Shown one piece after another: positions 1 to 64,000 of a DNA stretch of 64,000 nucleotides. Made by a program: the position numbers and the translations under genes. Location: assembly GCF_019649055.1 (NCBI RefSeq), contig NW_026570258.1:620001-684000 (forward strand). The letters run 5' to 3'. The DNA is from Paramacrobiotus metropolitanus. Its lineage: Eukaryota > Tardigrada > Eutardigrada > Parachela > Macrobiotidae. Below the pieces are notes generated by a model that searched no databases, had not been told where the DNA came from, and saw only the letters and a program-made list of their open reading frames with translations. Position 1 is the first letter of the stretch. Every line of letters starts with the position of its first letter.

Positions 1-611
1 TTATTAGTAACAGTAAACCTAAGGGAAATGTCCATAGAAGCAAATTGGTGTATACATAGCAGATTTCGCTTTTTCCGCTCACTCCTAAAAACGTTTGGTA
101 GCCAAATGATAAGTAATGACATTCCGCAGTTAGGTGATAGATATACATTACCGAGTCTACCGTGAAAAGCGCTTGTCTGCACAACATCTAGTTGAAAATT
201 TAAGTGTGAAGAAAAATTCAAAAAGATTTGAACGGAAAAAGGTTTATTAAACTCTTCGTTTTCGACTAGCCTTTTCGAATCGGCCCGTAAAGACACAGGA
301 ACAAAAAAGTGAGTCTGAGCCAAAAAAGAGCCATTATTTTTTAATTTAAAGTGAAGTTCGAAATACAGGGAAAACCGTTGCGGACAAAACTGCGCGTAAG
401 GTGCAGGTCCGTAAATGACCCTGTAGCGAAGTTCCGCAACACTAGGTTGTGTAACTTGTGTTACTTGTAGACAAAAACTTTGAATACGGAATGGCAGAGG
501 TACGGCCCATATGACCAATTGTAAAAGCAAAAGCGCGCAAAAAGCGAATGTTGGATGCAAGCGAAATTAAAACCACGTCCCTTGACTGTAAATAAAGTCC
601 CTTGTTTTCAG
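1..611. other. No gene seen at left edge
   Basis: I find no exon of the secreted modular family and no other coding signal here. The stretch ends at the splice acceptor of the first recognisable SMP1 exon (AG at 610-611). In the intact paralogues the matching intron is about 0.4 to 1.4 kb long, so the upstream half of SMP1 may lie left of the window. Confidence 0.5.
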
Positions 612-2801
612 CATGTTATTCCACCCCGATGCTTCGTACCGCCTGTTCACCAGTCCGCCAGTCAGCCTGCAGTCGCTACCGGCCATTAAGAGATAATCAG
701 TCAACATGCTGCAGGTGAGATTCGCAAGTCGTATCTGTAGTGCGGCTATGTACGATGATTGCTCTCAGCATTTACTGATGTGTGCCATTCGGCGAAGTGA
801 CCATTGAGTTTTCTAAATTTCTGTATAAGGGACTTCTTGATTACACCACGTTGCTTGCTGGTTACGTTCGGATAAACGCGCGGCCCGTAGTGCACCACGC
901 CCGGAAACCTCTTCTCAACATAAGCGTAATTTATCTGGTTGCGGATAACATCAGTTTTCTCACGAACATATTATCCGAAAGGTAAGGCTTTTGGTTACTG
1001 TGACGGCAAATTTTCTTGCGGTTTATACAGGAAAATAGATCAGACGCTGTGTACTCCGGGACGCGCAATACAAACGTACTTGTGTAACGTAATCAGTAAG
1101 TAGGTGAGAAAATTTACAGTTCTCTAAAATTGACCTACCGACAACGGTGTCGGAGTTAGCGCAAGGTAATCTAAACGGAAACATTGCCTCGGTTTGCTTG
1201 AAAGCGGAACACTCCAAAAAGAATCTCTACCATTTCTCACACGGGAACTGTTTCTAGTTGGACTATCCTTCCAAATTTTTTAAGCCAAGTGACTGTGAAA
1301 ACGGTGGTGACAGTACCGTCTACCAGAGATTGACTTGGAAATTAGCTTTCCCGTGTAAATCTCTGATGTCCCATTCTGGTCGAATGGTTACCACGATCAG
1401 CTTTTTGCCCCGTTTTCGTACCGTCAGTCCTTTCCAATTAAAGCGGCATACTCGTATAAAAAGTGAACTAAACCCACGCGCTGTGTTTTGTTGCAGTTTC
1501 TGATATCATCGTCTGGATTCCTGAGAACTAATATTTTACCGGAAAGACAGTGGATTTCTTTATTGTCAACCAAAGACTGATACCTTCACAGTCACCACGG
1601 GGTCAAATCATTTATGAGCAGATTTTTGATGGAATGATCCGAAATCATTTTGTATCGAGTACTCCGGACGATGGCGGTTTCCAGTACGGAGGCGTCCAGT
1701 TCAGCCGAGATGGGTATAATTCCACGGAAACTAGCCCGGTGGACTGCACCACTAATCCAACATATTATACTGAACGGTTGTACGCTTGTCCTCTGCCACG
1801 AACATTCATTCTACCAGTTATGCGCTCGTATATCGACAAGAGCGGACGTTTAAAACGGGGAAGAGGTTCGGTGAGTGTTAGACTAAGTACTCCGCACCAA
1901 TAGAATTCATCAGTCGGTGACATCTGCCCCATGGTACCTTTCTTTCACCTACACTTTTAGAAACTTCACTACACAGTACGGACTCACGGTATTTTTGCCA
2001 CTTTACACTATTAAATTTTGAAGTTGCTTGTTGGTAGTTCCGTAGTATTACTGTTCAGTCGGCAAGTATTTCTCAACGTTGCCTAGTTATGATTTTCTGA
2101 ACCTGCTCCGCGCAGAGTCCTGATGCAGTTCTTCGCGCGGTCGGGGATGCCTTCGCTGTATCCAACCCTCTGACACTCTCCGATGTCAATCTGATGGTGG
2201 CATTAACTAGCGGCTCTTTCCAACGGCAGACGCTCACTGGGTGAGAATGTGAAAGAATTTAAGCTTTTGAATATCCGGAAGGTACATTGTGCAACAAATG
2301 CTCGCGAATGTCGGACAGGTTGTACAGTATAGTTACCACTTACCCCTGATGTATGCACTGATGTTTTGAGAATAACAGCTTGAGTATAAATGGTCAGCGA
2401 CTCAGTACTATAGAAGTGCAGCCATAACCATTAAACGCAAATTGGAAGAAAGTGACTGAACGGCTGAAGGAACGTTCCAGCGAAAACCTGGGGGAGGTTT
2501 TGCGATGTTAGAGAAAATTTGTGCTCCGGGTTTTGACTCTTTGTTTTTAATCTTTAGGCACGTGGTCGCACAGCTGAAATTCACATTGTCCTACCCAGAA
2601 ATGGACACCGATAAATACAGATATCTGTGGCGTTACCCCAGCGTTGAGATAATGACACAGCATCTGCAGGACACCGCCTCGTCTGCTCTGGCCACGGATC
2701 CATTTTTTTTATGCTGTACGATTGTGCTGTGCTTTATGCCCACTTATCATCAGAGATCCCATACGGTAGGCACAGCAATCGCGTTTCAGGTGCCAAATTA
2801 A
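612..2801 (+). pseudogene. SMP1: decayed 3' half of secreted modular protein gene
   Basis: Four exons match exons 8 to 11 of the intact genes at 6612 and 32453: 612-714, 1497-1870, 2116-2240 and 2558 onward. All keep splice sites. The first exon is 103 bp against 104 in both paralogues, so one base is lost and an in-frame TAA appears. In the second, a TAA follows WIPEN where the paralogue continues with Glu-His-Phe. The last exon has lost the usual stop after DPFF and reads on to 2801. Three defects in four exons make this a pseudogene, at least for this half. The first half is not in the window and may lie upstream. The function of the family is unknown to me. Confidence 0.85.
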
Positions 2802-3477
2802 CGCAAATCTTAAGCTTCTTCTGCGTTTCCGATATATTTATTTTCGTTTACAGATAAGTGTCTAATAAAGTGTCGATACCTACATATCAGTATCTATTGA
2901 AATTTGAATCATCGAGTGAAAAGCGATGCGCCTGGTTGCTGAAAAAAAGCCCAAAGCCTCTACAGTACCGTAATATTTGCGATGCATTCCAGCTCCATAC
3001 ACGTTCGATTCTCGATATAATCAGTTCTTTTATGTTAACTTTGACAGTTTAAGTGTGTCATAATTCGACGAAGATACTCGTATATTCAGAAGTCTGAGGC
3101 GTGCTACCTCACTTTTGGGACGTTTATTTAGCAACACGCTTTCCTGCTACCGTACAATAATAGAAAGAGTTTCACACGGCAACTTCTTGCCATTACCTTT
3201 CGGGTTCGCAGAAAATCGATCCCATAAAGACTAAGCATTTCAGTACTGCTCATAATTCCACAGTATTCACTCTGTCTGTGTTTACATTCACTTTACCTTG
3301 TGCAAAGTTGTTATGTTGACTTACCGCCTTTAGAAATTTTTAGCGTGCATGCTCCTCGCAGTTCTCTGCCATTAGGACACCATGTTGCGAGCTCTTCCAA
3401 AAATTAAAACGATCAAAGAGTGAAAGACTTGACCTGGAGCTGTGGTGAACGAAGTCTTGTACGCGATCTTTGATAAG
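2802..3477. promoter_or_regulatory. Upstream region of first GR copy with conserved blocks
   Basis: No gene is seen. Two blocks recur upstream of the intact GR gene: GAAAATCGATCC at 3211-3222 (again at 14431-14442) and GTGTTTACATTCACTTTACC at about 3279-3298 (again at 14497-14516). The second block sits about 199 bp before the ATG here and about 198 bp before it in the other copy. Conservation at fixed spacing suggests a core promoter or 5' UTR element, though shared recent ancestry could also explain it. Confidence 0.5.
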
Positions 3478-4536
3478 ATGGCGACCGGAAACGTTTCTCT
3501 TTGTCGTTCCGTATCTTCACTCACTCGATATTCGTTTGCAGAAGACGAAGATCTCCACAAAAAGGGAATCACCCGATTCCTGGAAGCTGTTTTGGGTTTT
3601 TGGACGGTTCTGCTAAAAATTGCTGGAATTTGTCCGTTGTACGAATCGACCCAATCCAGAATACAGACGATGGTGTCGTATTCCTGGATTGTGATCTTCA
3701 CAGCGATTAAGACAGTTCATTTGGGCGCTGTCACCATTCCCCTGTTTAGGCAGCAATTAACAGGCTCACTCGACAATTTCATTCAGAATGTGTGTTTCAT
3801 GCAAGGCGACGTGGTGGCATTTTTGTCGGCCGTGTTAATCGCTAAAAATTGGAAACGGATCAAGGTCACCGTGGAGAAGATCCGCGTCTACGAACGATAG
3901 TATTTCACCCAATGGGAACCGGCACTTCTGGCGCAGTTAATTCTGGCTATATCGGCTTGGTTAGCCATGTGGTTGTATCAGTTTATCACATCGTCGAACG
4001 ACTTGATGGCAATGACGGCGGAAACGGAAGCCGGTTTGTGGTCCAGCGCCTACGGGATTACAATTTTTCAAACTTCCCTCACGGCTAAGTATCTCTATTT
4101 TATCCTGTACGCAAAACACATTGCATCGTCGTACTACATTATCATGTGGGGATTCGCGGTGTTCGCCATAATCGGGCGGATGCTTTTTCGCATTAAAAAC
4201 CGAATGGTTCTAAAGAAAGAGGAGGCCATTTCCAACGACGCCATGCAGGATCACTTGAACGTGTGTAATCTGATTAACAGCTTAGCTAAAGAGCTGGGAA
4301 TCTATATTCTGTTATTCTACTTTTAAATTGTTATGTGGATCTTGTGGGTGATCAATAATCTAACTGGTAAAGACAGCCACATTCTACAACTGGGAACACA
4401 AATTCAGAGCGCATGTTTTCTGTCGTCCGTTGTGGCTATTGCAACACTGGCTATGATTTATGTACACGAGCAGGTACGTTTATTTTCCTTAATTTCGACA
4501 GAAGTAAGGTTGCAGAACGTTTTTTCATTATCGGAG

Positions 4537-4808
4537 TACCGTATTTTTCGAATTGAACGCCTCCTCCAAAATTGAAACCTCCTCTATCGTAAAAGGCTCC
4601 CCCTACTTTAGCTCAAAAATTTAGTAGCCTTTTCCGCATTAGAGGCCTCCCCCATATACGGCGCATAGCAATAACGCTTGGTTTAAAGGCTTCAAAAATT
4701 TAGAAGGCTTCCCCACAATATAAGCCTGCTTTGCGGTATTAGCCTCATCCCGGGCACCTTCGAAAATTAGAAGCATAGGGCTTACAGATATAATTCAAAA
4801 CTACGGTA
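4537..4808. mobile_element. MITE with TA target duplication (copy 1 of CCTCC-rich family)
   Basis: About 270 bp. It starts TA-CCGTATTTTTCGAATT and ends AATTCAAAACTACGG-TA, an imperfect inverted repeat flanked by TA. The interior is full of GCCTCC/AAGCC motifs. A relative with the same ends and interior lies at 36040-36286. The TA duplication points to Tc1/mariner-type mobilisation. It sits in intron 1 of the GR pseudogene. No coding capacity. Confidence 0.7.
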
Positions 4809-4826
4809 TATAATCAACTCCCTAAA

Positions 4827-5250
4827 TACCGCAATTATCGAATTTGTGGCTCCCCCCGCAAGCCCCAGGGGGCCGTTATTAAATGTCAAGCTCTGCAAAA
4901 TGATAAGTACACCGCAAATTTCTTCCTAACAATTATTGTAATTTGATGGGTAAACAGTAAGCGGACATCAGCATAATGTGGTGTTTGTTGAGAAACAGTT
5001 GCTTAGGTAAGAATAAGCTCCAAAATGTGTGTTCGTAACGTCGTGTAGTTGGATAAACCGGTAACTATTGCGTTCAGTTTCACTAGAACAGAATGCACAG
5101 TTGTTTGAAATATAATGCCCCCTTCCAAAATATGCCGTTTGAAAAATAATGCCACCCCGCTGAAATTACGCCCCCTCCCCGAAATAAGCCCTCTTCGCCA
5201 TAACTTCGAACTATTTGCACCCCAGGGCCACAAATTCGATAATTACGGTA
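4827..5250. mobile_element. Second MITE with TA target duplication
   Basis: About 424 bp. Left end TA-CCGCAATTATCGAATTTG and right end CAAATTCGATAATTACGG-TA are inverted repeats over about 22 bp with one mismatch. The subterminal sequence runs on as GTGGC/GCCAC. It lies only 18 bp after the previous MITE. Its termini resemble that element (CCGTA...TCGAATT), so the two probably share a transposase source. Confidence 0.7.
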
Positions 5251-5779
5251 TGCTACCTGTATAGATAGCCGAATGTAACTGATTAGTCATCCCGTTGTAC
5301 ACTCACGTTGGCGTTTTGAATTTTGCCCCGAATAGTTAAGTTTGGGAATTATTGCAGCCAGTCTAAATTTACAAAAGTCAGCTGTGTGGTACTAGCCGAA
5401 AAGGTTTGATCTTCCACACTTAGGCGGATATTTCGTACGAGATGCACCGGTTGATCGATAAGGAAACCGATCAAGAAAGACGTGCGCAACTGCTCGGCCA
5501 TCTCTACCGTGCGACCCATAAACCCATCGGGTTTTCGCTGGCCGGTATCGTCGTAGTAAATCGAACCTTCATCGGCACGGTAAATCACGTCATAGCACCG
5601 CTATCATCACAATCCTGATCGTTATACATGAAGACTATGTAATTCCAGATGGTGGGGATACTGTTTTCCTATGGTACCTTCATCTTGCAGCTAAAAGAAA
5701 CCCGGGAGAAAACGAGCTGACTTCGTCCAGGGCGACGAATCACGGAGTCAACATTTCGGGATGCAATATTAGCGGATGA

Positions 5780-6611
5780 TTTTCGATTTCACATGCTTTT
5801 GCTTTTGCTTATGGATGTGAAATACCGTTAAGTAACGGCATTGCTTAGTCTCAAAGGGTAGTAAAGCACTCGTATTTAGGGCTGCGAGCATAGAAAAAGC
5901 ATAAATGACGACAATCTTCATCCATAAAGCTGCTGTATTAATAAAAAAATTATATTATTTATTTTTGAGCTGAGCCGGTGTTCATACGGTTCTGCATTCC
6001 GCTGACACGAATCCCATCGTAATTCCAAGAGTGACTAAAATTTCTTCCGCGTAATACTTTCGCGGATATTCTGTATATCTGTACTGGAATTTTTCCGTAT
6101 TGCTGCCAGCTGAAACCCGGTTCAAGTTCTTAACATTGTCATCTTGCTTACGGTGATAGCATGATTTACATCTTATACTTTTCTACTATTTTTGCTTGGT
6201 CACGGTGTCTGGAGGATGAAAATGTCGAGAATGATTTGTAGTTGTAGACTTATAGGTAATATTACGTGTTCGAATATACCTACAGCAACACCGTCTCAAA
6301 GGTCAATAATTTGAAGGCGTATCACAAAGAGCAAACTTTGTACACTTTTTCCTTCTTACTCGCCGGTTTTGCTAGTTTCGCATGGTTAAGTAAGCCGTGG
6401 ACTGGACACAAGATTGTTAAGTTGATAACCGTACACTGATGAAATTGTCAACCGAGATTATTATGATTGCAAAATTGTCGGGCGGCGCATAAGCAGCTGT
6501 ACACAGCACTACACATACAAACTAAAACGTTTCAGAGCTAAAGTATTTTCCACGCTCTTCTCTTTGGATACGTGAAGTCACCTATTTGTTTCGGAAGTAG
6601 CTGGGAAAACA
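5780..6611. other. Intergenic, GR copy 1 to SMP2
   Basis: AT-rich sequence with no coding signal that I can support. It presumably holds the SMP2 promoter. I see no block clearly shared with the region upstream of SMP3. Confidence 0.4.
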
Positions 6612-9600
6612 ATGGAAAACATATTAGCATTATCGTTGGCATTATTGTTCTGCGGCTGGATAGCTGCACCGGCAGAGTGTTATGTGCAAACACTTTATCA
6701 ACTTCCGAATTCTACTGAAAATCATTCCACTTTTAAGACTACCGGTAACCTGAACTGCGGGTTTTTGCCGTCTGTTATATTTTAACTGTTCCTGTTCTGT
6801 GTTTGTAGAATTTAACGAATCCGTAATAACGGCCAGCCTGTGTACGGAAGGAAGTTCAACCAGTGAACAGCAAAAGCTCTTTTCCGAACATGGGAAATTA
6901 ATGGGCTATGTCCGATTTTACTTGCTGGCCCAGGATATCGCCCCGCTTGAGGAACCGCAAATGGGAAAGCTTGCGGAGTTTGAGGGCCTTTTAAAATTGA
7001 CAGGAAGCATCGGCTGGCACGATGTAACGATTTTATCTAGTAATCATTCGGTCGGCGAACTGGAATCGGCGCTTGAGCATGCCTGGAAAATCGAATTCGG
7101 TACGAAACCTCAAATTCATGGAATTCGGCCAATTTTCGCCAGTCCAGTAAAAGCTGCCTGCAGAATTTCGCGGAGTATGAGCTCAACCAGCGTGACCTTT
7201 TTTATTGGCAGATGCTTATGCGACGGCGCGCAATATAAGCCGCAGTGCCATGGCTATCCGGATATTCTGGAATTTAAACGAAGGCGACACGTTAACTACT
7301 TCTGGGTAGCTTTTATCATAAATCTGCACATCTTTGCTTAATACGCTCAGCGTGTTACGCTGCGCTTTAAGGAGGTATGAAGGTATAATAAAAATATTAT
7401 GATTAATTACAGATTTCCTATTTCACGCATCGTCTATATGGTAGCAATTTCGGATCCGGGTGAGATTGAAAAGCTACACCAAACCGCGCCCACCAACGAG
7501 GATTTTCGTCTGATACAGCGTATTCCGCATCCATCTAAAGCCGACTTCTCGTTACGAATGAAGGAGAAAGGCATACAAATCTACGATAAAGAGCTCTTTT
7601 ATGCCAGCTACTTGATCGTTAAAGGTCACCCTCAAAGCTTGAATGTGTCTCAGTTACGAAATGAATTGGTAACAGAGTTAAAGAGCTCTCAAGACGCCGT
7701 GCAGCCACCCTGTGTGGCTGCTGGGACACTGGATGTGCTGATCCGAACTCCGATTCATCACGTTCTCATTTCCAACAGTACAAACGGGTCTTATTCTCAG
7801 TAAGCGGGGGAAAATGCGTAGCGCCAGTTATTTCGTAGATTTAATTTTCTCTGATTGATTTGCAGGTGGGATGTTAGCCTCGTTTACTACCATGCCACAA
7901 CTAATGATAAAGTGAACATTTACTGGCAATCGGAACTGGAGCCAGAAGATAGCCCAATTAAGCGTGTGTCAAAACAGGAGATACATCAACGTGAGAGCCG
8001 GAACTTTTCCTTCAATTATTACATCCAGCCGGGAATGTCGTTTCGCATGTACACCTCGGGACCGGTTAATTTCCAATCCTTCGCGCAGATCGAGGCCGTC
8101 ATATCAAAGCGACTGAACCAAAAACTAGGTAAAACAGTTTCTTGACATACATAAATCTACAAAACGCATACCAGAACGAGCATCCCGTGTAACAATCCAT
8201 GCACAAGACATGCACCGGAAACCGAATACAAATATCATAGCAGACAACACTACTCGCGCTTTTCTCGTTGCATTCAAATGACAATGTGATTATCCTTCAA
8301 ACACCAAATGAAACGACTAGCAGAAAACTCGTTCTACAACTACAACTACCACCAAGAAACCTAAGATTAAAAATCAAATTCAAGGAACCGAGAACGTCCG
8401 TAGGGGCCCCGGTTCGGTAGAGTTTCGGCAGATAATGTGTCCCGCAGAATGTCCAAAGCCGCTGTCGCACTGTTGCAGACAATCTCAACACTAAAACGCA
8501 TTTCTAAGACGCACTGCATATTTTCCTTTAAACACTTCTTACAATACTGTAAACGTGAACCAATATCCTAAAAAAACCAAAAACGATTAAGTGCAACCGT
8601 CCGAGTTGCAACATGTTGCCCGTTGCGCCTTGGACAAGGCCTGCGTTTCTTGGGTGATGGTTTCAACTTTCATTGACAGCGTACGTATTTTAAGCTGTGG
8701 TGTTTTCTACAGTATGAATAAATAAAGCCAAAACCATAATGCAATAAATAAAATTTTTAGTCCGAGAGGGTCAGTCGGTCAAGGTCGTCATCTGGAATCC
8801 GGACATGAACAACACGGGTGTCGTTGATTTTTTCGTCGTGCTGGAAACCGACGATGACACATCTTTCCCGCTGAATCCCACTCTATTCTACGCTCAGCAG
8901 ATTTATGCACATCTCGAAGGACTGAAAACTGGCGTGGGATGCTATCCAGGCGCTGTTGAACATGTGCGGGAAGACGTTGTTTTGAGCAGCCACCCAGTCC
9001 CACAAACGGAGCGCTGTCAAACACGGAATTTCTGGAAAGATTGTCAGGAAGGCCGGATAACCTATGGTCGGGCCGAAGAAATTTACGAGTGCCCGTTACA
9101 AGAAAATTTCGCTATCTACCTCTTAGCTCGCCATACTGAACTGCCGGCAAGATTGGTTTTCCAAAGAAACGTACGGTTAATTTTTTGATTTTATGTGGTT
9201 TATCAATGTTTATAGTCGGATACGGTGATCGAGGGATTCGTAAAAGCCGCCATTGCCGAAACCAATCCATTGACAATCGATAACGCCCGCTTCACTGTTG
9301 CCCTTACAAAACAGCAGCCAATTTTTCGAACCATATTAGGGTCCAGTTTCAACGCTCCAATAACACTGAGCATGCTTGCCGACGAAGACGCTCCTCAGCA
9401 ACGAGAGCCACATATGTAAGCGGGATGAATCAAAAGCATGAATCTTTTTTCAGAGTACGGCACGGCACAATCGGCAGCACTAGTTCCATACTCGTACATG
9501 TGGTCGTTGAATCGTAATATTGCGATAATAATTACCATGCATTTACAAGACCCAACTTGCGCATTTCCGCCATTTCGCCGGTAATACTGGCTTCTGATCC

Positions 9601-11947
9601 TTTTAGACAGGCTTGTATTTCTCTTATAGTGGCCAGGCCGTCCGCTTTGATTTCTCCCTATCTTTGACTAATGCGCCAGTCAACGGAATTCAGAATTTAT
9701 GGAAATTTCCCCTTCAGCGGATTGCTCAAGAACTCGCGACATATAACCATGACATGTAAGAGCAGTACAACCCGAACTCGCCAACCGAGAATCGCGCCAT
9801 GAAAATAAGAGGGCGTAAATGAAATGGGTAACTGTCCGTTTTTTTCAGTATTATATTCCATCCGGATGCCTCTTTCCGCCTGTACACAAATCCGCCAATC
9901 AGCATGCAGTCGCTCCTGGCCTTTGGAGATCAGATTAGCCAGCATACTCGCGGTGAGATTCTGTCGTCGTTTTGTATTGATGTTTTCTTAGGGTCACAGC
10001 ACCGTCATGCGTCAGCGTGCAACCGATACGTTTAACCTACGATTTGTCGGGTTGAAATCAAATTTTCAAGCTTTCAAAATTAAATCTGGAATTAAATTCA
10101 TCTCAAAATCAAGAGGGCCTGCAAACGTGTTGATATGAAATGAAAAATAATTTTGTACTATATATTACAATAATACAATGTACATAATGAAATAATTTTA
10201 AGCGTAGAAAACCACAAAAATGAATGGAAATTTGACATATGGCAGCTGCCGATATGCTGAACATAAGCGAAAAGACTATTTATTTTAATCATGCTAGCGT
10301 CTTAAAAATCATCAGAGCGTTTTGCAAATAATAAAATTAATATTTCGTTTCAAACTATACTGTAAGGACAGCAAGACCAACAAGTAATCTGCACGAAATT
10401 GGCGATAATTAGAGAATCCCCCCTGCACGGCAAAAATGTCGTGTACAAAAACGTCCGAACGAACGAAGCATTCGGTGGACGTTTTGGTCGGTTACAGTCG
10501 TGTGCCTAGGTTCTCGCCGGTCTCAATCATTTCCCGGCAAACCGGCGAACTTGATACAATCAACAATGTCCAGTAGTGCGTCACTGTGCAATACTTGGGG
10601 CGCTGTGTTTATAGTTTCAGTCTCTGATATCGTCGTCTGGATCCCGGAAAATGAGCATTTCAACGGCAAGACGTTGGATTTCTTTATTATCATCCCAAGA
10701 GGTTGGGTCTCGAATATCTTACCTTCCAAGTCACAGCGGGGTGAGACTGTATATCGGGCGATTTTGGATGGAATGTCCCGCGATTATTATCTGTCGGGTG
10801 CCGAGAGCATAATGCGTTTCAAACACGGAGGCGTTGAACTCAACTTCCTGGAGACTAATTCCTCCGAATCAGGCCAGGCGAACTGCGCACAAAATCCAAC
10901 ATATGCGGAGCGATTGTACGCTTGTCCTCTTCCCAGAACATTCGATCTGCATCTTGTGTATTATTATCAGCGAGGGCGTTCAAATCAGCGAGCAGATCTG
11001 GTGAGTGTTCAGCTATCTCACAGGAATAAATTCTGACAAAAAATCTGAGAAGGGCAAAAATATGAGCTTCATTGATTGCCCCTCACAACGTGTGCGACCT
11101 CCGATCAGCAGTGAGAAAAACAAGGTTTTCTTTGATTAGCGAGCATGTAATATAGGATGATGCATCGGCCCATCACTAATTTTTATTGTGCTCACTTTTA
11201 CACAGTCTTTTTGCTCCCGGGTAATTTGGTTAGCAGTCTAGTTATGTACGTGTACTAAATGTACATAATTCCATTACTGCATAGTATCACTGTACGTACT
11301 ATTTACTCGTGTAAACATTTGTGAGCAAGGAGAACGCTGTACGTTATTTTGTGATCAACAGAATTCGGAGGCGGTTCTTCACGCGGTCGGTGATGCATTT
11401 AACGAAGCCAATCCTCTGTCACTCCCCGGTGTCAATCTGACGGTGGGATTGACGGGCCGCTCTGATAACCAGCAGACAATAACTGGGTAAGAAAATTGCT
11501 GATTCCAGTCCTTGACGGAATGTCTGTACACCACAAAGCTGCCCGCTTCTTTTGCGCGGGTTTTAATTTTTCCGGATTCCGGCTGCGTTGTTTTGTTGAC
11601 ATATATGACTGCTTACTACCCTGATGCAAATGAATTCGATTTATAGGAGCATCAATAAGTTCTGCTTAAACCACCGAGCACAGTAAAACAAAAGTTCACT
11701 AAAAGCAAGCTTTACTAGGCAAACAACTGCGGCGCTCCGAAAATTCCCAATTCAGATGCTGATTTTATTTTTTGACTTATCTAGGCAAACAGTTACCCAG
11801 TTCGTTTTTACGCTATCCTACCCGGAAATGGATGCCGATAAGTGCCGCTACGTGTGGCGCTACCCTAGCGATGACATTATGACGAAGCACCTGCAAAATA
11901 CCGCCTCGGCCGCTAAGGTCACGGATTCGTTCTTTAATACTAAGTGA
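6612..11947 (+). CDS. SMP2: secreted modular protein of unknown function, 841 aa
   Basis: Eleven exons in frame throughout: 6612-6744, 6809-7099, 7212-7305, 7413-7799, 7866-8128, 8761-9146, 9216-9415, 9849-9952, 10621-11000, 11362-11486, 11785-11947. They total 2526 bp. The ATG at 6612 opens a signal peptide (hydrophobic ALSLALLFCGW, then AAPAEC); I see no later membrane segment. Internal repeats are clear. The FRMYT exon, the WNPD...YLLA exon and the NPLT exon (exons 5-7) recur as FRLYT, WIPE...ACPLPRTF and NPLS (exons 8-10) with the same intron phases 1, 0, 2. Exon 11 resembles the start of exon 5 (both contain a Y...YxW stretch). Exon 6 ends at a GC donor (GCAAGA) where SMP3 has GTAAGA. 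Likely secreted or extracellular. I do not recognise the family. Confidence 0.85.
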
Positions 11948-13597
11948 TGATGTTTGATTATAATTGCGCTGGCATTCATCGCCATTAATCCAGACACCAA
12001 GTTTACCGTCGTGCAGTGCTCTAGATCTGCAACTTAAAAAAATTTATTTACTGCAATTTTATGCTTTTTAAACGTCGATGAATTGATGGTTTAATAAGGT
12101 ATCACCACTTTTGCTGATACAGTTTGTGAATGTAAAAGTAATTTTTCTATTCGCAGTTAATTGGAAATGTCTTGCGATTATTGTACCCTCGATGCGTCTC
12201 GAACAATAATTTACAAAGCCTTTTGTGAGTACGAGTCTATAATTAACGTACCGGGTAGATGCATAACAAGTAAGTAATTCCGTTGGACGGAGACCAAGGA
12301 TGTACCGTGTACAGTACACGACTGCACAGATACGTACTGGATTATGTACATCATTCACGTTAACTTGGCTAGCCGCAACATAGAACAAAAAGTGCGCATA
12401 GGCGGATTTTTGTGAAGTACGTATATACATACTTAAGAATTAAATTAAAAACCAGGTCTTCGAAGCTACACAAGTCTCCCAAGGTTTTCACCTGCCATTA
12501 AACGGTGACCCAGTAATTACGTACCTTGATGTTTGATTCTGGATCCTCGTGATATCTATTACCTTTCTTAATTTCTTTTTGCACGTCCTTTCCAAATCCC
12601 ATAATAAAATTAGCTGTTACTGTATTCATTTTTACGTAGGCGCTGCACGGTTGAAACGGGCAAGCCTAATATAACATATGGCAGACGTACGTACTGTAGT
12701 TTGTCTATATATTATATTAGTATAGGATCCAACGTGTAACTGAAAAGTCAGGATGATTCTGTCTGTTCTGAGCTTTTGCGTTTGTCTATTCTCTAACGGG
12801 GAAAAGATGGAAAGTAAAGGACACTAAAGGTCAGCCTCAATCCTGCCTTTTCAGTTGCCGATTCCCTGTCGGATTCCCATTCGAGTAGTGAAGAGATGCT
12901 GTGCATCAGTGTATGTATCGCAAAGCTAGACGGTCGGTATTCCAACAGCAATCATACAATCGTAGGCAGCAGGCTTGCATTCGTATTGTTCTACCACAGT
13001 ATTAGCGGATGACTCACCTCACCCTCCACACTATCTGCGCTCAGAAAAAAATTATTGAACTGGAACACTTAACTGCTCGTTTCCCAGGACTGGAATGCTG
13101 TGTTCAGGATGAATAGTGCATGTCAAAATAACGTATTGCTATACATCAGAAAAGGTCAGGCATTCCGAAATTCTACCCAGAAAAATCCACGTTGCGACTA
13201 GACAACTCGTACGCAGATGAACTCATGGTTCCGATTTAAGGGATTTGGCCCGGCACTTGGTACCAAATTGAGGTACATAAACGGGAATTCTCGCTGTCGC
13301 GCACTCGTAAACACTTTTTTGCATTGCTTTATGACATTTTGATTTTGTAGCCAAAGGTTTATATACGTAGGCGTGAAATCCGTTTGCGCGCGCAACATCC
13401 GGTTCGGGAGTTATTATTGAAATAATATTCCAAAAGTTTGAACGCGCGGAGGTGCACCAAACGTTTCATTATGAACCGATACTCTTTAAATTTTGCACCA
13501 AAACGCCCATTATTATGAAGATCGTTTTGGTACCTAACCAGCTTTCTACCATTTTTTCAACTTTTAAATTAATTTTTAAAATTTTTGAATTTCATTT
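11948..13597. other. Gene-poor spacer after SMP2
   Basis: Nothing I can support as a gene. A minus-strand ORF of 120 codons at 12068-12430 has no recognisable domain, no paralogue and no splice context, and is probably chance. Confidence 0.4.
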
Positions 13598-13798
13598 GCA
13601 GTCGTGCAAAAGAAATTCTTTTGCACGACTGCAGTGTTTTACAAAGAAAGCCTAAATAGATCGAAAAACTGCACCCATGTCACCGGTGTAGCCATAATGA
13701 AAGGGAACACTGGAAGCGATGGTCCAGTGGTATGGGGGCAGTTTTTCGATCTATGAAGGCTTCCTTTGAAAAACACTGCAGTCGTGCAAAAGAAATTC
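13598..13798. mobile_element. Snap-back MITE with an internal hairpin in its left arm
   Basis: The left arm (about 13598-13674) and right arm (about 13737-13798) are inverted copies over about 60 bp, sharing TTTTGCACGACTGCAGTGTT and GATCGAAAAACTGC. The left arm also contains its own small palindrome: GCAGTCGTGCAAAA at 13598-13611 pairs with TTTTGCACGACTGC at 13619-13632. About 60 bp of unrelated sequence separates the arms. No coding capacity. Confidence 0.7.
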
Positions 13799-13938
13799 GG
13801 TGAGACAGTATAATTTAGCTTTTTTTAAAATTTTTTCACTGCATATTTTTATTATGTATTAATGATATAACCACCGCCTACGTATTTAATTCCTCTACGG
13901 AGGAATTGTCACGAATGTGTTTTGTATACGTAATACAT

Positions 13939-14247
13939 CTACTGATACATCTGCACTCGAAAATGTATGGCTTGCTTTTTGAATTCCAAACATTCTCTTG
14001 TAGTTAGTTGTACTTGTAGACTTGTAGGTGTTGTTACCCGAAAAAAGGGGCTATTTCGAATGGCCCTTACTGGATAAACGCTGATTAAGTCGCTTAAAGT
14101 CATATTCTGCACAGTTGGTAAGGTGAGAAATAAAATGTTTTGCCAATCATCTGCCAGAAGCACAGTGCCATATAGTTGCATGCCAATGCATACAGCTAGA
14201 AAAAAAATTTTAACGACATTTCTTTCCTTTGTCACGCTCTCTAACAT
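13939..14247 (-). CDS. Possible small membrane-anchored or secreted protein, 102 aa
   Basis: A single open frame with a true ATG at 14247-14245. The first 35 residues contain a hydrophobic run (IFFLAVCIGMQLYGTVLL) after a charged start, as in a signal peptide or membrane anchor. The remainder has no motif I know. It lies divergently between a MITE and the intact GR gene. No paralogue in the window supports it, so chance remains likely. Confidence 0.25.
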   Translation of the reverse strand: MLESVTKERNVVKIFFLAVCIGMQLYGTVLLADDWQNILFLTLPTVQNMTLSDLISVYPVRAIRNSPFFRVTTPTSLQVQLTTRECLEFKKQAIHFRVQMYQ

Positions 14248-14399
14248 TGTAACAACAACCAGCAGTTATGCAATAGGCCCTCCACAAAGGCACGCGACTC
14301 GGTCATGCAAATCCACACGCCACCAGTGACGCGTTGTAAGTATTTGCGGCTAGCATTGTCGATACGTTTGTCTTCCTGCATTTAATTGCAGGCAGTATT

Positions 14400-14694
14400 T
14401 CAGGCCTGCCATTGGATTTGGAATTTGGCGGAAAATCGATCCTTTTCGAAAGCCTAGGCGGTTACCCGACATCCGCCAACAGTACCGGGTTCACGGTGTT
14501 TACATTCACTTTACCTTATGCACAGCTTATATTGAGTTAGGTATTTACACTGCATCAGCATTTTAACCACGCACGCTCGTTTACTGTGAGGACTATATGG
14601 CGTACACGATATGCCGGAACTCTTCCTGTATCCGTTGCATTAGATCAAAGAGCGAAGAATATTTCGAACTGGCTCCGAAAAATACCTGTTCAAT
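14400..14694 (+). promoter_or_regulatory. Upstream region of intact GR gene, conserved with GR copy 1
   Basis: GAAAATCGATCC (14431-14442) and GTGTTTACATTCACTTTACC (14497-14516) match blocks upstream of the GR pseudogene at 3478, with nearly the same spacing to each other (66 against 68 bp) and to the ATG. This supports the chosen starts and marks a candidate promoter or 5' UTR. Confidence 0.5.
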
Positions 14695-16215
14695 ATGCTG
14701 ATAGATTCTTTGTCCAAAAACTTGTCTTTCTGTCAATCCGTGTCTTCGACCGAACCTTCGGGCCGATTCTCATTTGTAGACCGTACAAATCCCAGCAAGA
14801 AAACCATCACACGCTTCCTGGATATTTTCCTTGGTTTCTGGACGGTTCTGCTGAAGATAGCCGGAGTGTGTCCACTATACGAAAAAACCAAGTCTACGCT
14901 ACAGACGCTCTTGGCGTGCTCCTGGATCGTGACCTTTATGGCTATGAAAACCGTTCATTTGGGCGCTATCACCATTCCACTGTTCCTCCGACAATTAACC
15001 GGCTCACTGGATAATCTTATTCAGAATGTGTGTTTTTTGCAAGGCGACCTGGTGGCGCTTCTCTCGGCCGCCTTGATCGCCAAAAACTGGAAAAGAATCC
15101 GGGTCAACGTGCAGCAGATCCGCGGTTATGAGCGGCAGTATTTCAGCCAACGGGAACCGGCACTGTTGACACAGTTAACTGTAGCTATGTCGGTGTGGAT
15201 GGCCATGTGGTGCTATCAGTATATCATTTCTTTGGAAGACTTGATGGCGATGACAGCGCAAGTGGAAGCCGATTTGTGGTCCAGCGCTTACGGGATAACG
15301 AGTTTCCAAACGATACCCGCAGCGAGATACGCGTATTTTGCCCTATCGGTGCTGCACCTTGCCTCGTCATACTATATCATCATGTGGGGCTTCACGGTGT
15401 TTGCCATCACCGGGCGGGTGGCGTATCGCATCGGAAAACGAATAGTTTTGGAGAAAGATGATACTATTCCTAATGACGTCATGCAGGATCACATGAAAGT
15501 GTGCAATTTGACTGACAGTTTATCGGAAGAGCTGAGCAGCTATGTTCTGTTGTTCTACTTCCAAGTCGTTATGTGGATATTGTGGGTGATCAATAACCTG
15601 GCTGGTAAAGACATCAGCGTTCTACAAGTGGGAACACAAATTCAAAGCGTTCTGTTCTTATTTTACGTTGTTGTCATTGCAACTTCGGCTATGATTAATG
15701 TGCATGAACAGGTTAGTCATTTTGCAAACGTTACCTAGCGGGATTGTTTGTTAGAGACCGCTTCTTTCTGTTCAGCGTTAGCGATGTGTCAGCCCAAACC
15801 AAAGGCGAAAGCCAATGATGTTTTTTTCTTAAAAGCGAGTAGGAGTAAAATATTCATTCGTAGACGGATATTTCCCATGAGATGCACCGGCTAATCGATG
15901 AGGAAACTGACCTAGAGAGGCGCCAGCAACTGCTGGGCCATCTGTACCGTGCGACCCACAAGCCTACAGGGTTTTCTTTAGCCGGTATCGTCCTGGTAAA
16001 TCGATCTTTTATTGGCACGGTAAACACTATTCGCATCTTTTAATGCCACAGTCAGTTTAAGCCTTATGAACTGCTGGTGCTTGTAGATAACTGGGGTTTT
16101 ATTCTCCTACGGCACCTTCGTCTTGCAACTGAAAGAATCTCGAGAGGGAAACGGATTAACTTTGTCAAGTGCCAATCCCGGAGACTATATTTTGCGACGT
16201 AATATTAGTGGGTGA
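14695..16215 (+). CDS. Gustatory-receptor-like 7TM chemoreceptor, 433 aa (GR copy 2)
   Basis: Three phase-0 exons: 14695-15711, 15864-16019, 16087-16215. The protein has several hydrophobic helices (for example FLGFWTVLLKIAGV, YYIIMWGFTVFAI, VVMWILWVIN) and a C-terminal signature typical of the insect-type gustatory receptor superfamily. That signature is GFSLAGIVLVNRSF at the end of exon 2, then SYGTFVLQL (about residues 398-406), which fits the TYhhhhhQF motif of the last helix. Phase-0 introns near the C terminus are also usual for that superfamily. Such receptors are ligand-gated cation channels of sensory cells. The length fits the family. It is the only intact member of its three close copies here. 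The ligand is not predictable. A foldback element begins 41 bp after the stop. Confidence 0.8.
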
Positions 16216-16255
16216 CTTTTGGATGCTTTGGTTTTGATTTGATAGCTTGATTTTT

Positions 16256-18088
16256 GGCAGGGGATAAAAGGTGGCAGTGGCACCTGCCACTGGCAGTTGC
16301 CGCTGGCAGTGGCATCTGCCACTACCGGGTCTGGCAAGCGATAAAACGTGGCAGTTGCCACAATACTAAAATCCGTCGTAGGTGACTCTGGTCACGTCCG
16401 GTCACTTCGGCAGCGGTAAATTTCAGGAATACGCGACTCACGTTTTGTCAAGTGCCCACACTTTGGTGTCAAAAAATTAAAACTTTTGTAACGCTTCTTA
16501 GGGAGTGGAAAAGATCGTAATATTTGACTCGTTAGATTCTTAGATTATTTCTGTTTTTTTAATTATGCACTAGTTGTAATGTTAAAAAGCAATACACGGA
16601 AGTGTTTCCGCCGACCATTTCTTTGCTTGGGAAATTCAAAGTTTCCAGACATGAAAGAGTATAACAACTTCATACCTAACCAGCTTAAATCAGCTGGAGT
16701 AGCTACATGATTTGTTAGCCTGTTTGTCCCCCTCTTGGGGACAGGAGAACAAAGAGGCATCCGAAAAGATTATGTTTAGACCCTAAGATCAGCCCATCAA
16801 ATGTTTTAGTACGATGGGTATGCTAGGAAACTGCTTTTTACTTCTATAGCCGTGTGATTAGTTTTCTGAGTTTATCGTCTCCTGGTTTCTCAGATGCTTT
16901 TGGTTCTTTTAAGACAACTGAGAAAGCGCAAGTTTTTCTTAGGTTTATAGGTTTTAGTAGATTTTTTAAGTTTTATTTCTAGGCACTCGTATTTCAGTCT
17001 TTTTAAATTTCTTTGGTTTTATTATCCTAGAATGTTTTCTGAGGCTTCTTAGGTTTTCTAGGTTTCTTAGGTTTCTTAGGATTCTTAGGTTTTTTTGTCT
17101 TATGGTGCTCTTTTTAAGCGAGTTTCCTAATTTACTGTTCGCATTTCTGATTTATAACTGTATGGTCGTGTTGTAACCATGCAGGAACTAGGAATTTTTG
17201 GGTTTAGCCCTGTTTAGCTTCTGCTTCGATATCTCGAAAAGTTTTCAGTTTCCTCACTGGGGACCAAGATTTTTAGATTCAGGAGTAAAATTCACGTATA
17301 AACTCAAAAAATTAGGTCAGTAGGTCGCGCCCGGTGGCTGGTATAATACTAGTATATCTTGATGAGGGTTAACGGGAACAGCATTCATGAGCTAAGAGTC
17401 TGAGACAAACGTGATCTACAACCTGTAAACAGATTTGTAAATAACTAATCTCGACTCTGGAGGTGATTTTCAAAGACCTGCATTATATTAACTGAATTAA
17501 TAAGATATTCATTAAAAGGGAAGTTTCGATTGAATGTAGGCGAAATGGGTGGATTGGGAGTGCTTCAGCCAAAATGTTATGTAACAGAAGTGATGATGTA
17601 TGAACTAAACAGGGGCCTAAGAAGCTTGGGCAATCTAAAGAATCGAAGTAAGCGTTAGCCCGCTACTATTGCCAGTACAGGTGACACTCCCGGTAATCAC
17701 CGTAATTGAGATGACTTAGGCCTTGTCCCGAATTCGAAGCGAATCTCATTATGGTACGGTTGCTCAACCGCACGAGGTGGCTGTATGCAGTGGCCACGCC
17801 TACAGATACGGTACGCGAAGCCACCTCGCGAGGTGGAGTTGCTGTATCGCAACGAGATTTGAATTCGGGACGAGGCCTTAGTATGGCAAAGGGCCGATAA
17901 AGTTTTGTAAAGTTTCACAAACAATTCGGCATATGAATGTTTGTGTTGATTGTGCATTACAACTGGGACGTATTTCGCATTTCTGGCAACTGCCAGATTT
18001 TATCGTTTGCCAGACCCAGTAGTGGCAGATACCACTGCCAGTGGCAACTGCCATTGGCAGGTGCCACTGCCACCTTTTATCCCCTGCC
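16256..18088. mobile_element. Foldback element with TGGCAGT-type arms (1.8 kb)
   Basis: Inverted repeats of about 108 bp with few mismatches form the ends. The left begins GGCAGGGGATAAAAGGTGG and the right ends in its complement at 18088. The arms are made of overlapping TGGCAGT/ACTGCCA units that are themselves self-complementary. Flanking 9-mers TTGATTTTT (16247-16255) and TTGATCCTT (18089-18097) are a plausible worn target duplication. The middle contains a TTCTTAGG-rich tract (about 16930-17095) as in two other foldback elements in this window. No transposase ORF. A smaller hairpin element lies inside at 17716-17880. Confidence 0.75.
17716..17880. mobile_element. Small hairpin element nested in the foldback element
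   Basis: About 165 bp. TTAGGCC..GTCCCGAATTC at the left end is matched by GAATTCGGGAC..GGCCTTA at the right end. A second inner inverted pair, CGAGGTGGC with GCCACCTCG, lies between. It looks like an independent MITE inserted into the larger element. No TSD resolved. Confidence 0.55.
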
Positions 18089-18097
18089 TTGATCCTT

Positions 18098-19880
18098 TTA
18101 AAAAAAATAATGTGTGGACAGTTGCGATGTGCCCCTTAAAAACGCCCGGGTGATAACATTTTCTCGCAGCGCAATCTCGCATCGATAAGTATTTCTGCGA
18201 AACCTTTTTTCCGTTTAATACGTCCCACTACGCACAAAGTGGGATGATGTGTGCCAGGAACAGTACATGGTAGATAATATAAACACCTGCTTAAAGGCTA
18301 CTTTTTTCTCGTGACGATTACTTCACAAAGTCTGTTGAAAACAGCTTTCGATTAAGGAGCATCGTTGCAAAGAATGATCAAGAAAGAAGACAAACTGAAT
18401 TCGTGGTAGAAGATTTAGTTGTTATGTACGCATATAAAATACCATAATTTATTAGTAAGACCGTGGTTACTTTATTAGGATAATGCGACTGTCGAGGTTG
18501 GGGAGCGATGGTTCTAGTATTCAGGCTGTTAAGCTAGTTGACTGGATACGAATCGAATTTACCGAGTGTTGATCGTGGATCGTAACATTGCAGCTTGCCA
18601 GCTACACGGTATAACCAAGCTCAACAGCAGCTCCAGTTCTTGAACTACAGGCTTAAGCCAGGATTCAAGATTACTAGGCAATATTCGCTTCACACATTCC
18701 TCAATTGAACAGCAGTAGAGAGTAATAGAACGGTCCAGCCTGCAAGGTCATTTTTCGATGCGATATTTTCACGAACAGCTCTCGGCTTTGAGGCATTTGT
18801 GGACTAGTTTTTACTTAAAACGACGCGGAGACAACCGCAACCGTGGTCTTCTATGCCAAACATAAGGGAGGCAAATTAAGGAGCCCGTTAGTGTCCAGTT
18901 TCCAGCGAAGACCTTTTCAAAAGCAACATTTTCTGGGTAACTAGCGTCTTACAGTGCACATAAAAGCTACGTCTCAAATTGAATGGGATACATATTGGTT
19001 CTATTTAGAACACCATAGCCTGCATTTAAAAAAGTTTTGATCCGTCTTTTGAACACTTTTCAGTTACACTCAACACTATCGGAATACGGACGAGCCCAAA
19101 GGCTGGGTCGTTCATCATGGTGTCGCATTGTTGTGTTATGCGCATAACTTAGTACTTTTAAAGTATTTCTCGTTTTTCGTGTAATAATCGTGACTGCGCT
19201 GCAAGTCAGTAGCGGTCAAAGCAACGGTAATGTGGATTATTATATGTAGTTCGAAGCAAATAATAACAATGTACGAGCTACCATATTTTTGTCTGCCGCT
19301 TGAGCCAGGAAAGCTTATTGAACCGGAAATCCATAATCCACAAGCCTTTCAGCCGTAGTCAACGTTCAAGCATCCTGTGACGCATGGCAACATGTGCCAG
19401 TGCAATGTTATATTAATTCCTTGTTACATTTGTTAGTTTACGTATTTAGTTGCGTAAGTATTAAAGAGCACGACGCTCCACGTCGTGACACATCCCCACG
19501 GAATGCTAATCCACTGTTACTCTGTTTCACCTTATTATTTACACAGTCAACGGGACAAACCCCGAAGGAATTCTTTTGACGATCTATTGTCATGTGGCAG
19601 TATTTCAGCACACTTTAAGCAGAAGTTCAGCATACTTCAGGTGCACGCACAGCGCACACCCACACTATATAACACCTATTCTTTCACTGTAAAGTGGATG
19701 GCACCTTGACTTTCCTTTTGACACTCTCGCTGTATCTACAACGTGTAACACTTGAGCTGTTTAAGTTAAATAGGAGTAGAACAGCCTTCCCAGGCGAGTT
19801 GTGACACTTCAGCAAAATTTCAGGCAAACTTACAGTTTGTTACAGGATTTCATAGTGTCAAAGCCTGAGGAATAACTACG
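18098..19880. other. Gene-poor spacer
   Basis: No coding or repeat structure that I can support between the foldback element and the next GR gene. Short ORFs are below 75 codons and lack motifs. Confidence 0.4.
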
Positions 19881-21415
19881 ATGGAATTTAAAACAGAAAT
19901 GACCGAAACCGGCAGGTTGAAAAATTACGAGAGTAAGTGCCGGGGTTGCTTGTTAAAATGCATAAGCGTTTACTCGGCCATTCTGCGAGTTTGTGGTTTT
20001 GGTTGTTTTCCTATCCGGCAGTCGTGTTTAAAGCATCCTGCTAATAACTGCATCTGGTTACGTGTTGCTACCGCCTTCTGGAGAGCCGCGGTCGGGGTTT
20101 ACTTTGCGCTGATAATTTGTTCGTCTGCCCTTAATACTTATCGTCGAATCTGTGCTTTCTCCGAGCGAAAGTGGGATGTAATAACTCAAAACATTTTAAG
20201 CGCTTCTGTTGGAATCTTCGCTCAGGCGGGTATGTCGATAATGTTCTTATATGCCACTTGGAGACACAACGAGGTGATGCACAAAATAGGTCACATCGAT
20301 CATCTCGGAATCCGATACCTTACCACACGGTACAAAAGGTCATTCTACGCGTGTGCAATTATATTGTCCACACTGCTCGCCGCCATCTTTCTGTGGCGCT
20401 TTGTGCCATTAATCAACGGGACATTTATCACCGGCAACGTCACGAAGGATTTCGGAATTCTATGGGCTTTGGCGGGCCTGCAATACAGTCACCCAGCTGT
20501 GTTTTTCTGTGCACAGGTGCTTTTTGTATTGTTCAACTTCGTCTATTTGGGATCGATTGCCGCTTACCAAATTATGACCATCATTACCGCGGGAGGCGCT
20601 GCGTTGTCCTTCCACGCATTACAGCACTGTTGCAAATCGGCTGTGAAAAAGGGCGACTTAAAAACAGTGAAAACGATATTAAACGACCACGCCCTATTAA
20701 GCGATGAAATAGCGGAGCTGGACGGTTTTCTGACATTTCCTCTTTTTATGCAATACACATTCTATGTTTTGTGTTTATTGAGGGGAATTTCGGCACTCAG
20801 CGACAGCAGTACAGACATTCGTGCTGAGGTTGACCTTTTCGGCGTGGCTGTTGTTTTAATTACAGTTTTTACCACCTGCTTCGTAATGACTAACACCCAG
20901 GTATAATTAAGCGTGACAACTGGTCGATTCGATCATTTAAATTATAATTTTGTGGATTAGATTCAGGCTAAATAAGGTTAGTTACACTTGGTTTCTTCTA
21001 GGCGGAATCCGTAGTGGCCCTATTGTTTAAACTCCTCCGCACTGACCTAGATCAGAAGGAGTACTGCTGGTTGTCCTCTTACATTCATAAGATCCAAACG
21101 GATCGCGTTGGATTCACCGTGGGAACGTTTTTTCTGATTGATCGAACGTTTGTGCTATCGGTACGACAATATAGGCTGATCTTTCAAACACGCTTTTCGT
21201 TGCCAAAATGCTTCATTAGTAATCTTTCGGTATGTCAATGATTTCTTGTCACCCATGATTTTCATTTGCAGCTGACAGGTGCGATTATCACTTACGCGAT
21301 CATCATTCTGGAAATGAATGGTAAAGAACATCCGGAAACCACGCAGTCTGGAGTTGACTTTGCATGCGAAAAGTGCCTCTATATAATGAATACGTCCAGA
21401 TTTGTCATTTTATGA
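19881..21415 (+). CDS. Divergent gustatory-receptor-like 7TM chemoreceptor, 440 aa
   Basis: Three phase-0 exons: 19881-20900 (340 codons), 21002-21160 (53), 21272-21415 (47 plus stop). The exon sizes and intron positions match the GR at 14695, although the sequence is very different. The second exon ends GFTVGTFFLIDRTFVLS. The third carries TYAIIILEM (about residues 400-408), fitting the TYhhhhhQF helix-7 motif with Glu for Gln. The N-terminal exon has about six hydrophobic segments. The ATG follows an AACTACG context and stops lie upstream. It looks intact. It converges on the alpha2/delta-like gene, with only 254 bp between the two stop codons. Likely a chemoreceptor channel; ligand unknown. 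Confidence 0.75.
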
Positions 21416-21669
21416 TGCTGTGGATACTTGGAGGCTAGCCAGTCATCGGACAGAAAACTTAAAGAAGCCAGCAATCCGGTGCCGGCGTAATGCAACAAGT
21501 GATTTAATAATATTGCTGATGTACTTATTCTAAATGTAATCTTTAGGGTCAAACTGGTAATATCTTTCCCGTAACGCTTATTCCAAAGTAAAATACAGCA
21601 CGAATTTGAAGATTTAGTTTCTAATCTGCTAAAGAATGCACACTGTACGAGAGTAATCCGTGAAGAACG

Positions 21670-24600
21670 TTATAAACCTCCGCATGGGATTTGGATTAGC
21701 GCATCATCTCGCATAACAGGGCAGTGGTCTTCTCCTTCGTCGTGGGGATCAGAATTACAGAGCTCTTCACCAACGTTGGAAAGCTCACCCAGTTGCTTGC
21801 GCATGACCTTATTAGCACTACCACTGCTTTGATCAGGAGTATGTGAAGGGGTTACGACGAAAGCGAAACTGTATTCCTCACTGGCAGGCGCATAGTAGTA
21901 GGTCATATTTTTCTGGAATCATGACATTTTGTAAGCATAACGCATTCACCATCAATAATAATTTTGCATTGACCCTTTTCCCCACAATATAATATTGGTA
22001 TAAGTTAGTGAAAGATTACCGTGAGGAGTGTTTTGTAACCTTTCTCTCCCCTCCGCATAGCCTGTTCAACGGCACCGAAGAACTCGGGATCGCCTGTCCC
22101 ATTTTGCTCGAACGCTTTGATGTTAACTGATCCTTGCAAAGCCTACAGTACGAGTCATTAATAGCATCATTTACCAAAGCTGTATAATACTTGTTTTATT
22201 TTGCTGGTCGATTCTCAAGGAGCAATCTTCGAACGAAGAACCTTGGGTAATTATGAGCGCAGCTAAACATAAAAGTACGCTACATATTTACCGGCATGTT
22301 TTTTGGGAGTTGTGGATGTATGATTGTCTTGCCTTTGCGGTCGATAACGAAAATATACCCGGGAGCCCATTTGTATCGATTAAGAAGCTCTTCGATTTCC
22401 GTTAATGTAACATCCACAGCAGCGAAACCCAGTGTTCTAAATAGACAAATTGCGTCGTGCCAAAGTCTAAAATGTACAGGCTTGCGAAAACCATACAATA
22501 ATCTAAGTAGTTTGCTTGTCCAGATGCACGAAAGCTTATTTAATCATTCAGAGGCTTATGAAGCCTCATACTTGCACTGGAGTGCATACCTAGTCTGAAA
22601 TCCTCAGAAAATTTGCTTCCCTATAATTTGTTCTATACGTTCAGTATAAGCAAATGAAACTAAAGCTTTACTACAAATCATAGTAAACAAATGGCGTTCG
22701 GTTTGTAAACAAATATCGCCTTCTGGTGTTGCAGCGTGGTTTAGCTCTGCCACGAAAATTTATGCGATGTGAAACTCTATATGTACGCCTTTCTCTCAGA
22801 TGGATTCTGCAATTTCCAATTTCTGCTAAATTAGAACTTATTGTTTCTTACTTATTACAGTATCTTGATGAAAATAAGAACGAAGTTATGATTAAAAGCC
22901 GAAAATGCAACAATGGCTTTCCCAAGATGTACCGTATTGAAATGCTGCAGTAAATTCAAGCAATTCTTCGAAATATGTACAAGTATCCGAAAAAACGGAC
23001 TTGCTCAAGTCGATGTATATGAATAATATGATGTCCGCATATTCGCATGATGACTTACTTTTGTAATTGATTTGGTTATTAGGTAACGTAATATTCAGAC
23101 GTAAGTTTCGGTTAATCTATTATTGACATAGACTTAAATAATGTACCTCATCGTCATTTTGCTGACAGCCGCCACGGCATATGTTATGGCCACACGTCGA
23201 TTCCATGGTTTCCGCTCAGGCGGAGTCCACAGCCCTGCCCATTCCACCGTTCGTTGTGACAGGTACACAAAATACGGCTGCATCTGGTTGATCAAATCGT
23301 CCGTGGTTGTTAAACTGACCACGGCACCTCCGCTGGAACACGACAAACTCTCGTGTAAAGCCCAATTACTATCTGCTCCAATAAGAAAACTGAAAATCCG
23401 CGCCTGTAACACAAGGTTTTTGCATTTTTTTTGCTGTCGGGTGTATGCGATTTTAACTATACGTGTTCGTCTTTTGCATCGTAGCGAACGTGAACTAACT
23501 TCGATGAAATGCAATCAAATGCAAAATAGCCATTACGTACCTTAGGTTTAATTAATTTGTTCTGAGAGTCGACCAGGTTTCGGACTGCGGTCTCACTGGA
23601 CTGTCCTTCGGTTTCGGAAGAATCTGGATAAGAAAATAATGCTTTACTACAAACAACAACAATCCATATCGTCGCTGCAGTATAATAGTAAAGTTTCAGC
23701 CTGTGCGGTGCGTTTGGCATCCGCTGCTGTCGTGAGCTTAAAAAGTAAATCACGTCAAACCTTTGAGTAGATGAAGACTTACGTTTTCCATTGCTGACAA
23801 AGATGATAATACTTTGACACTGCGTACGCCGAGAAGGCTTCAACAAATCGAATGCTGCTTGAAAACCGCTCCTGCAAACACAACCCAGTGCTATATTACA
23901 GTATGTTTAAAAAGCGTATTGATTGTATACTGCAAGCAAATAAGTAAAACGGGGAACACTGACTTGAACAGTCAGTTCACAACATAAAAATATAATTATA
24001 TGCATTAAAGGAGAACTCAACATTATGATCCAAGACTGAGAACAACGATATTAATAAAGTGTATTATGCACGATTCCATTTGCCGTTTATCGACAACGTT
24101 ACAAACTTTTAAAGACAAATTTTATCAAACTTAAGTGAATTTAACGGTTGGTGCAGTGCATGTTTCCGTGCATAGCTGGTGCGTTGGTCCGTGCAGCAAT
24201 GGCTTCGAAAAAATTAATATAAAGATCTTAGTTTTTTTATTTCTCGCTGTTTTGATTTTCATTTTACCGTATTGCTTTTCAAATGCGATAACGACATATA
24301 CTCTGTACAATGAAGCAATAAAAACAGCCAATGATACTTAAGATTACAACAAAAACAATTTGGATATGCGGTCAGAGTCAGGTACGGTTGTTGTTTTTAC
24401 TCCCAAGAGAGACCGTCTGTCGGAAAGAATGATAAAAGAGCCGACTAGAACAGTTCACGGCAAAACTTGTTTTTTTTTTGCCAGTTAGATACATATTATA
24501 CAGCATGGGTGCACTTCATAAAATCTTCATTCATTGGTACAAATGATTTTAATCGTGGACTGCACCCTCGTCATACACGCGCTGACACATACGTCAGGGC

Positions 24601-27523
24601 TCGCAGGTTAGCGCGTATACTAATTATCTGATCATTTCCTGCTTACCTGAGATCGCTGTTCCCAGTCGCCTGTAGACGGTTGACCGTCTCAACGATGCCC
24701 GCTTTATTGGCTGTTGTGGCTGGCACCAAGGACGCGTTATTGCAGCCTGACACTTCAGACACGGCATCTCCCGAACTGAAAATTAGCAGACATGTGCACT
24801 AGTATACAATTTCCAATGACAGTCTTCTTCAGGTGCTAGCTGAATACCGTACTCAAGGGTGTCTTTTTGCATACTGTAAATACCACCAATACAAAAAGCC
24901 CTTTGAGTACGCCATTGCCTATCTCCAACGTATTAACTGGGTAGTATTTCTATATTATTAAATAATTATTGTACAGATATGTTTAATCCATATTGTCCAC
25001 TGAAGGCGACCGTAATTTTGAACGAGTTCATAGCCGTAGTTTGTACCATGATGTTCTTACTTTCGTGTCGTCCGGTCTCCTTTTCGTGCACAAATTACAT
25101 TAAAGTAATCTAGAAGAACCGACAAAAGTTTTTTTAAACGGATGTACAGGAGCACACGAGCACAAAAAACAATACTCGATACGATTTCGATTGTAAATAA
25201 CCGTACCGCGACTGGTTAAAGCCTCAATAACAGTTGCAGCCACCGATTTAGCAACTGAGAAGTTTTCGTCATTCATGGAAAAGCTGAAATTATGTCAAGG
25301 TAACAACATACATTATTGTTACGTCCTTAAAACATTTTGTAAACAACCACAAAATAACGGAATAACGTTTCTTGCCTGCAGTCAATAATGATAACGACAT
25401 CCTTGGGTCCGCTTGCGACTGAATTGTACCTGCCAAGAGATATTACCACGTGAAATAATAAAAGGGTAGCTGGTTTGTGGCGCTGACAACCACCAACTGG
25501 TTTCGCTGCAGTTACATATGGTTGAAAAATGGGAAACATTAAATCGTTACGTTTATGTACATATGTATGTTACAAAGCACAGGCTGCATAGCTATATTCT
25601 ACATAATTATATACTAACAAACCCAGATTTCGAAGGCAAATGTACAGATATCTACATCTGTATCTGTAGGTACCATCCGGCAAAGTTTACCATGAGAGCA
25701 ATCTGGGGTCAGCAGCACGTTTGTATTCCGTGACATTTTTAGGACACTCACGGCCGGAGTATAACCGAAGTGGTCCTGTGTTTGTGCTAAAATATTGCCA
25801 TCTGAAACGACATTAAAAAAAGGTCAGACTTCAGTCGCTTTTACGTGAATTGCGGAAGACATCAGCATGGACAATGATGTTCATCGAACTGAACTCATTA
25901 TCAAAATCAAAGAAATGGGCCTGCTTAATTTGTCACTGACGAAATGTAACATTATCGCAAAGTACTTTACCCTATGGATTTATCAGCCAGGCTGTTCGGC
26001 CGGAATGCTGTCTCGTCCAGTCCAGCGCTGTACTGAATGGCTTCGATTATTGGTTCGCTGTCGTTGGGCAGGCGATCGGGGAGCACGACATAACTACGGT
26101 TGCAGTCGGCAACCTTGGGTAACACATGCAAACGATTTAACGAGTTCTGACCATCAGTACAGCAGACACTATCTTCGAACAAGTTTTGTAGCTAAAGTAG
26201 TAACGTTATCTTATGTAACGAACCAAATTTTGAACCGGGATTCTACCGTGAGTCTACCAAATACTTTTGTTCGAAGGAATATTTTTAGTTGCTTTTGGGA
26301 TCTAACCGTTTCATTCGTTTCCACGTTGAATTTCCAAAATAAAGATGACGGCATCTCCGCAATATTTTTATAGCGGATGGTGTTGTTGTCCATTTTCGAC
26401 ATCAGAAACTCGTCATAAAGTGTTGTAGCGCCCGCAGCGATCCGCTGCGTAAGTACTTTAAATAAGTTATTACAAAAATTATATTATTTCTACCGGTGCA
26501 TTATTCACCCATCCGTGGTACGAACAGTATAAGAACAGATACGAGTATATGCCTATGTTCTGAATTACACAGAAATGCTACTGGACTTCGATCTGGAGTT
26601 AACACCCACAGCAATAGCGGTAAACCTACAGTTGGTAACCACCACTTTACAGTCCACTGCATTGCTCTACTAATAGAATATGGTATTTCTGTATTCATTT
26701 ATTTTTATTGCCATTTTATTGTTAAATATTTAATTATTTGTGGTTTTTTATTATTTTTTTGTTATTCTAGGAAGTAGTATTTATGCAGTACCTAATTAGA
26801 CTACACTCATTAAAGCACAGAAATATCACATTCAAATAATGCAGTAAATGTATATATGTACTGTATGCACATAAAATTTCATAATGATACGAAGTACTAT
26901 AACTACCGTCTGTAACCCTCGCAGGACCAAATCAAAGAACATACGGACCTGTGCAGCTCTCTTTCTCCGGACCAGCAAGTCGCTTAAGTTGAATTCCGCC
27001 ATTTGCATGCGCCATTGCGTGTCCTTGTGTGTTTCGTTGGTGAAAGTCCCTAGAGCCGTTTGCCGTGCACCCCTTACAATTTTCCCATTGGCAATCTGTA
27101 ATTTCTGGTACATGATGAATTCAGCAGTATAGGCAAACTAGTTGTATACTAGTTACAGTCGAGTGCAGTCGCAATCTCGATGAACTGTTTTTGCTTTTCT
27201 AGAGGTTTACAATGACTTGTATAGGAAAAGACTTTTTGTGTACTTAAGCATTTCTGTATACTATTTTCATGTACACCAGCATGTAGAGTATCAAGCAGTA
27301 CGGGCATAATAACGTTGTATACTTCAACTACAATTTATTTATTTTAAAAGTTACAAACTATAAACTTCGGGGTTTCTCCTCGGTCTGTTGAAATCCTTAC
27401 ATCATTGGGTCGTGACCCCGTTGCCGTGCGATCGATATTATGGAGCTCTGCTAGAGTTGGCAGACTGCAGTAGGCAACTGTGGATATAAATGCTTGTACA
27501 GCAGTAATGACCGAAATGTGCAT
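21670..27523 (-). CDS. Calcium channel alpha2/delta-like protein (VWA plus Cache), short form
   Basis: Exons placed in phase: 27401-27523 (signal peptide), 26949-27095, 26258-26444, 25971-26172, 25376-25429, 25202-25283, 24647-24775, 23783-23871, 23541-23623, 23147-23403, 22292-22436, 22020-22142, 21670-21912. In order these give an N-terminal helical region (LVRRKRAAQ), then a VWA domain opening GPKDVVIIIDC with an intact metal site DCSFS across an intron. LVPATTANKAG, AAFDLLKPS and IIIFVSNGK follow. A Cache-like region contains VDVTLTEIEELL, YIFVIDRKG, IIHPQLP and YYYAPASEEYSF. This is the order in alpha2/delta and CACHD1 proteins, extracellular subunits that raise surface levels of voltage-gated calcium channels. 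At least one VWA exon between 25202 and 24775 is not placed. The protein ends much earlier than the usual family length, with no C-terminal anchor seen. Confidence 0.7.
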
Positions 27524-28017
27524 CGTGCCGAAGACTTCCGCGCAACAATAATTCAATTACGCGTGATGAGTAGGAATACGCGTATTATGCAATATTTCAG
27601 CTGTTTTGGAAACAGTTAAAATCACGTTTTATAAACAGTAAACTACTTATTTTATCGAGTGCTGCAGGATAAGGGCAAAACAGGCAAAACAGTCCGGCAG
27701 GAGCGCTGTGCGCTCTTCGATCATACGAGATAACGCCACTAAAAATTTAATTTCCTTACAGCGAACCTTTATCGGATGAGCCAATCTGGTATTTGTACTT
27801 CCAGACTAACCAAGTGCATTGTGCCGTACTTTCTGAAAAATCCCACGGTGATTTGTTCTGTTGATACGTCGATGCAGCAGTTCTTACAACAAAAATTAAC
27901 AAACGTTATCGGCTGGTACTAATGTTCATCTTGTGGCAAATTTTGCTGTTAACAAACTGATTGCTTTAGTGTCCATAACATTAACATAAAGATAAATTAT
28001 TATCATGCCAATGTACA
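27524..28017. other. Spacer upstream of alpha2/delta-like gene
   Basis: Presumably contains the promoter of the minus-strand gene ending at 27523. I see no specific motif or coding signal. Confidence 0.35.
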
Positions 28018-28220
28018 TGGAAGTACATATTCTATAATATGTAGAACAATGGTTTCACATGGTTTCATAATGGTTTCATAATGGTTTCATATGTAGAATA
28101 ATGGTTTATGTAGAATAATGGTTAGATTAATGGTAGAATAATATGTAGAATAATGGTCATGGAATAATGGTTAATATGTAGAATAATGGAAGTACATATT
28201 CTATAATATGTAGAATAATG
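28018..28220. repeat. ATGTAGAATAATGGT minisatellite
   Basis: Imperfect tandem copies of a unit close to ATGTAGAATAATGGT, mixed with a shorter ATGGTTTCATA variant repeated three to four times. The tract is bounded by two near-identical 30-bp segments beginning GGAAGTACATATTCTATAAT, at about 28018 and 28187. Slippage-prone simple sequence with no coding content. Confidence 0.75.
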
Positions 28221-28769
28221 GTAGCTCATTTGTCGGGTCTCGGGATATGTCGAAATTTACAATCGTATCCCGAAGCCTAAAGAATTTGCATTGCTTGCAT
28301 TGCAAAATCTTTGACTCCATAAATATATTTGCAACAAAATTTAAAGCATAGGTATATGTAGGATGTATGCACTTTCCTGCCTCATCCGTGTAATAAGGAC
28401 CGTTTGGTGAAGGATACGTTTTGCTTAGGCCTTTTTATGAGCGAAAATGAAATACAGATCGGAATCCGAAATACCGGCAGAAAAAGCCTTCTTTACATTT
28501 ACACAGTCATCTGTGGACTGTGGTTTATACTCACGGAGTTTTCTTGTGTGTCGCGTAGACAGCGCAGGCAAAGTCAACAGATTTACCTGGATCGGTGTAG
28601 ACTGATGGTTGATCGTTGATTTGACTTTTGTATAAAATATTTTCAAAATGTTATTCTCAAACTTCATTAGGAAGACAAAAACAAACAGCAAGTTTTGAAA
28701 TGGCGAAATGAATTTGAAAGAATTCTTCGAAATAATTGTTTGTACAAAGTCAAATCACGCTGCCACATC

Positions 28770-29140
28770 TATCCCCCGGACATCTCGTCGCAGACATTTC
28801 GCTGCATGGTAGCTAAAACATACGAGAAACAAAACGAATAAAACACACTGAATCAAATCAACGAAGCCCAAGAACCCTAAGAAATCTTACGAAAATTTAG
28901 CAAAATTTGAAAAATATCTGGAAAACCTGTGAAAACGAAGTGCGTCGCATTGTTTGCGGCAAATTGTCGCATGCTTCGAGAGTCCCACCAGCAACACACG
29001 TTTCGCGTCGGATTGTCGCAAAGGCAGAATGTCTGAGAACGATATGTCCGAAACCCTACAGATAGTGTCCCAGCGTGACTATGTTACGCTTAGAAAAGTC
29101 GCGCGTCGATTTGCGTGAAGCGAAATGTCGCGCTCCCAGT
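28770..29140. repeat. Worn GACATTTCGCNGC-type repeat tract, possible old foldback element
   Basis: Left part has GGACATCTCG and GACATTTCGCTGC. The right part has many inverse-sense units such as GCGGCAAATTGTCGC, GCGAAATGTCGC and GATTGTCGCAAAGG. The middle holds CCTAAGAA motifs (complement of TTCTTAGG). The layout and unit sequence resemble the clear foldback element at 58156-58904, but the arms no longer align well and I find no target duplication. Confidence 0.4.
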
Positions 29141-29497
29141 TGTCCTGGTGTGGGAAGGCAGACAGCCAGTGGTTCCTTCCACTAACTAGAACAGTACGTT
29201 AAAAAACAACAGGAGCGGCATAAGAAAGAGCATCGAGAGTGATGTAGTGTAGTGCCGCGTAAGATATAAAATGCAGCCTAAGCAGACCTTTGTCGAGTAA
29301 ATAACGCTTCTTTGCTCGAAGCACAATACGGCATACCTAGCTGAACTGTCGCATCAAATGGTGCGGATTAAAAGTTTTAAAACTTTTATAAAAAAGGAGC
29401 TGTAAAGTTCCTCTTTGTCTTATGATTCGTCGTCCAGAAATACTAACTTTATCGATCCGTATTAAAGCGAATGAATGTTGTCTAAGCGGTTCACCAC

Positions 29498-29801
29498 GGC
29501 CTAGACTCCAACACTGACTCTGACTCTGATTCTGACCACTCAAACCCTGACTCTGGCTACTCAAAGTCTGACTCTGACCGCTCAAAGTCTGACTCTGACT
29601 CTGAAGGTTTCTTAGGTTTCTTAATAGGTTTCTTAGGTTTCTTAGGTTTTCTTAGGTTTTTTAGGTTTCTTAGGTTTCTTAGGCTTCTTAGGTTATTCAG
29701 TCAGAGTCAGAGTCAGAGTCTGGACAGTCAGAGTCAGAGTTTGAGTAGTCAGAGTCAGAGTTTGAGCGGTCAGAGTCTGAGTCAGAGCTTGAGCGCGGGC
29801 C
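29498..29801. mobile_element. Foldback element with GACTCT arms, 9-bp target duplication
   Basis: 304 bp. The left arm (about 29498-29604) consists of CTGACTCTGA-type units. The right arm (about 29693-29801) has the complementary TCAGAGTCAG units. The core (29605-29692) is a run of TTCTTAGGT units. Ends are GGCC...GGCC. The element is flanked by a perfect 9-bp duplication, GTTCACCAC at 29489-29497 and 29802-29810. That supports real transposition rather than a simple-repeat hairpin. A 9-bp duplication is typical of Mutator-like elements. No coding capacity. Confidence 0.75.
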
Positions 29802-30099
29802 GTTCACCACGTGTGGCTACCTGTTCTGGCCAGCTCACCATACGAACAGCATGACTAGACACATTTATCGGAAGCTGCCCATTCTATTTCTAAAATCATT
29901 TTAGTTTTCGTTCTTCGTCCGTTCGTACGGGGCGTACTAATAAAGTTAGGCCTGTGATCTGGCCGCGCAGTGAATTGGTGTTTCTCGATTTCGGTAATCG
30001 TAATCATAGCTGCTTCGTGACCTTGCATCCTTTTCCAACCTGAACAGTCGATTGCTCCCTGGAAGCGCTCTATAAGCAGTTCCAGATGAAATGCTTTAA

Positions 30100-31408
30100 G
30101 AGCATCGTTTTAATATCTTCAGCGGGATAGCCGGACTGATTCCCATTTGCAGACAATACAAATCCCAGCAAAAAAGCTGCCGTGAATATTTTCTGAGGTT
30201 TCTGGACGGGTCTGCTGAAGGTAGTCGGAGTATGTCCGCTGTAGGAAACGACGAAATCCACAATACATACGATCACAGCGTGCTCCTGGGTCGTGACCTT
30301 AATGGCTATTAAAAAAGGTTAACGTGGGCGCCATCACTATTTTCTTGTTTCTCCAACAGTTAACTGGATCACTGGATAACTTTATTCAGAATGTGTGTTT
30401 TATGCAAGGTAACTTGGTGGCCTTTTTGTCGGCCGCAGGTCCCCGCGGCAAAGTATCTGCATTTTTCTCTGTCGGCATTACACGTGGCATCGTCGTACTG
30501 CATTATCATGTGGTGTTTCGCGGTGTTCACATTACCGGACGGGCGGTTTTCCGTATCAGACCCAGCTTGGTTCTGGGGAAAACTGAGGTCATCCCCAACG
30601 AGCGCATGCACGATCATTTGAACGTGTTTGACTTGACTGACAGTTTATCGGGCGAGTTGGGAGTGTCAATCCTGTTACTCTACTTGCAAATCATTATGTG
30701 GAAATTGTGGTTACATGAAATTTGTGGGTGATCAGTAATACGGCTGGTAATGATAACCGCGTTCTGGAAACGGGAACACAACTCCAGAGCGTCCTCTTCT
30801 TACTCTTATGCTGGTGCTGTTGCATGCATTGGCTATGAATCTATGATTAATGTGCATAGACAGGTAGGTCGCCTTGTGCAAGAGAAGCGTTCCTTAACGG
30901 TAACGGGAACGTGTCCGTTGTAGGTTGCTTCATTCTATCCACTCTATCTAGTCTAGTGTTATTAATTTTACGTGTCAGCCAACAGCGAATGCAAAATCCA
31001 TTTGCTGGAGCGTGTACGAGTAAAGTATTATATCGTAGACGTTTATTTCTCACGAGATGCACTGACTAATCGATCATGAGGAGAGTATCGACGGCTAATT
31101 GACCAAGACAGACGTCAGGGACTGCTCGGACATCTCTACCGCGTGACCCACAACCCACGGGGTTTTTTTAAGCCGGTGTCGTCCTAGTTAACCGCACTTT
31201 CATCGGCACGGTAAACATTATGCCCTTCCTTAAATGTTTCAATCGGGATAAGACTTAAGAACGGTTGATCCCTTGGGGGTGGTTGGGGGTGCTATTCTCC
31301 TACGGCACGTTCATCTTGCAACTGAAGGAAACTGGGGAATGAAACCGGTCAAATTCGAATGGTGCAAATGGCGGAGACAACAAATTGCGACGTGGTATCA
31401 GTGGGTGA
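30100..31408 (+). pseudogene. Gustatory-receptor-like pseudogene (GR copy 3)
   Basis: Recognisable by nucleotide similarity to the GR at 14695: DNFIQNVCFMQGNLVAF-like coding at 30370-30430, the ERMHDHLNVFDLTDSL-like segment at 30600-30650, exon 2 at about 31040-31215 and exon 3 at about 31280-31408. Exon 1 has lost a large middle part: the sequence jumps from LSAA of the second helix region to the segment before the conserved TM with CIIMW. There are also several frameshifts and stops, and an insertion near 30710. The three-exon order is kept, so it arose by DNA duplication, not retrotransposition. Not functional. Confidence 0.85.
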
Positions 31409-32238
31409 CCGTCGGATGTTTTAGTTTCTACTTTTTAGTGGCTGGATTAAAACAAAAATGTCATTTGTGTTTGGCAAGTTTCTACAGCCTACATGCCTGT
31501 TAAGCACGAGCAAGCGTTGACCATACGCTGGATTTCAAAATTGGGGTGTTACTGCATATCCACCCATGTGCATAGCATTATACGGTTGTGGGAGACAGAG
31601 TGGGAGTAGCACCTTTATGCTCTCGCAGTACAATACAACCCCGCACATGCTTGTAACCTGCATGCGGCAGCAGTTTTGGGGCACTTTACCAGGGAGGAAC
31701 AAACTTGATAGAGGCGAAGATTTTGGTTGTTTTTTCAGTCTTAGTATAGCAGTTTGTACTGTAGTATTGCTGACCTACCGGGGATGTATGAAACTGCAGA
31801 AATCTTACTGCTCACAACTTCATGTACTTCAGTGCCATTGTACGGGTACATAAATGAATTTTGAAGGACTACGTTTAATACCGATTGATCAAAGCGATAG
31901 TGAGGCGAGAACAAAGGTCAGTGTAATAATATAATAACACACGGATTTCAAGTTGAGTTGTACAGCTGTACTATTTGTACAAATGTCCTTACAACATTTT
32001 TTCATACACTCACCTACTTTGCCGATTTCCCAGGGTTTCGATAAATGTTGCACTCCTTATTGCGAGATTGTTTCGCAGATAACCGCAAATTCAAGAATTT
32101 GAACGGAAAACGTGCTCTGCCCGATTGGTGAGCGCAAATGCATTTATTTATAGCTACAGATAGGGACAGTGTTAAATACACCATTTGCAGCATTATTATT
32201 ATTTCTCTAGTATTACAGTATAACGAAAGCCGGTACCG
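31409..32238. other. Intergenic, GR copy 3 to SMP3
   Basis: No coding signal that I can support. The same GR-then-SMP gene order is seen at 3.5-12 kb. Confidence 0.4.
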
Positions 32239-32372
32239 TACCCGCGCGAGTTTAAGGAACAGAAAATTGCCCCAGACCGCCCGCAATAGCGTCGGCCTCT
32301 TTGACATCAAAGAAACCGAGTCTTGTGCGGGCGGTCCAGGGAAATTTACTGTCCCTTAAACTCGTGCGGGTA
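32239..32372. mobile_element. MITE with 50-bp inverted repeats and TA ends
   Basis: 134 bp. Left arm TA-CCCGCGCGAGTTTAAG and right arm CTTAAACTCGTGCGGG-TA continue as inverted repeats for about 50 bp (including GGACCGCCCGCA). Only a short unpaired centre remains. TA at both edges suggests a Tc1/mariner-type target duplication. It lies about 80 bp upstream of the SMP3 start codon and could affect its promoter. Confidence 0.7.
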
Positions 32373-32452
32373 CAGTATATGCACTCCTCTCACGTCAGAC
32401 AAATGCAGTAATGTTTTAGTTCAGAAGTAAATTACCAGCCGGTTGTTGGATA

Positions 32453-35400
32453 ATGGAGACACCAGCACTGTTAGCGGTGGCATTTTTAATGTTTTGCTGG
32501 ATATTTGCGCCTGTACAAAGCCATGTGCAAACACTGAACCAACTGCCGGCCTCAATCAAAAACAGCTCCGGTTTCGAAACTACCGGTATCCTGAATTAAC
32601 GCTTCTTTCGCATCTTAATACAGATTCATATAATTGTATTTTGTAGGATTCAATGAAACCGTTGTAACAGCCAGCCTGTGTACGGAAGGAAATGTTACCA
32701 AGGACCAGCAGGAGCGTCTTCGGTCCTTTTTGGAGTATGGTAAAGTCATGGGCTACATTCGCTTTTACGTGCTGGCTCAGAATATTGCTCCGCTCCACGA
32801 ACCACAAATGGGCAAACTCACGGAGTTCGAGAGCCTCTTAAAACTACCGGCAAGCTTCGGCTGGCATGATGTAACGGTCGTGTCCAATAATCATTCGAAC
32901 AGCGAACTGGAATCAGCACTGGAGTATGCCTGGCAAATTCAATTTGGTACGGAACACACAATAATTTTAATTGATTTGTCAGATTTGAGCCAGTTCAAAA
33001 AACGAATGACAGAAAAATTCAGAGTTTCATAGTAAACTAAAGACGATATGGTATGGAGATTGCCGCATTTGCAGATGCTTATGCAACGGAGCACAAAATC
33101 CGGCGCGACACCATGATTATTCGGATTTTTTGGCATTTGAACGAAGGCGACACGCTGACTACTTTTGGGTGAGTTTTAATCATTCAATACTTTTTGCTGC
33201 GTTTTTCTAGAATCTAGACAGATAGAACTATACGATAGCGTCATATTTTAATGAATCATAGATCTCCCATTTCTCGCATCGTCTATATTGTGACAATCTC
33301 TGATCTCGACGAAATGGAAAAGCTATCTCAAATCCCGCCCACCGATGGTAGCGAACGCGTAATAAAGCGTATTCCGCATCCTTCAGAAACCGACTTCGCC
33401 ATACGACTGAAAGAGAAAGGCGTAGAAGTATACGATAAAGAGCTTTTTTACGCAAGCTACATGATCTTCAAAGGTCATCCTCAAAGCCTGAATGTATCGC
33501 AGCTACGAAACGAATTATTAACCGAATTAGAAAGCTCGCGGGATGCCATGCAACCACCCTGTGAAACCGCTGGGAAACTGGATGTGCTGATCGGAACTCC
33601 GATTCACCACGTGCTCATTTCTAACAGCACCAACGGGTCATATTCACAGTAAGCGAACAGATTTGGGTGACCTCAAAAACTTTGTTGATCATTGTGTTTC
33701 GCATTCAGGGGTGATTTGACCCTCCTTTACTACCAGCCAACAACCAATGGTAAAGTGAATACTTATTGGCGCTCACAATTGGAGCCTAAACACAGCCAAC
33801 TAGAGCGTATACCACACCCAGAAATTTACCAACGTTATAAAACGAATCGCTCGTTCAATTATTACCTCCAGCCAGGATTCTCGTTCCGCATGTACACATC
33901 GGCGCCGGTTAATTTCCAGTCACTTCCGCAGATTGAAGCCGATATAGCCGAGCAACTAAGCAAGAAATTAGGTAACTCAGTAACCAAACATGTGAGCATG
34001 ACATTTACAAATCCGTACCAGATTTGGCAGAGCGGCCTCGTGCAGAAACCAGTAAGCAAAGCATACCTGCAATGAAACAGCCCACCTCGCAGCACAAAAA
34101 CGCAAATGGGCGCTTACAACTGCGCTGAAGCAACATCTGCATCAGGTCCGGCAAGATGAAACCGTAGTGCACATAAGGAAACTATTCCAGAATCCAGATG
34201 CACTAAAATAAAAAACCAAATCAAATCTTCGATGCCGGTTCATTATTCGATAGTCCTGTCTCAAGAAATTTTCTTAAACAGATCGTTAAATCAAATAACG
34301 ATTCCAATTTTTCTTATTTTAAATTGGCTTTGAATTATATATTAAAAGTTTATCCATTTAAAAATTAATTTAAAATTGTAATTTGTTCTTTTAATTATGA
34401 GAAATAATGATGACCAACAAACGGTAAGGTTAAACGTTTCCGTAAATATTAATGAATCTAATTAAAACGTTCTTAAAAAGGAAGCTGCCGCTAGCTGCGC
34501 ACCGCGCAGCGTAAAAATGGTCTACCTTTCACGTATTAATGGCTTAGTTTGCACTCAGTTTTATTTACGGCATAAGTAAGTCCGTACATGCGAAACTAAA
34601 ATTTAAAAAAAAATATTTTTCAGTTCGAGAGGATCAGTTAGTAAATGTCATCATCTGGAATCCCGACTTGAATAACAGCGTTGTTGTTAACTTTTTTGTC
34701 GTACTGGAAGTCGATGGTGTGACGTCCTTTCCACTAAATCCCAGCTTGTTCTACGCCGAGCAGATTTACGCGCATCTCGAAGGACTGCAGACTAAAGTGG
34801 ACTGCTATCAGGACGCTGATCTCTACGCGCGGAAATACGTTACTTTGAGCCGACAACCTATTCCGTTAGCGGCGCGGTATCTATCAGGTGATTTTCTAAA
34901 AGATTGCCAAGATGGCCGGATAAGCTATCGTGCGTCCGGAGAGATTTACGACTGTCCACTACAAGCGTTACAAGAAAATTTCACTATATATCTCCTGGCT
35001 GGCCAAACTGAGTTGCCGGTAAGACTGGTTCACCAAAATCACCAACGGATAATTTCGAGGTTTAATATATTTTTTCAGTATTTCATTTATAGTCGAATGC
35101 GAGGATCGAGGAAATTGTAAAAGCCGCGTTTGCTGAAGTCAATCCGTTGACGATCGATAACGCACGCTTCAGTGTTACTCTCTCAAAACATCAGCCAATT
35201 TTCCGCACCACAGTAGGGTCTAGTTTCAACGTTCCACTTACACATAGGATGCATGCCGACCGAGACGGTCCGGAAAAAAATACCCTAAGGTAAGGATAGC
35301 TGATATCAAGTACACTAGTCTAAGGAAAGTCTGCCGGTGCGCAGTACGTACAGAATTCCTGTATACACGTGAATTCGTATATTCGTGTACACGCGCATTT

Positions 35401-38348
35401 CCTTTTCGCGCGCCTCCATCAAATTTGCTTGCATATGCCGGAAAACCGTTTTTGCGCGCTGCATGCCAGCATCCGCTGAAGGAATTAGTAAGCAAACAAA
35501 ATTCTCCGCCTTTGTATTGCGATTACATAGGGCCCAACGATTCTTTTAAATTTGAAAATAAATCTCAAAAATTATAGACGGGTAAAGAGTTTAAGAAACA
35601 AGCAGCGGAACGGCGGTCGGTATAACGAAGCGTTTTCATAGGTACTGGCGTTTGTTCGTAAAATCTGGAAAGAAACAGTCATAAGCACACGGTTGGTGCG
35701 CAGTGCAACCATCCCAGAAAACTCAATCAGAGAACCCTGCACTTAATTGTGGTTGATCATCTTGTAATCTTATGTTAACCGCAACTTTCCAAACTGACAC
35801 TGTTTGCATAAACGGTTTTCACGCCGATGTGAAGATATCATTTCGCTACAATGTCTACAACATCGCAAAAAAAATGTTGGCGAATACCTGAAGCGAAAAT
35901 TTTGCGGTTATGCACGAGGATTCAGTGCTATACACTGGCTCACTTCCCTTAAGGTAAACGCAGCACGGCACGCTACGCTACCGTTGCGTATTCAACAGGC
36001 CCTGTTAGGTAAACGTGGCCAATGGAGAAGTTACATATATACCTTTTTTTTGAATTTAAAGCCTCCTCTATTTTATAACCCTCCACCCCTTGCTTAGTTC
36101 AAAATTAGTAGCCTCCTTCGTATTAGAAGCCTCGATCCCGGTAGATACGGTGTATAGCAATAACGCTAGTTCAGGATTTCGAAAAGATAAGTCTCCTTCA
36201 CAAACACAATGTAAGCTCCTCTGCGATATAAGCCTCTACCAGGGCATTTTCGATAGCCCACGGTTTCTAATTCGAAAAATACGGTAATATAATAAATTAC
36301 CCCACAGTAGCATGGTCACTGGCCATATCACTACTTGAAGTATGATTATTACTGCGCGCGGACTTTTGCAGTCTGTTTATTTCTTGAGTGCGTTTGTGTC
36401 TCACTTTCCGGGTGGTGTTACACTTGTTATCAATTAGTGGCCATGCTGTCCGCTTTGATTTCTCTCTGTCGTTTACCAACGTGCCGAGCAGCAGGATGCA
36501 CAATTTATGGAAAATTCCTCTTCAGTTGATTGCGGATAAACTCACAGCGGATAATCCTGATGTGTAAGTACAGAATTCTTTGTACAGTATATGTGTAAGT
36601 ACAGACTTCTTTGTACAGTATATAAGCCTTTCGTGCTGATCATGTGCCGGTAGTGAAACGCGGGACAAACGGTGTGGTCAGGTATTATGTAATTGATGCC
36701 TACTGCTGCAGGATGATATTCCATCCGGATGCTTCTTTCCGCCTGTACACAAATCCGCCCATCAGCATGCAGTCGCTACTGACCATTCCAGATATGATAC
36801 ACCAGCTCGCTGTCTGTGAGTTTCTGCCGTTGTTTCTTGTTGCTGTTAGCGGAGATGTTCGAGCAACGCATTACTTGACGCAGTTGACGGGCCTTTAAAC
36901 CTGCGCAGCGAGGCCAGGAAGTACTTAACACGGGACTGGCGTCAGAAGGTGACTGTGAGGACCTTCACGCCGGTCCCAATTATTGTGCCACGGGCAAAGC
37001 GCAATATGGTGTGTATTTTGCACTAATCGGCGCGTATTGCTTTAGTTTCAGTTTCTGATGTCATCGTCTGGATCTCTCTAGATGAGCATTTCAGCGGAAA
37101 GACCGTGAATTTCTTTAGTGTAAAACAAAGACCGAACCTGTATCCCGTACCTTCCAAGTCACAGCGGGGTGAGGAGCTGTATCAGGAGCTTTTACAAAGA
37201 ATGTTCCGCGAATATCGTGAGTCGAGTCCGGAGCGTATAGGTCGTTACGAGTACCGAGGCGTCCAGTTCAGCCGAGAGGCGTTTAATTCGTCGGATTCCG
37301 GGCCGGTAAACTGCACTTTTAATCCAACTCACGCGGATCGGTTATGCGCTTGTCTTCTGCCCAGAACATTCACAGTGTCGGTTGTGTATAATCACAACAG
37401 TGGGCGTTTCACTCAACGATCGGATCTGGTGAGTCCTAAAGTACCTTACACCAGTAAATCGTGAAAAGAACATTATAAAAAAAATACGAGCTACATTGAC
37501 TGACTGAACATAACCGCATCCACATGTATGGCCTGCTCTCAAAAACAGAGAGAAGAAACCAAATTTTCATAGAACTAAAAACGGTCCGTCACTTCATTAT
37601 TTAACTACAGCTCATTTGTGCAAGGTTTTTAAACAGCTTTGTACACAGTTTATTGTCTGCCTGCTGCCATTCTGCCAAAGTGCGTTGTATTTATCTAGTT
37701 GGTTCCGTGGTATCACTGTACAATTCGTAGAATGTTGTCACGGTTAGGATTTCTGTACCAAACTTTACGCTCGACAGGATTCTGATCTGGTTCTTCGCGC
37801 GGTCGGTGATGCGTTTGCCGAAGCCAATCCTTTAACACTGCCCGGTGCAAGTCTGACGGTTGGACTAACTGGTCGCTCTGATAAACACCAGACACTCAAA
37901 GGGTAGGCAAATCCTTTACAGTTTATAAATCCTTTCACCAAAATCTATAGTTTTCTGACGAATTTCACAATTAACGTAGTTAACCACTGATGCTGCGATT
38001 AGCATACAAGCTGCCTAGTATCATGAACTAAAGCTATTCGATTTGCAGATACGTAGACCAATAATTTTTAACATGGGAATCTGACTAGTAGTGAAAAATC
38101 CGACTTCTTTCTAAAAACAACAGACGAAACCTTGATGCTTTCGCAGGAAGGCCGCTTAGTGGTTTCTAACCCAACGTTTCTGTTTTTTTTTCAGCCAAAC
38201 GGTCACACAGTTCGTTTTCACGCTTTCGTACCCGGATATGGATACCGATAAATACCGATATTTGTGGCGCTACCCGAGCGACGACATTATGATGAGACAC
38301 TTGCAAGATACCGCCTCGGCCTCTAAGGTCACGGATCCATTCTTTTAA
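32453..38348 (+). CDS. SMP3: secreted modular protein of unknown function, 842 aa
   Basis: Eleven exons: 32453-32585, 32647-32946, 33075-33168, 33262-33648, 33709-33971, 34624-35018, 35093-35289, 36712-36815, 37052-37428, 37778-37902, 38195-38348. They total 2529 bp in one frame, with the same phases as SMP2. Exon lengths are identical or differ by multiples of three, which is strong evidence for coding. A signal peptide is encoded in exon 1 (ALLAVAFLMFCWIF). Modules recur as in SMP2: YLQPGFSFRMYT then FHPDASFRLYT; VIIWNPD then VIVWIS; NPLTIDNARFSV then NPLTLPGASLTV. The C terminus is LWRYPSDDIM...DPFF and stop. No enzyme motif seen. Exon 6 has a normal GT donor. Intron 7 (1.4 kb) holds a MITE and a short tandem repeat. 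Likely secreted; family not recognised. Confidence 0.85.
36040..36286. mobile_element. MITE, second copy of the CCTCC-rich family
   Basis: About 247 bp inside SMP3 intron 7. The left end TA-CCTTTTTTTTGAATT and right end AATTCGAAAAATACGG-TA match the MITE at 4537-4808. The interiors also match: GCCTCCTC, AAAATTAGTAGCCT and TAGCAATAACGCT appear in both. The two copies sit inside different gene families, so this is an independent insertion and not part of the segmental duplication. Confidence 0.7.
36561..36622. repeat. 31-bp tandem duplication in SMP3 intron 7
   Basis: Two adjacent 31-bp copies starting TGTGTAAGTACAGA, with one A/C difference. Both contain GTACAGTATA. Small local duplication with no evident function. 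Confidence 0.85.
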
Positions 38349-39080
38349 TGCTATTAATATTAATGCTGGTCAGTAATCCTGTGCTTTCTTTACGTCGGTT
38401 GCGTACTGAGTGAATTCTTCGGCTGTTGTTGAAGCAACGTTTTGCTGAATATCAAGCAACGTGTTTAGCCAAAAGCAGAGACGCGGTCTAGTTTAATGAC
38501 CCGTTACACGCCTATTATTTTTAGATAGTAATTAATATAACCATATACGTATATATATAGTTTTTATAACTGCAGTGATATAAGTACAACTTTCAAGTTT
38601 AAAATTTTAGAACAAAAAGTTTATACTGATGCAAACTAGAGCAGATGACAAAAAAACAACTAACATGATACTGTACCTGCCATTGCTAATGCCCTTTCTT
38701 TACAAATGAGAGAATTTGGCATAGGCGACACACAAAATAATTTCTTCTATTTATTTTTACTTTGACTGCGGCCACATAGTAATTGTGCTAAGAATACAAC
38801 TAGGTGAAATGCTTTTGATAACGTACAACGAATAACTCCGCTAAGCGGCATTCTAACATCTTTGATAAAATATGCCGATGCCGGCGTCTCTGCACTGCAC
38901 ACCACAGTGTGCCTTTAATGTACAGCGTAGCAGTATGTCGAATAAAACCAGTGTATTCATGGATATATGCTGGCGTATCTTGTCGGGGTTTCTGGAAGAG
39001 TTACTGTTTATCAGAGCGCTATCGGATTCAAGCGCCTGTTGTCGAAGCTTTTCTTTCCTGCAGTAAGGCTTTCTGCAACA
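38349..39080. other. Spacer between SMP3 and PDE9 3' end
   Basis: No coding signal apart from a possible last PDE9 exon just downstream. AT-rich. Confidence 0.35.
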
Positions 39081-39218
39081 AAAAATCGAAAGCATTAAAT
39101 TTAATTCGCTTCCGTTGCAGCAGTCTGCAGCAAATACAGCAAACGTGAGCTGCTAAGAAATTGCAGCTTATAACTGCCTCGGAACTTAGCGGTACATTGT
39201 CGATAAGGTCACACATAC

Positions 39219-42200
39219 CCTTGTGTCCTCTTCGACTTTCATCTTTTCGTAGCGGTGCTGCGCTTGACGAAGCGATTCACAGAGGGCCGCATCGGCTTGG
39301 GGAAAGAGTTTCGCTACCGAGTCGAAGAGCGGAATGAGGACGAACTTGATGAAACCGATTTGAGCTGTGGGTTTTGTCACTTTCTCCCGGTCCATGAAAG
39401 GCGCGACAGGAAGACCTTCGGCTTTCTCCCGGTCGGATTGATTAAAGTACTCTTCCAGGAGCAGATCCAGCCAGGGATCGGAGACGTCCATGGGGCGGAC
39501 CTCGTTGGAGATATCGCAGCATTTTATTAGGATCATCTTTAGCTATAATCAAAACGTTTAAAATTATTTTATTGGACCATATCTTTATTCCTTATTAATT
39601 CCAAGAAAACGTTGCTTTATGACAATATCTGCGATAGATATTGCAACTTGACCAGCTGATACTACCGGCATTTTAATCGCCGCTATACACAGAAGAAACA
39701 GTTTTATGCAATTGAATAATTGAATCACCAGTATAAATGGATAAAGCATTTTAATTTGGCAATGGCTAATGCATGTCTTACACCCTTTAAAATTATTGAA
39801 ACATTGGAAAAGAACCGAAATCATTAGCGTCAGCCAAGGTCATGGATTGCGGATGAAGAGTATTGCAAATTGAAAGATGGCATTGAAAAGAATCTATTTT
39901 TAACGTTTTCTTACCGACGTTATGTGGTCTTCATTTGTCCAATCAAAGTGGTCGATATTCTGCTTGAACTTATCGAGGATCTCGGCATGACGCGCCATAT
40001 CAGTGGCCAGTATAAGGGAAATAATGCCCACCCGGATTTTAATAAACATCTCCTCGGAGACATTGGAGAAGATATTGCATTCCGGCTGTGAGAGGATCTG
40101 AAAGCAGACGGCCGCATGATGATTCTCCAATGGCGACTGATCATTGTAGCGGATGGCCAGCTCGGTGCGGGCATTAATCTGGTACCTGTACATCACACGC
40201 ACAACCTTGTTACCACAAGAATTAAAAGCAAATGTCATGTCACGCAGCAGCATGGCTTAAGCAGAGATAATTATACTCAGCGAGCGGAGCGCGAAAGAGG
40301 GAGAAAAAGAGAGTGCTTTTCCGGGAACCCGCATGTTGTCCGCGTAATTACCGCGCTCCCTGTACAGTTCGCCTACACAGTGTGCTTCTGTACTCACGCA
40401 TTATTATAGCCGGGATGATCAAGGTCATGACAGACGCAGGCCGTAATCAGTAATCCCAGATCGAAACGGCTCATCTTATTCTGCAGACGGCACAGATGGA
40501 TCATACCGTACATCATCTGTGTCACGCAGAAGCAGTGGCGGAAATTATGGAATGGATTGTTACGGTAGTTGGATTGCACCATCAGCTGCAATCATAATAC
40601 GTTATTAGCTATAAATACCGGTATGCGTGCTCTATAGCCGAAATGACGTCGGGGGAATCGGCATCCGCACAACATTTTATGAATCTAAATGGAATTAATG
40701 GATGTTCTTGGCATCCGTAAAAAAACCTTTTTATGCCGTGCCTACACGGAATCTGCGCTGGCACGAAATGCACGTACTCAGTCAAGGGTTTTTACTATTA
40801 ACCCTGCATTACGTTTTTCTAAAATCATTGGCAATAAACTGAACAAAAAATCACATGTATCGGCCGAGTTTTTAGGTTGAAATTGTAATCAATACCAGCG
40901 ACGTGACGATGAACATGTAAACATAATTTCACCCGGCGGATATACATCACACCGCGGTTAATTGAAAACTGTTCCATCAATTCGGTGTATCAGTGCCATT
41001 GCACGTGACGCAAAGTCGCGCAATACAAAAGTCGAAAGATCACTTTGATGATGTTTACCAGCCGGTTTAATGCATGTCATGTGATCGCTCAAATAATACT
41101 GGATACTCGGGTACCGGCTAATGTTGTTGATCCATTAGCCGGTAACCGATCAACAACATTAAGCCGCTTAAAACCAATAATTTGTTAGTCAGACGTACCA
41201 GCCAGCGTTTCAACGTGATGGGGTTCATGTTGAATTCGTGGACCAATCCCAGCTCATGGTACATGTGCTCCAGCAGACTCAACATCTACGCCGAAAGGAT
41301 ACGTTATAACCGTGGACGAGAAAAGGGTGGAGTGGTATGTCATCTTGTCTTTCACAGAGACACCGCCGGATGTTTACCACGGGACTTACTTCATTAGGCT
41401 CCCAGTGCCAGATGTCGAAGGTGGGCTTTTTCAGGTAGTCGATGGTCTCACGAGAAAGGATGTACTGTAATGATCCGTCAAGCGAGAATTGAGAGAAATG
41501 TGTGCGGTAAGAGAGAAGGAGAGGGAGAGAGCTTTTATCCCGTCTACCACGACCGGATACGCCCGGGCGGTGTTATAAGCATACCTTGGGGTAGGTTGGC
41601 ATGTCCTGAATGAACCCGATCTTCCGATCATCGCTTAATGAACTGCAAAAACACAGCATTGAAATCGGGCAAAACTCCGTATACATTAGACAACCGCTGT
41701 CCACAAAGAATGGAAGCGAAAACATTTTTGTCTCAACGCCGGCATCTTTCCACTGTCTCGTATACGTGAGACATCAGAATTTAGTGCATGAATAATTATC
41801 AGTTATAATTTTATATTAATGATATATTTTATTTTTAGATAAAGGCAATGAAACGCTATTTTAAAGCATAGTCGTTTCCCGGTAATTAAAAACCCTGGAA
41901 CATCCGACTTTTCCCCCCCTCTAAAATTCCGCACCATACCGCTTCCCGACGGGTGACATTCATTAAAATAACCCCGACCGTGTTCTCCGATGTCCCGGTT
42001 AACGGACCCTAATATCCGTTTCCCAGCCCAAAATTAGACGAGAAGGGTAATATGGTTACGACAACTTATCGTGGCGTTGTATTTAACAAATGCTGGCGCC
42101 CGTGTCCCTGGTTTGCTGACGCACAGAAGCAGAATGTCGGCCGGTCCGGTGCACATGCGCACGAAGCATGCACCCGGAGATTCGGCGGCGCGGTGACGTC

Positions 42201-44342
42201 ACATGCGCGGACTATGCACGTGTGGCCGCACCGGGCGACAGTTGACGCATTGAGTTAACTGTTGGGTTGCTCGTGACAAATCTCGGCCGCTGCAGGCACG
42301 CTAAGTTCATGTATAAATAAACCGGCATAATATTTACTTGTTTATCGCAAATATTTCCCCGTCCGGCAGCGAGAAATGCCCACCCAACCGGGATTAATAA
42401 ACACGAAACAAGGAAAAACACGCCTAAAATATCCAGGAAAGGCTATTTTTGTTTTGGCCTTTTATAATTAAGCCGGCAGATCATATTGCAGTGTTGACTG
42501 AAATAAACATTAGAAGAAGCTTAAAATTTCTTTAAAAGTTTCCTTGTCTTATACAGAGATCCCAAGAGTCCAAACAATGAGATCATTGCACACGAAACTG
42601 GGAGAAAACGCGCCTAAAATATCCCGGAAAAGCTATTCTGGTTCTGACTAATTAATCTGGCATATCATATTACATGTTAAAAATAATAAGTATTATCAGC
42701 TAAAACCTAAAGAAAGTTTTTCGAAAAGTTTTCTTGTTTTATTTTACCGAAGCACTGGAGTTTCCGATTAGTCTGATTAATCCTTTTTCTGGTTAATCAA
42801 CGCTCTGCAGCGGTTTCAGGCGAGTGCGCGTCAGTGGTGACGCAGTACGCGGCTAATGATTTCGATGCTGTAGAGGTGCAGTGACCCGTTTACGGTGTAC
42901 GCGATTACCGGCTGACTGCCGACAGGGAAGCGCTGATATGTGTGGATGCCTTGTATACGTATAACATTAAGCACCGGTATAGACCAGCGTATCAAACAAC
43001 GTACCCCGATGTGGCGACCGTTAAATACCACGGTACATAGACTAGTAACTCGTAATAACATACCCCGATGTGCTGCTACGGTGGAGATGATCGTGGTGCG
43101 CGTGATGATGATTTTTATTATCCAGCAGCTGATTGCGTAGATCGTGAATGTCCTTCCGACATCGCTCGATCTCCACCACCTTTAAGCCTTCTCCTACACC
43201 CGTTTTTTTTATTACAAATCGTGAATTTTTACACCTGTACGGCCAATAAGTTTTCGTAGAATAAGTACGGAAAGTTAAAAGATAATGCAAGCGAGAAATA
43301 TACTATGAAAAATAATATACTAATTTTTAAGTGTTCACATTAATTTTAATTTAAAAGAAATACTTATGTTTAAATTATTTTGGTTAGTGCCTATCAGCGC
43401 TGGCTTATTGTAAAAAAACAAAAAAAATTAAGAGATGACCTGATCCTTTCATTATTAATTAATGAATTTACAGATAATAGGAAAATCGAACAATTTTTTA
43501 AAAATTATTTTAACCTGCATCGAGTACGGCTATAACTACGGTACTAATTTTTAAAGGGGGTCAATCGTTGGCCTCCATACTTTCCATACGTTTTTCCAGC
43601 GCGTTAATCCGTTTGGAGATCTCTTCCTTGACCTCTTCCGTTTTGAAAACACTAAAAAAACCAATTATCCATGATACTGCGTAGGTGTGCAGTTTATAGC
43701 ACTCGTTGAAATACGATATACTTTTTTATGAGGCAGCGTGACGAACTTACCGATTAAACTGTTCCGCAACTTGTGATATAACGGTATGCAACATTTCCGA
43801 ATTATCTAAAAAAAATTCACAGTCAGTAGATCGTCCATAAATCGCAGGAAACATAACTGATGAGACGAAACAGCGCACTGACTACTGTATTTTACCCATG
43901 ACTAAATCAAAACCGCATTAATTTGGAATTCAAATCTCTTGCATAAGCATAAGCACTGCAATCATAAATTAAAGATGCCACATCGAAACATTTTTATTTA
44001 CCGGCTTACATAAACTGATTTTCACAACTTATGCAATTCAACCAAAGTAATGAAAGACGGCAAAGAAATCACACAGTTGTCCCACGCTTAAAATATAAAC
44101 GTAGCTACGTTACTGGAAAAAATAAGAAATAATGAAAACCAGGCGGATAATTGCAAAGATATTACTTAACGTTGTTGCGATTTCGATAAATTCAACCTGG
44201 AAGAAAAATACCTGTAATGCCTTGTCGAGCTCTTTGGTCCACAACTTGCACCTTATAAGGCGTATCGGTCGTGTTGGTCATAATATTGGGCGTAATGGCG
44301 ATTAATCCGCCGTTTTTATCCTTCAGCATCACCCCCGTCCAG
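39219..44342 (-). CDS. PDE9: PDE9-type cGMP phosphodiesterase
   Basis: Exons placed in phase: 44212-44342, 43751-43805, 43581-43651, 43064-43193, 41585-41642, 41390-41464, 41199-41285, 40398-40585, 39915-40185, 39219-39542, about 463 codons. The catalytic domain has the PDE signature HNFRHCFC, the metal site HDLDHPG, the aspartate of [11 protein letters not shown] and the invariant glutamine in [17 protein letters not shown] and [10 protein letters not shown] also match PDE9 well. PDE9 hydrolyses cGMP with high affinity in the cytosol. The N-terminal part ([34 protein letters not shown]) also matches. The first exon before 44342 is not found. After ITR...KVEEDTR at 39219 a donor GTATGT points to a short last exon near 39080; the acceptor choice is open. 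A His-rich insert ([10 protein letters not shown]) lies between helices. Confidence 0.9.
41112..41166. repeat. Palindrome in a PDE9 intron
   Basis: CGGCT-AATGTTGTTGATC at about 41114-41132 is the inverted complement of GATCAACAACATTAAGCCG at 41148-41166, with a 15-bp loop. It could form a 19-bp stem in DNA or pre-mRNA. It sits just downstream, on the minus strand, of the exon ending at 41199. Confidence 0.65.
41980..42260. promoter_or_regulatory. CpG-rich block with a full CRE site inside PDE9 intron
   Basis: A GC- and CpG-rich block in an otherwise AT-rich intron (between exons 43064 and 41642). It contains the palindromic cAMP response element TGACGTCA at 42194-42201 and two ATGCGC motifs similar to NRF-1 half sites. 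It could be an internal promoter for a shorter PDE9 transcript or an enhancer. This is inferred from sequence only. Confidence 0.35.
42410..42760. repeat. Diverged 190-bp tandem duplication in PDE9 intron
   Basis: Two copies offset by 190 bp. CGCCTAAAATATCCAGGAAA at 42421 matches CGCCTAAAATATCCCGGAAA at 42611, and later parts (GCATATCATATTACA, AAGTTTTCTTGT) match more weakly. Noncoding. Confidence 0.7.
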
Positions 44343-44930
44343 CTGTACGGTTCGTCAACAAACAAACAACACACACACTGGGTTAGACGGATTGATTAGC
44401 CATGCGTAATTCGGCGTGCCGCTCGCCAAGCTCTTTGTACAGGGCTCCACGTAAGCCGCATAAACAACTACTCGTATCACCGCCCCGACCGTTATCTACT
44501 TCGCGATACTTCGTCAACTTCTTAAAACTATTTTTACGGTCGACTGCATGGATGTCTCATGGTAGTGAGAAAGTGTTCTCGGGTGAGTGTATGAGATGAT
44601 CAGCAGGGGATCTGGTTTTTACGGGGAGTATGCGCCATATAATGCAGCTTTTATGTGCCGCTGATGTAAGCCGCATTGATTATATATTGCATTTCAGCTG
44701 AAGTTTCAGCTTCTTACCGGCGTTACCGCCAATAATAATTCCAGTGGCATTTGAATATCAATTAACCCTCCGCTACCCGGTAATCAGAAGCGCTAGTTGG
44801 CCGGGAGCGTGAATATTTCATTACACCGGCTTATGTTCTCATCGTGCGTCAATTCTACCGGACTGCTAAATTAATAATACAAGCATACCAGCGCTTATTG
44901 AATGCACGTGAATTCTATCTGGGCAGTTGT
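44343..44930. other. Probable 5' part of PDE9, first exon not resolved
   Basis: The exon starting at 44342 begins mid-codon, so at least one upstream exon exists. An open minus-strand frame around 44399-44520 (containing LYKELGERHAEL) is a candidate, but it does not clearly match PDE9 N termini and I see no convincing splice donor. Confidence 0.3.
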
Positions 44931-44939
44931 CTTTTTTCT

Positions 44940-45400
44940 TTACTGTTTATGAACAGCCGGTGGAGCATCGGCCAATGTTCTAAGAATTTCTGAACATAGA
45001 TTAGCCGGAAGTGGGTGAAATTATATTAAACTGTATTTTAGCGAAATTCATACGGTAATTCAACTAATTTAATCAACGAGGGTATTTTTATTCATTGTGT
45101 GCACAGCCTTTAATTTCGCGTGTTGGTCGATATTCCAAGAACTTCTGATTTCAAGTTTAGCGAAAATGAGCGAAATTATATTAAAATATATTTCGGCCAA
45201 ATTCATACACGAGTACTTAATTAAGTATTTCCATTCATTGCGGATATTTTTTCCTCACTGCGTGAGAAACCGAAGGAGCATTGCAGCCGATGTTCTAAGA
45301 ATTTCTGAACCTAAATTGATCGGAAACAGACGAAATTATTTTAAAATACAATTTAGCAAAATTGAATTTTTGGTAAAATCATAGCCTTGGTATGGAAATA
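44940..45400. repeat. Three diverged tandem copies, period about 165 bp
   Basis: Copies at about 44950, 45120 and 45275. Shared parts are GAAGGAGCAT/GGTGGAGCAT, GTTCTAAGAATTTCTGAAC (in copies 1 and 3), GAAATTATATTAAA and TTTAGCGAAATTCATAC. Copy 2 is the most diverged. Noncoding, AT-rich. Confidence 0.65.
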
Positions 45401-46165
45401 CATGTTATTAAATTGAATCGATCACGCATAGCACTTAAATTTTTGCCGGTTATGTAGAAATTTCTGTTGAAAAATCATTAGCGGATATTTTGCGACCTGA
45501 GCCGGGCGTTACGTTAACCAGTGCACGCGCACGGCTTAATTACACCGAGCCTGACATTAAGCACTTCCTTTCCGTCCGGCGTTATCCCTCCTAATGACGG
45601 GACCGCGCGCACACACACCAGCCTGTGGCGCGTGTGCGCGCTCAAAGCTATACCGGCACTCCTCCTTCATTAACCGTATAATCGCCCCGGCTGCTCTACA
45701 CCGAGCTTCGTGCCGAAGGTACACTGTTCTCTCTCAGCGTTTAGACATCGAAACACACAAGGCACAACACAACCGGAAATGCTCACACTCCAACGGAATG
45801 GAGTGCTCAACAAACATTGCCCACAATTGCCTTGAATACACACGCTGACCCCACGGATGAATTACACAGAGAATGGAGAAGGCAAATCAAAGCTGTGTGT
45901 AAGGGAAGAGTGTTGGTGGGACACGCACACAATGACCGGGGGAAGATTGATGCGTATACGGGGCTACGACAACGGCAATTTATCGCGGCAGTAACAGCGC
46001 CGCCGCCCACTCACCTGGATGCACCGGCGGCCAGCGCTATGACTTCTTGGATGTCCCGCGATGAACTATGCCGGCTGAAAAGGATCTGCAACATACAGAA
46101 ATTTAATCGCTGGCGCAAATGAATATATCACGCTCTGCATGACTGAATGTCAGGACAAATAAATA

Positions 46166-46623
46166 ATGCTAACAGATTCCCGGTGCACAGCGCAATGGTT
46201 ACACGATATCGTGAATAATACGTGGGGTTCCGCGAACCGCTTTTTGATACCGGAGGATGCGGAATATGTGAAGCGCATGATTAAAATATTAGACGCCTTC
46301 GTAACGGTGTATGTATGGGGCTGATTAGCGCGAGAGGGGAGCGACGCGCATCATCCGTATACGGTATAATTAGCGGGCATATACGCAGTACCCTTTTTTA
46401 GATATACCTAAGCGACTCCAGAATTAGGCCGGACTCCCCGCTGCGAAACCGGATCGTGGAAAATGTTGGACTACGCTGGCTACGCAAAGCGCAGGCGTTA
46501 TTCTACAATGCGCCTGCCTTTAAAATTATCCGGCTGAAATTAGTTGGGGAAAGAACGCCGGCATTACCGGTATTTTTACTTTTGACCGACGTCAAACGTA
46601 TCCTGGATTTGCGAGAAGCTTAG
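46166..46623 (+). CDS. Small two-exon orphan gene, 120 aa
   Basis: The ATG at 46166 opens exon 1 (46166-46306, 47 codons). A donor GTGTAT and an acceptor TTTTTTAG at 46401 join it in phase 0 to exon 2 (46402-46623, 74 codons with TAG). The joined protein is amphipathic and basic. It contains AQWLHDIVNNTWG, EDAEYVKRMIKILDAF and GLRWLRKAQALF, then a hydrophobic LPVFLLLTDVKRIL near the end. Both exons being open and in phase across a 95-bp intron favours a real gene. I do not recognise the family. It could also be the remaining part of a longer gene. Confidence 0.45.
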
Positions 46624-48660
46624 TAGCATTGGAATAATTTTTGTTTTCGTATTGTCGAACGTACACTTTCTAGGTGTTTCGCAGATTAAAATAAAACAAC
46701 GCATTTTTTTATCATTTATACTCACATTCTTCAAGCATTTACTATTTACCATACTCGTACTTAATTATATACGAGTATTTAGTCCTTCAATGCGCTTTGT
46801 GTAATGCGAGTACATAATTAAGATTTAATTCGATGGTGTCTAGCCATTGTTATCCAGGTATACCGCGTGGATGTTGAATTTTATCAAGAGAATATCTGTT
46901 TCGGCAGCGCAAATATTTAATGTTAGTGGAAGAGAGAAGGGTACATATCGATCGTCTGCGTATACCTATCGATAACCACAACGCTGCCAAAATAGCCTTA
47001 TATAAATATTTGATTCGGCAAATCATGTTGATTGCGGTGGATAGGTGCTATATATACGGTACACTGCGGAATCTGCCGATGACTGAGCGGCAGTACTAAA
47101 TAATCATTGCCTCCCCGATTTTATTACTCGTTTACAATAACAGATATTTTAACATTTACCGCAAGTACCGACATAATGCTATGTGTACAAATATAGCTTG
47201 CACCGTGAACTATTCAGTATTATTTTATACTTTGTCTTACCTTTAAACATCCTAATACGAGTACTGTACTGTATGAAAATCAATGATCAGCTGATTCTTA
47301 TTTGCTACACAGGAATTCTTATTTCCTACACAGGTTCTTATTAGCCCTTGTCTACAAAATTTATGTAATATGATACAAATTTTAGTACCGCCTAAAATTA
47401 TTTCGGTATCGGCACTTCTTTAGAAATATTTTTCTGACGCATCACATACAATTTTTGGTACCAGATCTGTGATCAAATTTGCACAACTCAGGTATAACAA
47501 CCGTATTCAAAACAGACACGGTTATTTGATTTGAACGACAAATAATTCGGTTACTTAATTTGCATTGCCTCAATAAATTTTTATATAATATAGGCAGAAA
47601 CACCAAGTTTGTGGGGCGTTAATTACAATTTCGAGTACCATCATACCTTTTCGGTGCGTCCATGAATTTCCACATAGATAAAACGATTATAACCAGACAC
47701 TCCATTCCCCATTGTCTAATCAACGGGAGCGCAGTGCCTGAGCAATGGGTCGGGCGGTAAAGGTCAGCGTATGTTGGATAAACTGCGCGGCTAACCGCTA
47801 ACAAGGTGCTCTCGATGTCAGTGTTACACGGAGAAAAAATCACTTAACACGGGTTTTTGTTGACTAAACAGCGGCGAGGGCAAAATGAAAAATGTGGTAA
47901 AATGAGAAGCCACCAGCGCGTGCACACACCGTACACCTGAATGCCAGGAAGGAGCACAGGGAAGGAGACGACGGCAACGATGCCGGCTGGGAATCAGAGA
48001 GAAAGGGGAAAATTTTAAAAACAGCCTGCTCTGTGCGCGCTTGCGGCTTAACTGCACACCTGATCATACGATACGAAGTGCAGCGTGTATATTGCACACC
48101 GGCACGCTGTAAAGCCCTTATATTTTCCACCGTGGGGAAGGAATTTTCCAGGATACAAAAATGTACTGGCTTGCAGAAGCTTTGCTTAACTAATTGTTAT
48201 TCCGAAGTTATTTCCAAAAAAGGACAGTATGTATCGAATGCAAATTTCAGTTTAGATGGTTTAAGAGGCTAGGTAGTTGTAAAAAAGGGTACCCCTTATT
48301 GCAAATTATTGTTATTTAGATGGTGCAAATTTATGCACAGACGAATCTTCTCACGACTAGCTTCTAGCCACTGCACTACGAAAGCGCTACGCAAGAGTAG
48401 TGCTAGATCTTGGTTAAACATTTTCTTACACTGTGTTTTAATAGCTTTAAATTATCACACTTAAAAAGTATAATAATTCTTTCAAAGAAAAATCTGCGTT
48501 GCAAAATCTTTAATAGATGTATACGCGTACTCAGCCCTTCATTAAAAATGATTACCTCTACTGAAGATACTTTTTTATATTTATATTTTGTGCTTTTATA
48601 CGATTTCTATATTTTAGGCATATAATATCTTTCCGTTTCCAACTACAATGATTTTAATTC
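46624..48660. other. Gene-poor region with one possible extra exon
   Basis: Most of this is AT-rich and without signal. On the plus strand about 46882-47051 is open and compositionally protein-like (contains RQRKYLMLVEERR and LYKYLIRQIMLIAVDRC), ending at a possible donor GTACAC. It may be a further exon linked to the orphan gene at 46166, but I could not find a phase-consistent splice. Confidence 0.3.
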
Positions 48661-48671
48661 CTTGAAGAAAT

Positions 48672-48731
48672 CCAGCGAAATTCTCCTTTTACACAAATGA
48701 TCCAGCGAGATTCTCCTTTTACACAAATGTC
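48672..48731. repeat. 30-bp tandem duplication
   Basis: Two adjacent copies of a 30-bp unit beginning ATCCAGCGA and ending TTTTACACAAATG, differing at one base. Noncoding. Confidence 0.85.
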
Positions 48732-50841
48732 AGTAAGCGTCAATGGCTTTTACATAAAACAAATTACTTCAATTAAGTTTCTTGACGGTCCTATCCGTAA
48801 GATTGTATTAAAACGGCAAATTCGCGTTGAATTTCGATGATATTGTAATTTGTAAATGAGCTGCACCATAAATTTTGTTTAGACTCAGCAGGAAATTGTG
48901 TCTGCAGTATAACTTTACAAGCGCTTTCACCGGGTTGCAAAACACGCGGTCAATACAGGCAAAGCCAGAACTGAACGGTAGCACACAGGTAAAAGCGCCA
49001 TCAGATCGCTCCTGATGGATCGATACCGCGATTGTGGATACAGTCTGTTTTAGGATTATTAAGAGGGTTCCCTCCATGGCGCACAGAGAGAGAAAATAGC
49101 TTGTGTCACGCAGGTACACCAACTGCTTTCTCTTCTCCCGGCATCGTCAACCTGAGCGGGTTTTCTTAGAATGATTACACCGTTATTCCCTGTGAGAACG
49201 CTTGTTAATGTTATTCTGTGCTATACTGGGGACAGACGAGTGGTATACCGTGATTGGGGCAACTGCGTGGTGGCACAACGCTGCAGTATTTAAAATCCTA
49301 TTTCAAAGTCAGTACGCTTCGCGATAGGCCTGGAATACACTGCACGTGCTGATATGCTGGAAAGGGAGGAATGGCAAACACATCATTCCTGAAAATTGAA
49401 AATTAAAAATAATGACATGGTAGTGCTTTTCTGTCCCGATGCATTGGCTGGAACATGATTATCCCCTCTATAAATTTTGATGATTAGAAATGAGCCTTAA
49501 CGAAATTCCATTCGTGTCGGATCTGCGAGAACGGTGCGCTAACTAAGCTATCTATAGGTGCCATGGGGTCAGTTTCCAATAAAAGTGTGGGAAGTGAAAA
49601 AAGGCAAACCATTTGATATACAGAACTTATGGGAACGGTACAAAGACAGCAGTTAGGGACGTAGCTGCTGCCGCGAGCGGTGTGCGTTTTTGTTTGGAAA
49701 GACATGCGCCAAACAAGGTCACCTTAACCTGTGCTGCTCAAAGCTCGCTCAAGTAAATAAAAAGATGAATATTTTTGACACAGACTCAAGGTACTTCTAT
49801 ACGTGTAATGTACCTAGCTGCAGTTGGCGTTTCTCAGGACTTTTAAATGCTCCAGAATTAGTTTTCTAGAATAATAAAAAATAAGACCGAAATGATTACC
49901 TTGTCTAAATGCGTTCACTAGCGAAGTATCGTATCAAGAAGATAAATCTGTAACGAGACTTCAAGGATACCGGCGTGGCCGGTTTTTCAGACTTTGTTTA
50001 TTATTTCCTAAATTTGTCTGACATTAATTGGTTGTTTGCCAGTTTATATTTTTATGCTGAAGCTGCAAAAGGTCACCACCAGCCGCAGTGCTCCACATTA
50101 AGACACTGTGACTTTTTGAACTTTCGCGATCAAACGACAGGGCAGATTTTGCAGATCTGGGTGCAGATTTTGCTGCAGATTTTGCTGTTGTAAGAGTTTT
50201 GGGCTAATTGATTGTAGTTGGCAGTATTGACCGCACTTGTTCTTTAATCGAAAGACAACCCAAACGATTAGACGACAGGAGCCTCTGTGGCCATGGATAA
50301 TTGCAAGAAACTGTTGTACTTAATTACATCACTGTAATTTCGGCCGGTATTAGTTGATTATGCCACAGTAATTTTGCCCGAGTATCATTATCATGTCACA
50401 GTAATTTTGGCCCAGTATTTGTTGACCTTCAAAACACGTCCACTATATCGTCTCGTGAAATACGCGGCGTTGACGTAGAGAACAGGTCGCTATTCGGCTG
50501 GCAAAAGGTGGGATAAACGCGATAGATCTGGTTGACTTGTAAATATCTTCCATCTGCTGGGCGCTATTCCAAATTAATTTTAGTAAAAGGCTGACTGTCG
50601 CTAAAGAATTCCAGTGTCACCGGCTTGCATGCATACATGTTACGAAACAGTGCGAGGAAACGGTTGGGATGTCTAACGAAGAAAGGATTCAATGCAGGTA
50701 TCCAAATTTCTTATCGTTTGATTTGTCAGCAGTTTTCCCTTTGTATTATGTCAAGCAATGCACCAGTAACGTCTTAGGTCCTTTGCATGAGCAGCAGCAG
50801 CCTCGAGGAGCGGATATCCGTTCCGACTGGGCTTCCCGCCG
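48732..50841. other. Gene-poor spacer downstream of GPCR-A
   Basis: A minus-strand frame at 48808-49122 (104 codons; it has an internal ATG and the stretch MEGTLLIILKQTVS) is the only sizeable ORF. It has no recognised domain or paralogue, and I do not call it a gene. Confidence 0.35.
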
Positions 50842-52532
50842 TTAGCGTCCGTGCACGCGTAAACGGATTATCTCAAGCAGACCAGTCTGATAGTCTTTGT
50901 TCAAGGAGAAGAAAAACATCTAAAGTGGGTTAAAATTGCAAAACGGTTACTTTAAAATCGATCAAGACATGCGGACATGCGGCAGCATGTGAGTTACCAT
51001 TTTATCAGTTCGTTAATGCAAGTTTTTATGGATACCAGCATGAAACTGTGCGGTTACGGTAAGTTTCTTTACCGGTGTCATAACGTAGCCACACAAATAT
51101 ACCGTCCGCAGCCATAGCTGAAGCCCCGCCACGCTCTGTTCGTACATGGGAACGCGCAGAATACTGAGAATATTTTGGGGATGGTAGCAGGCATTGTACC
51201 ATAAGGATATGCCGCATAACAGTTTGGCCATCTTGACGCGCCGATCAAATTGTCCTTGCCGATCAGACCGCATCTATAAAAACAATTAATGGTAACTTCC
51301 AACGTTCAAGTACAAGCACGTCCAAGTACGTCTCATAAGAGGTCATTCGCATTTCATTGAGCTTAGATGCGGTTTCGGTGGAGTATCGGTGCTTAAAATG
51401 CCCTCTTTATAGACCACATCAGGCCAACTTGAAATCAGAACTATTGCTTATTGTTGGTTTGGAGCTTGATCTGAAATTTTCTGCTGTTCATTCTGCTCCA
51501 GTTGCTCCTACTCTTAAAACTTGCCTCTGTGTGCATACAGTTATCAAAAAGTGATACTAAAGCGCCTTATCTGAACATCAATAACATGCGCTTTAAAGTA
51601 CCTTCAAAATTCAAATTGTGTCGGATTCTGCAGATTGTAAGGTCCAGCTGCGCAAAGCATAATCAAAAAACAGGGAATCACAGGCTCAATTTATTGTCCT
51701 GCTCGTAAATTTGAGATAATTTTCAATAAGTACGGTAAGCACAACGCAACTGAAACGCGGGTTCCGCTTAGAGATAATTTCGCGGTTGTATTTGAAACTT
51801 TTTCAATTTCGTTATTTACCACCGTACCTGGTTATTTTGCACTCTTTGAGGAGAACAGCACTGCAGACGAATAAACATGATCAGGTAAAGTACCATCAAG
51901 AGGCCGGTAGGGAGGTACACTCCCAGCGTCCCAACGATTTTCGGATACGGTCCCACGGTGTGCAATAAGATCGCGCAGTTATTCCACGTCTTGTCCAGAC
52001 CATACGTGCCCACCACACCAAAGAGCGGCGGCGCCGTCAGCACCAACCCAAAGACCCATACAGCCGCTATCTGCGCGGCTATCGCTGTTTTCGTCACCCA
52101 TCGCCAGTACATATGGGGATACAGGGTGGCCACGAAGCGGTTGAGGGCCAGGGAGAACTGCGCCCAGTTGGTGATCATCAAAGTCGTAATAAAGGGGAAA
52201 TGGATGCCGGCACAATCACGCGGAGTAAAGAAACCGCGGTGACCGCTGTGGATGTTGAGGATATTCAAGGGAATGTGAATAGCCACGACGCTCGTTTCCA
52301 GGAGAATCTCATGCAGGATCAGTGCTCCGCAACCGGTGCGGTAGAAGCGACCACGGATGATGACCATAATTAGGAGAATGAAGAGGATCGTCCCAAGGCC
52401 GGCAATAATCATTGTTGTGCTAAACCAAACGGTTACTTCGCGTTCGTATTTTATCCAAACAGGCGGCTCGGCATTGCTGTTCCAGTTCCGGTTGGAGAAG
52501 TTACCGTTCGCGAAACTTTTACCGTCCTCCAT
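50842..52532 (-). CDS. GPCR-A: rhodopsin-like receptor, 327 aa
   Basis: Three phase-0 exons: 51828-52532 (235 codons), 51073-51273 (67), 50842-50919 (25 plus stop). Exon 1 starts at a real ATG and has an N-terminal tail with glycosylation sites (NFS), then helices 1 to 5 with short loops. Exon 2 holds the third intracellular loop, helix 6 and most of helix 7. Exon 3 gives the end of helix 7 and a short C tail (SLNKDYQTG). Helix 3 ends LALNRFVATLYP, so the usual DRY is NRF. The helix-7 NPxxY position reads TPMFF. Both changes are seen in some invertebrate orphan class A receptors and may alter basal activity. The neighbouring GPCR-B is a close tandem paralogue. Ligand unknown. Confidence 0.82.
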
Positions 52533-54736
52533 CCTGGAATAAAGCTGATCTGCTAGAACGAGGCTGTGAAAAAACGCGCGTTCTACACGTTTACAATTTA
52601 CGACAAGAGTTTTGTCATGCCGCGCTGGCTTAAGGGGTGAGCTTAGCGGTAAAAGTACAGAATCACTGGCGTGTGTTTATCCGATAATATGTGCCGGAAT
52701 GCAAATATCGTTTTAAATAATGCAACTGTAAAATTGTATAGACGAGCATGGGTGAGCGTAAATTCGATTCCGTCTGATTGGCTTGGTCATTCATCGCGAT
52801 ACAAGATGGTACCAAAGCAATGGGCCTTAGTTCTCAATTATTTACCGTTAACATTAGGTATAATTACTTTGTTTTCAAGTTTTCGCTGTTTGGGTTTATG
52901 AAGAGAATTTGCAGAAGGAGCGCTTCCGGTTGAAGAAGCTTTGATTTCTTTACATTGTAGATGCAGCTGTCTCCGGCACGTTTCAGCTGCAAGGTTTTGA
53001 GAAATTCGTAGACAGACCGATACCATATCCAGTTCTTTGTTGCGCCATGTCCGGCATGGCGCTGATCAATTAGGTCAACGACACGGCGACAGCCCGACGA
53101 CTATATGCCAATAATTACGTGCGTCAATCGACAGAACCCGAAAATCTGTTAACGGTAAATCCGTGGGCATAAGGTAACTAACGTTTGGGCTGATTAACAT
53201 TTTTGTATTCATTAATCACCTGTAAAATTTAATATGTTATATATCGGTACATACCTTTCGAAATGCGCTCGATGCAATTCTATGGAGAGATATCGGTAGG
53301 ATTACCTTCAGGCTTCAGCTGATAATTTTGGACTGCGAAAACTTTGTCCTGTCACTGTGCTTTGCTAAATGCCCGGAAGTTTTTTGTAATAGATTAAGAA
53401 TGCTGCTTCGCGGTCACACTGTATTTTCTTCAGCTTTAACTTGATCACTTACCGATGATTTCTTTTCAAGTCTTCTTAAGTTCAGTCAAGCGCCTATGGG
53501 ATACCGTTGGCTGGTGCTTCTTCTCTTGAATTCATTGTCTGGACCGCTGGAGATCAGCGCTTAGGCTTGCAAAAACCTAGCCATACATTCATGACGCTAC
53601 GTTCGTTTAACATGCTCCAAATTTACAACAGCATGTTGTTCCAGAGTAACTGCATTTATTAATAGCAACAATTCCAACTTGATATTCCATCCTTGGAATT
53701 TCATAGATCATGTTAACTCCGAATACAAGCACAGCAGCACCACTTGGCTGAGCTTTGATCCTCAAGCGAGCAACTTTATTCCCCCCCCGATTTCTTCTGC
53801 CAGGGGTACACCATGCATTGTGCCCATGATTGGCTCTCAAAATACGTTTGTGACAGCAGGCCGCAAACAGCTTACTCCCCTACTGGTAAACTTGTAATGC
53901 TTCCTTAATTTCCGCGCTCATTGAAATTATTAATTGCTGATGTAGGACAGACACCGGGAAAGGTTTTGACGTATTCTCGTCAATATTCCGCCGCTTCCGT
54001 TGCACGTTACGACTGTAATACCGTACACATTTTCCAGAAATATTTCCTTTATTCTTTGCGCTCGTACTCTTCAAAACCTCGCGAAGACTGAAGATGCAAA
54101 ACAATATGTACCAGAAACCATTCTTCCGCTCCAAGTTTGATATTTATGGGTTACAGCCACTTCAAACGACAAGAATACAAGCGCTAATTAACAACCATAA
54201 TATATAATCTGACAATTATAAAGCAAGTCACTTATGCATAAATTGCGCTGATTTGGAATATCAAACGCCTGTCAGCAATGTTTTTATGCATTACTGTATC
54301 TCCAACATGCGCCAAAACAAAAGTAGCCCGTAGCGGGGAAACCATTCGGCCATTCAGCCACCACAACTGGCGTCGACCATTCGGCCACTTCTGAAAGGTT
54401 GTACCGGCATTGACATTAATTTATCATGACGCTACAACTATGTACATTTATGCAAAAAAAACTTTTCTGGGAGCGCTTTCGCTTGACCAGTGAAAATTGA
54501 ACATACAGACTAGATTGTGGAGCCATATAAATTCGCCAACATTCATGGTTTGTACTCTTCATAGGGTCAATAAATGCCAGCGATGTACTGTAGCGATACG
54601 ATCAAGTTAGACTACAAAATTCGTGTCCGAAAACTTGAGTGCATTGCTACAGTATGACTTCCGCGTCCATAGATGAGCGGATGCAGTCGGATATCCCTTC
54701 CTCGTGGTCTTTCCGCAGTCAACGTTCACGGCAACT
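52533..54736. other. Spacer between the two tandem GPCR genes
   Basis: Should contain the GPCR-A promoter just upstream of 52532. Short minus-strand ORFs at 53607-53840 and 53880-54134 start at non-ATG codons and have no recognised motifs. A poly-C tract lies at about 53782. Confidence 0.4.
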
Positions 54737-56413
54737 TCACGCATGCGTTGAGCGCGTTATCTCCAGCAGACCATTTTGATAGTCTTTGTTCAAGGAGAAG
54801 AAAAATACCTAAAATTAGACAGGATTGCGTTGAACGAGGGACGGATGATGTAACCCTTACGCCTTGTTAGCTAGCAGTGCTGTACTGTACGGTAGGAGCC
54901 TGGGGATCCTATGTGCGATTACTAAGCGTTCTTGTCTTACCGGTGTCATAATGTATCCGCATAGATATACCGTTCGCAGCCAGAGCTGAAGTCCCGTCAC
55001 ACTTTTCTCATATATGGCAGTGTGTAATAAACCCAGGATGTTCTGTGGATAATAACAAGTATTATACCATAACGATATGCCGCACAAGAGTTTCGCCATG
55101 TTAACTCGTCGCTGAAATTGTCCTGGCCGCTCAGAATGCATCTGCAAAGGCACACACCTGAATTTATGTACATTTTTCCTTGACGAAATTTACTCGAATT
55201 CTTACGCAGTCAAAATACTGAATTTAATTTTTAATTTTGAATTCTGATGCACTGCGCTCAGATGCATTCTGGATGAAGTACATCTCCCTGCCTAAACATC
55301 AGATCTCATTAGGAATTAGGAGAACATGATTTATAATAAAACTGCAGGTGTCTTTTGCTTGTTCGTAACTCGATGTCGTGCTTCTTGACTTTATGCTGAA
55401 CAGTCTCTTACGCTTTTCCTAAACCAATCAGCGACAGTATACAATTTACCAAGCCGTAAGGGATTCTTTCTCAAATTAAGGGGCAACACGCAAAAGCCCA
55501 GATCTGTTTAACACTGGTTTTAAAAACCGCTTACAAAACTTCTTTACTGTTAGCTCATATGGCGCAAATACCCATATAATACACAAATGAGGAGCTGCTT
55601 TTTAATTTGTTTTCGTCTTATGTCCTAGTACGGAAGAAATTCTAAAGGATCAATCATACTGTAAAATATTTTGGGGCCAGGATTTTACAAATGAAGCCAG
55701 CTGTGCTACCGTACCTGATTATTTTGCACTACTTGACGCGAGAAGCACTGCAAGCGAATGAAAATTGTCAGATACAGTGCCATTAAGAGGGCCGTCGGGA
55801 GGTACACTCCCATCGTTCCACCAATTTTTGTGTACGGTCCTGCGTTGCGCATCAGGAAGGCGCAGTTATTCCACGGTTGATCTAGACCATACGTGCCATC
55901 CACACCAAAAAGCTGAGGCGCCGTCAGCAGCAGTCCCACACACCAAATAATTGCCACCTGCGCGGCCAGCGCCATTTTCGTTACCCACAGATGATATTTA
56001 TGCGGGTACAAGGTGGCCACAAAGCGGTTCAAAGCCAAGGCGAGCTGCGCCCAATTGGTAACCATCATGGTTGTGATGAAGGTAAAATGAATACCGGCAC
56101 AGTCACGCGGTGTAAAGAAACCGCGGTGACCGCTGTGGATATTGAGGATATTCAGGGGAATGTGAATGACCACCATGCTCATTTCCACGAGGACTTGATG
56201 GAGGATCAGGGCACCGCAGCCGGTGTGGTAGAAACGTCCGCGGATGATGACCAGCAGTAAGAGAATGAAGAGGATCACGCCAACGCCAGCAAGGGTAATT
56301 GTTGCGGCGAACCATGCGGTTAATGTGTAGTGATATTTGATCCAAGCTGGGATTTCTGTGCTGTTGTTACTGCTCTGGTTTAAGAAGTAGTTACGAAGGC
56401 TACGGTTCTCCAT
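54737..56413 (-). CDS. GPCR-B: rhodopsin-like receptor, 323 aa
   Basis: Same structure as GPCR-A: exons 55715-56413 (233 codons), 54941-55141 (67), 54737-54808 (23 plus stop), all phase 0. The two proteins share long identical stretches, for example LNILNIHSGHRGFFTPRDCAG in the first extracellular region and SLNKDYQ in the C tail. They differ mainly in the N-terminal tail, loops and last ten residues. Helix 3 again ends LALNRFVATLYP and helix 7 has TPVFF. Tandem duplication with full exon conservation is clear. The gene appears intact. Ligand unknown; membrane receptor coupled to G proteins by family. Confidence 0.82.
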
Positions 56414-57213
56414 ACCCGAATCGTTAAATGAGTGCTGCCGGCAAATTTGCAGGGTGAATATCTATAAGGGAATGGAAGTGCATGTAACGGCAACACAGAT
56501 TCAACTACGCCTTGAGATCCCTGTCATTTAAAAATGGTACGCGAGCGTGCGTAAACTGTACTTAGCTTGTAGTAATTCAAAGATGCATTAAGGGATTATA
56601 TGCTGCTAAAGTTATTAGTGTATGAGTTTCACCGGAAAAACTCCTTTTAGTCGCAGAAAGTAATAGAAATTTCTTAGTAATGTGTGGATCGATGGGGGAG
56701 TTCCGCCTTCCGTGATTATTGAAAGGCGGAAGCCGAGTCCGAGTTCAAGCCGTCAGCTTATGCTGGAAACTTTGTAGCCAACGTTGCCAGGGATGAGCTG
56801 ATTAACTATTTCTCTGGAACTCCCGAGTAAGATGTGTAACGAAATCTGATCAAGCCGCCTATAAGCTCACCGACACGATAACAGCCGATGGCGGGAGAAT
56901 ATGAAGGTAATTACGAGTGCGAATCGGCAGAAAACTGAACTCCAACCGCGTAAACTGATCTACATCTGCACCTTACGCCAGTTTAACTTGATTACAAATG
57001 CATTATGTAGCATCGAACTACATTATAGAAACGGTTTGTCCAGACAGTTACCAGTAGTCGTCACTTTACGAAATGGCAACGCATAAACTAATGACGCCGG
57101 CAATATGCGCATTTTGTCCTCTGGCGTAAAATTTTTCTATATACCGGTCGGTCGGTTACCTATAAAACTTATATAATATATATATCGTATACCTCTCATT
57201 TTTGCTCTCACAC
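56414..57213. other. Spacer upstream of GPCR-B
   Basis: No coding signal seen. Presumed promoter side of GPCR-B. Confidence 0.35.
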
Positions 57214-57415
57214 TATAGGGGGCAAAAGTAAACGTGTTCCACCGTTCCCCTGTACTGCTGCCGTCACCCGCCTGGAGTTTGGCGTTGTGGCTGAACATGG
57301 CGCTTATGTACCGCGCCAGATTTAACCACATGTATTGCCGTAACGTCACACTCCAGACGGGTGACGGCAGCAGTACAGGGGAACGGTGGAACGCGTTTAC
57401 TTTCGCCCCTTATAT
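57214..57415. mobile_element. MITE with 60-bp near-perfect inverted repeats
   Basis: About 200 bp. The arms share AAAGTAAACG, GTTCCACCGTTCCCCTG, TACTGCTGCCGTCACCCG and CTGGAGT in inverted orientation over about 60 bp with only about five differences. The unpaired centre is about 70 bp. The left flank is CACTATA and the right flank is TATATAA, so TATA or TA could be the target site. The arms' low divergence suggests recent activity. Confidence 0.75.
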
Positions 57416-58054
57416 AATAATCTGACGGTAACTCAGTATCGTTTGCTATATCTGTATGTGGTAATTTAGATCTTACGCCGTTGTCGTTATTCGTTAACCT
57501 TCAACTTCTTATCACGAATCCACGATCAACCGATTATGTGAGTTAACGCACGGCGGTACCTAGAGCATTAGCAAAATTCTAACGCCGCCGAATCAGACGC
57601 AGAAGCAAAAAATGGAGCGTACCCTCCCGTTTTTGTGAAGAATGTCTCTTACGAAATTCTTTGAGCAAAATCTTCTGCCATCTGACATCAAATTGTAAAG
57701 GGTTCAATGGCACATGAGTCAGTCAGTATGTACGCTAAAACCGTACGTGATTGAGATTATTTCAGTTTGAGTGTTGACAGGTTATTACCACTCGGTCAGA
57801 GCATCCACGTACAGCACTATACATTTATTTTTCCACAAGAACTAGCTGAATAACACATTCACTACATATAAGTCATTCGTACCAATTATTGCCGACTACT
57901 GCCAAGGAGAGGCAAATAACAAACACGTGATGCATGGGGGGTGGATTTTAATTCCATAAAAATCCCTGGCAAACGATTGGTCTGCCGGTACAAGGAAACA
58001 CCTAACACAGAACGCCTGCACACAGGCAGGTAATCCTCCAAACCCCCAAACAAC

Positions 58055-59850
58055 TCACTGCTGCATTGCACATGATGCTATACACGTTGCAAATTCGTTC
58101 CTGCGCTCATTGTCCAACGTTACATACTGAGCGTAGCAGTTACTGTGCCAGTTCCGCACCTGGACATTTGGGAGTGTATTTCGCCGCAATTAAATTCGAC
58201 GCACGACTTTTCGCCGCGAAGAAATTTCGCCGCGGGACATTTTGACGCTGGGACACTTCGGTTAGGGACAATTAGCATTGAGACATTTTGACTTTGCGAC
58301 ATTTTGACGCAAGACGTCTGGTCGCGGACACTTCGCCGCAAAAGCATTCGACGCGTTTAATTTTCGCAGTTTTTCCTGGTTTCTTGGGGGATTTTCTTAA
58401 GTCTTTTGGTCTTTTTCAACTGCTCTAAGGCTATTCTTAGGTTAGCCTTAGGTTATTCTTGGGCTATTCTTAGGTTTCTTAGGTTATTCGTAGGTTATTC
58501 TTAGGTTTCTTAGGTTATTCTTAGGTTTCTTAGGTCATTCTTAGTTATTTTTAGGTTTCTTAGGTTATTCTTAGGTTATTCTTAGGTTTCTTAGGCTATT
58601 CTTAGGTTATTCTTAGGTTTCTTAGGCTATTCTTAGGTTATTCTTAGGTTTCTTTGGGTTTTGTGATGTTTCTTAACCTTCATATTTTAAAGGTTTACCT
58701 GCTCAAATGGACTTTTCGTCAAAACAGCCCTGCGGCGAAATGTCTCGACGTCGAAACGGCCGGACGACGAATTGTCTCGCGGCGTAATGTCGTGCCGGTT
58801 AAATGTCCGACGACGAAGCGTCGCAAGGCCAGATGACCTTGCGGCGAAATGTCTGCGACTAAAAGTCCTGCAGCGAGTTGTCGGCGGCGAAATGTCGCGG
58901 TGCCGCCAGTTCCCTTGTGCCTTCACAACCTCTGCGGATGCTCCCAACGATGCTGCAAGGGTCGCACCGCCACGGCGGAATGAGTGTGTTGAGATATGCG
59001 ACGAATCAATGCCTGCTTTGGCCAATACTTTCTTGAGGTAGCCGTTAAACTGCTTTGATGTCATGCTTATCAGGACTTTGTTTCTGCGATAGGAAAGAAG
59101 GTGATCGTTTCCTTTTGCCCCACTCTCGGCAAGCATTTCCTGAATTGCTGCTACCGGACACAATGCCTTAGCCTGCGCAATTTCCGGCATAACCACTTCA
59201 ACTGATCCGTTCCTGTAACGATTAGATTTCAGCGCCGGTGCGGTGACCTTATAACCAATGACCACGCGACATAAGTTTTTCACCAAAACATGCCGATTAC
59301 TGCTGGTGCAAAATAAGTTTGAGCTGCGGAAAAGCGAGAAAAATGCCAACAAACATGCTGCTCAAAACGTTGCTCGGATTCCTTCCGGGACAACTCGTAA
59401 ACGCTGCCGAATTGCAACTAGTGTACTCAGATTTATGCCCACGCGTTTGTGAGGTAACTCTTCGCACTGCTTTTGTGCGCCTGCCAAGGCTTCCTTTATT
59501 GCAAAATGTGAAAGATCTGGTGCGTCCAGGTTCTGCGAATGATGAAGAGATGCTAGACTGGCCACATAATTTATTATCGTTGTATACTGCAACGAGCTAC
59601 GGCGCAACTCGGTAACATATAGGCAAATCGTATGAGGCGAAGCCGGGACTGCTTGAAGTTTATACGCGCTGCAAAACTGCTCAAATCTGCTCCACTGGGA
59701 GCGCCGCGTTCTTTGTGACGAAATCGCTGTGCCACAACTGCGCAAGTGCCTCAGCTGCCTCTCCAGTTCCGCCTTTGGAATATGAGGCGCTGGTCGTCTG
59801 CGGTAAGCGTGCTCCCGGGAAGCTGCGAAAAACAGATACAAATCTGTCAA
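58055..59850 (-). pseudogene. Tyrosine recombinase of the DIRS/Ngaro element, frameshifted and interrupted
   Basis: The first part (59850-59362) gives SQWSRFEQFCSAYKLQAVP and SLASLHHSQNL. A frame change near 59350 leads to the second part, with LLSYRRNKVLI and the HSFRRGGATLAA box (HxxR). The second part reads to QGNW at about 58910, where the foldback element begins. On the other side, at 58146-58055, the same frame resumes with HSNCYAQYV and a TGA stop, supplying the expected catalytic tyrosine region. The target duplication lies exactly at this junction. So the enzyme was probably functional before the frameshift and insertion. Confidence 0.75.
58156..58904. mobile_element. Foldback element with GACATTTCGCCGC arms, perfect 9-bp target duplication
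   Basis: 749 bp, inserted in the recombinase gene. The left arm (58156-58380) is a degenerate array of units such as GACATTTTGACGC and TTCGCCGCG. The right arm (58690-58904) has the complementary units GCGGCGAAATGTC. The core (58381-58689) is a dense array of TTCTTAGGTTA units. Flanks are GCCAGTTCC at 58147-58155 and 58905-58913, a perfect 9-bp direct repeat. Ends are GCACC...GGTGCC. The interrupted reading frame continues across the site, which fixes the borders. No coding capacity. Confidence 0.85.
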
Positions 59851-61155
59851 TATGGCTACTGTCAGAAGTTATCCTGCTAAGAGAATCTGCTGCCACGTTT
59901 GTCACACCTGGACAGTGTATTGCGGTAATTGAAAGGTCAAACTTCAACGTTACATAGAACAAAAGCTTTAGCCACTGCAAAGCCGCACTGTTTTTGGTTG
60001 TACCACGGCAGATGAAGGCTACAGTTGAACTGTTATCTGACGTCACAACCACTCGCTTGCCGGTTAAAATTGGTGCCCATACTAAGATGAGCAGGCATGC
60101 GGCAATTAGCTCCAGAAAGTTAATGTTTTCCCGAAGGGTTCTGTCAACTGCGGGTGCTGCTATCCAGTTACTGCTTACTGACGTCAGTTTAGGGGGTAAC
60201 TGATAATCTGCGTCCCAACATCCTGCCAGCCAATTTTCGTCCATCGTAGCTCCGAAACCACTGAATGACGCGTCCGTGTGTAGAACCGCTCGAGATCGGC
60301 TGGCCACTGCAATTGGCCACTGCACTTTTCCATTTACCGCCGCTGCAAAATTTCCCCACCACTGTAATGCGCACTGCATTGTCCGTGTGACCCGCGCAAG
60401 ATGTGACGGCGCTTTGAGTTTCATCATAATATCAATGAAATACCTGGTAAATGTGGCTGCACCTGCGACTGCTCGGGATGCGAAGGAAATGTGTCCTATT
60501 AATGCCTGCAATTCTCTTTTAGAGATTTTTCTGCTTACTGCAAACTGCAAAGCTGTGGATGCTAAATGGTTTAGCTTTTCTTGCGGTAGAACTATGCACT
60601 GCGACTGCGAATCAATAATCAACCCAAGAAACTGTATGCGAGTGGTGGGACTCACTACCTTTTCCCATTTAAGTGCAAATCCCAGTTTCAGTAACAAGGA
60701 TATAAGCTGCTGTTGCGCTTGTGCGCAGTGCTCGTACGTCTGCGCTATCAAAATAAAATCATCTAAATAACAAATGCATTTAAAACCCAATTTCCTAATC
60801 TTCCTTGCAAATGCCCCCGATATTCGCTGAAAAATTGCCGGTGCGTTGGCCAACCCGAAACATAAAAAGTTGTCAACAAAATACGTTTCCGGTTCATTCC
60901 CGAATCCCCATTTAAACCCCTGCAGTTGCCGGTGCGGTGGGTAAACTGGGACGTGCCGGTATGCGGACTTGATGTCCACAACTGCATAAAAGCAATTAGC
61001 GCAACTAAGCTCAATAACATCCTGAACAGTTTCAAATTTAAACGATTCCGGTTCAATGTACGAATTCAGTCAATCAAAAGGTCTGGAACAATCCGTGATT
61101 GGTCTAGGGGTAAGTGACCCGGATTTAGCTACTGCGCCTATTGCCTGCACGCGAA
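59681..61155 (-). pseudogene. Reverse transcriptase and RNase H of the DIRS/Ngaro element
   Basis: Open from about 61155 with one in-frame TGA at 61070-61072, just after PITDCSRPFD. RT motifs: VDIKSAYRHVPV, the catalytic region CYLDDFILI (YLDD) and GFALKWEKVVSPT. RNase H part: VLHTDASFSGFG, NINFLELIAACL, VTSDNSSTVAF and the C-terminal VAADSLSR, giving the usual acidic residues. The N terminus of the polyprotein is absent. The stop and truncation make it non-autonomous, although most of the domain reads open for more than 430 codons. Confidence 0.8.
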
Positions 61156-61199
61156 GCGGTTTAACACATTCACTACATACAAGTCATTTGTACCAGTTA

Positions 61200-62860
61200 A
61201 CATAATTATTTATTTTCTCTGGGAATTCTTCCACTAACTTCCGCGCTCAAGGCAGCTTTTAACGCGTGGTTTCTTGACGACGGTACACTTGGTGGGTGTG
61301 TCGAAACAGTCGCAGCGGACTTCCAGACTGTAATCGATACAGCACACGCAGCCGGACTCAGTGTCAACATGTCTAAGTGTGAGATTTTTGTCTGTGGAGG
61401 GACCTGCGATGAACGGGAAGCAGCTGTGAAAACCTTCCTTGAACGTTTTCCAACTGTTTCAGTTGCTGCACCGGAAAACCTCTGTCTGTTGGGTGCTCCA
61501 CTGATGAAGAACGGCATCACGTCAGCGATACAGCAGAAAACTGAAGTTATGCGCCTAATTGCTAATCGTCTCGACCTGTTACCCAAACACCAAGCTTACT
61601 TCTTATTGAAGTGCAGTCTCAGCGCGCCAAAGGTTATTCACCTTTTACGCTGCTGCCCAACCTTCGAAGCACGAGACAGTCTCATCGAATTTGACGACGT
61701 TCTTAGACAGTCGCTGCAGTCCATCTGCAATGTGCGCATGGACACATCCGCATGGCGTCAAGCTTCCCTGCCAGTGCGCTGTGGTGGGCTCGGGATCCGC
61801 CGGGTAGAGGAATTATCTTTGGCCTACTTGGCCTCGATTCACGCTACCCAAGGTCTGGTTTGCCGACTGTTGCCGCATTCAGCAGGAGCTGACGTGACGG
61901 ACCACGTGGCTCTTTGGAGGTACCTGTCCGACGACGCACCGCCTCCTTTATCGGAAAGCCGACACCTGCAACGCGCATGGGACACTCCGTATTGTTTAAC
62001 AGAGCAGGCAACCATGCTGCACGATGCTTTAGACCCTGCTAGCAAAGCCCGGCTGTTAGCCGTTTCCACTCCGGAGTCAGGCGTTTGGACACACGCACTT
62101 CCATCTTCCTCCATCGGAAACCTTTTAGATGATGAGACGTTTCGGATCGCCGTTGCAATTCGGCTTGGCGCATCGGCGTCATCCGATCACCAGTGTAAAT
62201 GTGGAAGCGACGTTGCAGCAGACGGTCATCATGGCCTGAGCTGCAAATTTTCAGCGGGAAGAGCAGACGGTCATCATGGCCTGAGCTGCAAATTTTCAGC
62301 GGGAAGACGGCGTAGACATGACTGCATTAACGACATCTTGCGACGGGCTCTTGGCTCAGCAGGTATTCCCGCAAGGACTGAACCTAGAGGCATGCATCAC
62401 GATAACGAAACACGTCCCGATGGCATCACCACTTTCCCATGGACCAGGGGACTGTGTTTGGCATGGGATGTTACCTGTGTTGATACTGTCGCCCGTTCGT
62501 ATTTGGATCAGACCAGTGTAAAGGCCGGAGCGGCAGCAGACCATGCCGAAGCCGAGAAAGCCAAAAAGTACAGTTTGCTGTTGGGACGATACGAATTTGC
62601 GGCTGCCGGCTGCGAAACTTTCGGTAGTTTTGGTACATCTGCCAAACGATTTGTTAACGAAATTGGGAAGAGGATTTCCCTACAAACTGGCGAGATTCGT
62701 AGTCTTGAGTTTTTGAAACAGAACATCTCTCTAGCAATTCAACGTGGTAATGCTGCCTCCGTACTCGGTACCGTTGAGAATGTTGTTTCGTTTAACCGTA
62801 ATTAGATCTTGATATTGTTATCACGTTATTGAAATAAAGTACACTTCAGCCATTATTATT
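61200..62860 (+). mobile_element. 5'-truncated LINE with restriction-like endonuclease
   Basis: The element starts inside the RT and runs to the ORF stop at 62803-62805, followed by a short 3' UTR with AATAAA at 62833-62838. I see no poly-A tract. The 5' end abuts the direct repeat of the DIRS/Ngaro element, so the exact junction is uncertain. Confidence 0.65.
61207..62805 (+). pseudogene. LINE reverse transcriptase C-terminal half plus endonuclease
   Basis: Open frame from before 61230, where the RT active site region reads WFLDDGTLGG. Then follow GLSVNMSKCEIF, the thumb-like PVRCGGLGIRRVEELSLAYLAS, a zinc-knuckle (CKCG...HHGLSC) and RPDGITTF...CLAWDVTCVDT. The last part fits a PD-(D/E)xK restriction-like endonuclease as in site-specific LINEs. 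The zinc-knuckle segment is tandemly duplicated: 45 bp at 62218-62262 repeats exactly at 62263-62307, adding 15 in-frame residues. The finger palm with earlier RT motifs is missing, so the copy cannot transpose by itself. Confidence 0.75.
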
Positions 62861-63152
62861 AAGGGACTGTAACTGACACTTTGTGTGGTGTTCTCGTGAA
62901 TCTGCGTTTACGTATTATTTCTGTTGTACTTAGCAACTCCGTTACTGCGTGTCTGTCACTTGTCGTACTTCATATTTAGTCATCCTGCGAGCTCGCTGCT
63001 GTCAACTTATATTATTAAAGTCATACTTCTTTAAAGTCGTACTTCTTTATACTGAAGTATACATGCATACATCACACTTTGACTAGACTTAAACGACCGC
63101 GCAACGATGTCGGTTTTGCAGTAGCCTCATATTCAGATGTTCGTTTAATGTT
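62806..63152. other. LINE 3' UTR and intergenic spacer
   Basis: Short 3' UTR of the LINE up to about 62860, then AT-rich sequence with a small local duplication (AAGTCATACTTC/AAGTCGTACTTC at about 63018-63045). No gene seen. Confidence 0.4.
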
Positions 63153-64000
63153 TTAGAATTGCTTTAGGGCGAGGCTCTTGGGACCAGTCTTAGCCGCGGT
63201 TTTAGGTTTTGGGGCAGCAGCTTTAGGGACGGCGGCTTTAGGGGCGACAGCCGTGGTTGTAGCGGAAATAGCAGCGGCCGTCTCCTGGTAGGTGGTCTCA
63301 TTGTCCAACAGGACAGCATTCTCCTGGTACAGCCGGCTGTTGGAGTAATCGTAGAACGTCTCGGACAGGCTGCAGTCAACATCCCAAAACCAGTGACAGA
63401 CTAGGGTGATCTGGTTGAAGACCTACAAGAGAGATGCAAATCTACAGCTGACGTTTGCATTATCCAAGGCACGATGTGTGATGGATGTACGTACGGTCAT
63501 GCTGGGGCACAGGAAGGAGGTCTGGTTGCCGTTGACGTCGCAGCGGCGAACAACTGCAAAAGTCATCAGTTTTATACTAGTAACTTTTCTAAAATCTTTA
63601 CCTTGGAGATTTCCGCTACAATTTACTAGAAATCGGAAGTATTACACCAGTTGGGTGCTGCTGGCAAAATAATATTAATGCATACTTTTCGTTATTATGG
63701 TTTATTCGCCTATAAAAACTTTAAAAGATCAACTTTTTTTATTTATCAATAATACTGTTGTTATTCATAATTTTATGTTGTACCTTGGCAGCGTTGAGAA
63801 ACATCAGCATAGAAGCCGGGTTTGTGGGCGTTGCAGTCGAATGTGGATTCCGGAATACTGGTAAGATCGGGATAATCTTGACCGGGCTTTGCCGTCAGTA
63901 CCAGACTGCGAATGTCGTCATTGCTCAGTTTGCTCTTGCCGCGCAGTCGATCCAAAGCGCTGAACACACCCGGACTCTGGACTTGTCTCTTAACCACACC
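63153..64000 (-). CDS. Chitin-binding type-2 (CBM14) protein, 5' part outside the window
   Basis: Three exons in phase: 63784 to beyond 64000, 63495-63553, 63153-63422. The visible protein has a basic helical stretch and then PGQDYPDLTSIP. A single CBM14 domain follows, with six cysteines in the usual spacing: FDC, QRC, RRC, FLC, LVC, VDC. The aromatic residues FYADV and WFWD are present. A tail rich in Ala, Pro and Lys follows (PKAAVPKAAAPKPKTAAK) and the stop is at 63153. Such proteins bind chitin in cuticle or gut lining and are secreted. The signal peptide should lie right of the window. The CBM14 domain spans all three exons. Confidence 0.85.

Follow-up and report, generated by a model that had tools for sequence, protein, structure and literature searches.

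We show here that one tandem tract, (TTTCTTAGG)n, recurs inside several families of foldback elements in the tardigrade Paramacrobiotus metropolitanus. The window, a stretch of 64,000 nucleotides from contig NW_026570258.1, holds three elements with this tract (Table 1). For elements 2 and 3 we consider it probable that they are non-autonomous foldbacks of the Mutator-like (MULE) kind, built much like Phantom and Tm1, with arms and tips as the recognised part and the core as a passenger module between families. A sequence-only reading of the window, now partly confirmed and partly supported, had taken the core as the recognised part; its observation was largely right, its interpretation is mostly reversed.

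Table 1. Features of the window (positions in the 64,000-nucleotide stretch)
Feature	Position	Strand	Remarks
Element 1, low-copy foldback, unit TGGCAGT	16256..18088	+	membership in the core-sharing set not supported
Element 1 block missing in L105	16942..17569	+	contains the TTTCTTAGG tract at 17036-17092
Separate palindromic MITE of ~170 bp	17713..17882	+	nested within element 1
Worn type B relic	28770..29140	.	arms matched at 28778-28810 and at 28995-29084; tips similar as judged by eye
Left copy of 9-bp target duplication GTTCACCAC	29489..29497	.	family statistics also
Element 2, foldback family A, unit GACTCTGAC, tips GGCCTAGACTCC / GGCCCGCGCTCAAGC	29498..29801	+	
(TTTCTTAGG)n core of element 2	29605..29694	+	
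Right copy of 9-bp target duplication GTTCACCAC	29802..29810	.	
Left copy of 8-bp target duplication GCCAGTTC	58147..58154	.	family statistics also
Element 3, foldback family B, unit GACATTTCGCCGC, tips CGCACCYGGACATTTGGG / GGCACCGCGACATTTCGCC	58155..58904	+	
TTCTTAGG-type core of element 3	58424..58675	+	9- and 11-bp units, 16 exact TTCTTAGG
Right copy of 8-bp target duplication GCCAGTTC	58905..58912	.	

Element 2, whose ends are as first read, has arms of 87 nt with 87% complementarity and a core with seven exact TTCTTAGG motifs, and its flanking duplication matches at 9/9 positions. It belongs to an abundant family, A, with 373 right tips in the genome. Duplications of at least 8/9 flank 16 of 21 A copies versus 1/420 mismatched pairs, and column by column the duplication length is k=9 only. 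Element 3 stands for a second abundant family, B (155 left tips), and starts one base before the position originally given (58156). What had been counted as a ninth duplicated base is the C with which the element itself begins, and the duplication is thus 8 bp long. Among B copies, columns agree in 11-16/19 at k=8 versus 1-11 at k=7, 9 and 10, and duplications are present in 13/19 copies versus 2/342 mismatched pairs. A uniform 9-bp duplication for all elements, with two perfect cases, is therefore rejected: it holds for element 2, while family B duplicates 8 bp. The suspected worn relative of these elements is indeed a worn type B element. Many copies, target duplications and several arm types around one core were found, as had been anticipated.

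The plan ascribed to all three elements holds for elements 2 and 3, apart from the duplication length of element 3, and is not supported for element 1. The latter has arms of 129 nt with 87% complementarity, and its target duplication was again found to match at 7/9 positions. Scoring 40 of 1150 candidates gave two other copies. One of them, L105, aligns with element 1 over the full length, except for a missing block of about 628 bp that includes the tract, and its element strand carries no TTCTTAGG; a target duplication was not seen by eye at this copy. The match of the other, L106, stops at position 655, and the tract begins at element position 781. The tract together with about 270 bp of element 1 is also present at L107, where no element 1 arms matched. 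Membership of element 1 in the core-sharing set is not supported, because the sole informative other copy, L105, is tract-less. A transposase with element 1 arms was not found.

Genome-wide, 2806 exact dimers of the tract unit (1315 + 1491) stand against 0 (0 + 0) for the reversed control pattern, and chance is therefore excluded for the TTTCTTAGG tract itself. Foldback or MULE arms lie in or beside 25 of 30 tract loci, a count from an ordered sample, and seven arm types are represented around the tract in this sample. Three of these loci (L012, L027 and L029) show a single-sided arm only within their cuts, L030 (type E) was assigned from its observed inverted arms and not from the arm library, and the 2-kb cut of L006 falls inside the MULE L053, so that its arms lie outside. 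The tracts of A, B and D have a rarer unit, TTATTCTTAGG, in common. Among the literature matches listed, the motif was not found named as a transposon core. Since TTTCTTAGG includes TTAGG, a telomeric origin was considered; TTCTTAGG occurs in 0/16 contig ends (260 bp each, eight contigs, which need not reach telomeres), which lends the idea no support.

Evidence on the role of the arms comes from elements that carry a transposase. Arm types C, D, F and G enclose a MULE transposase domain, which supports the Mutator-like context first proposed. FLYWCH-MULE-like transposase genes stand between arms C, D and F, with type D on L053-L055 and type F on L043, L044 and L056. In two elements, L041 and L046, the arms and tips are of type C and the duplications 9/9; they match L015, L016, L018, L019 and L026. 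The derivative L015 has no duplication (2/9). The Pfam scan covered one transposase, that of L046, and exon 1 of this gene contains the Phantom-type combination of FLYWCH (2.8e-9) and MULE (1.5e-6). In a tree of exon 1, the transposases with arms of type D, F, F2 or G fall into one group per type (92/86 for D, without a star), with the labels of L054, L061, L063, L065 and L066 assigned by eye; type C consists of two identical proteins. Because the same arms C, D and F are found on FLYWCH-MULE genes and arm type tracks this tree, the arms resemble terminal repeats specific to a family, like those of Phantom and Tm1.

The families differ from one another in the tandem units of their arms and in their asymmetric tips, left unlike right in A and C, and make duplications of 9 bp (A, C) or 8 bp (B). 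Group G duplications are 8/8 in L057 and L058, 6/8 in L059 and L062, 3/8 in L064 and 1/8 in L060. The arm units had been called entirely different, which is too strong for part of the wider set: compared by eye, the B, D, F and G units vary on one theme that resembles CATTTCGGCC. MULE target duplications measure 8-11 bp. By build and duplication size, A and B would belong to the MULEs, and for B the unit and the 8-bp duplication, resembling group G, point the same way. Autonomous partners of A and B were not found when two sets of MULE matches (39 and 50) were compared by eye with A and B places that include 100 of 373 A tips and 100 of 155 B tips; the sequences of four good MULE matches (C285:33619, C80:491991, C339:29951 and C79:245682) were left out of this reading. 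Transposase-bearing MULEs with matching arms and tips are present for type C (L041 and L046); neither A nor B nor element 1 yielded a transposase.

The position of the tract relative to the transposase gene bears on its origin. Three type C deletion derivatives, L018, L019 and L026, are colinear with L046 from the 5' end to 1527/1537, followed by the tract, a short exon 1 remnant (about 1963-2112) and the segment from 3775 to the 3' arm. They retain the two arms along with subterminal sequence, and the tract replaces most of the gene. In L053 and L054, which are of type D, the tract lies in the transposase intron in transposase sense, with 22 sense sites within one mismatch in each, compared with 0-1 in the examined transposase-bearing elements of types C, F and G. 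A single TTCTTAGG is also present in the 5' leader of both. Common descent would explain the tract by an ancestor of the FLYWCH-MULE clade that had it in the 5' leader or intron, with loss in most autonomous lines and retention in small deletion derivatives. The intron and leader motifs of L053 and L054 and the identical orientation in C, D and F derivatives are in line with such an ancestor. However, none of 12 other introns examined contains the tract, including the 143-bp intron of the sister L055, the tract is intronic in D but sits between the 5' subterminal region and the exon-1 remnant in C, and repeated loss in C, F and G would be required. We regard this explanation as rather unlikely.

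Tract orientation is single in 21/21 A and 19/19 B copies, all picked with a core-containing query. Wherever it can be read in C, D and F, it is that of the transposase sense strand. Random exchange would not lead one to expect this pattern. A2 elements have the tract in both orientations. When ends are picked by tip alone (351 or 456 bp per end), exact TTCTTAGG is present in 5/8 A and 2/4 B ends and absent from 3/8 and 2/4. L134, one of the coreless B ends, has only a short arm stretch. A coreless interior is found at nine places, of which at least four adjoin an A tip; for L136, a coreless A-tipped interior, neither A units nor TTCTTAGG were seen in the 1.7 kb upstream, and frames there do not exceed 106 aa. 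Convergent selection on a functional tract, for example a pyrimidine-rich 3'-splice-like stretch by which transcripts would be rid of insertions, or a spacer that keeps the arms flexible, would fit the fixed orientation within A and B, the intronic position in L053 and L054 and, in our own reading of the letters, a resemblance of TTTCTTAG/G to a 3' splice site. Given the two orientations in A2 and the coreless A and B ends, we judge such selection quite improbable. It is likewise decidedly doubtful that the minisatellite is a mobile module adopted transposase-sense by several foldback MULE families for its usefulness, such as that of a repeated, pyrimidine-rich stretch resembling a 3' splice site, through which insertions into transcribed regions would be spliced or tolerated.

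Recognised foldback arms are missing at 5 of the 30 sampled loci; the tract stands without recognised arms at L001, L007 and L023, and at L009, L028 and part of L011 it lies in another tandem repeat, R. These loci would suit a chance association, in which a genome-wide minisatellite happens to lie in the elements, which we hold to be very unlikely in view of the arms at the other 25 loci, the single orientation in A and B, although the query contained the core, and the tracts in ends picked by tip alone. The initial interpretation, a conserved, recognised core with arms rebuilt by repeat expansion or templated synthesis, has on its side the seven arm types around one core and the varying number of arm units, and is extremely unlikely, being largely contradicted already by arms that track the transposase tree, by L041 and L046, which with their 9/9 duplications have arms and no core, and by the coreless A and B ends.

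In the passenger reading that we favour, the tandem arm units would be arrays of putative transposase-binding sites that change along with the transposase; hence arms and tips would be the recognised part, and the core would be passed between families without being a transposition signal. Incomplete repair of the gap left by excision may give rise to deletion derivatives with the tract, when the polymerase switches template into the TTTCTTAGG tract of another element, and the inserted tract might then expand or contract by slippage. Module exchange in gap repair is the leading, unproven explanation for a tract that recurs across families. Many related MULE families coexist in this one genome, with unlike terminal repeat arrays and with transposases that can be compared, so that one can test directly whether arm units and DNA-binding domain change together. 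The common tract is a marker for the exchange of internal sequence among transposon families and for the birth of non-autonomous elements through internal deletion. If the passenger reading holds, it also illustrates how a minisatellite can be carried across a genome by transposons that do not need it for their mobility.

Several known systems share parts of this organization, as far as excerpts of the cited papers describe them. The Mutator table gives target duplications of 8-10 and 9-11 bp (PMC6446971). Complete copies of the Tetris foldback of Drosophila virilis likewise have 8-9 bp duplications, tandem repeats in the terminal inverted repeats (TIRs) and a variable middle domain; the excerpt reports that no autonomous copy was found and does not describe a core common to arm types (PMC4079207). 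Galileo, a foldback of the P superfamily, also has long, internally repetitive TIRs, whose tandem repeats include transposase binding sites (PMC3688188), a parallel that favours the role proposed here for the arm units. Its transposase is of the THAP/P type, whereas arm type C is linked to FLYWCH-MULE, and Pfam found no THAP/P transposase in exon 1 of L046. Rehavkus shares the 9-bp duplications and has a minisatellite preceding the 3' TIR (PMC6446971). It differs by a PHD finger, which is absent from the Pfam matches of L046 exon 1 (arm type C), where FLYWCH is found. Phantom, a Mutator subclass (group 20 of PMC6446971), combines FLYWCH, in some members, with a MULE transposase as seen here, and has 8-10 bp duplications and TIRs of 18-613 bp or none; aphid members contain a minisatellite after the transposase ORF (PMC6446971). 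The likeness is one of features; unlike in Phantom, one minisatellite recurs here across arm families, intronic or in place of the gene. The Tm1 Mutator/Foldback family of Meloidogyne is alike in its 9-bp duplications, FLYWCH-MULE transposase, asymmetric short tips outside arms of ~14-bp tandem units and non-autonomous copies with differing interiors (PMC3169594). The letters of units and tips differ between Tm1 and the families described here, and the arrangement is the opposite one: Tm1 combines one arm family with several interiors, whereas here several arm families share one interior (PMC3169594).

As the sequence-only reading described, elements 2 and 3 (foldback families A and B) have inverted arms of short tandem units flanking a TTCTTAGG-type core, and whole-element queries return many end-to-end copies of both (40 of 994 and 40 of 964 candidates scored, respectively). 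The 9-bp target duplication ascribed to all three elements holds for element 2 (GTTCACCAC, 9 bp), but that of element 3 is 8 bp long (GCCAGTTC) and element 1, as in that reading, matches at 7 of 9 positions. Flanks were compared for 20 A and 18 B copies, almost all matching end to end, together with the window copies. At least 8 of 9 bases match in 16/21 A copies (mismatched pairs, 1/420) and, by the same 9-mer test, in 13/19 B copies (mismatched pairs, 2/342). Per column, 16-19 of the 21 A copies agree only if 9 bp are assumed (3-11 at 7, 8 or 10 bp), and 11-16 of the 19 B copies agree only at 8 bp (1-11 at other lengths). The A right tip occurs 373 times (at most 2 mismatches) and the B left tip 155 times (at most 3), with 0 occurrences of either reversed control. 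From build and duplication size, rather than from a transposase, we infer that A and B are Mutator-like elements (MULEs); for B, likeness to the type G MULEs points the same way.

Loci with a MULE transposase came from a PF10551 search (39 matches) and a query with the exon-1 protein of the type C locus L046 (50 matches), and 36 loci were fetched. Inverted repeats surround the MULE domain at 7/10, 9/12 and 9/14 loci in three batches, including a short one in the first (L034) and an AT-rich, doubtful one in the second (L042). At L041 and L046 both arms and tips are of type C, the exon-1 proteins are identical, and the duplications are TGTCACAAT and GAGCTCGCT (each 9/9). Type D arms are found at L053, L054 (left arm only, by eye) and L055, type F arms at L043, L044 and L056, and type G arms, whose unit is a relative of the B unit, at L057-L062 and L064 (L061 by eye). 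Type G duplications, scored at 8 bp, match 8/8 at L057 and L058, 6/8 at L059 and L062, 3/8 at L064 and 1/8 at L060. More arm types occur at L031, L033, L038, L032, L040, L048, L050 and L052 (units ACGCGCGAG, CACCACGTTT, CTATGCGCCAGG, TATAGGCACCCC), with 9/9 duplications at L031, L033 and L040. An exon-1 tree of 21 loci recovers groups D (92/86), F (97/97), F2 (99/98) and G with L063 (97/92), and places the identical C pair with the armless L047 (100/99). Since loci group by arm type on this tree, the arms appear to be inherited together with the transposase, which speaks against the earlier suggestion that arms are rebuilt.

In 169.8 Mb of sequence the core dimer TTTCTTAGGTTTCTTAGG was counted at 1315 + 1491 sites (reversed pattern, 0 + 0). 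From 100 listed places among these 2806 sites, on contigs C1 and C2, 30 loci were fetched, and arms were called there from self-inverted repeats and matches to an arm library. The tract lies in or adjoins foldback or MULE arms at 25 of them (A 5, A2 4, B 4, C 5, D 4, F 2, E 1; one of the D loci within a MULE), the rough background being four arm-bearing elements in the 64-kb window. Such arms are lacking at L001, L007, L009, L023 and L028; L009 and L028 belong to a different repeat, R, also the source of a second tract in L011. Ends picked by tip alone (351 or 456 bp read per end) hold at least two exact TTCTTAGG in 5/8 A and 2/4 B cases; L134, one of the B ends lacking the core, shows just a short piece of B arm. 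Among the first 13 A tips listed, 12 were read and 9 have the core, as do 5 of the 7 B tips that head their list. The core is therefore common in A and B, yet not obligatory. A core shared by several arm types is supported by the sampled tract loci, but coreless A and B ends exist.

Element 1 gives no support for a shared core. Only two other copies were found among 40 of 1150 candidates scored: L105 matches end to end, without TTCTTAGG on the element strand and with one in the opposite direction, and L106 matches to position 655 only, ending before the tract. The window copy is ~628 bp longer than L105, and its tract-bearing stretch is common to locus L107. Judged from the one informative copy, L105, the tract would not be a family trait.

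L018, L019 and L026 follow L046 from the 5' arm through the subterminal region as far as 1527-1537, after which come a TTTCTTAGG tract, a degenerate exon-1 piece (L046 ~1963-2112), and sequence from 3775 with the 3' arm. Read from their sequence, these are internal deletions in which the tract replaces the greater part of the gene. Derivatives L015 and L016 retain less; L016 has an 8/9 duplication and L015 none (2/9). At L053 and L054 the tract, with 22 sense sites each (at most 1 mismatch), lies within the intron separating transposase exons 1 and 2, and neither gene is intact: that of L053 carries two stops, and that of L054 has its exon 2 cut short. No tract lies in any of the 12 remaining introns of the comparison. 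Counts for 17 further elements gave 6 sense sites in L055 and 0 or 1 in each of the others (at most 1 mismatch); the exact L055 sites begin at 3437, outside the element, whose 3' arm ends near 3106.

Tract direction is uniform in A (21/21) and B (19/19). It is transposase-sense in 5/5 C loci, 3/3 D derivatives, L053, L054 and the sole readable type F locus, L013 (L029 is one-armed); A2 elements have tracts in both directions. Because A, B and D tracts share the rarer unit TTATTCTTAGG, exchange or common origin fits better than independent growth.

Coordinates of window elements and of further features observed in the window and at other loci
Feature	Position	Strand	Observation
Element 1	window 16256-18088
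Palindromic MITE, ~170 bp	window 17713-17882		within element 1; 36 other matches, 92-96% identity, among candidates scored
Element 2	window 29498-29801
Receptor-like frame	window 51816-52676	-	7tm_1, 1.8e-13 (Pfam)
Receptor-like frame, like the preceding	window 55706-56461	-
Element 3	window 58155-58904		first base C
Retroelement pieces, presumably DIRS-like	window 58687-61069	-	adjoin element 3; RVT_1 3.7e-20; Phage_integrase 1.9e-5, 24.9 bits (below Pfam cut-off 27.1), its frame extending into the right arm of element 3
534-aa frame	window 61201-62805	+	no Pfam match at 0.001
Repeat R (GTACGGATGTAGATCCCGTAAACTGGTTA)	C2:1052500-1060200 (L028); L009; right part of L011		tandem in L028, with own TTTCTTAGG tracts
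CCCGGACACTTTGGTCGGAGTACCATTT-type tandem repeats, >1 kb	L054, gene-oriented ~2500-3821		cut exon 2 short; perhaps another foldback arm
Coreless A-tipped interior	L126; L127; C17:170836-189929; C17:387058; C90:433102		9 places, at least 4 adjoining an A tip; three on C17 spaced ~9.5 kb

We read the arms as family-specific arrays that may serve transposase binding, and the core as a passenger that would be gained during repair of excision gaps and may be exchanged between families, because comparable arms are known elsewhere. Tandem-repeat arms of Galileo include transposase binding sites (PMC3688188), and foldback MULEs with tandem-unit arms are already described for Tm1 (PMC3169594) and Phantom (PMC6446971).
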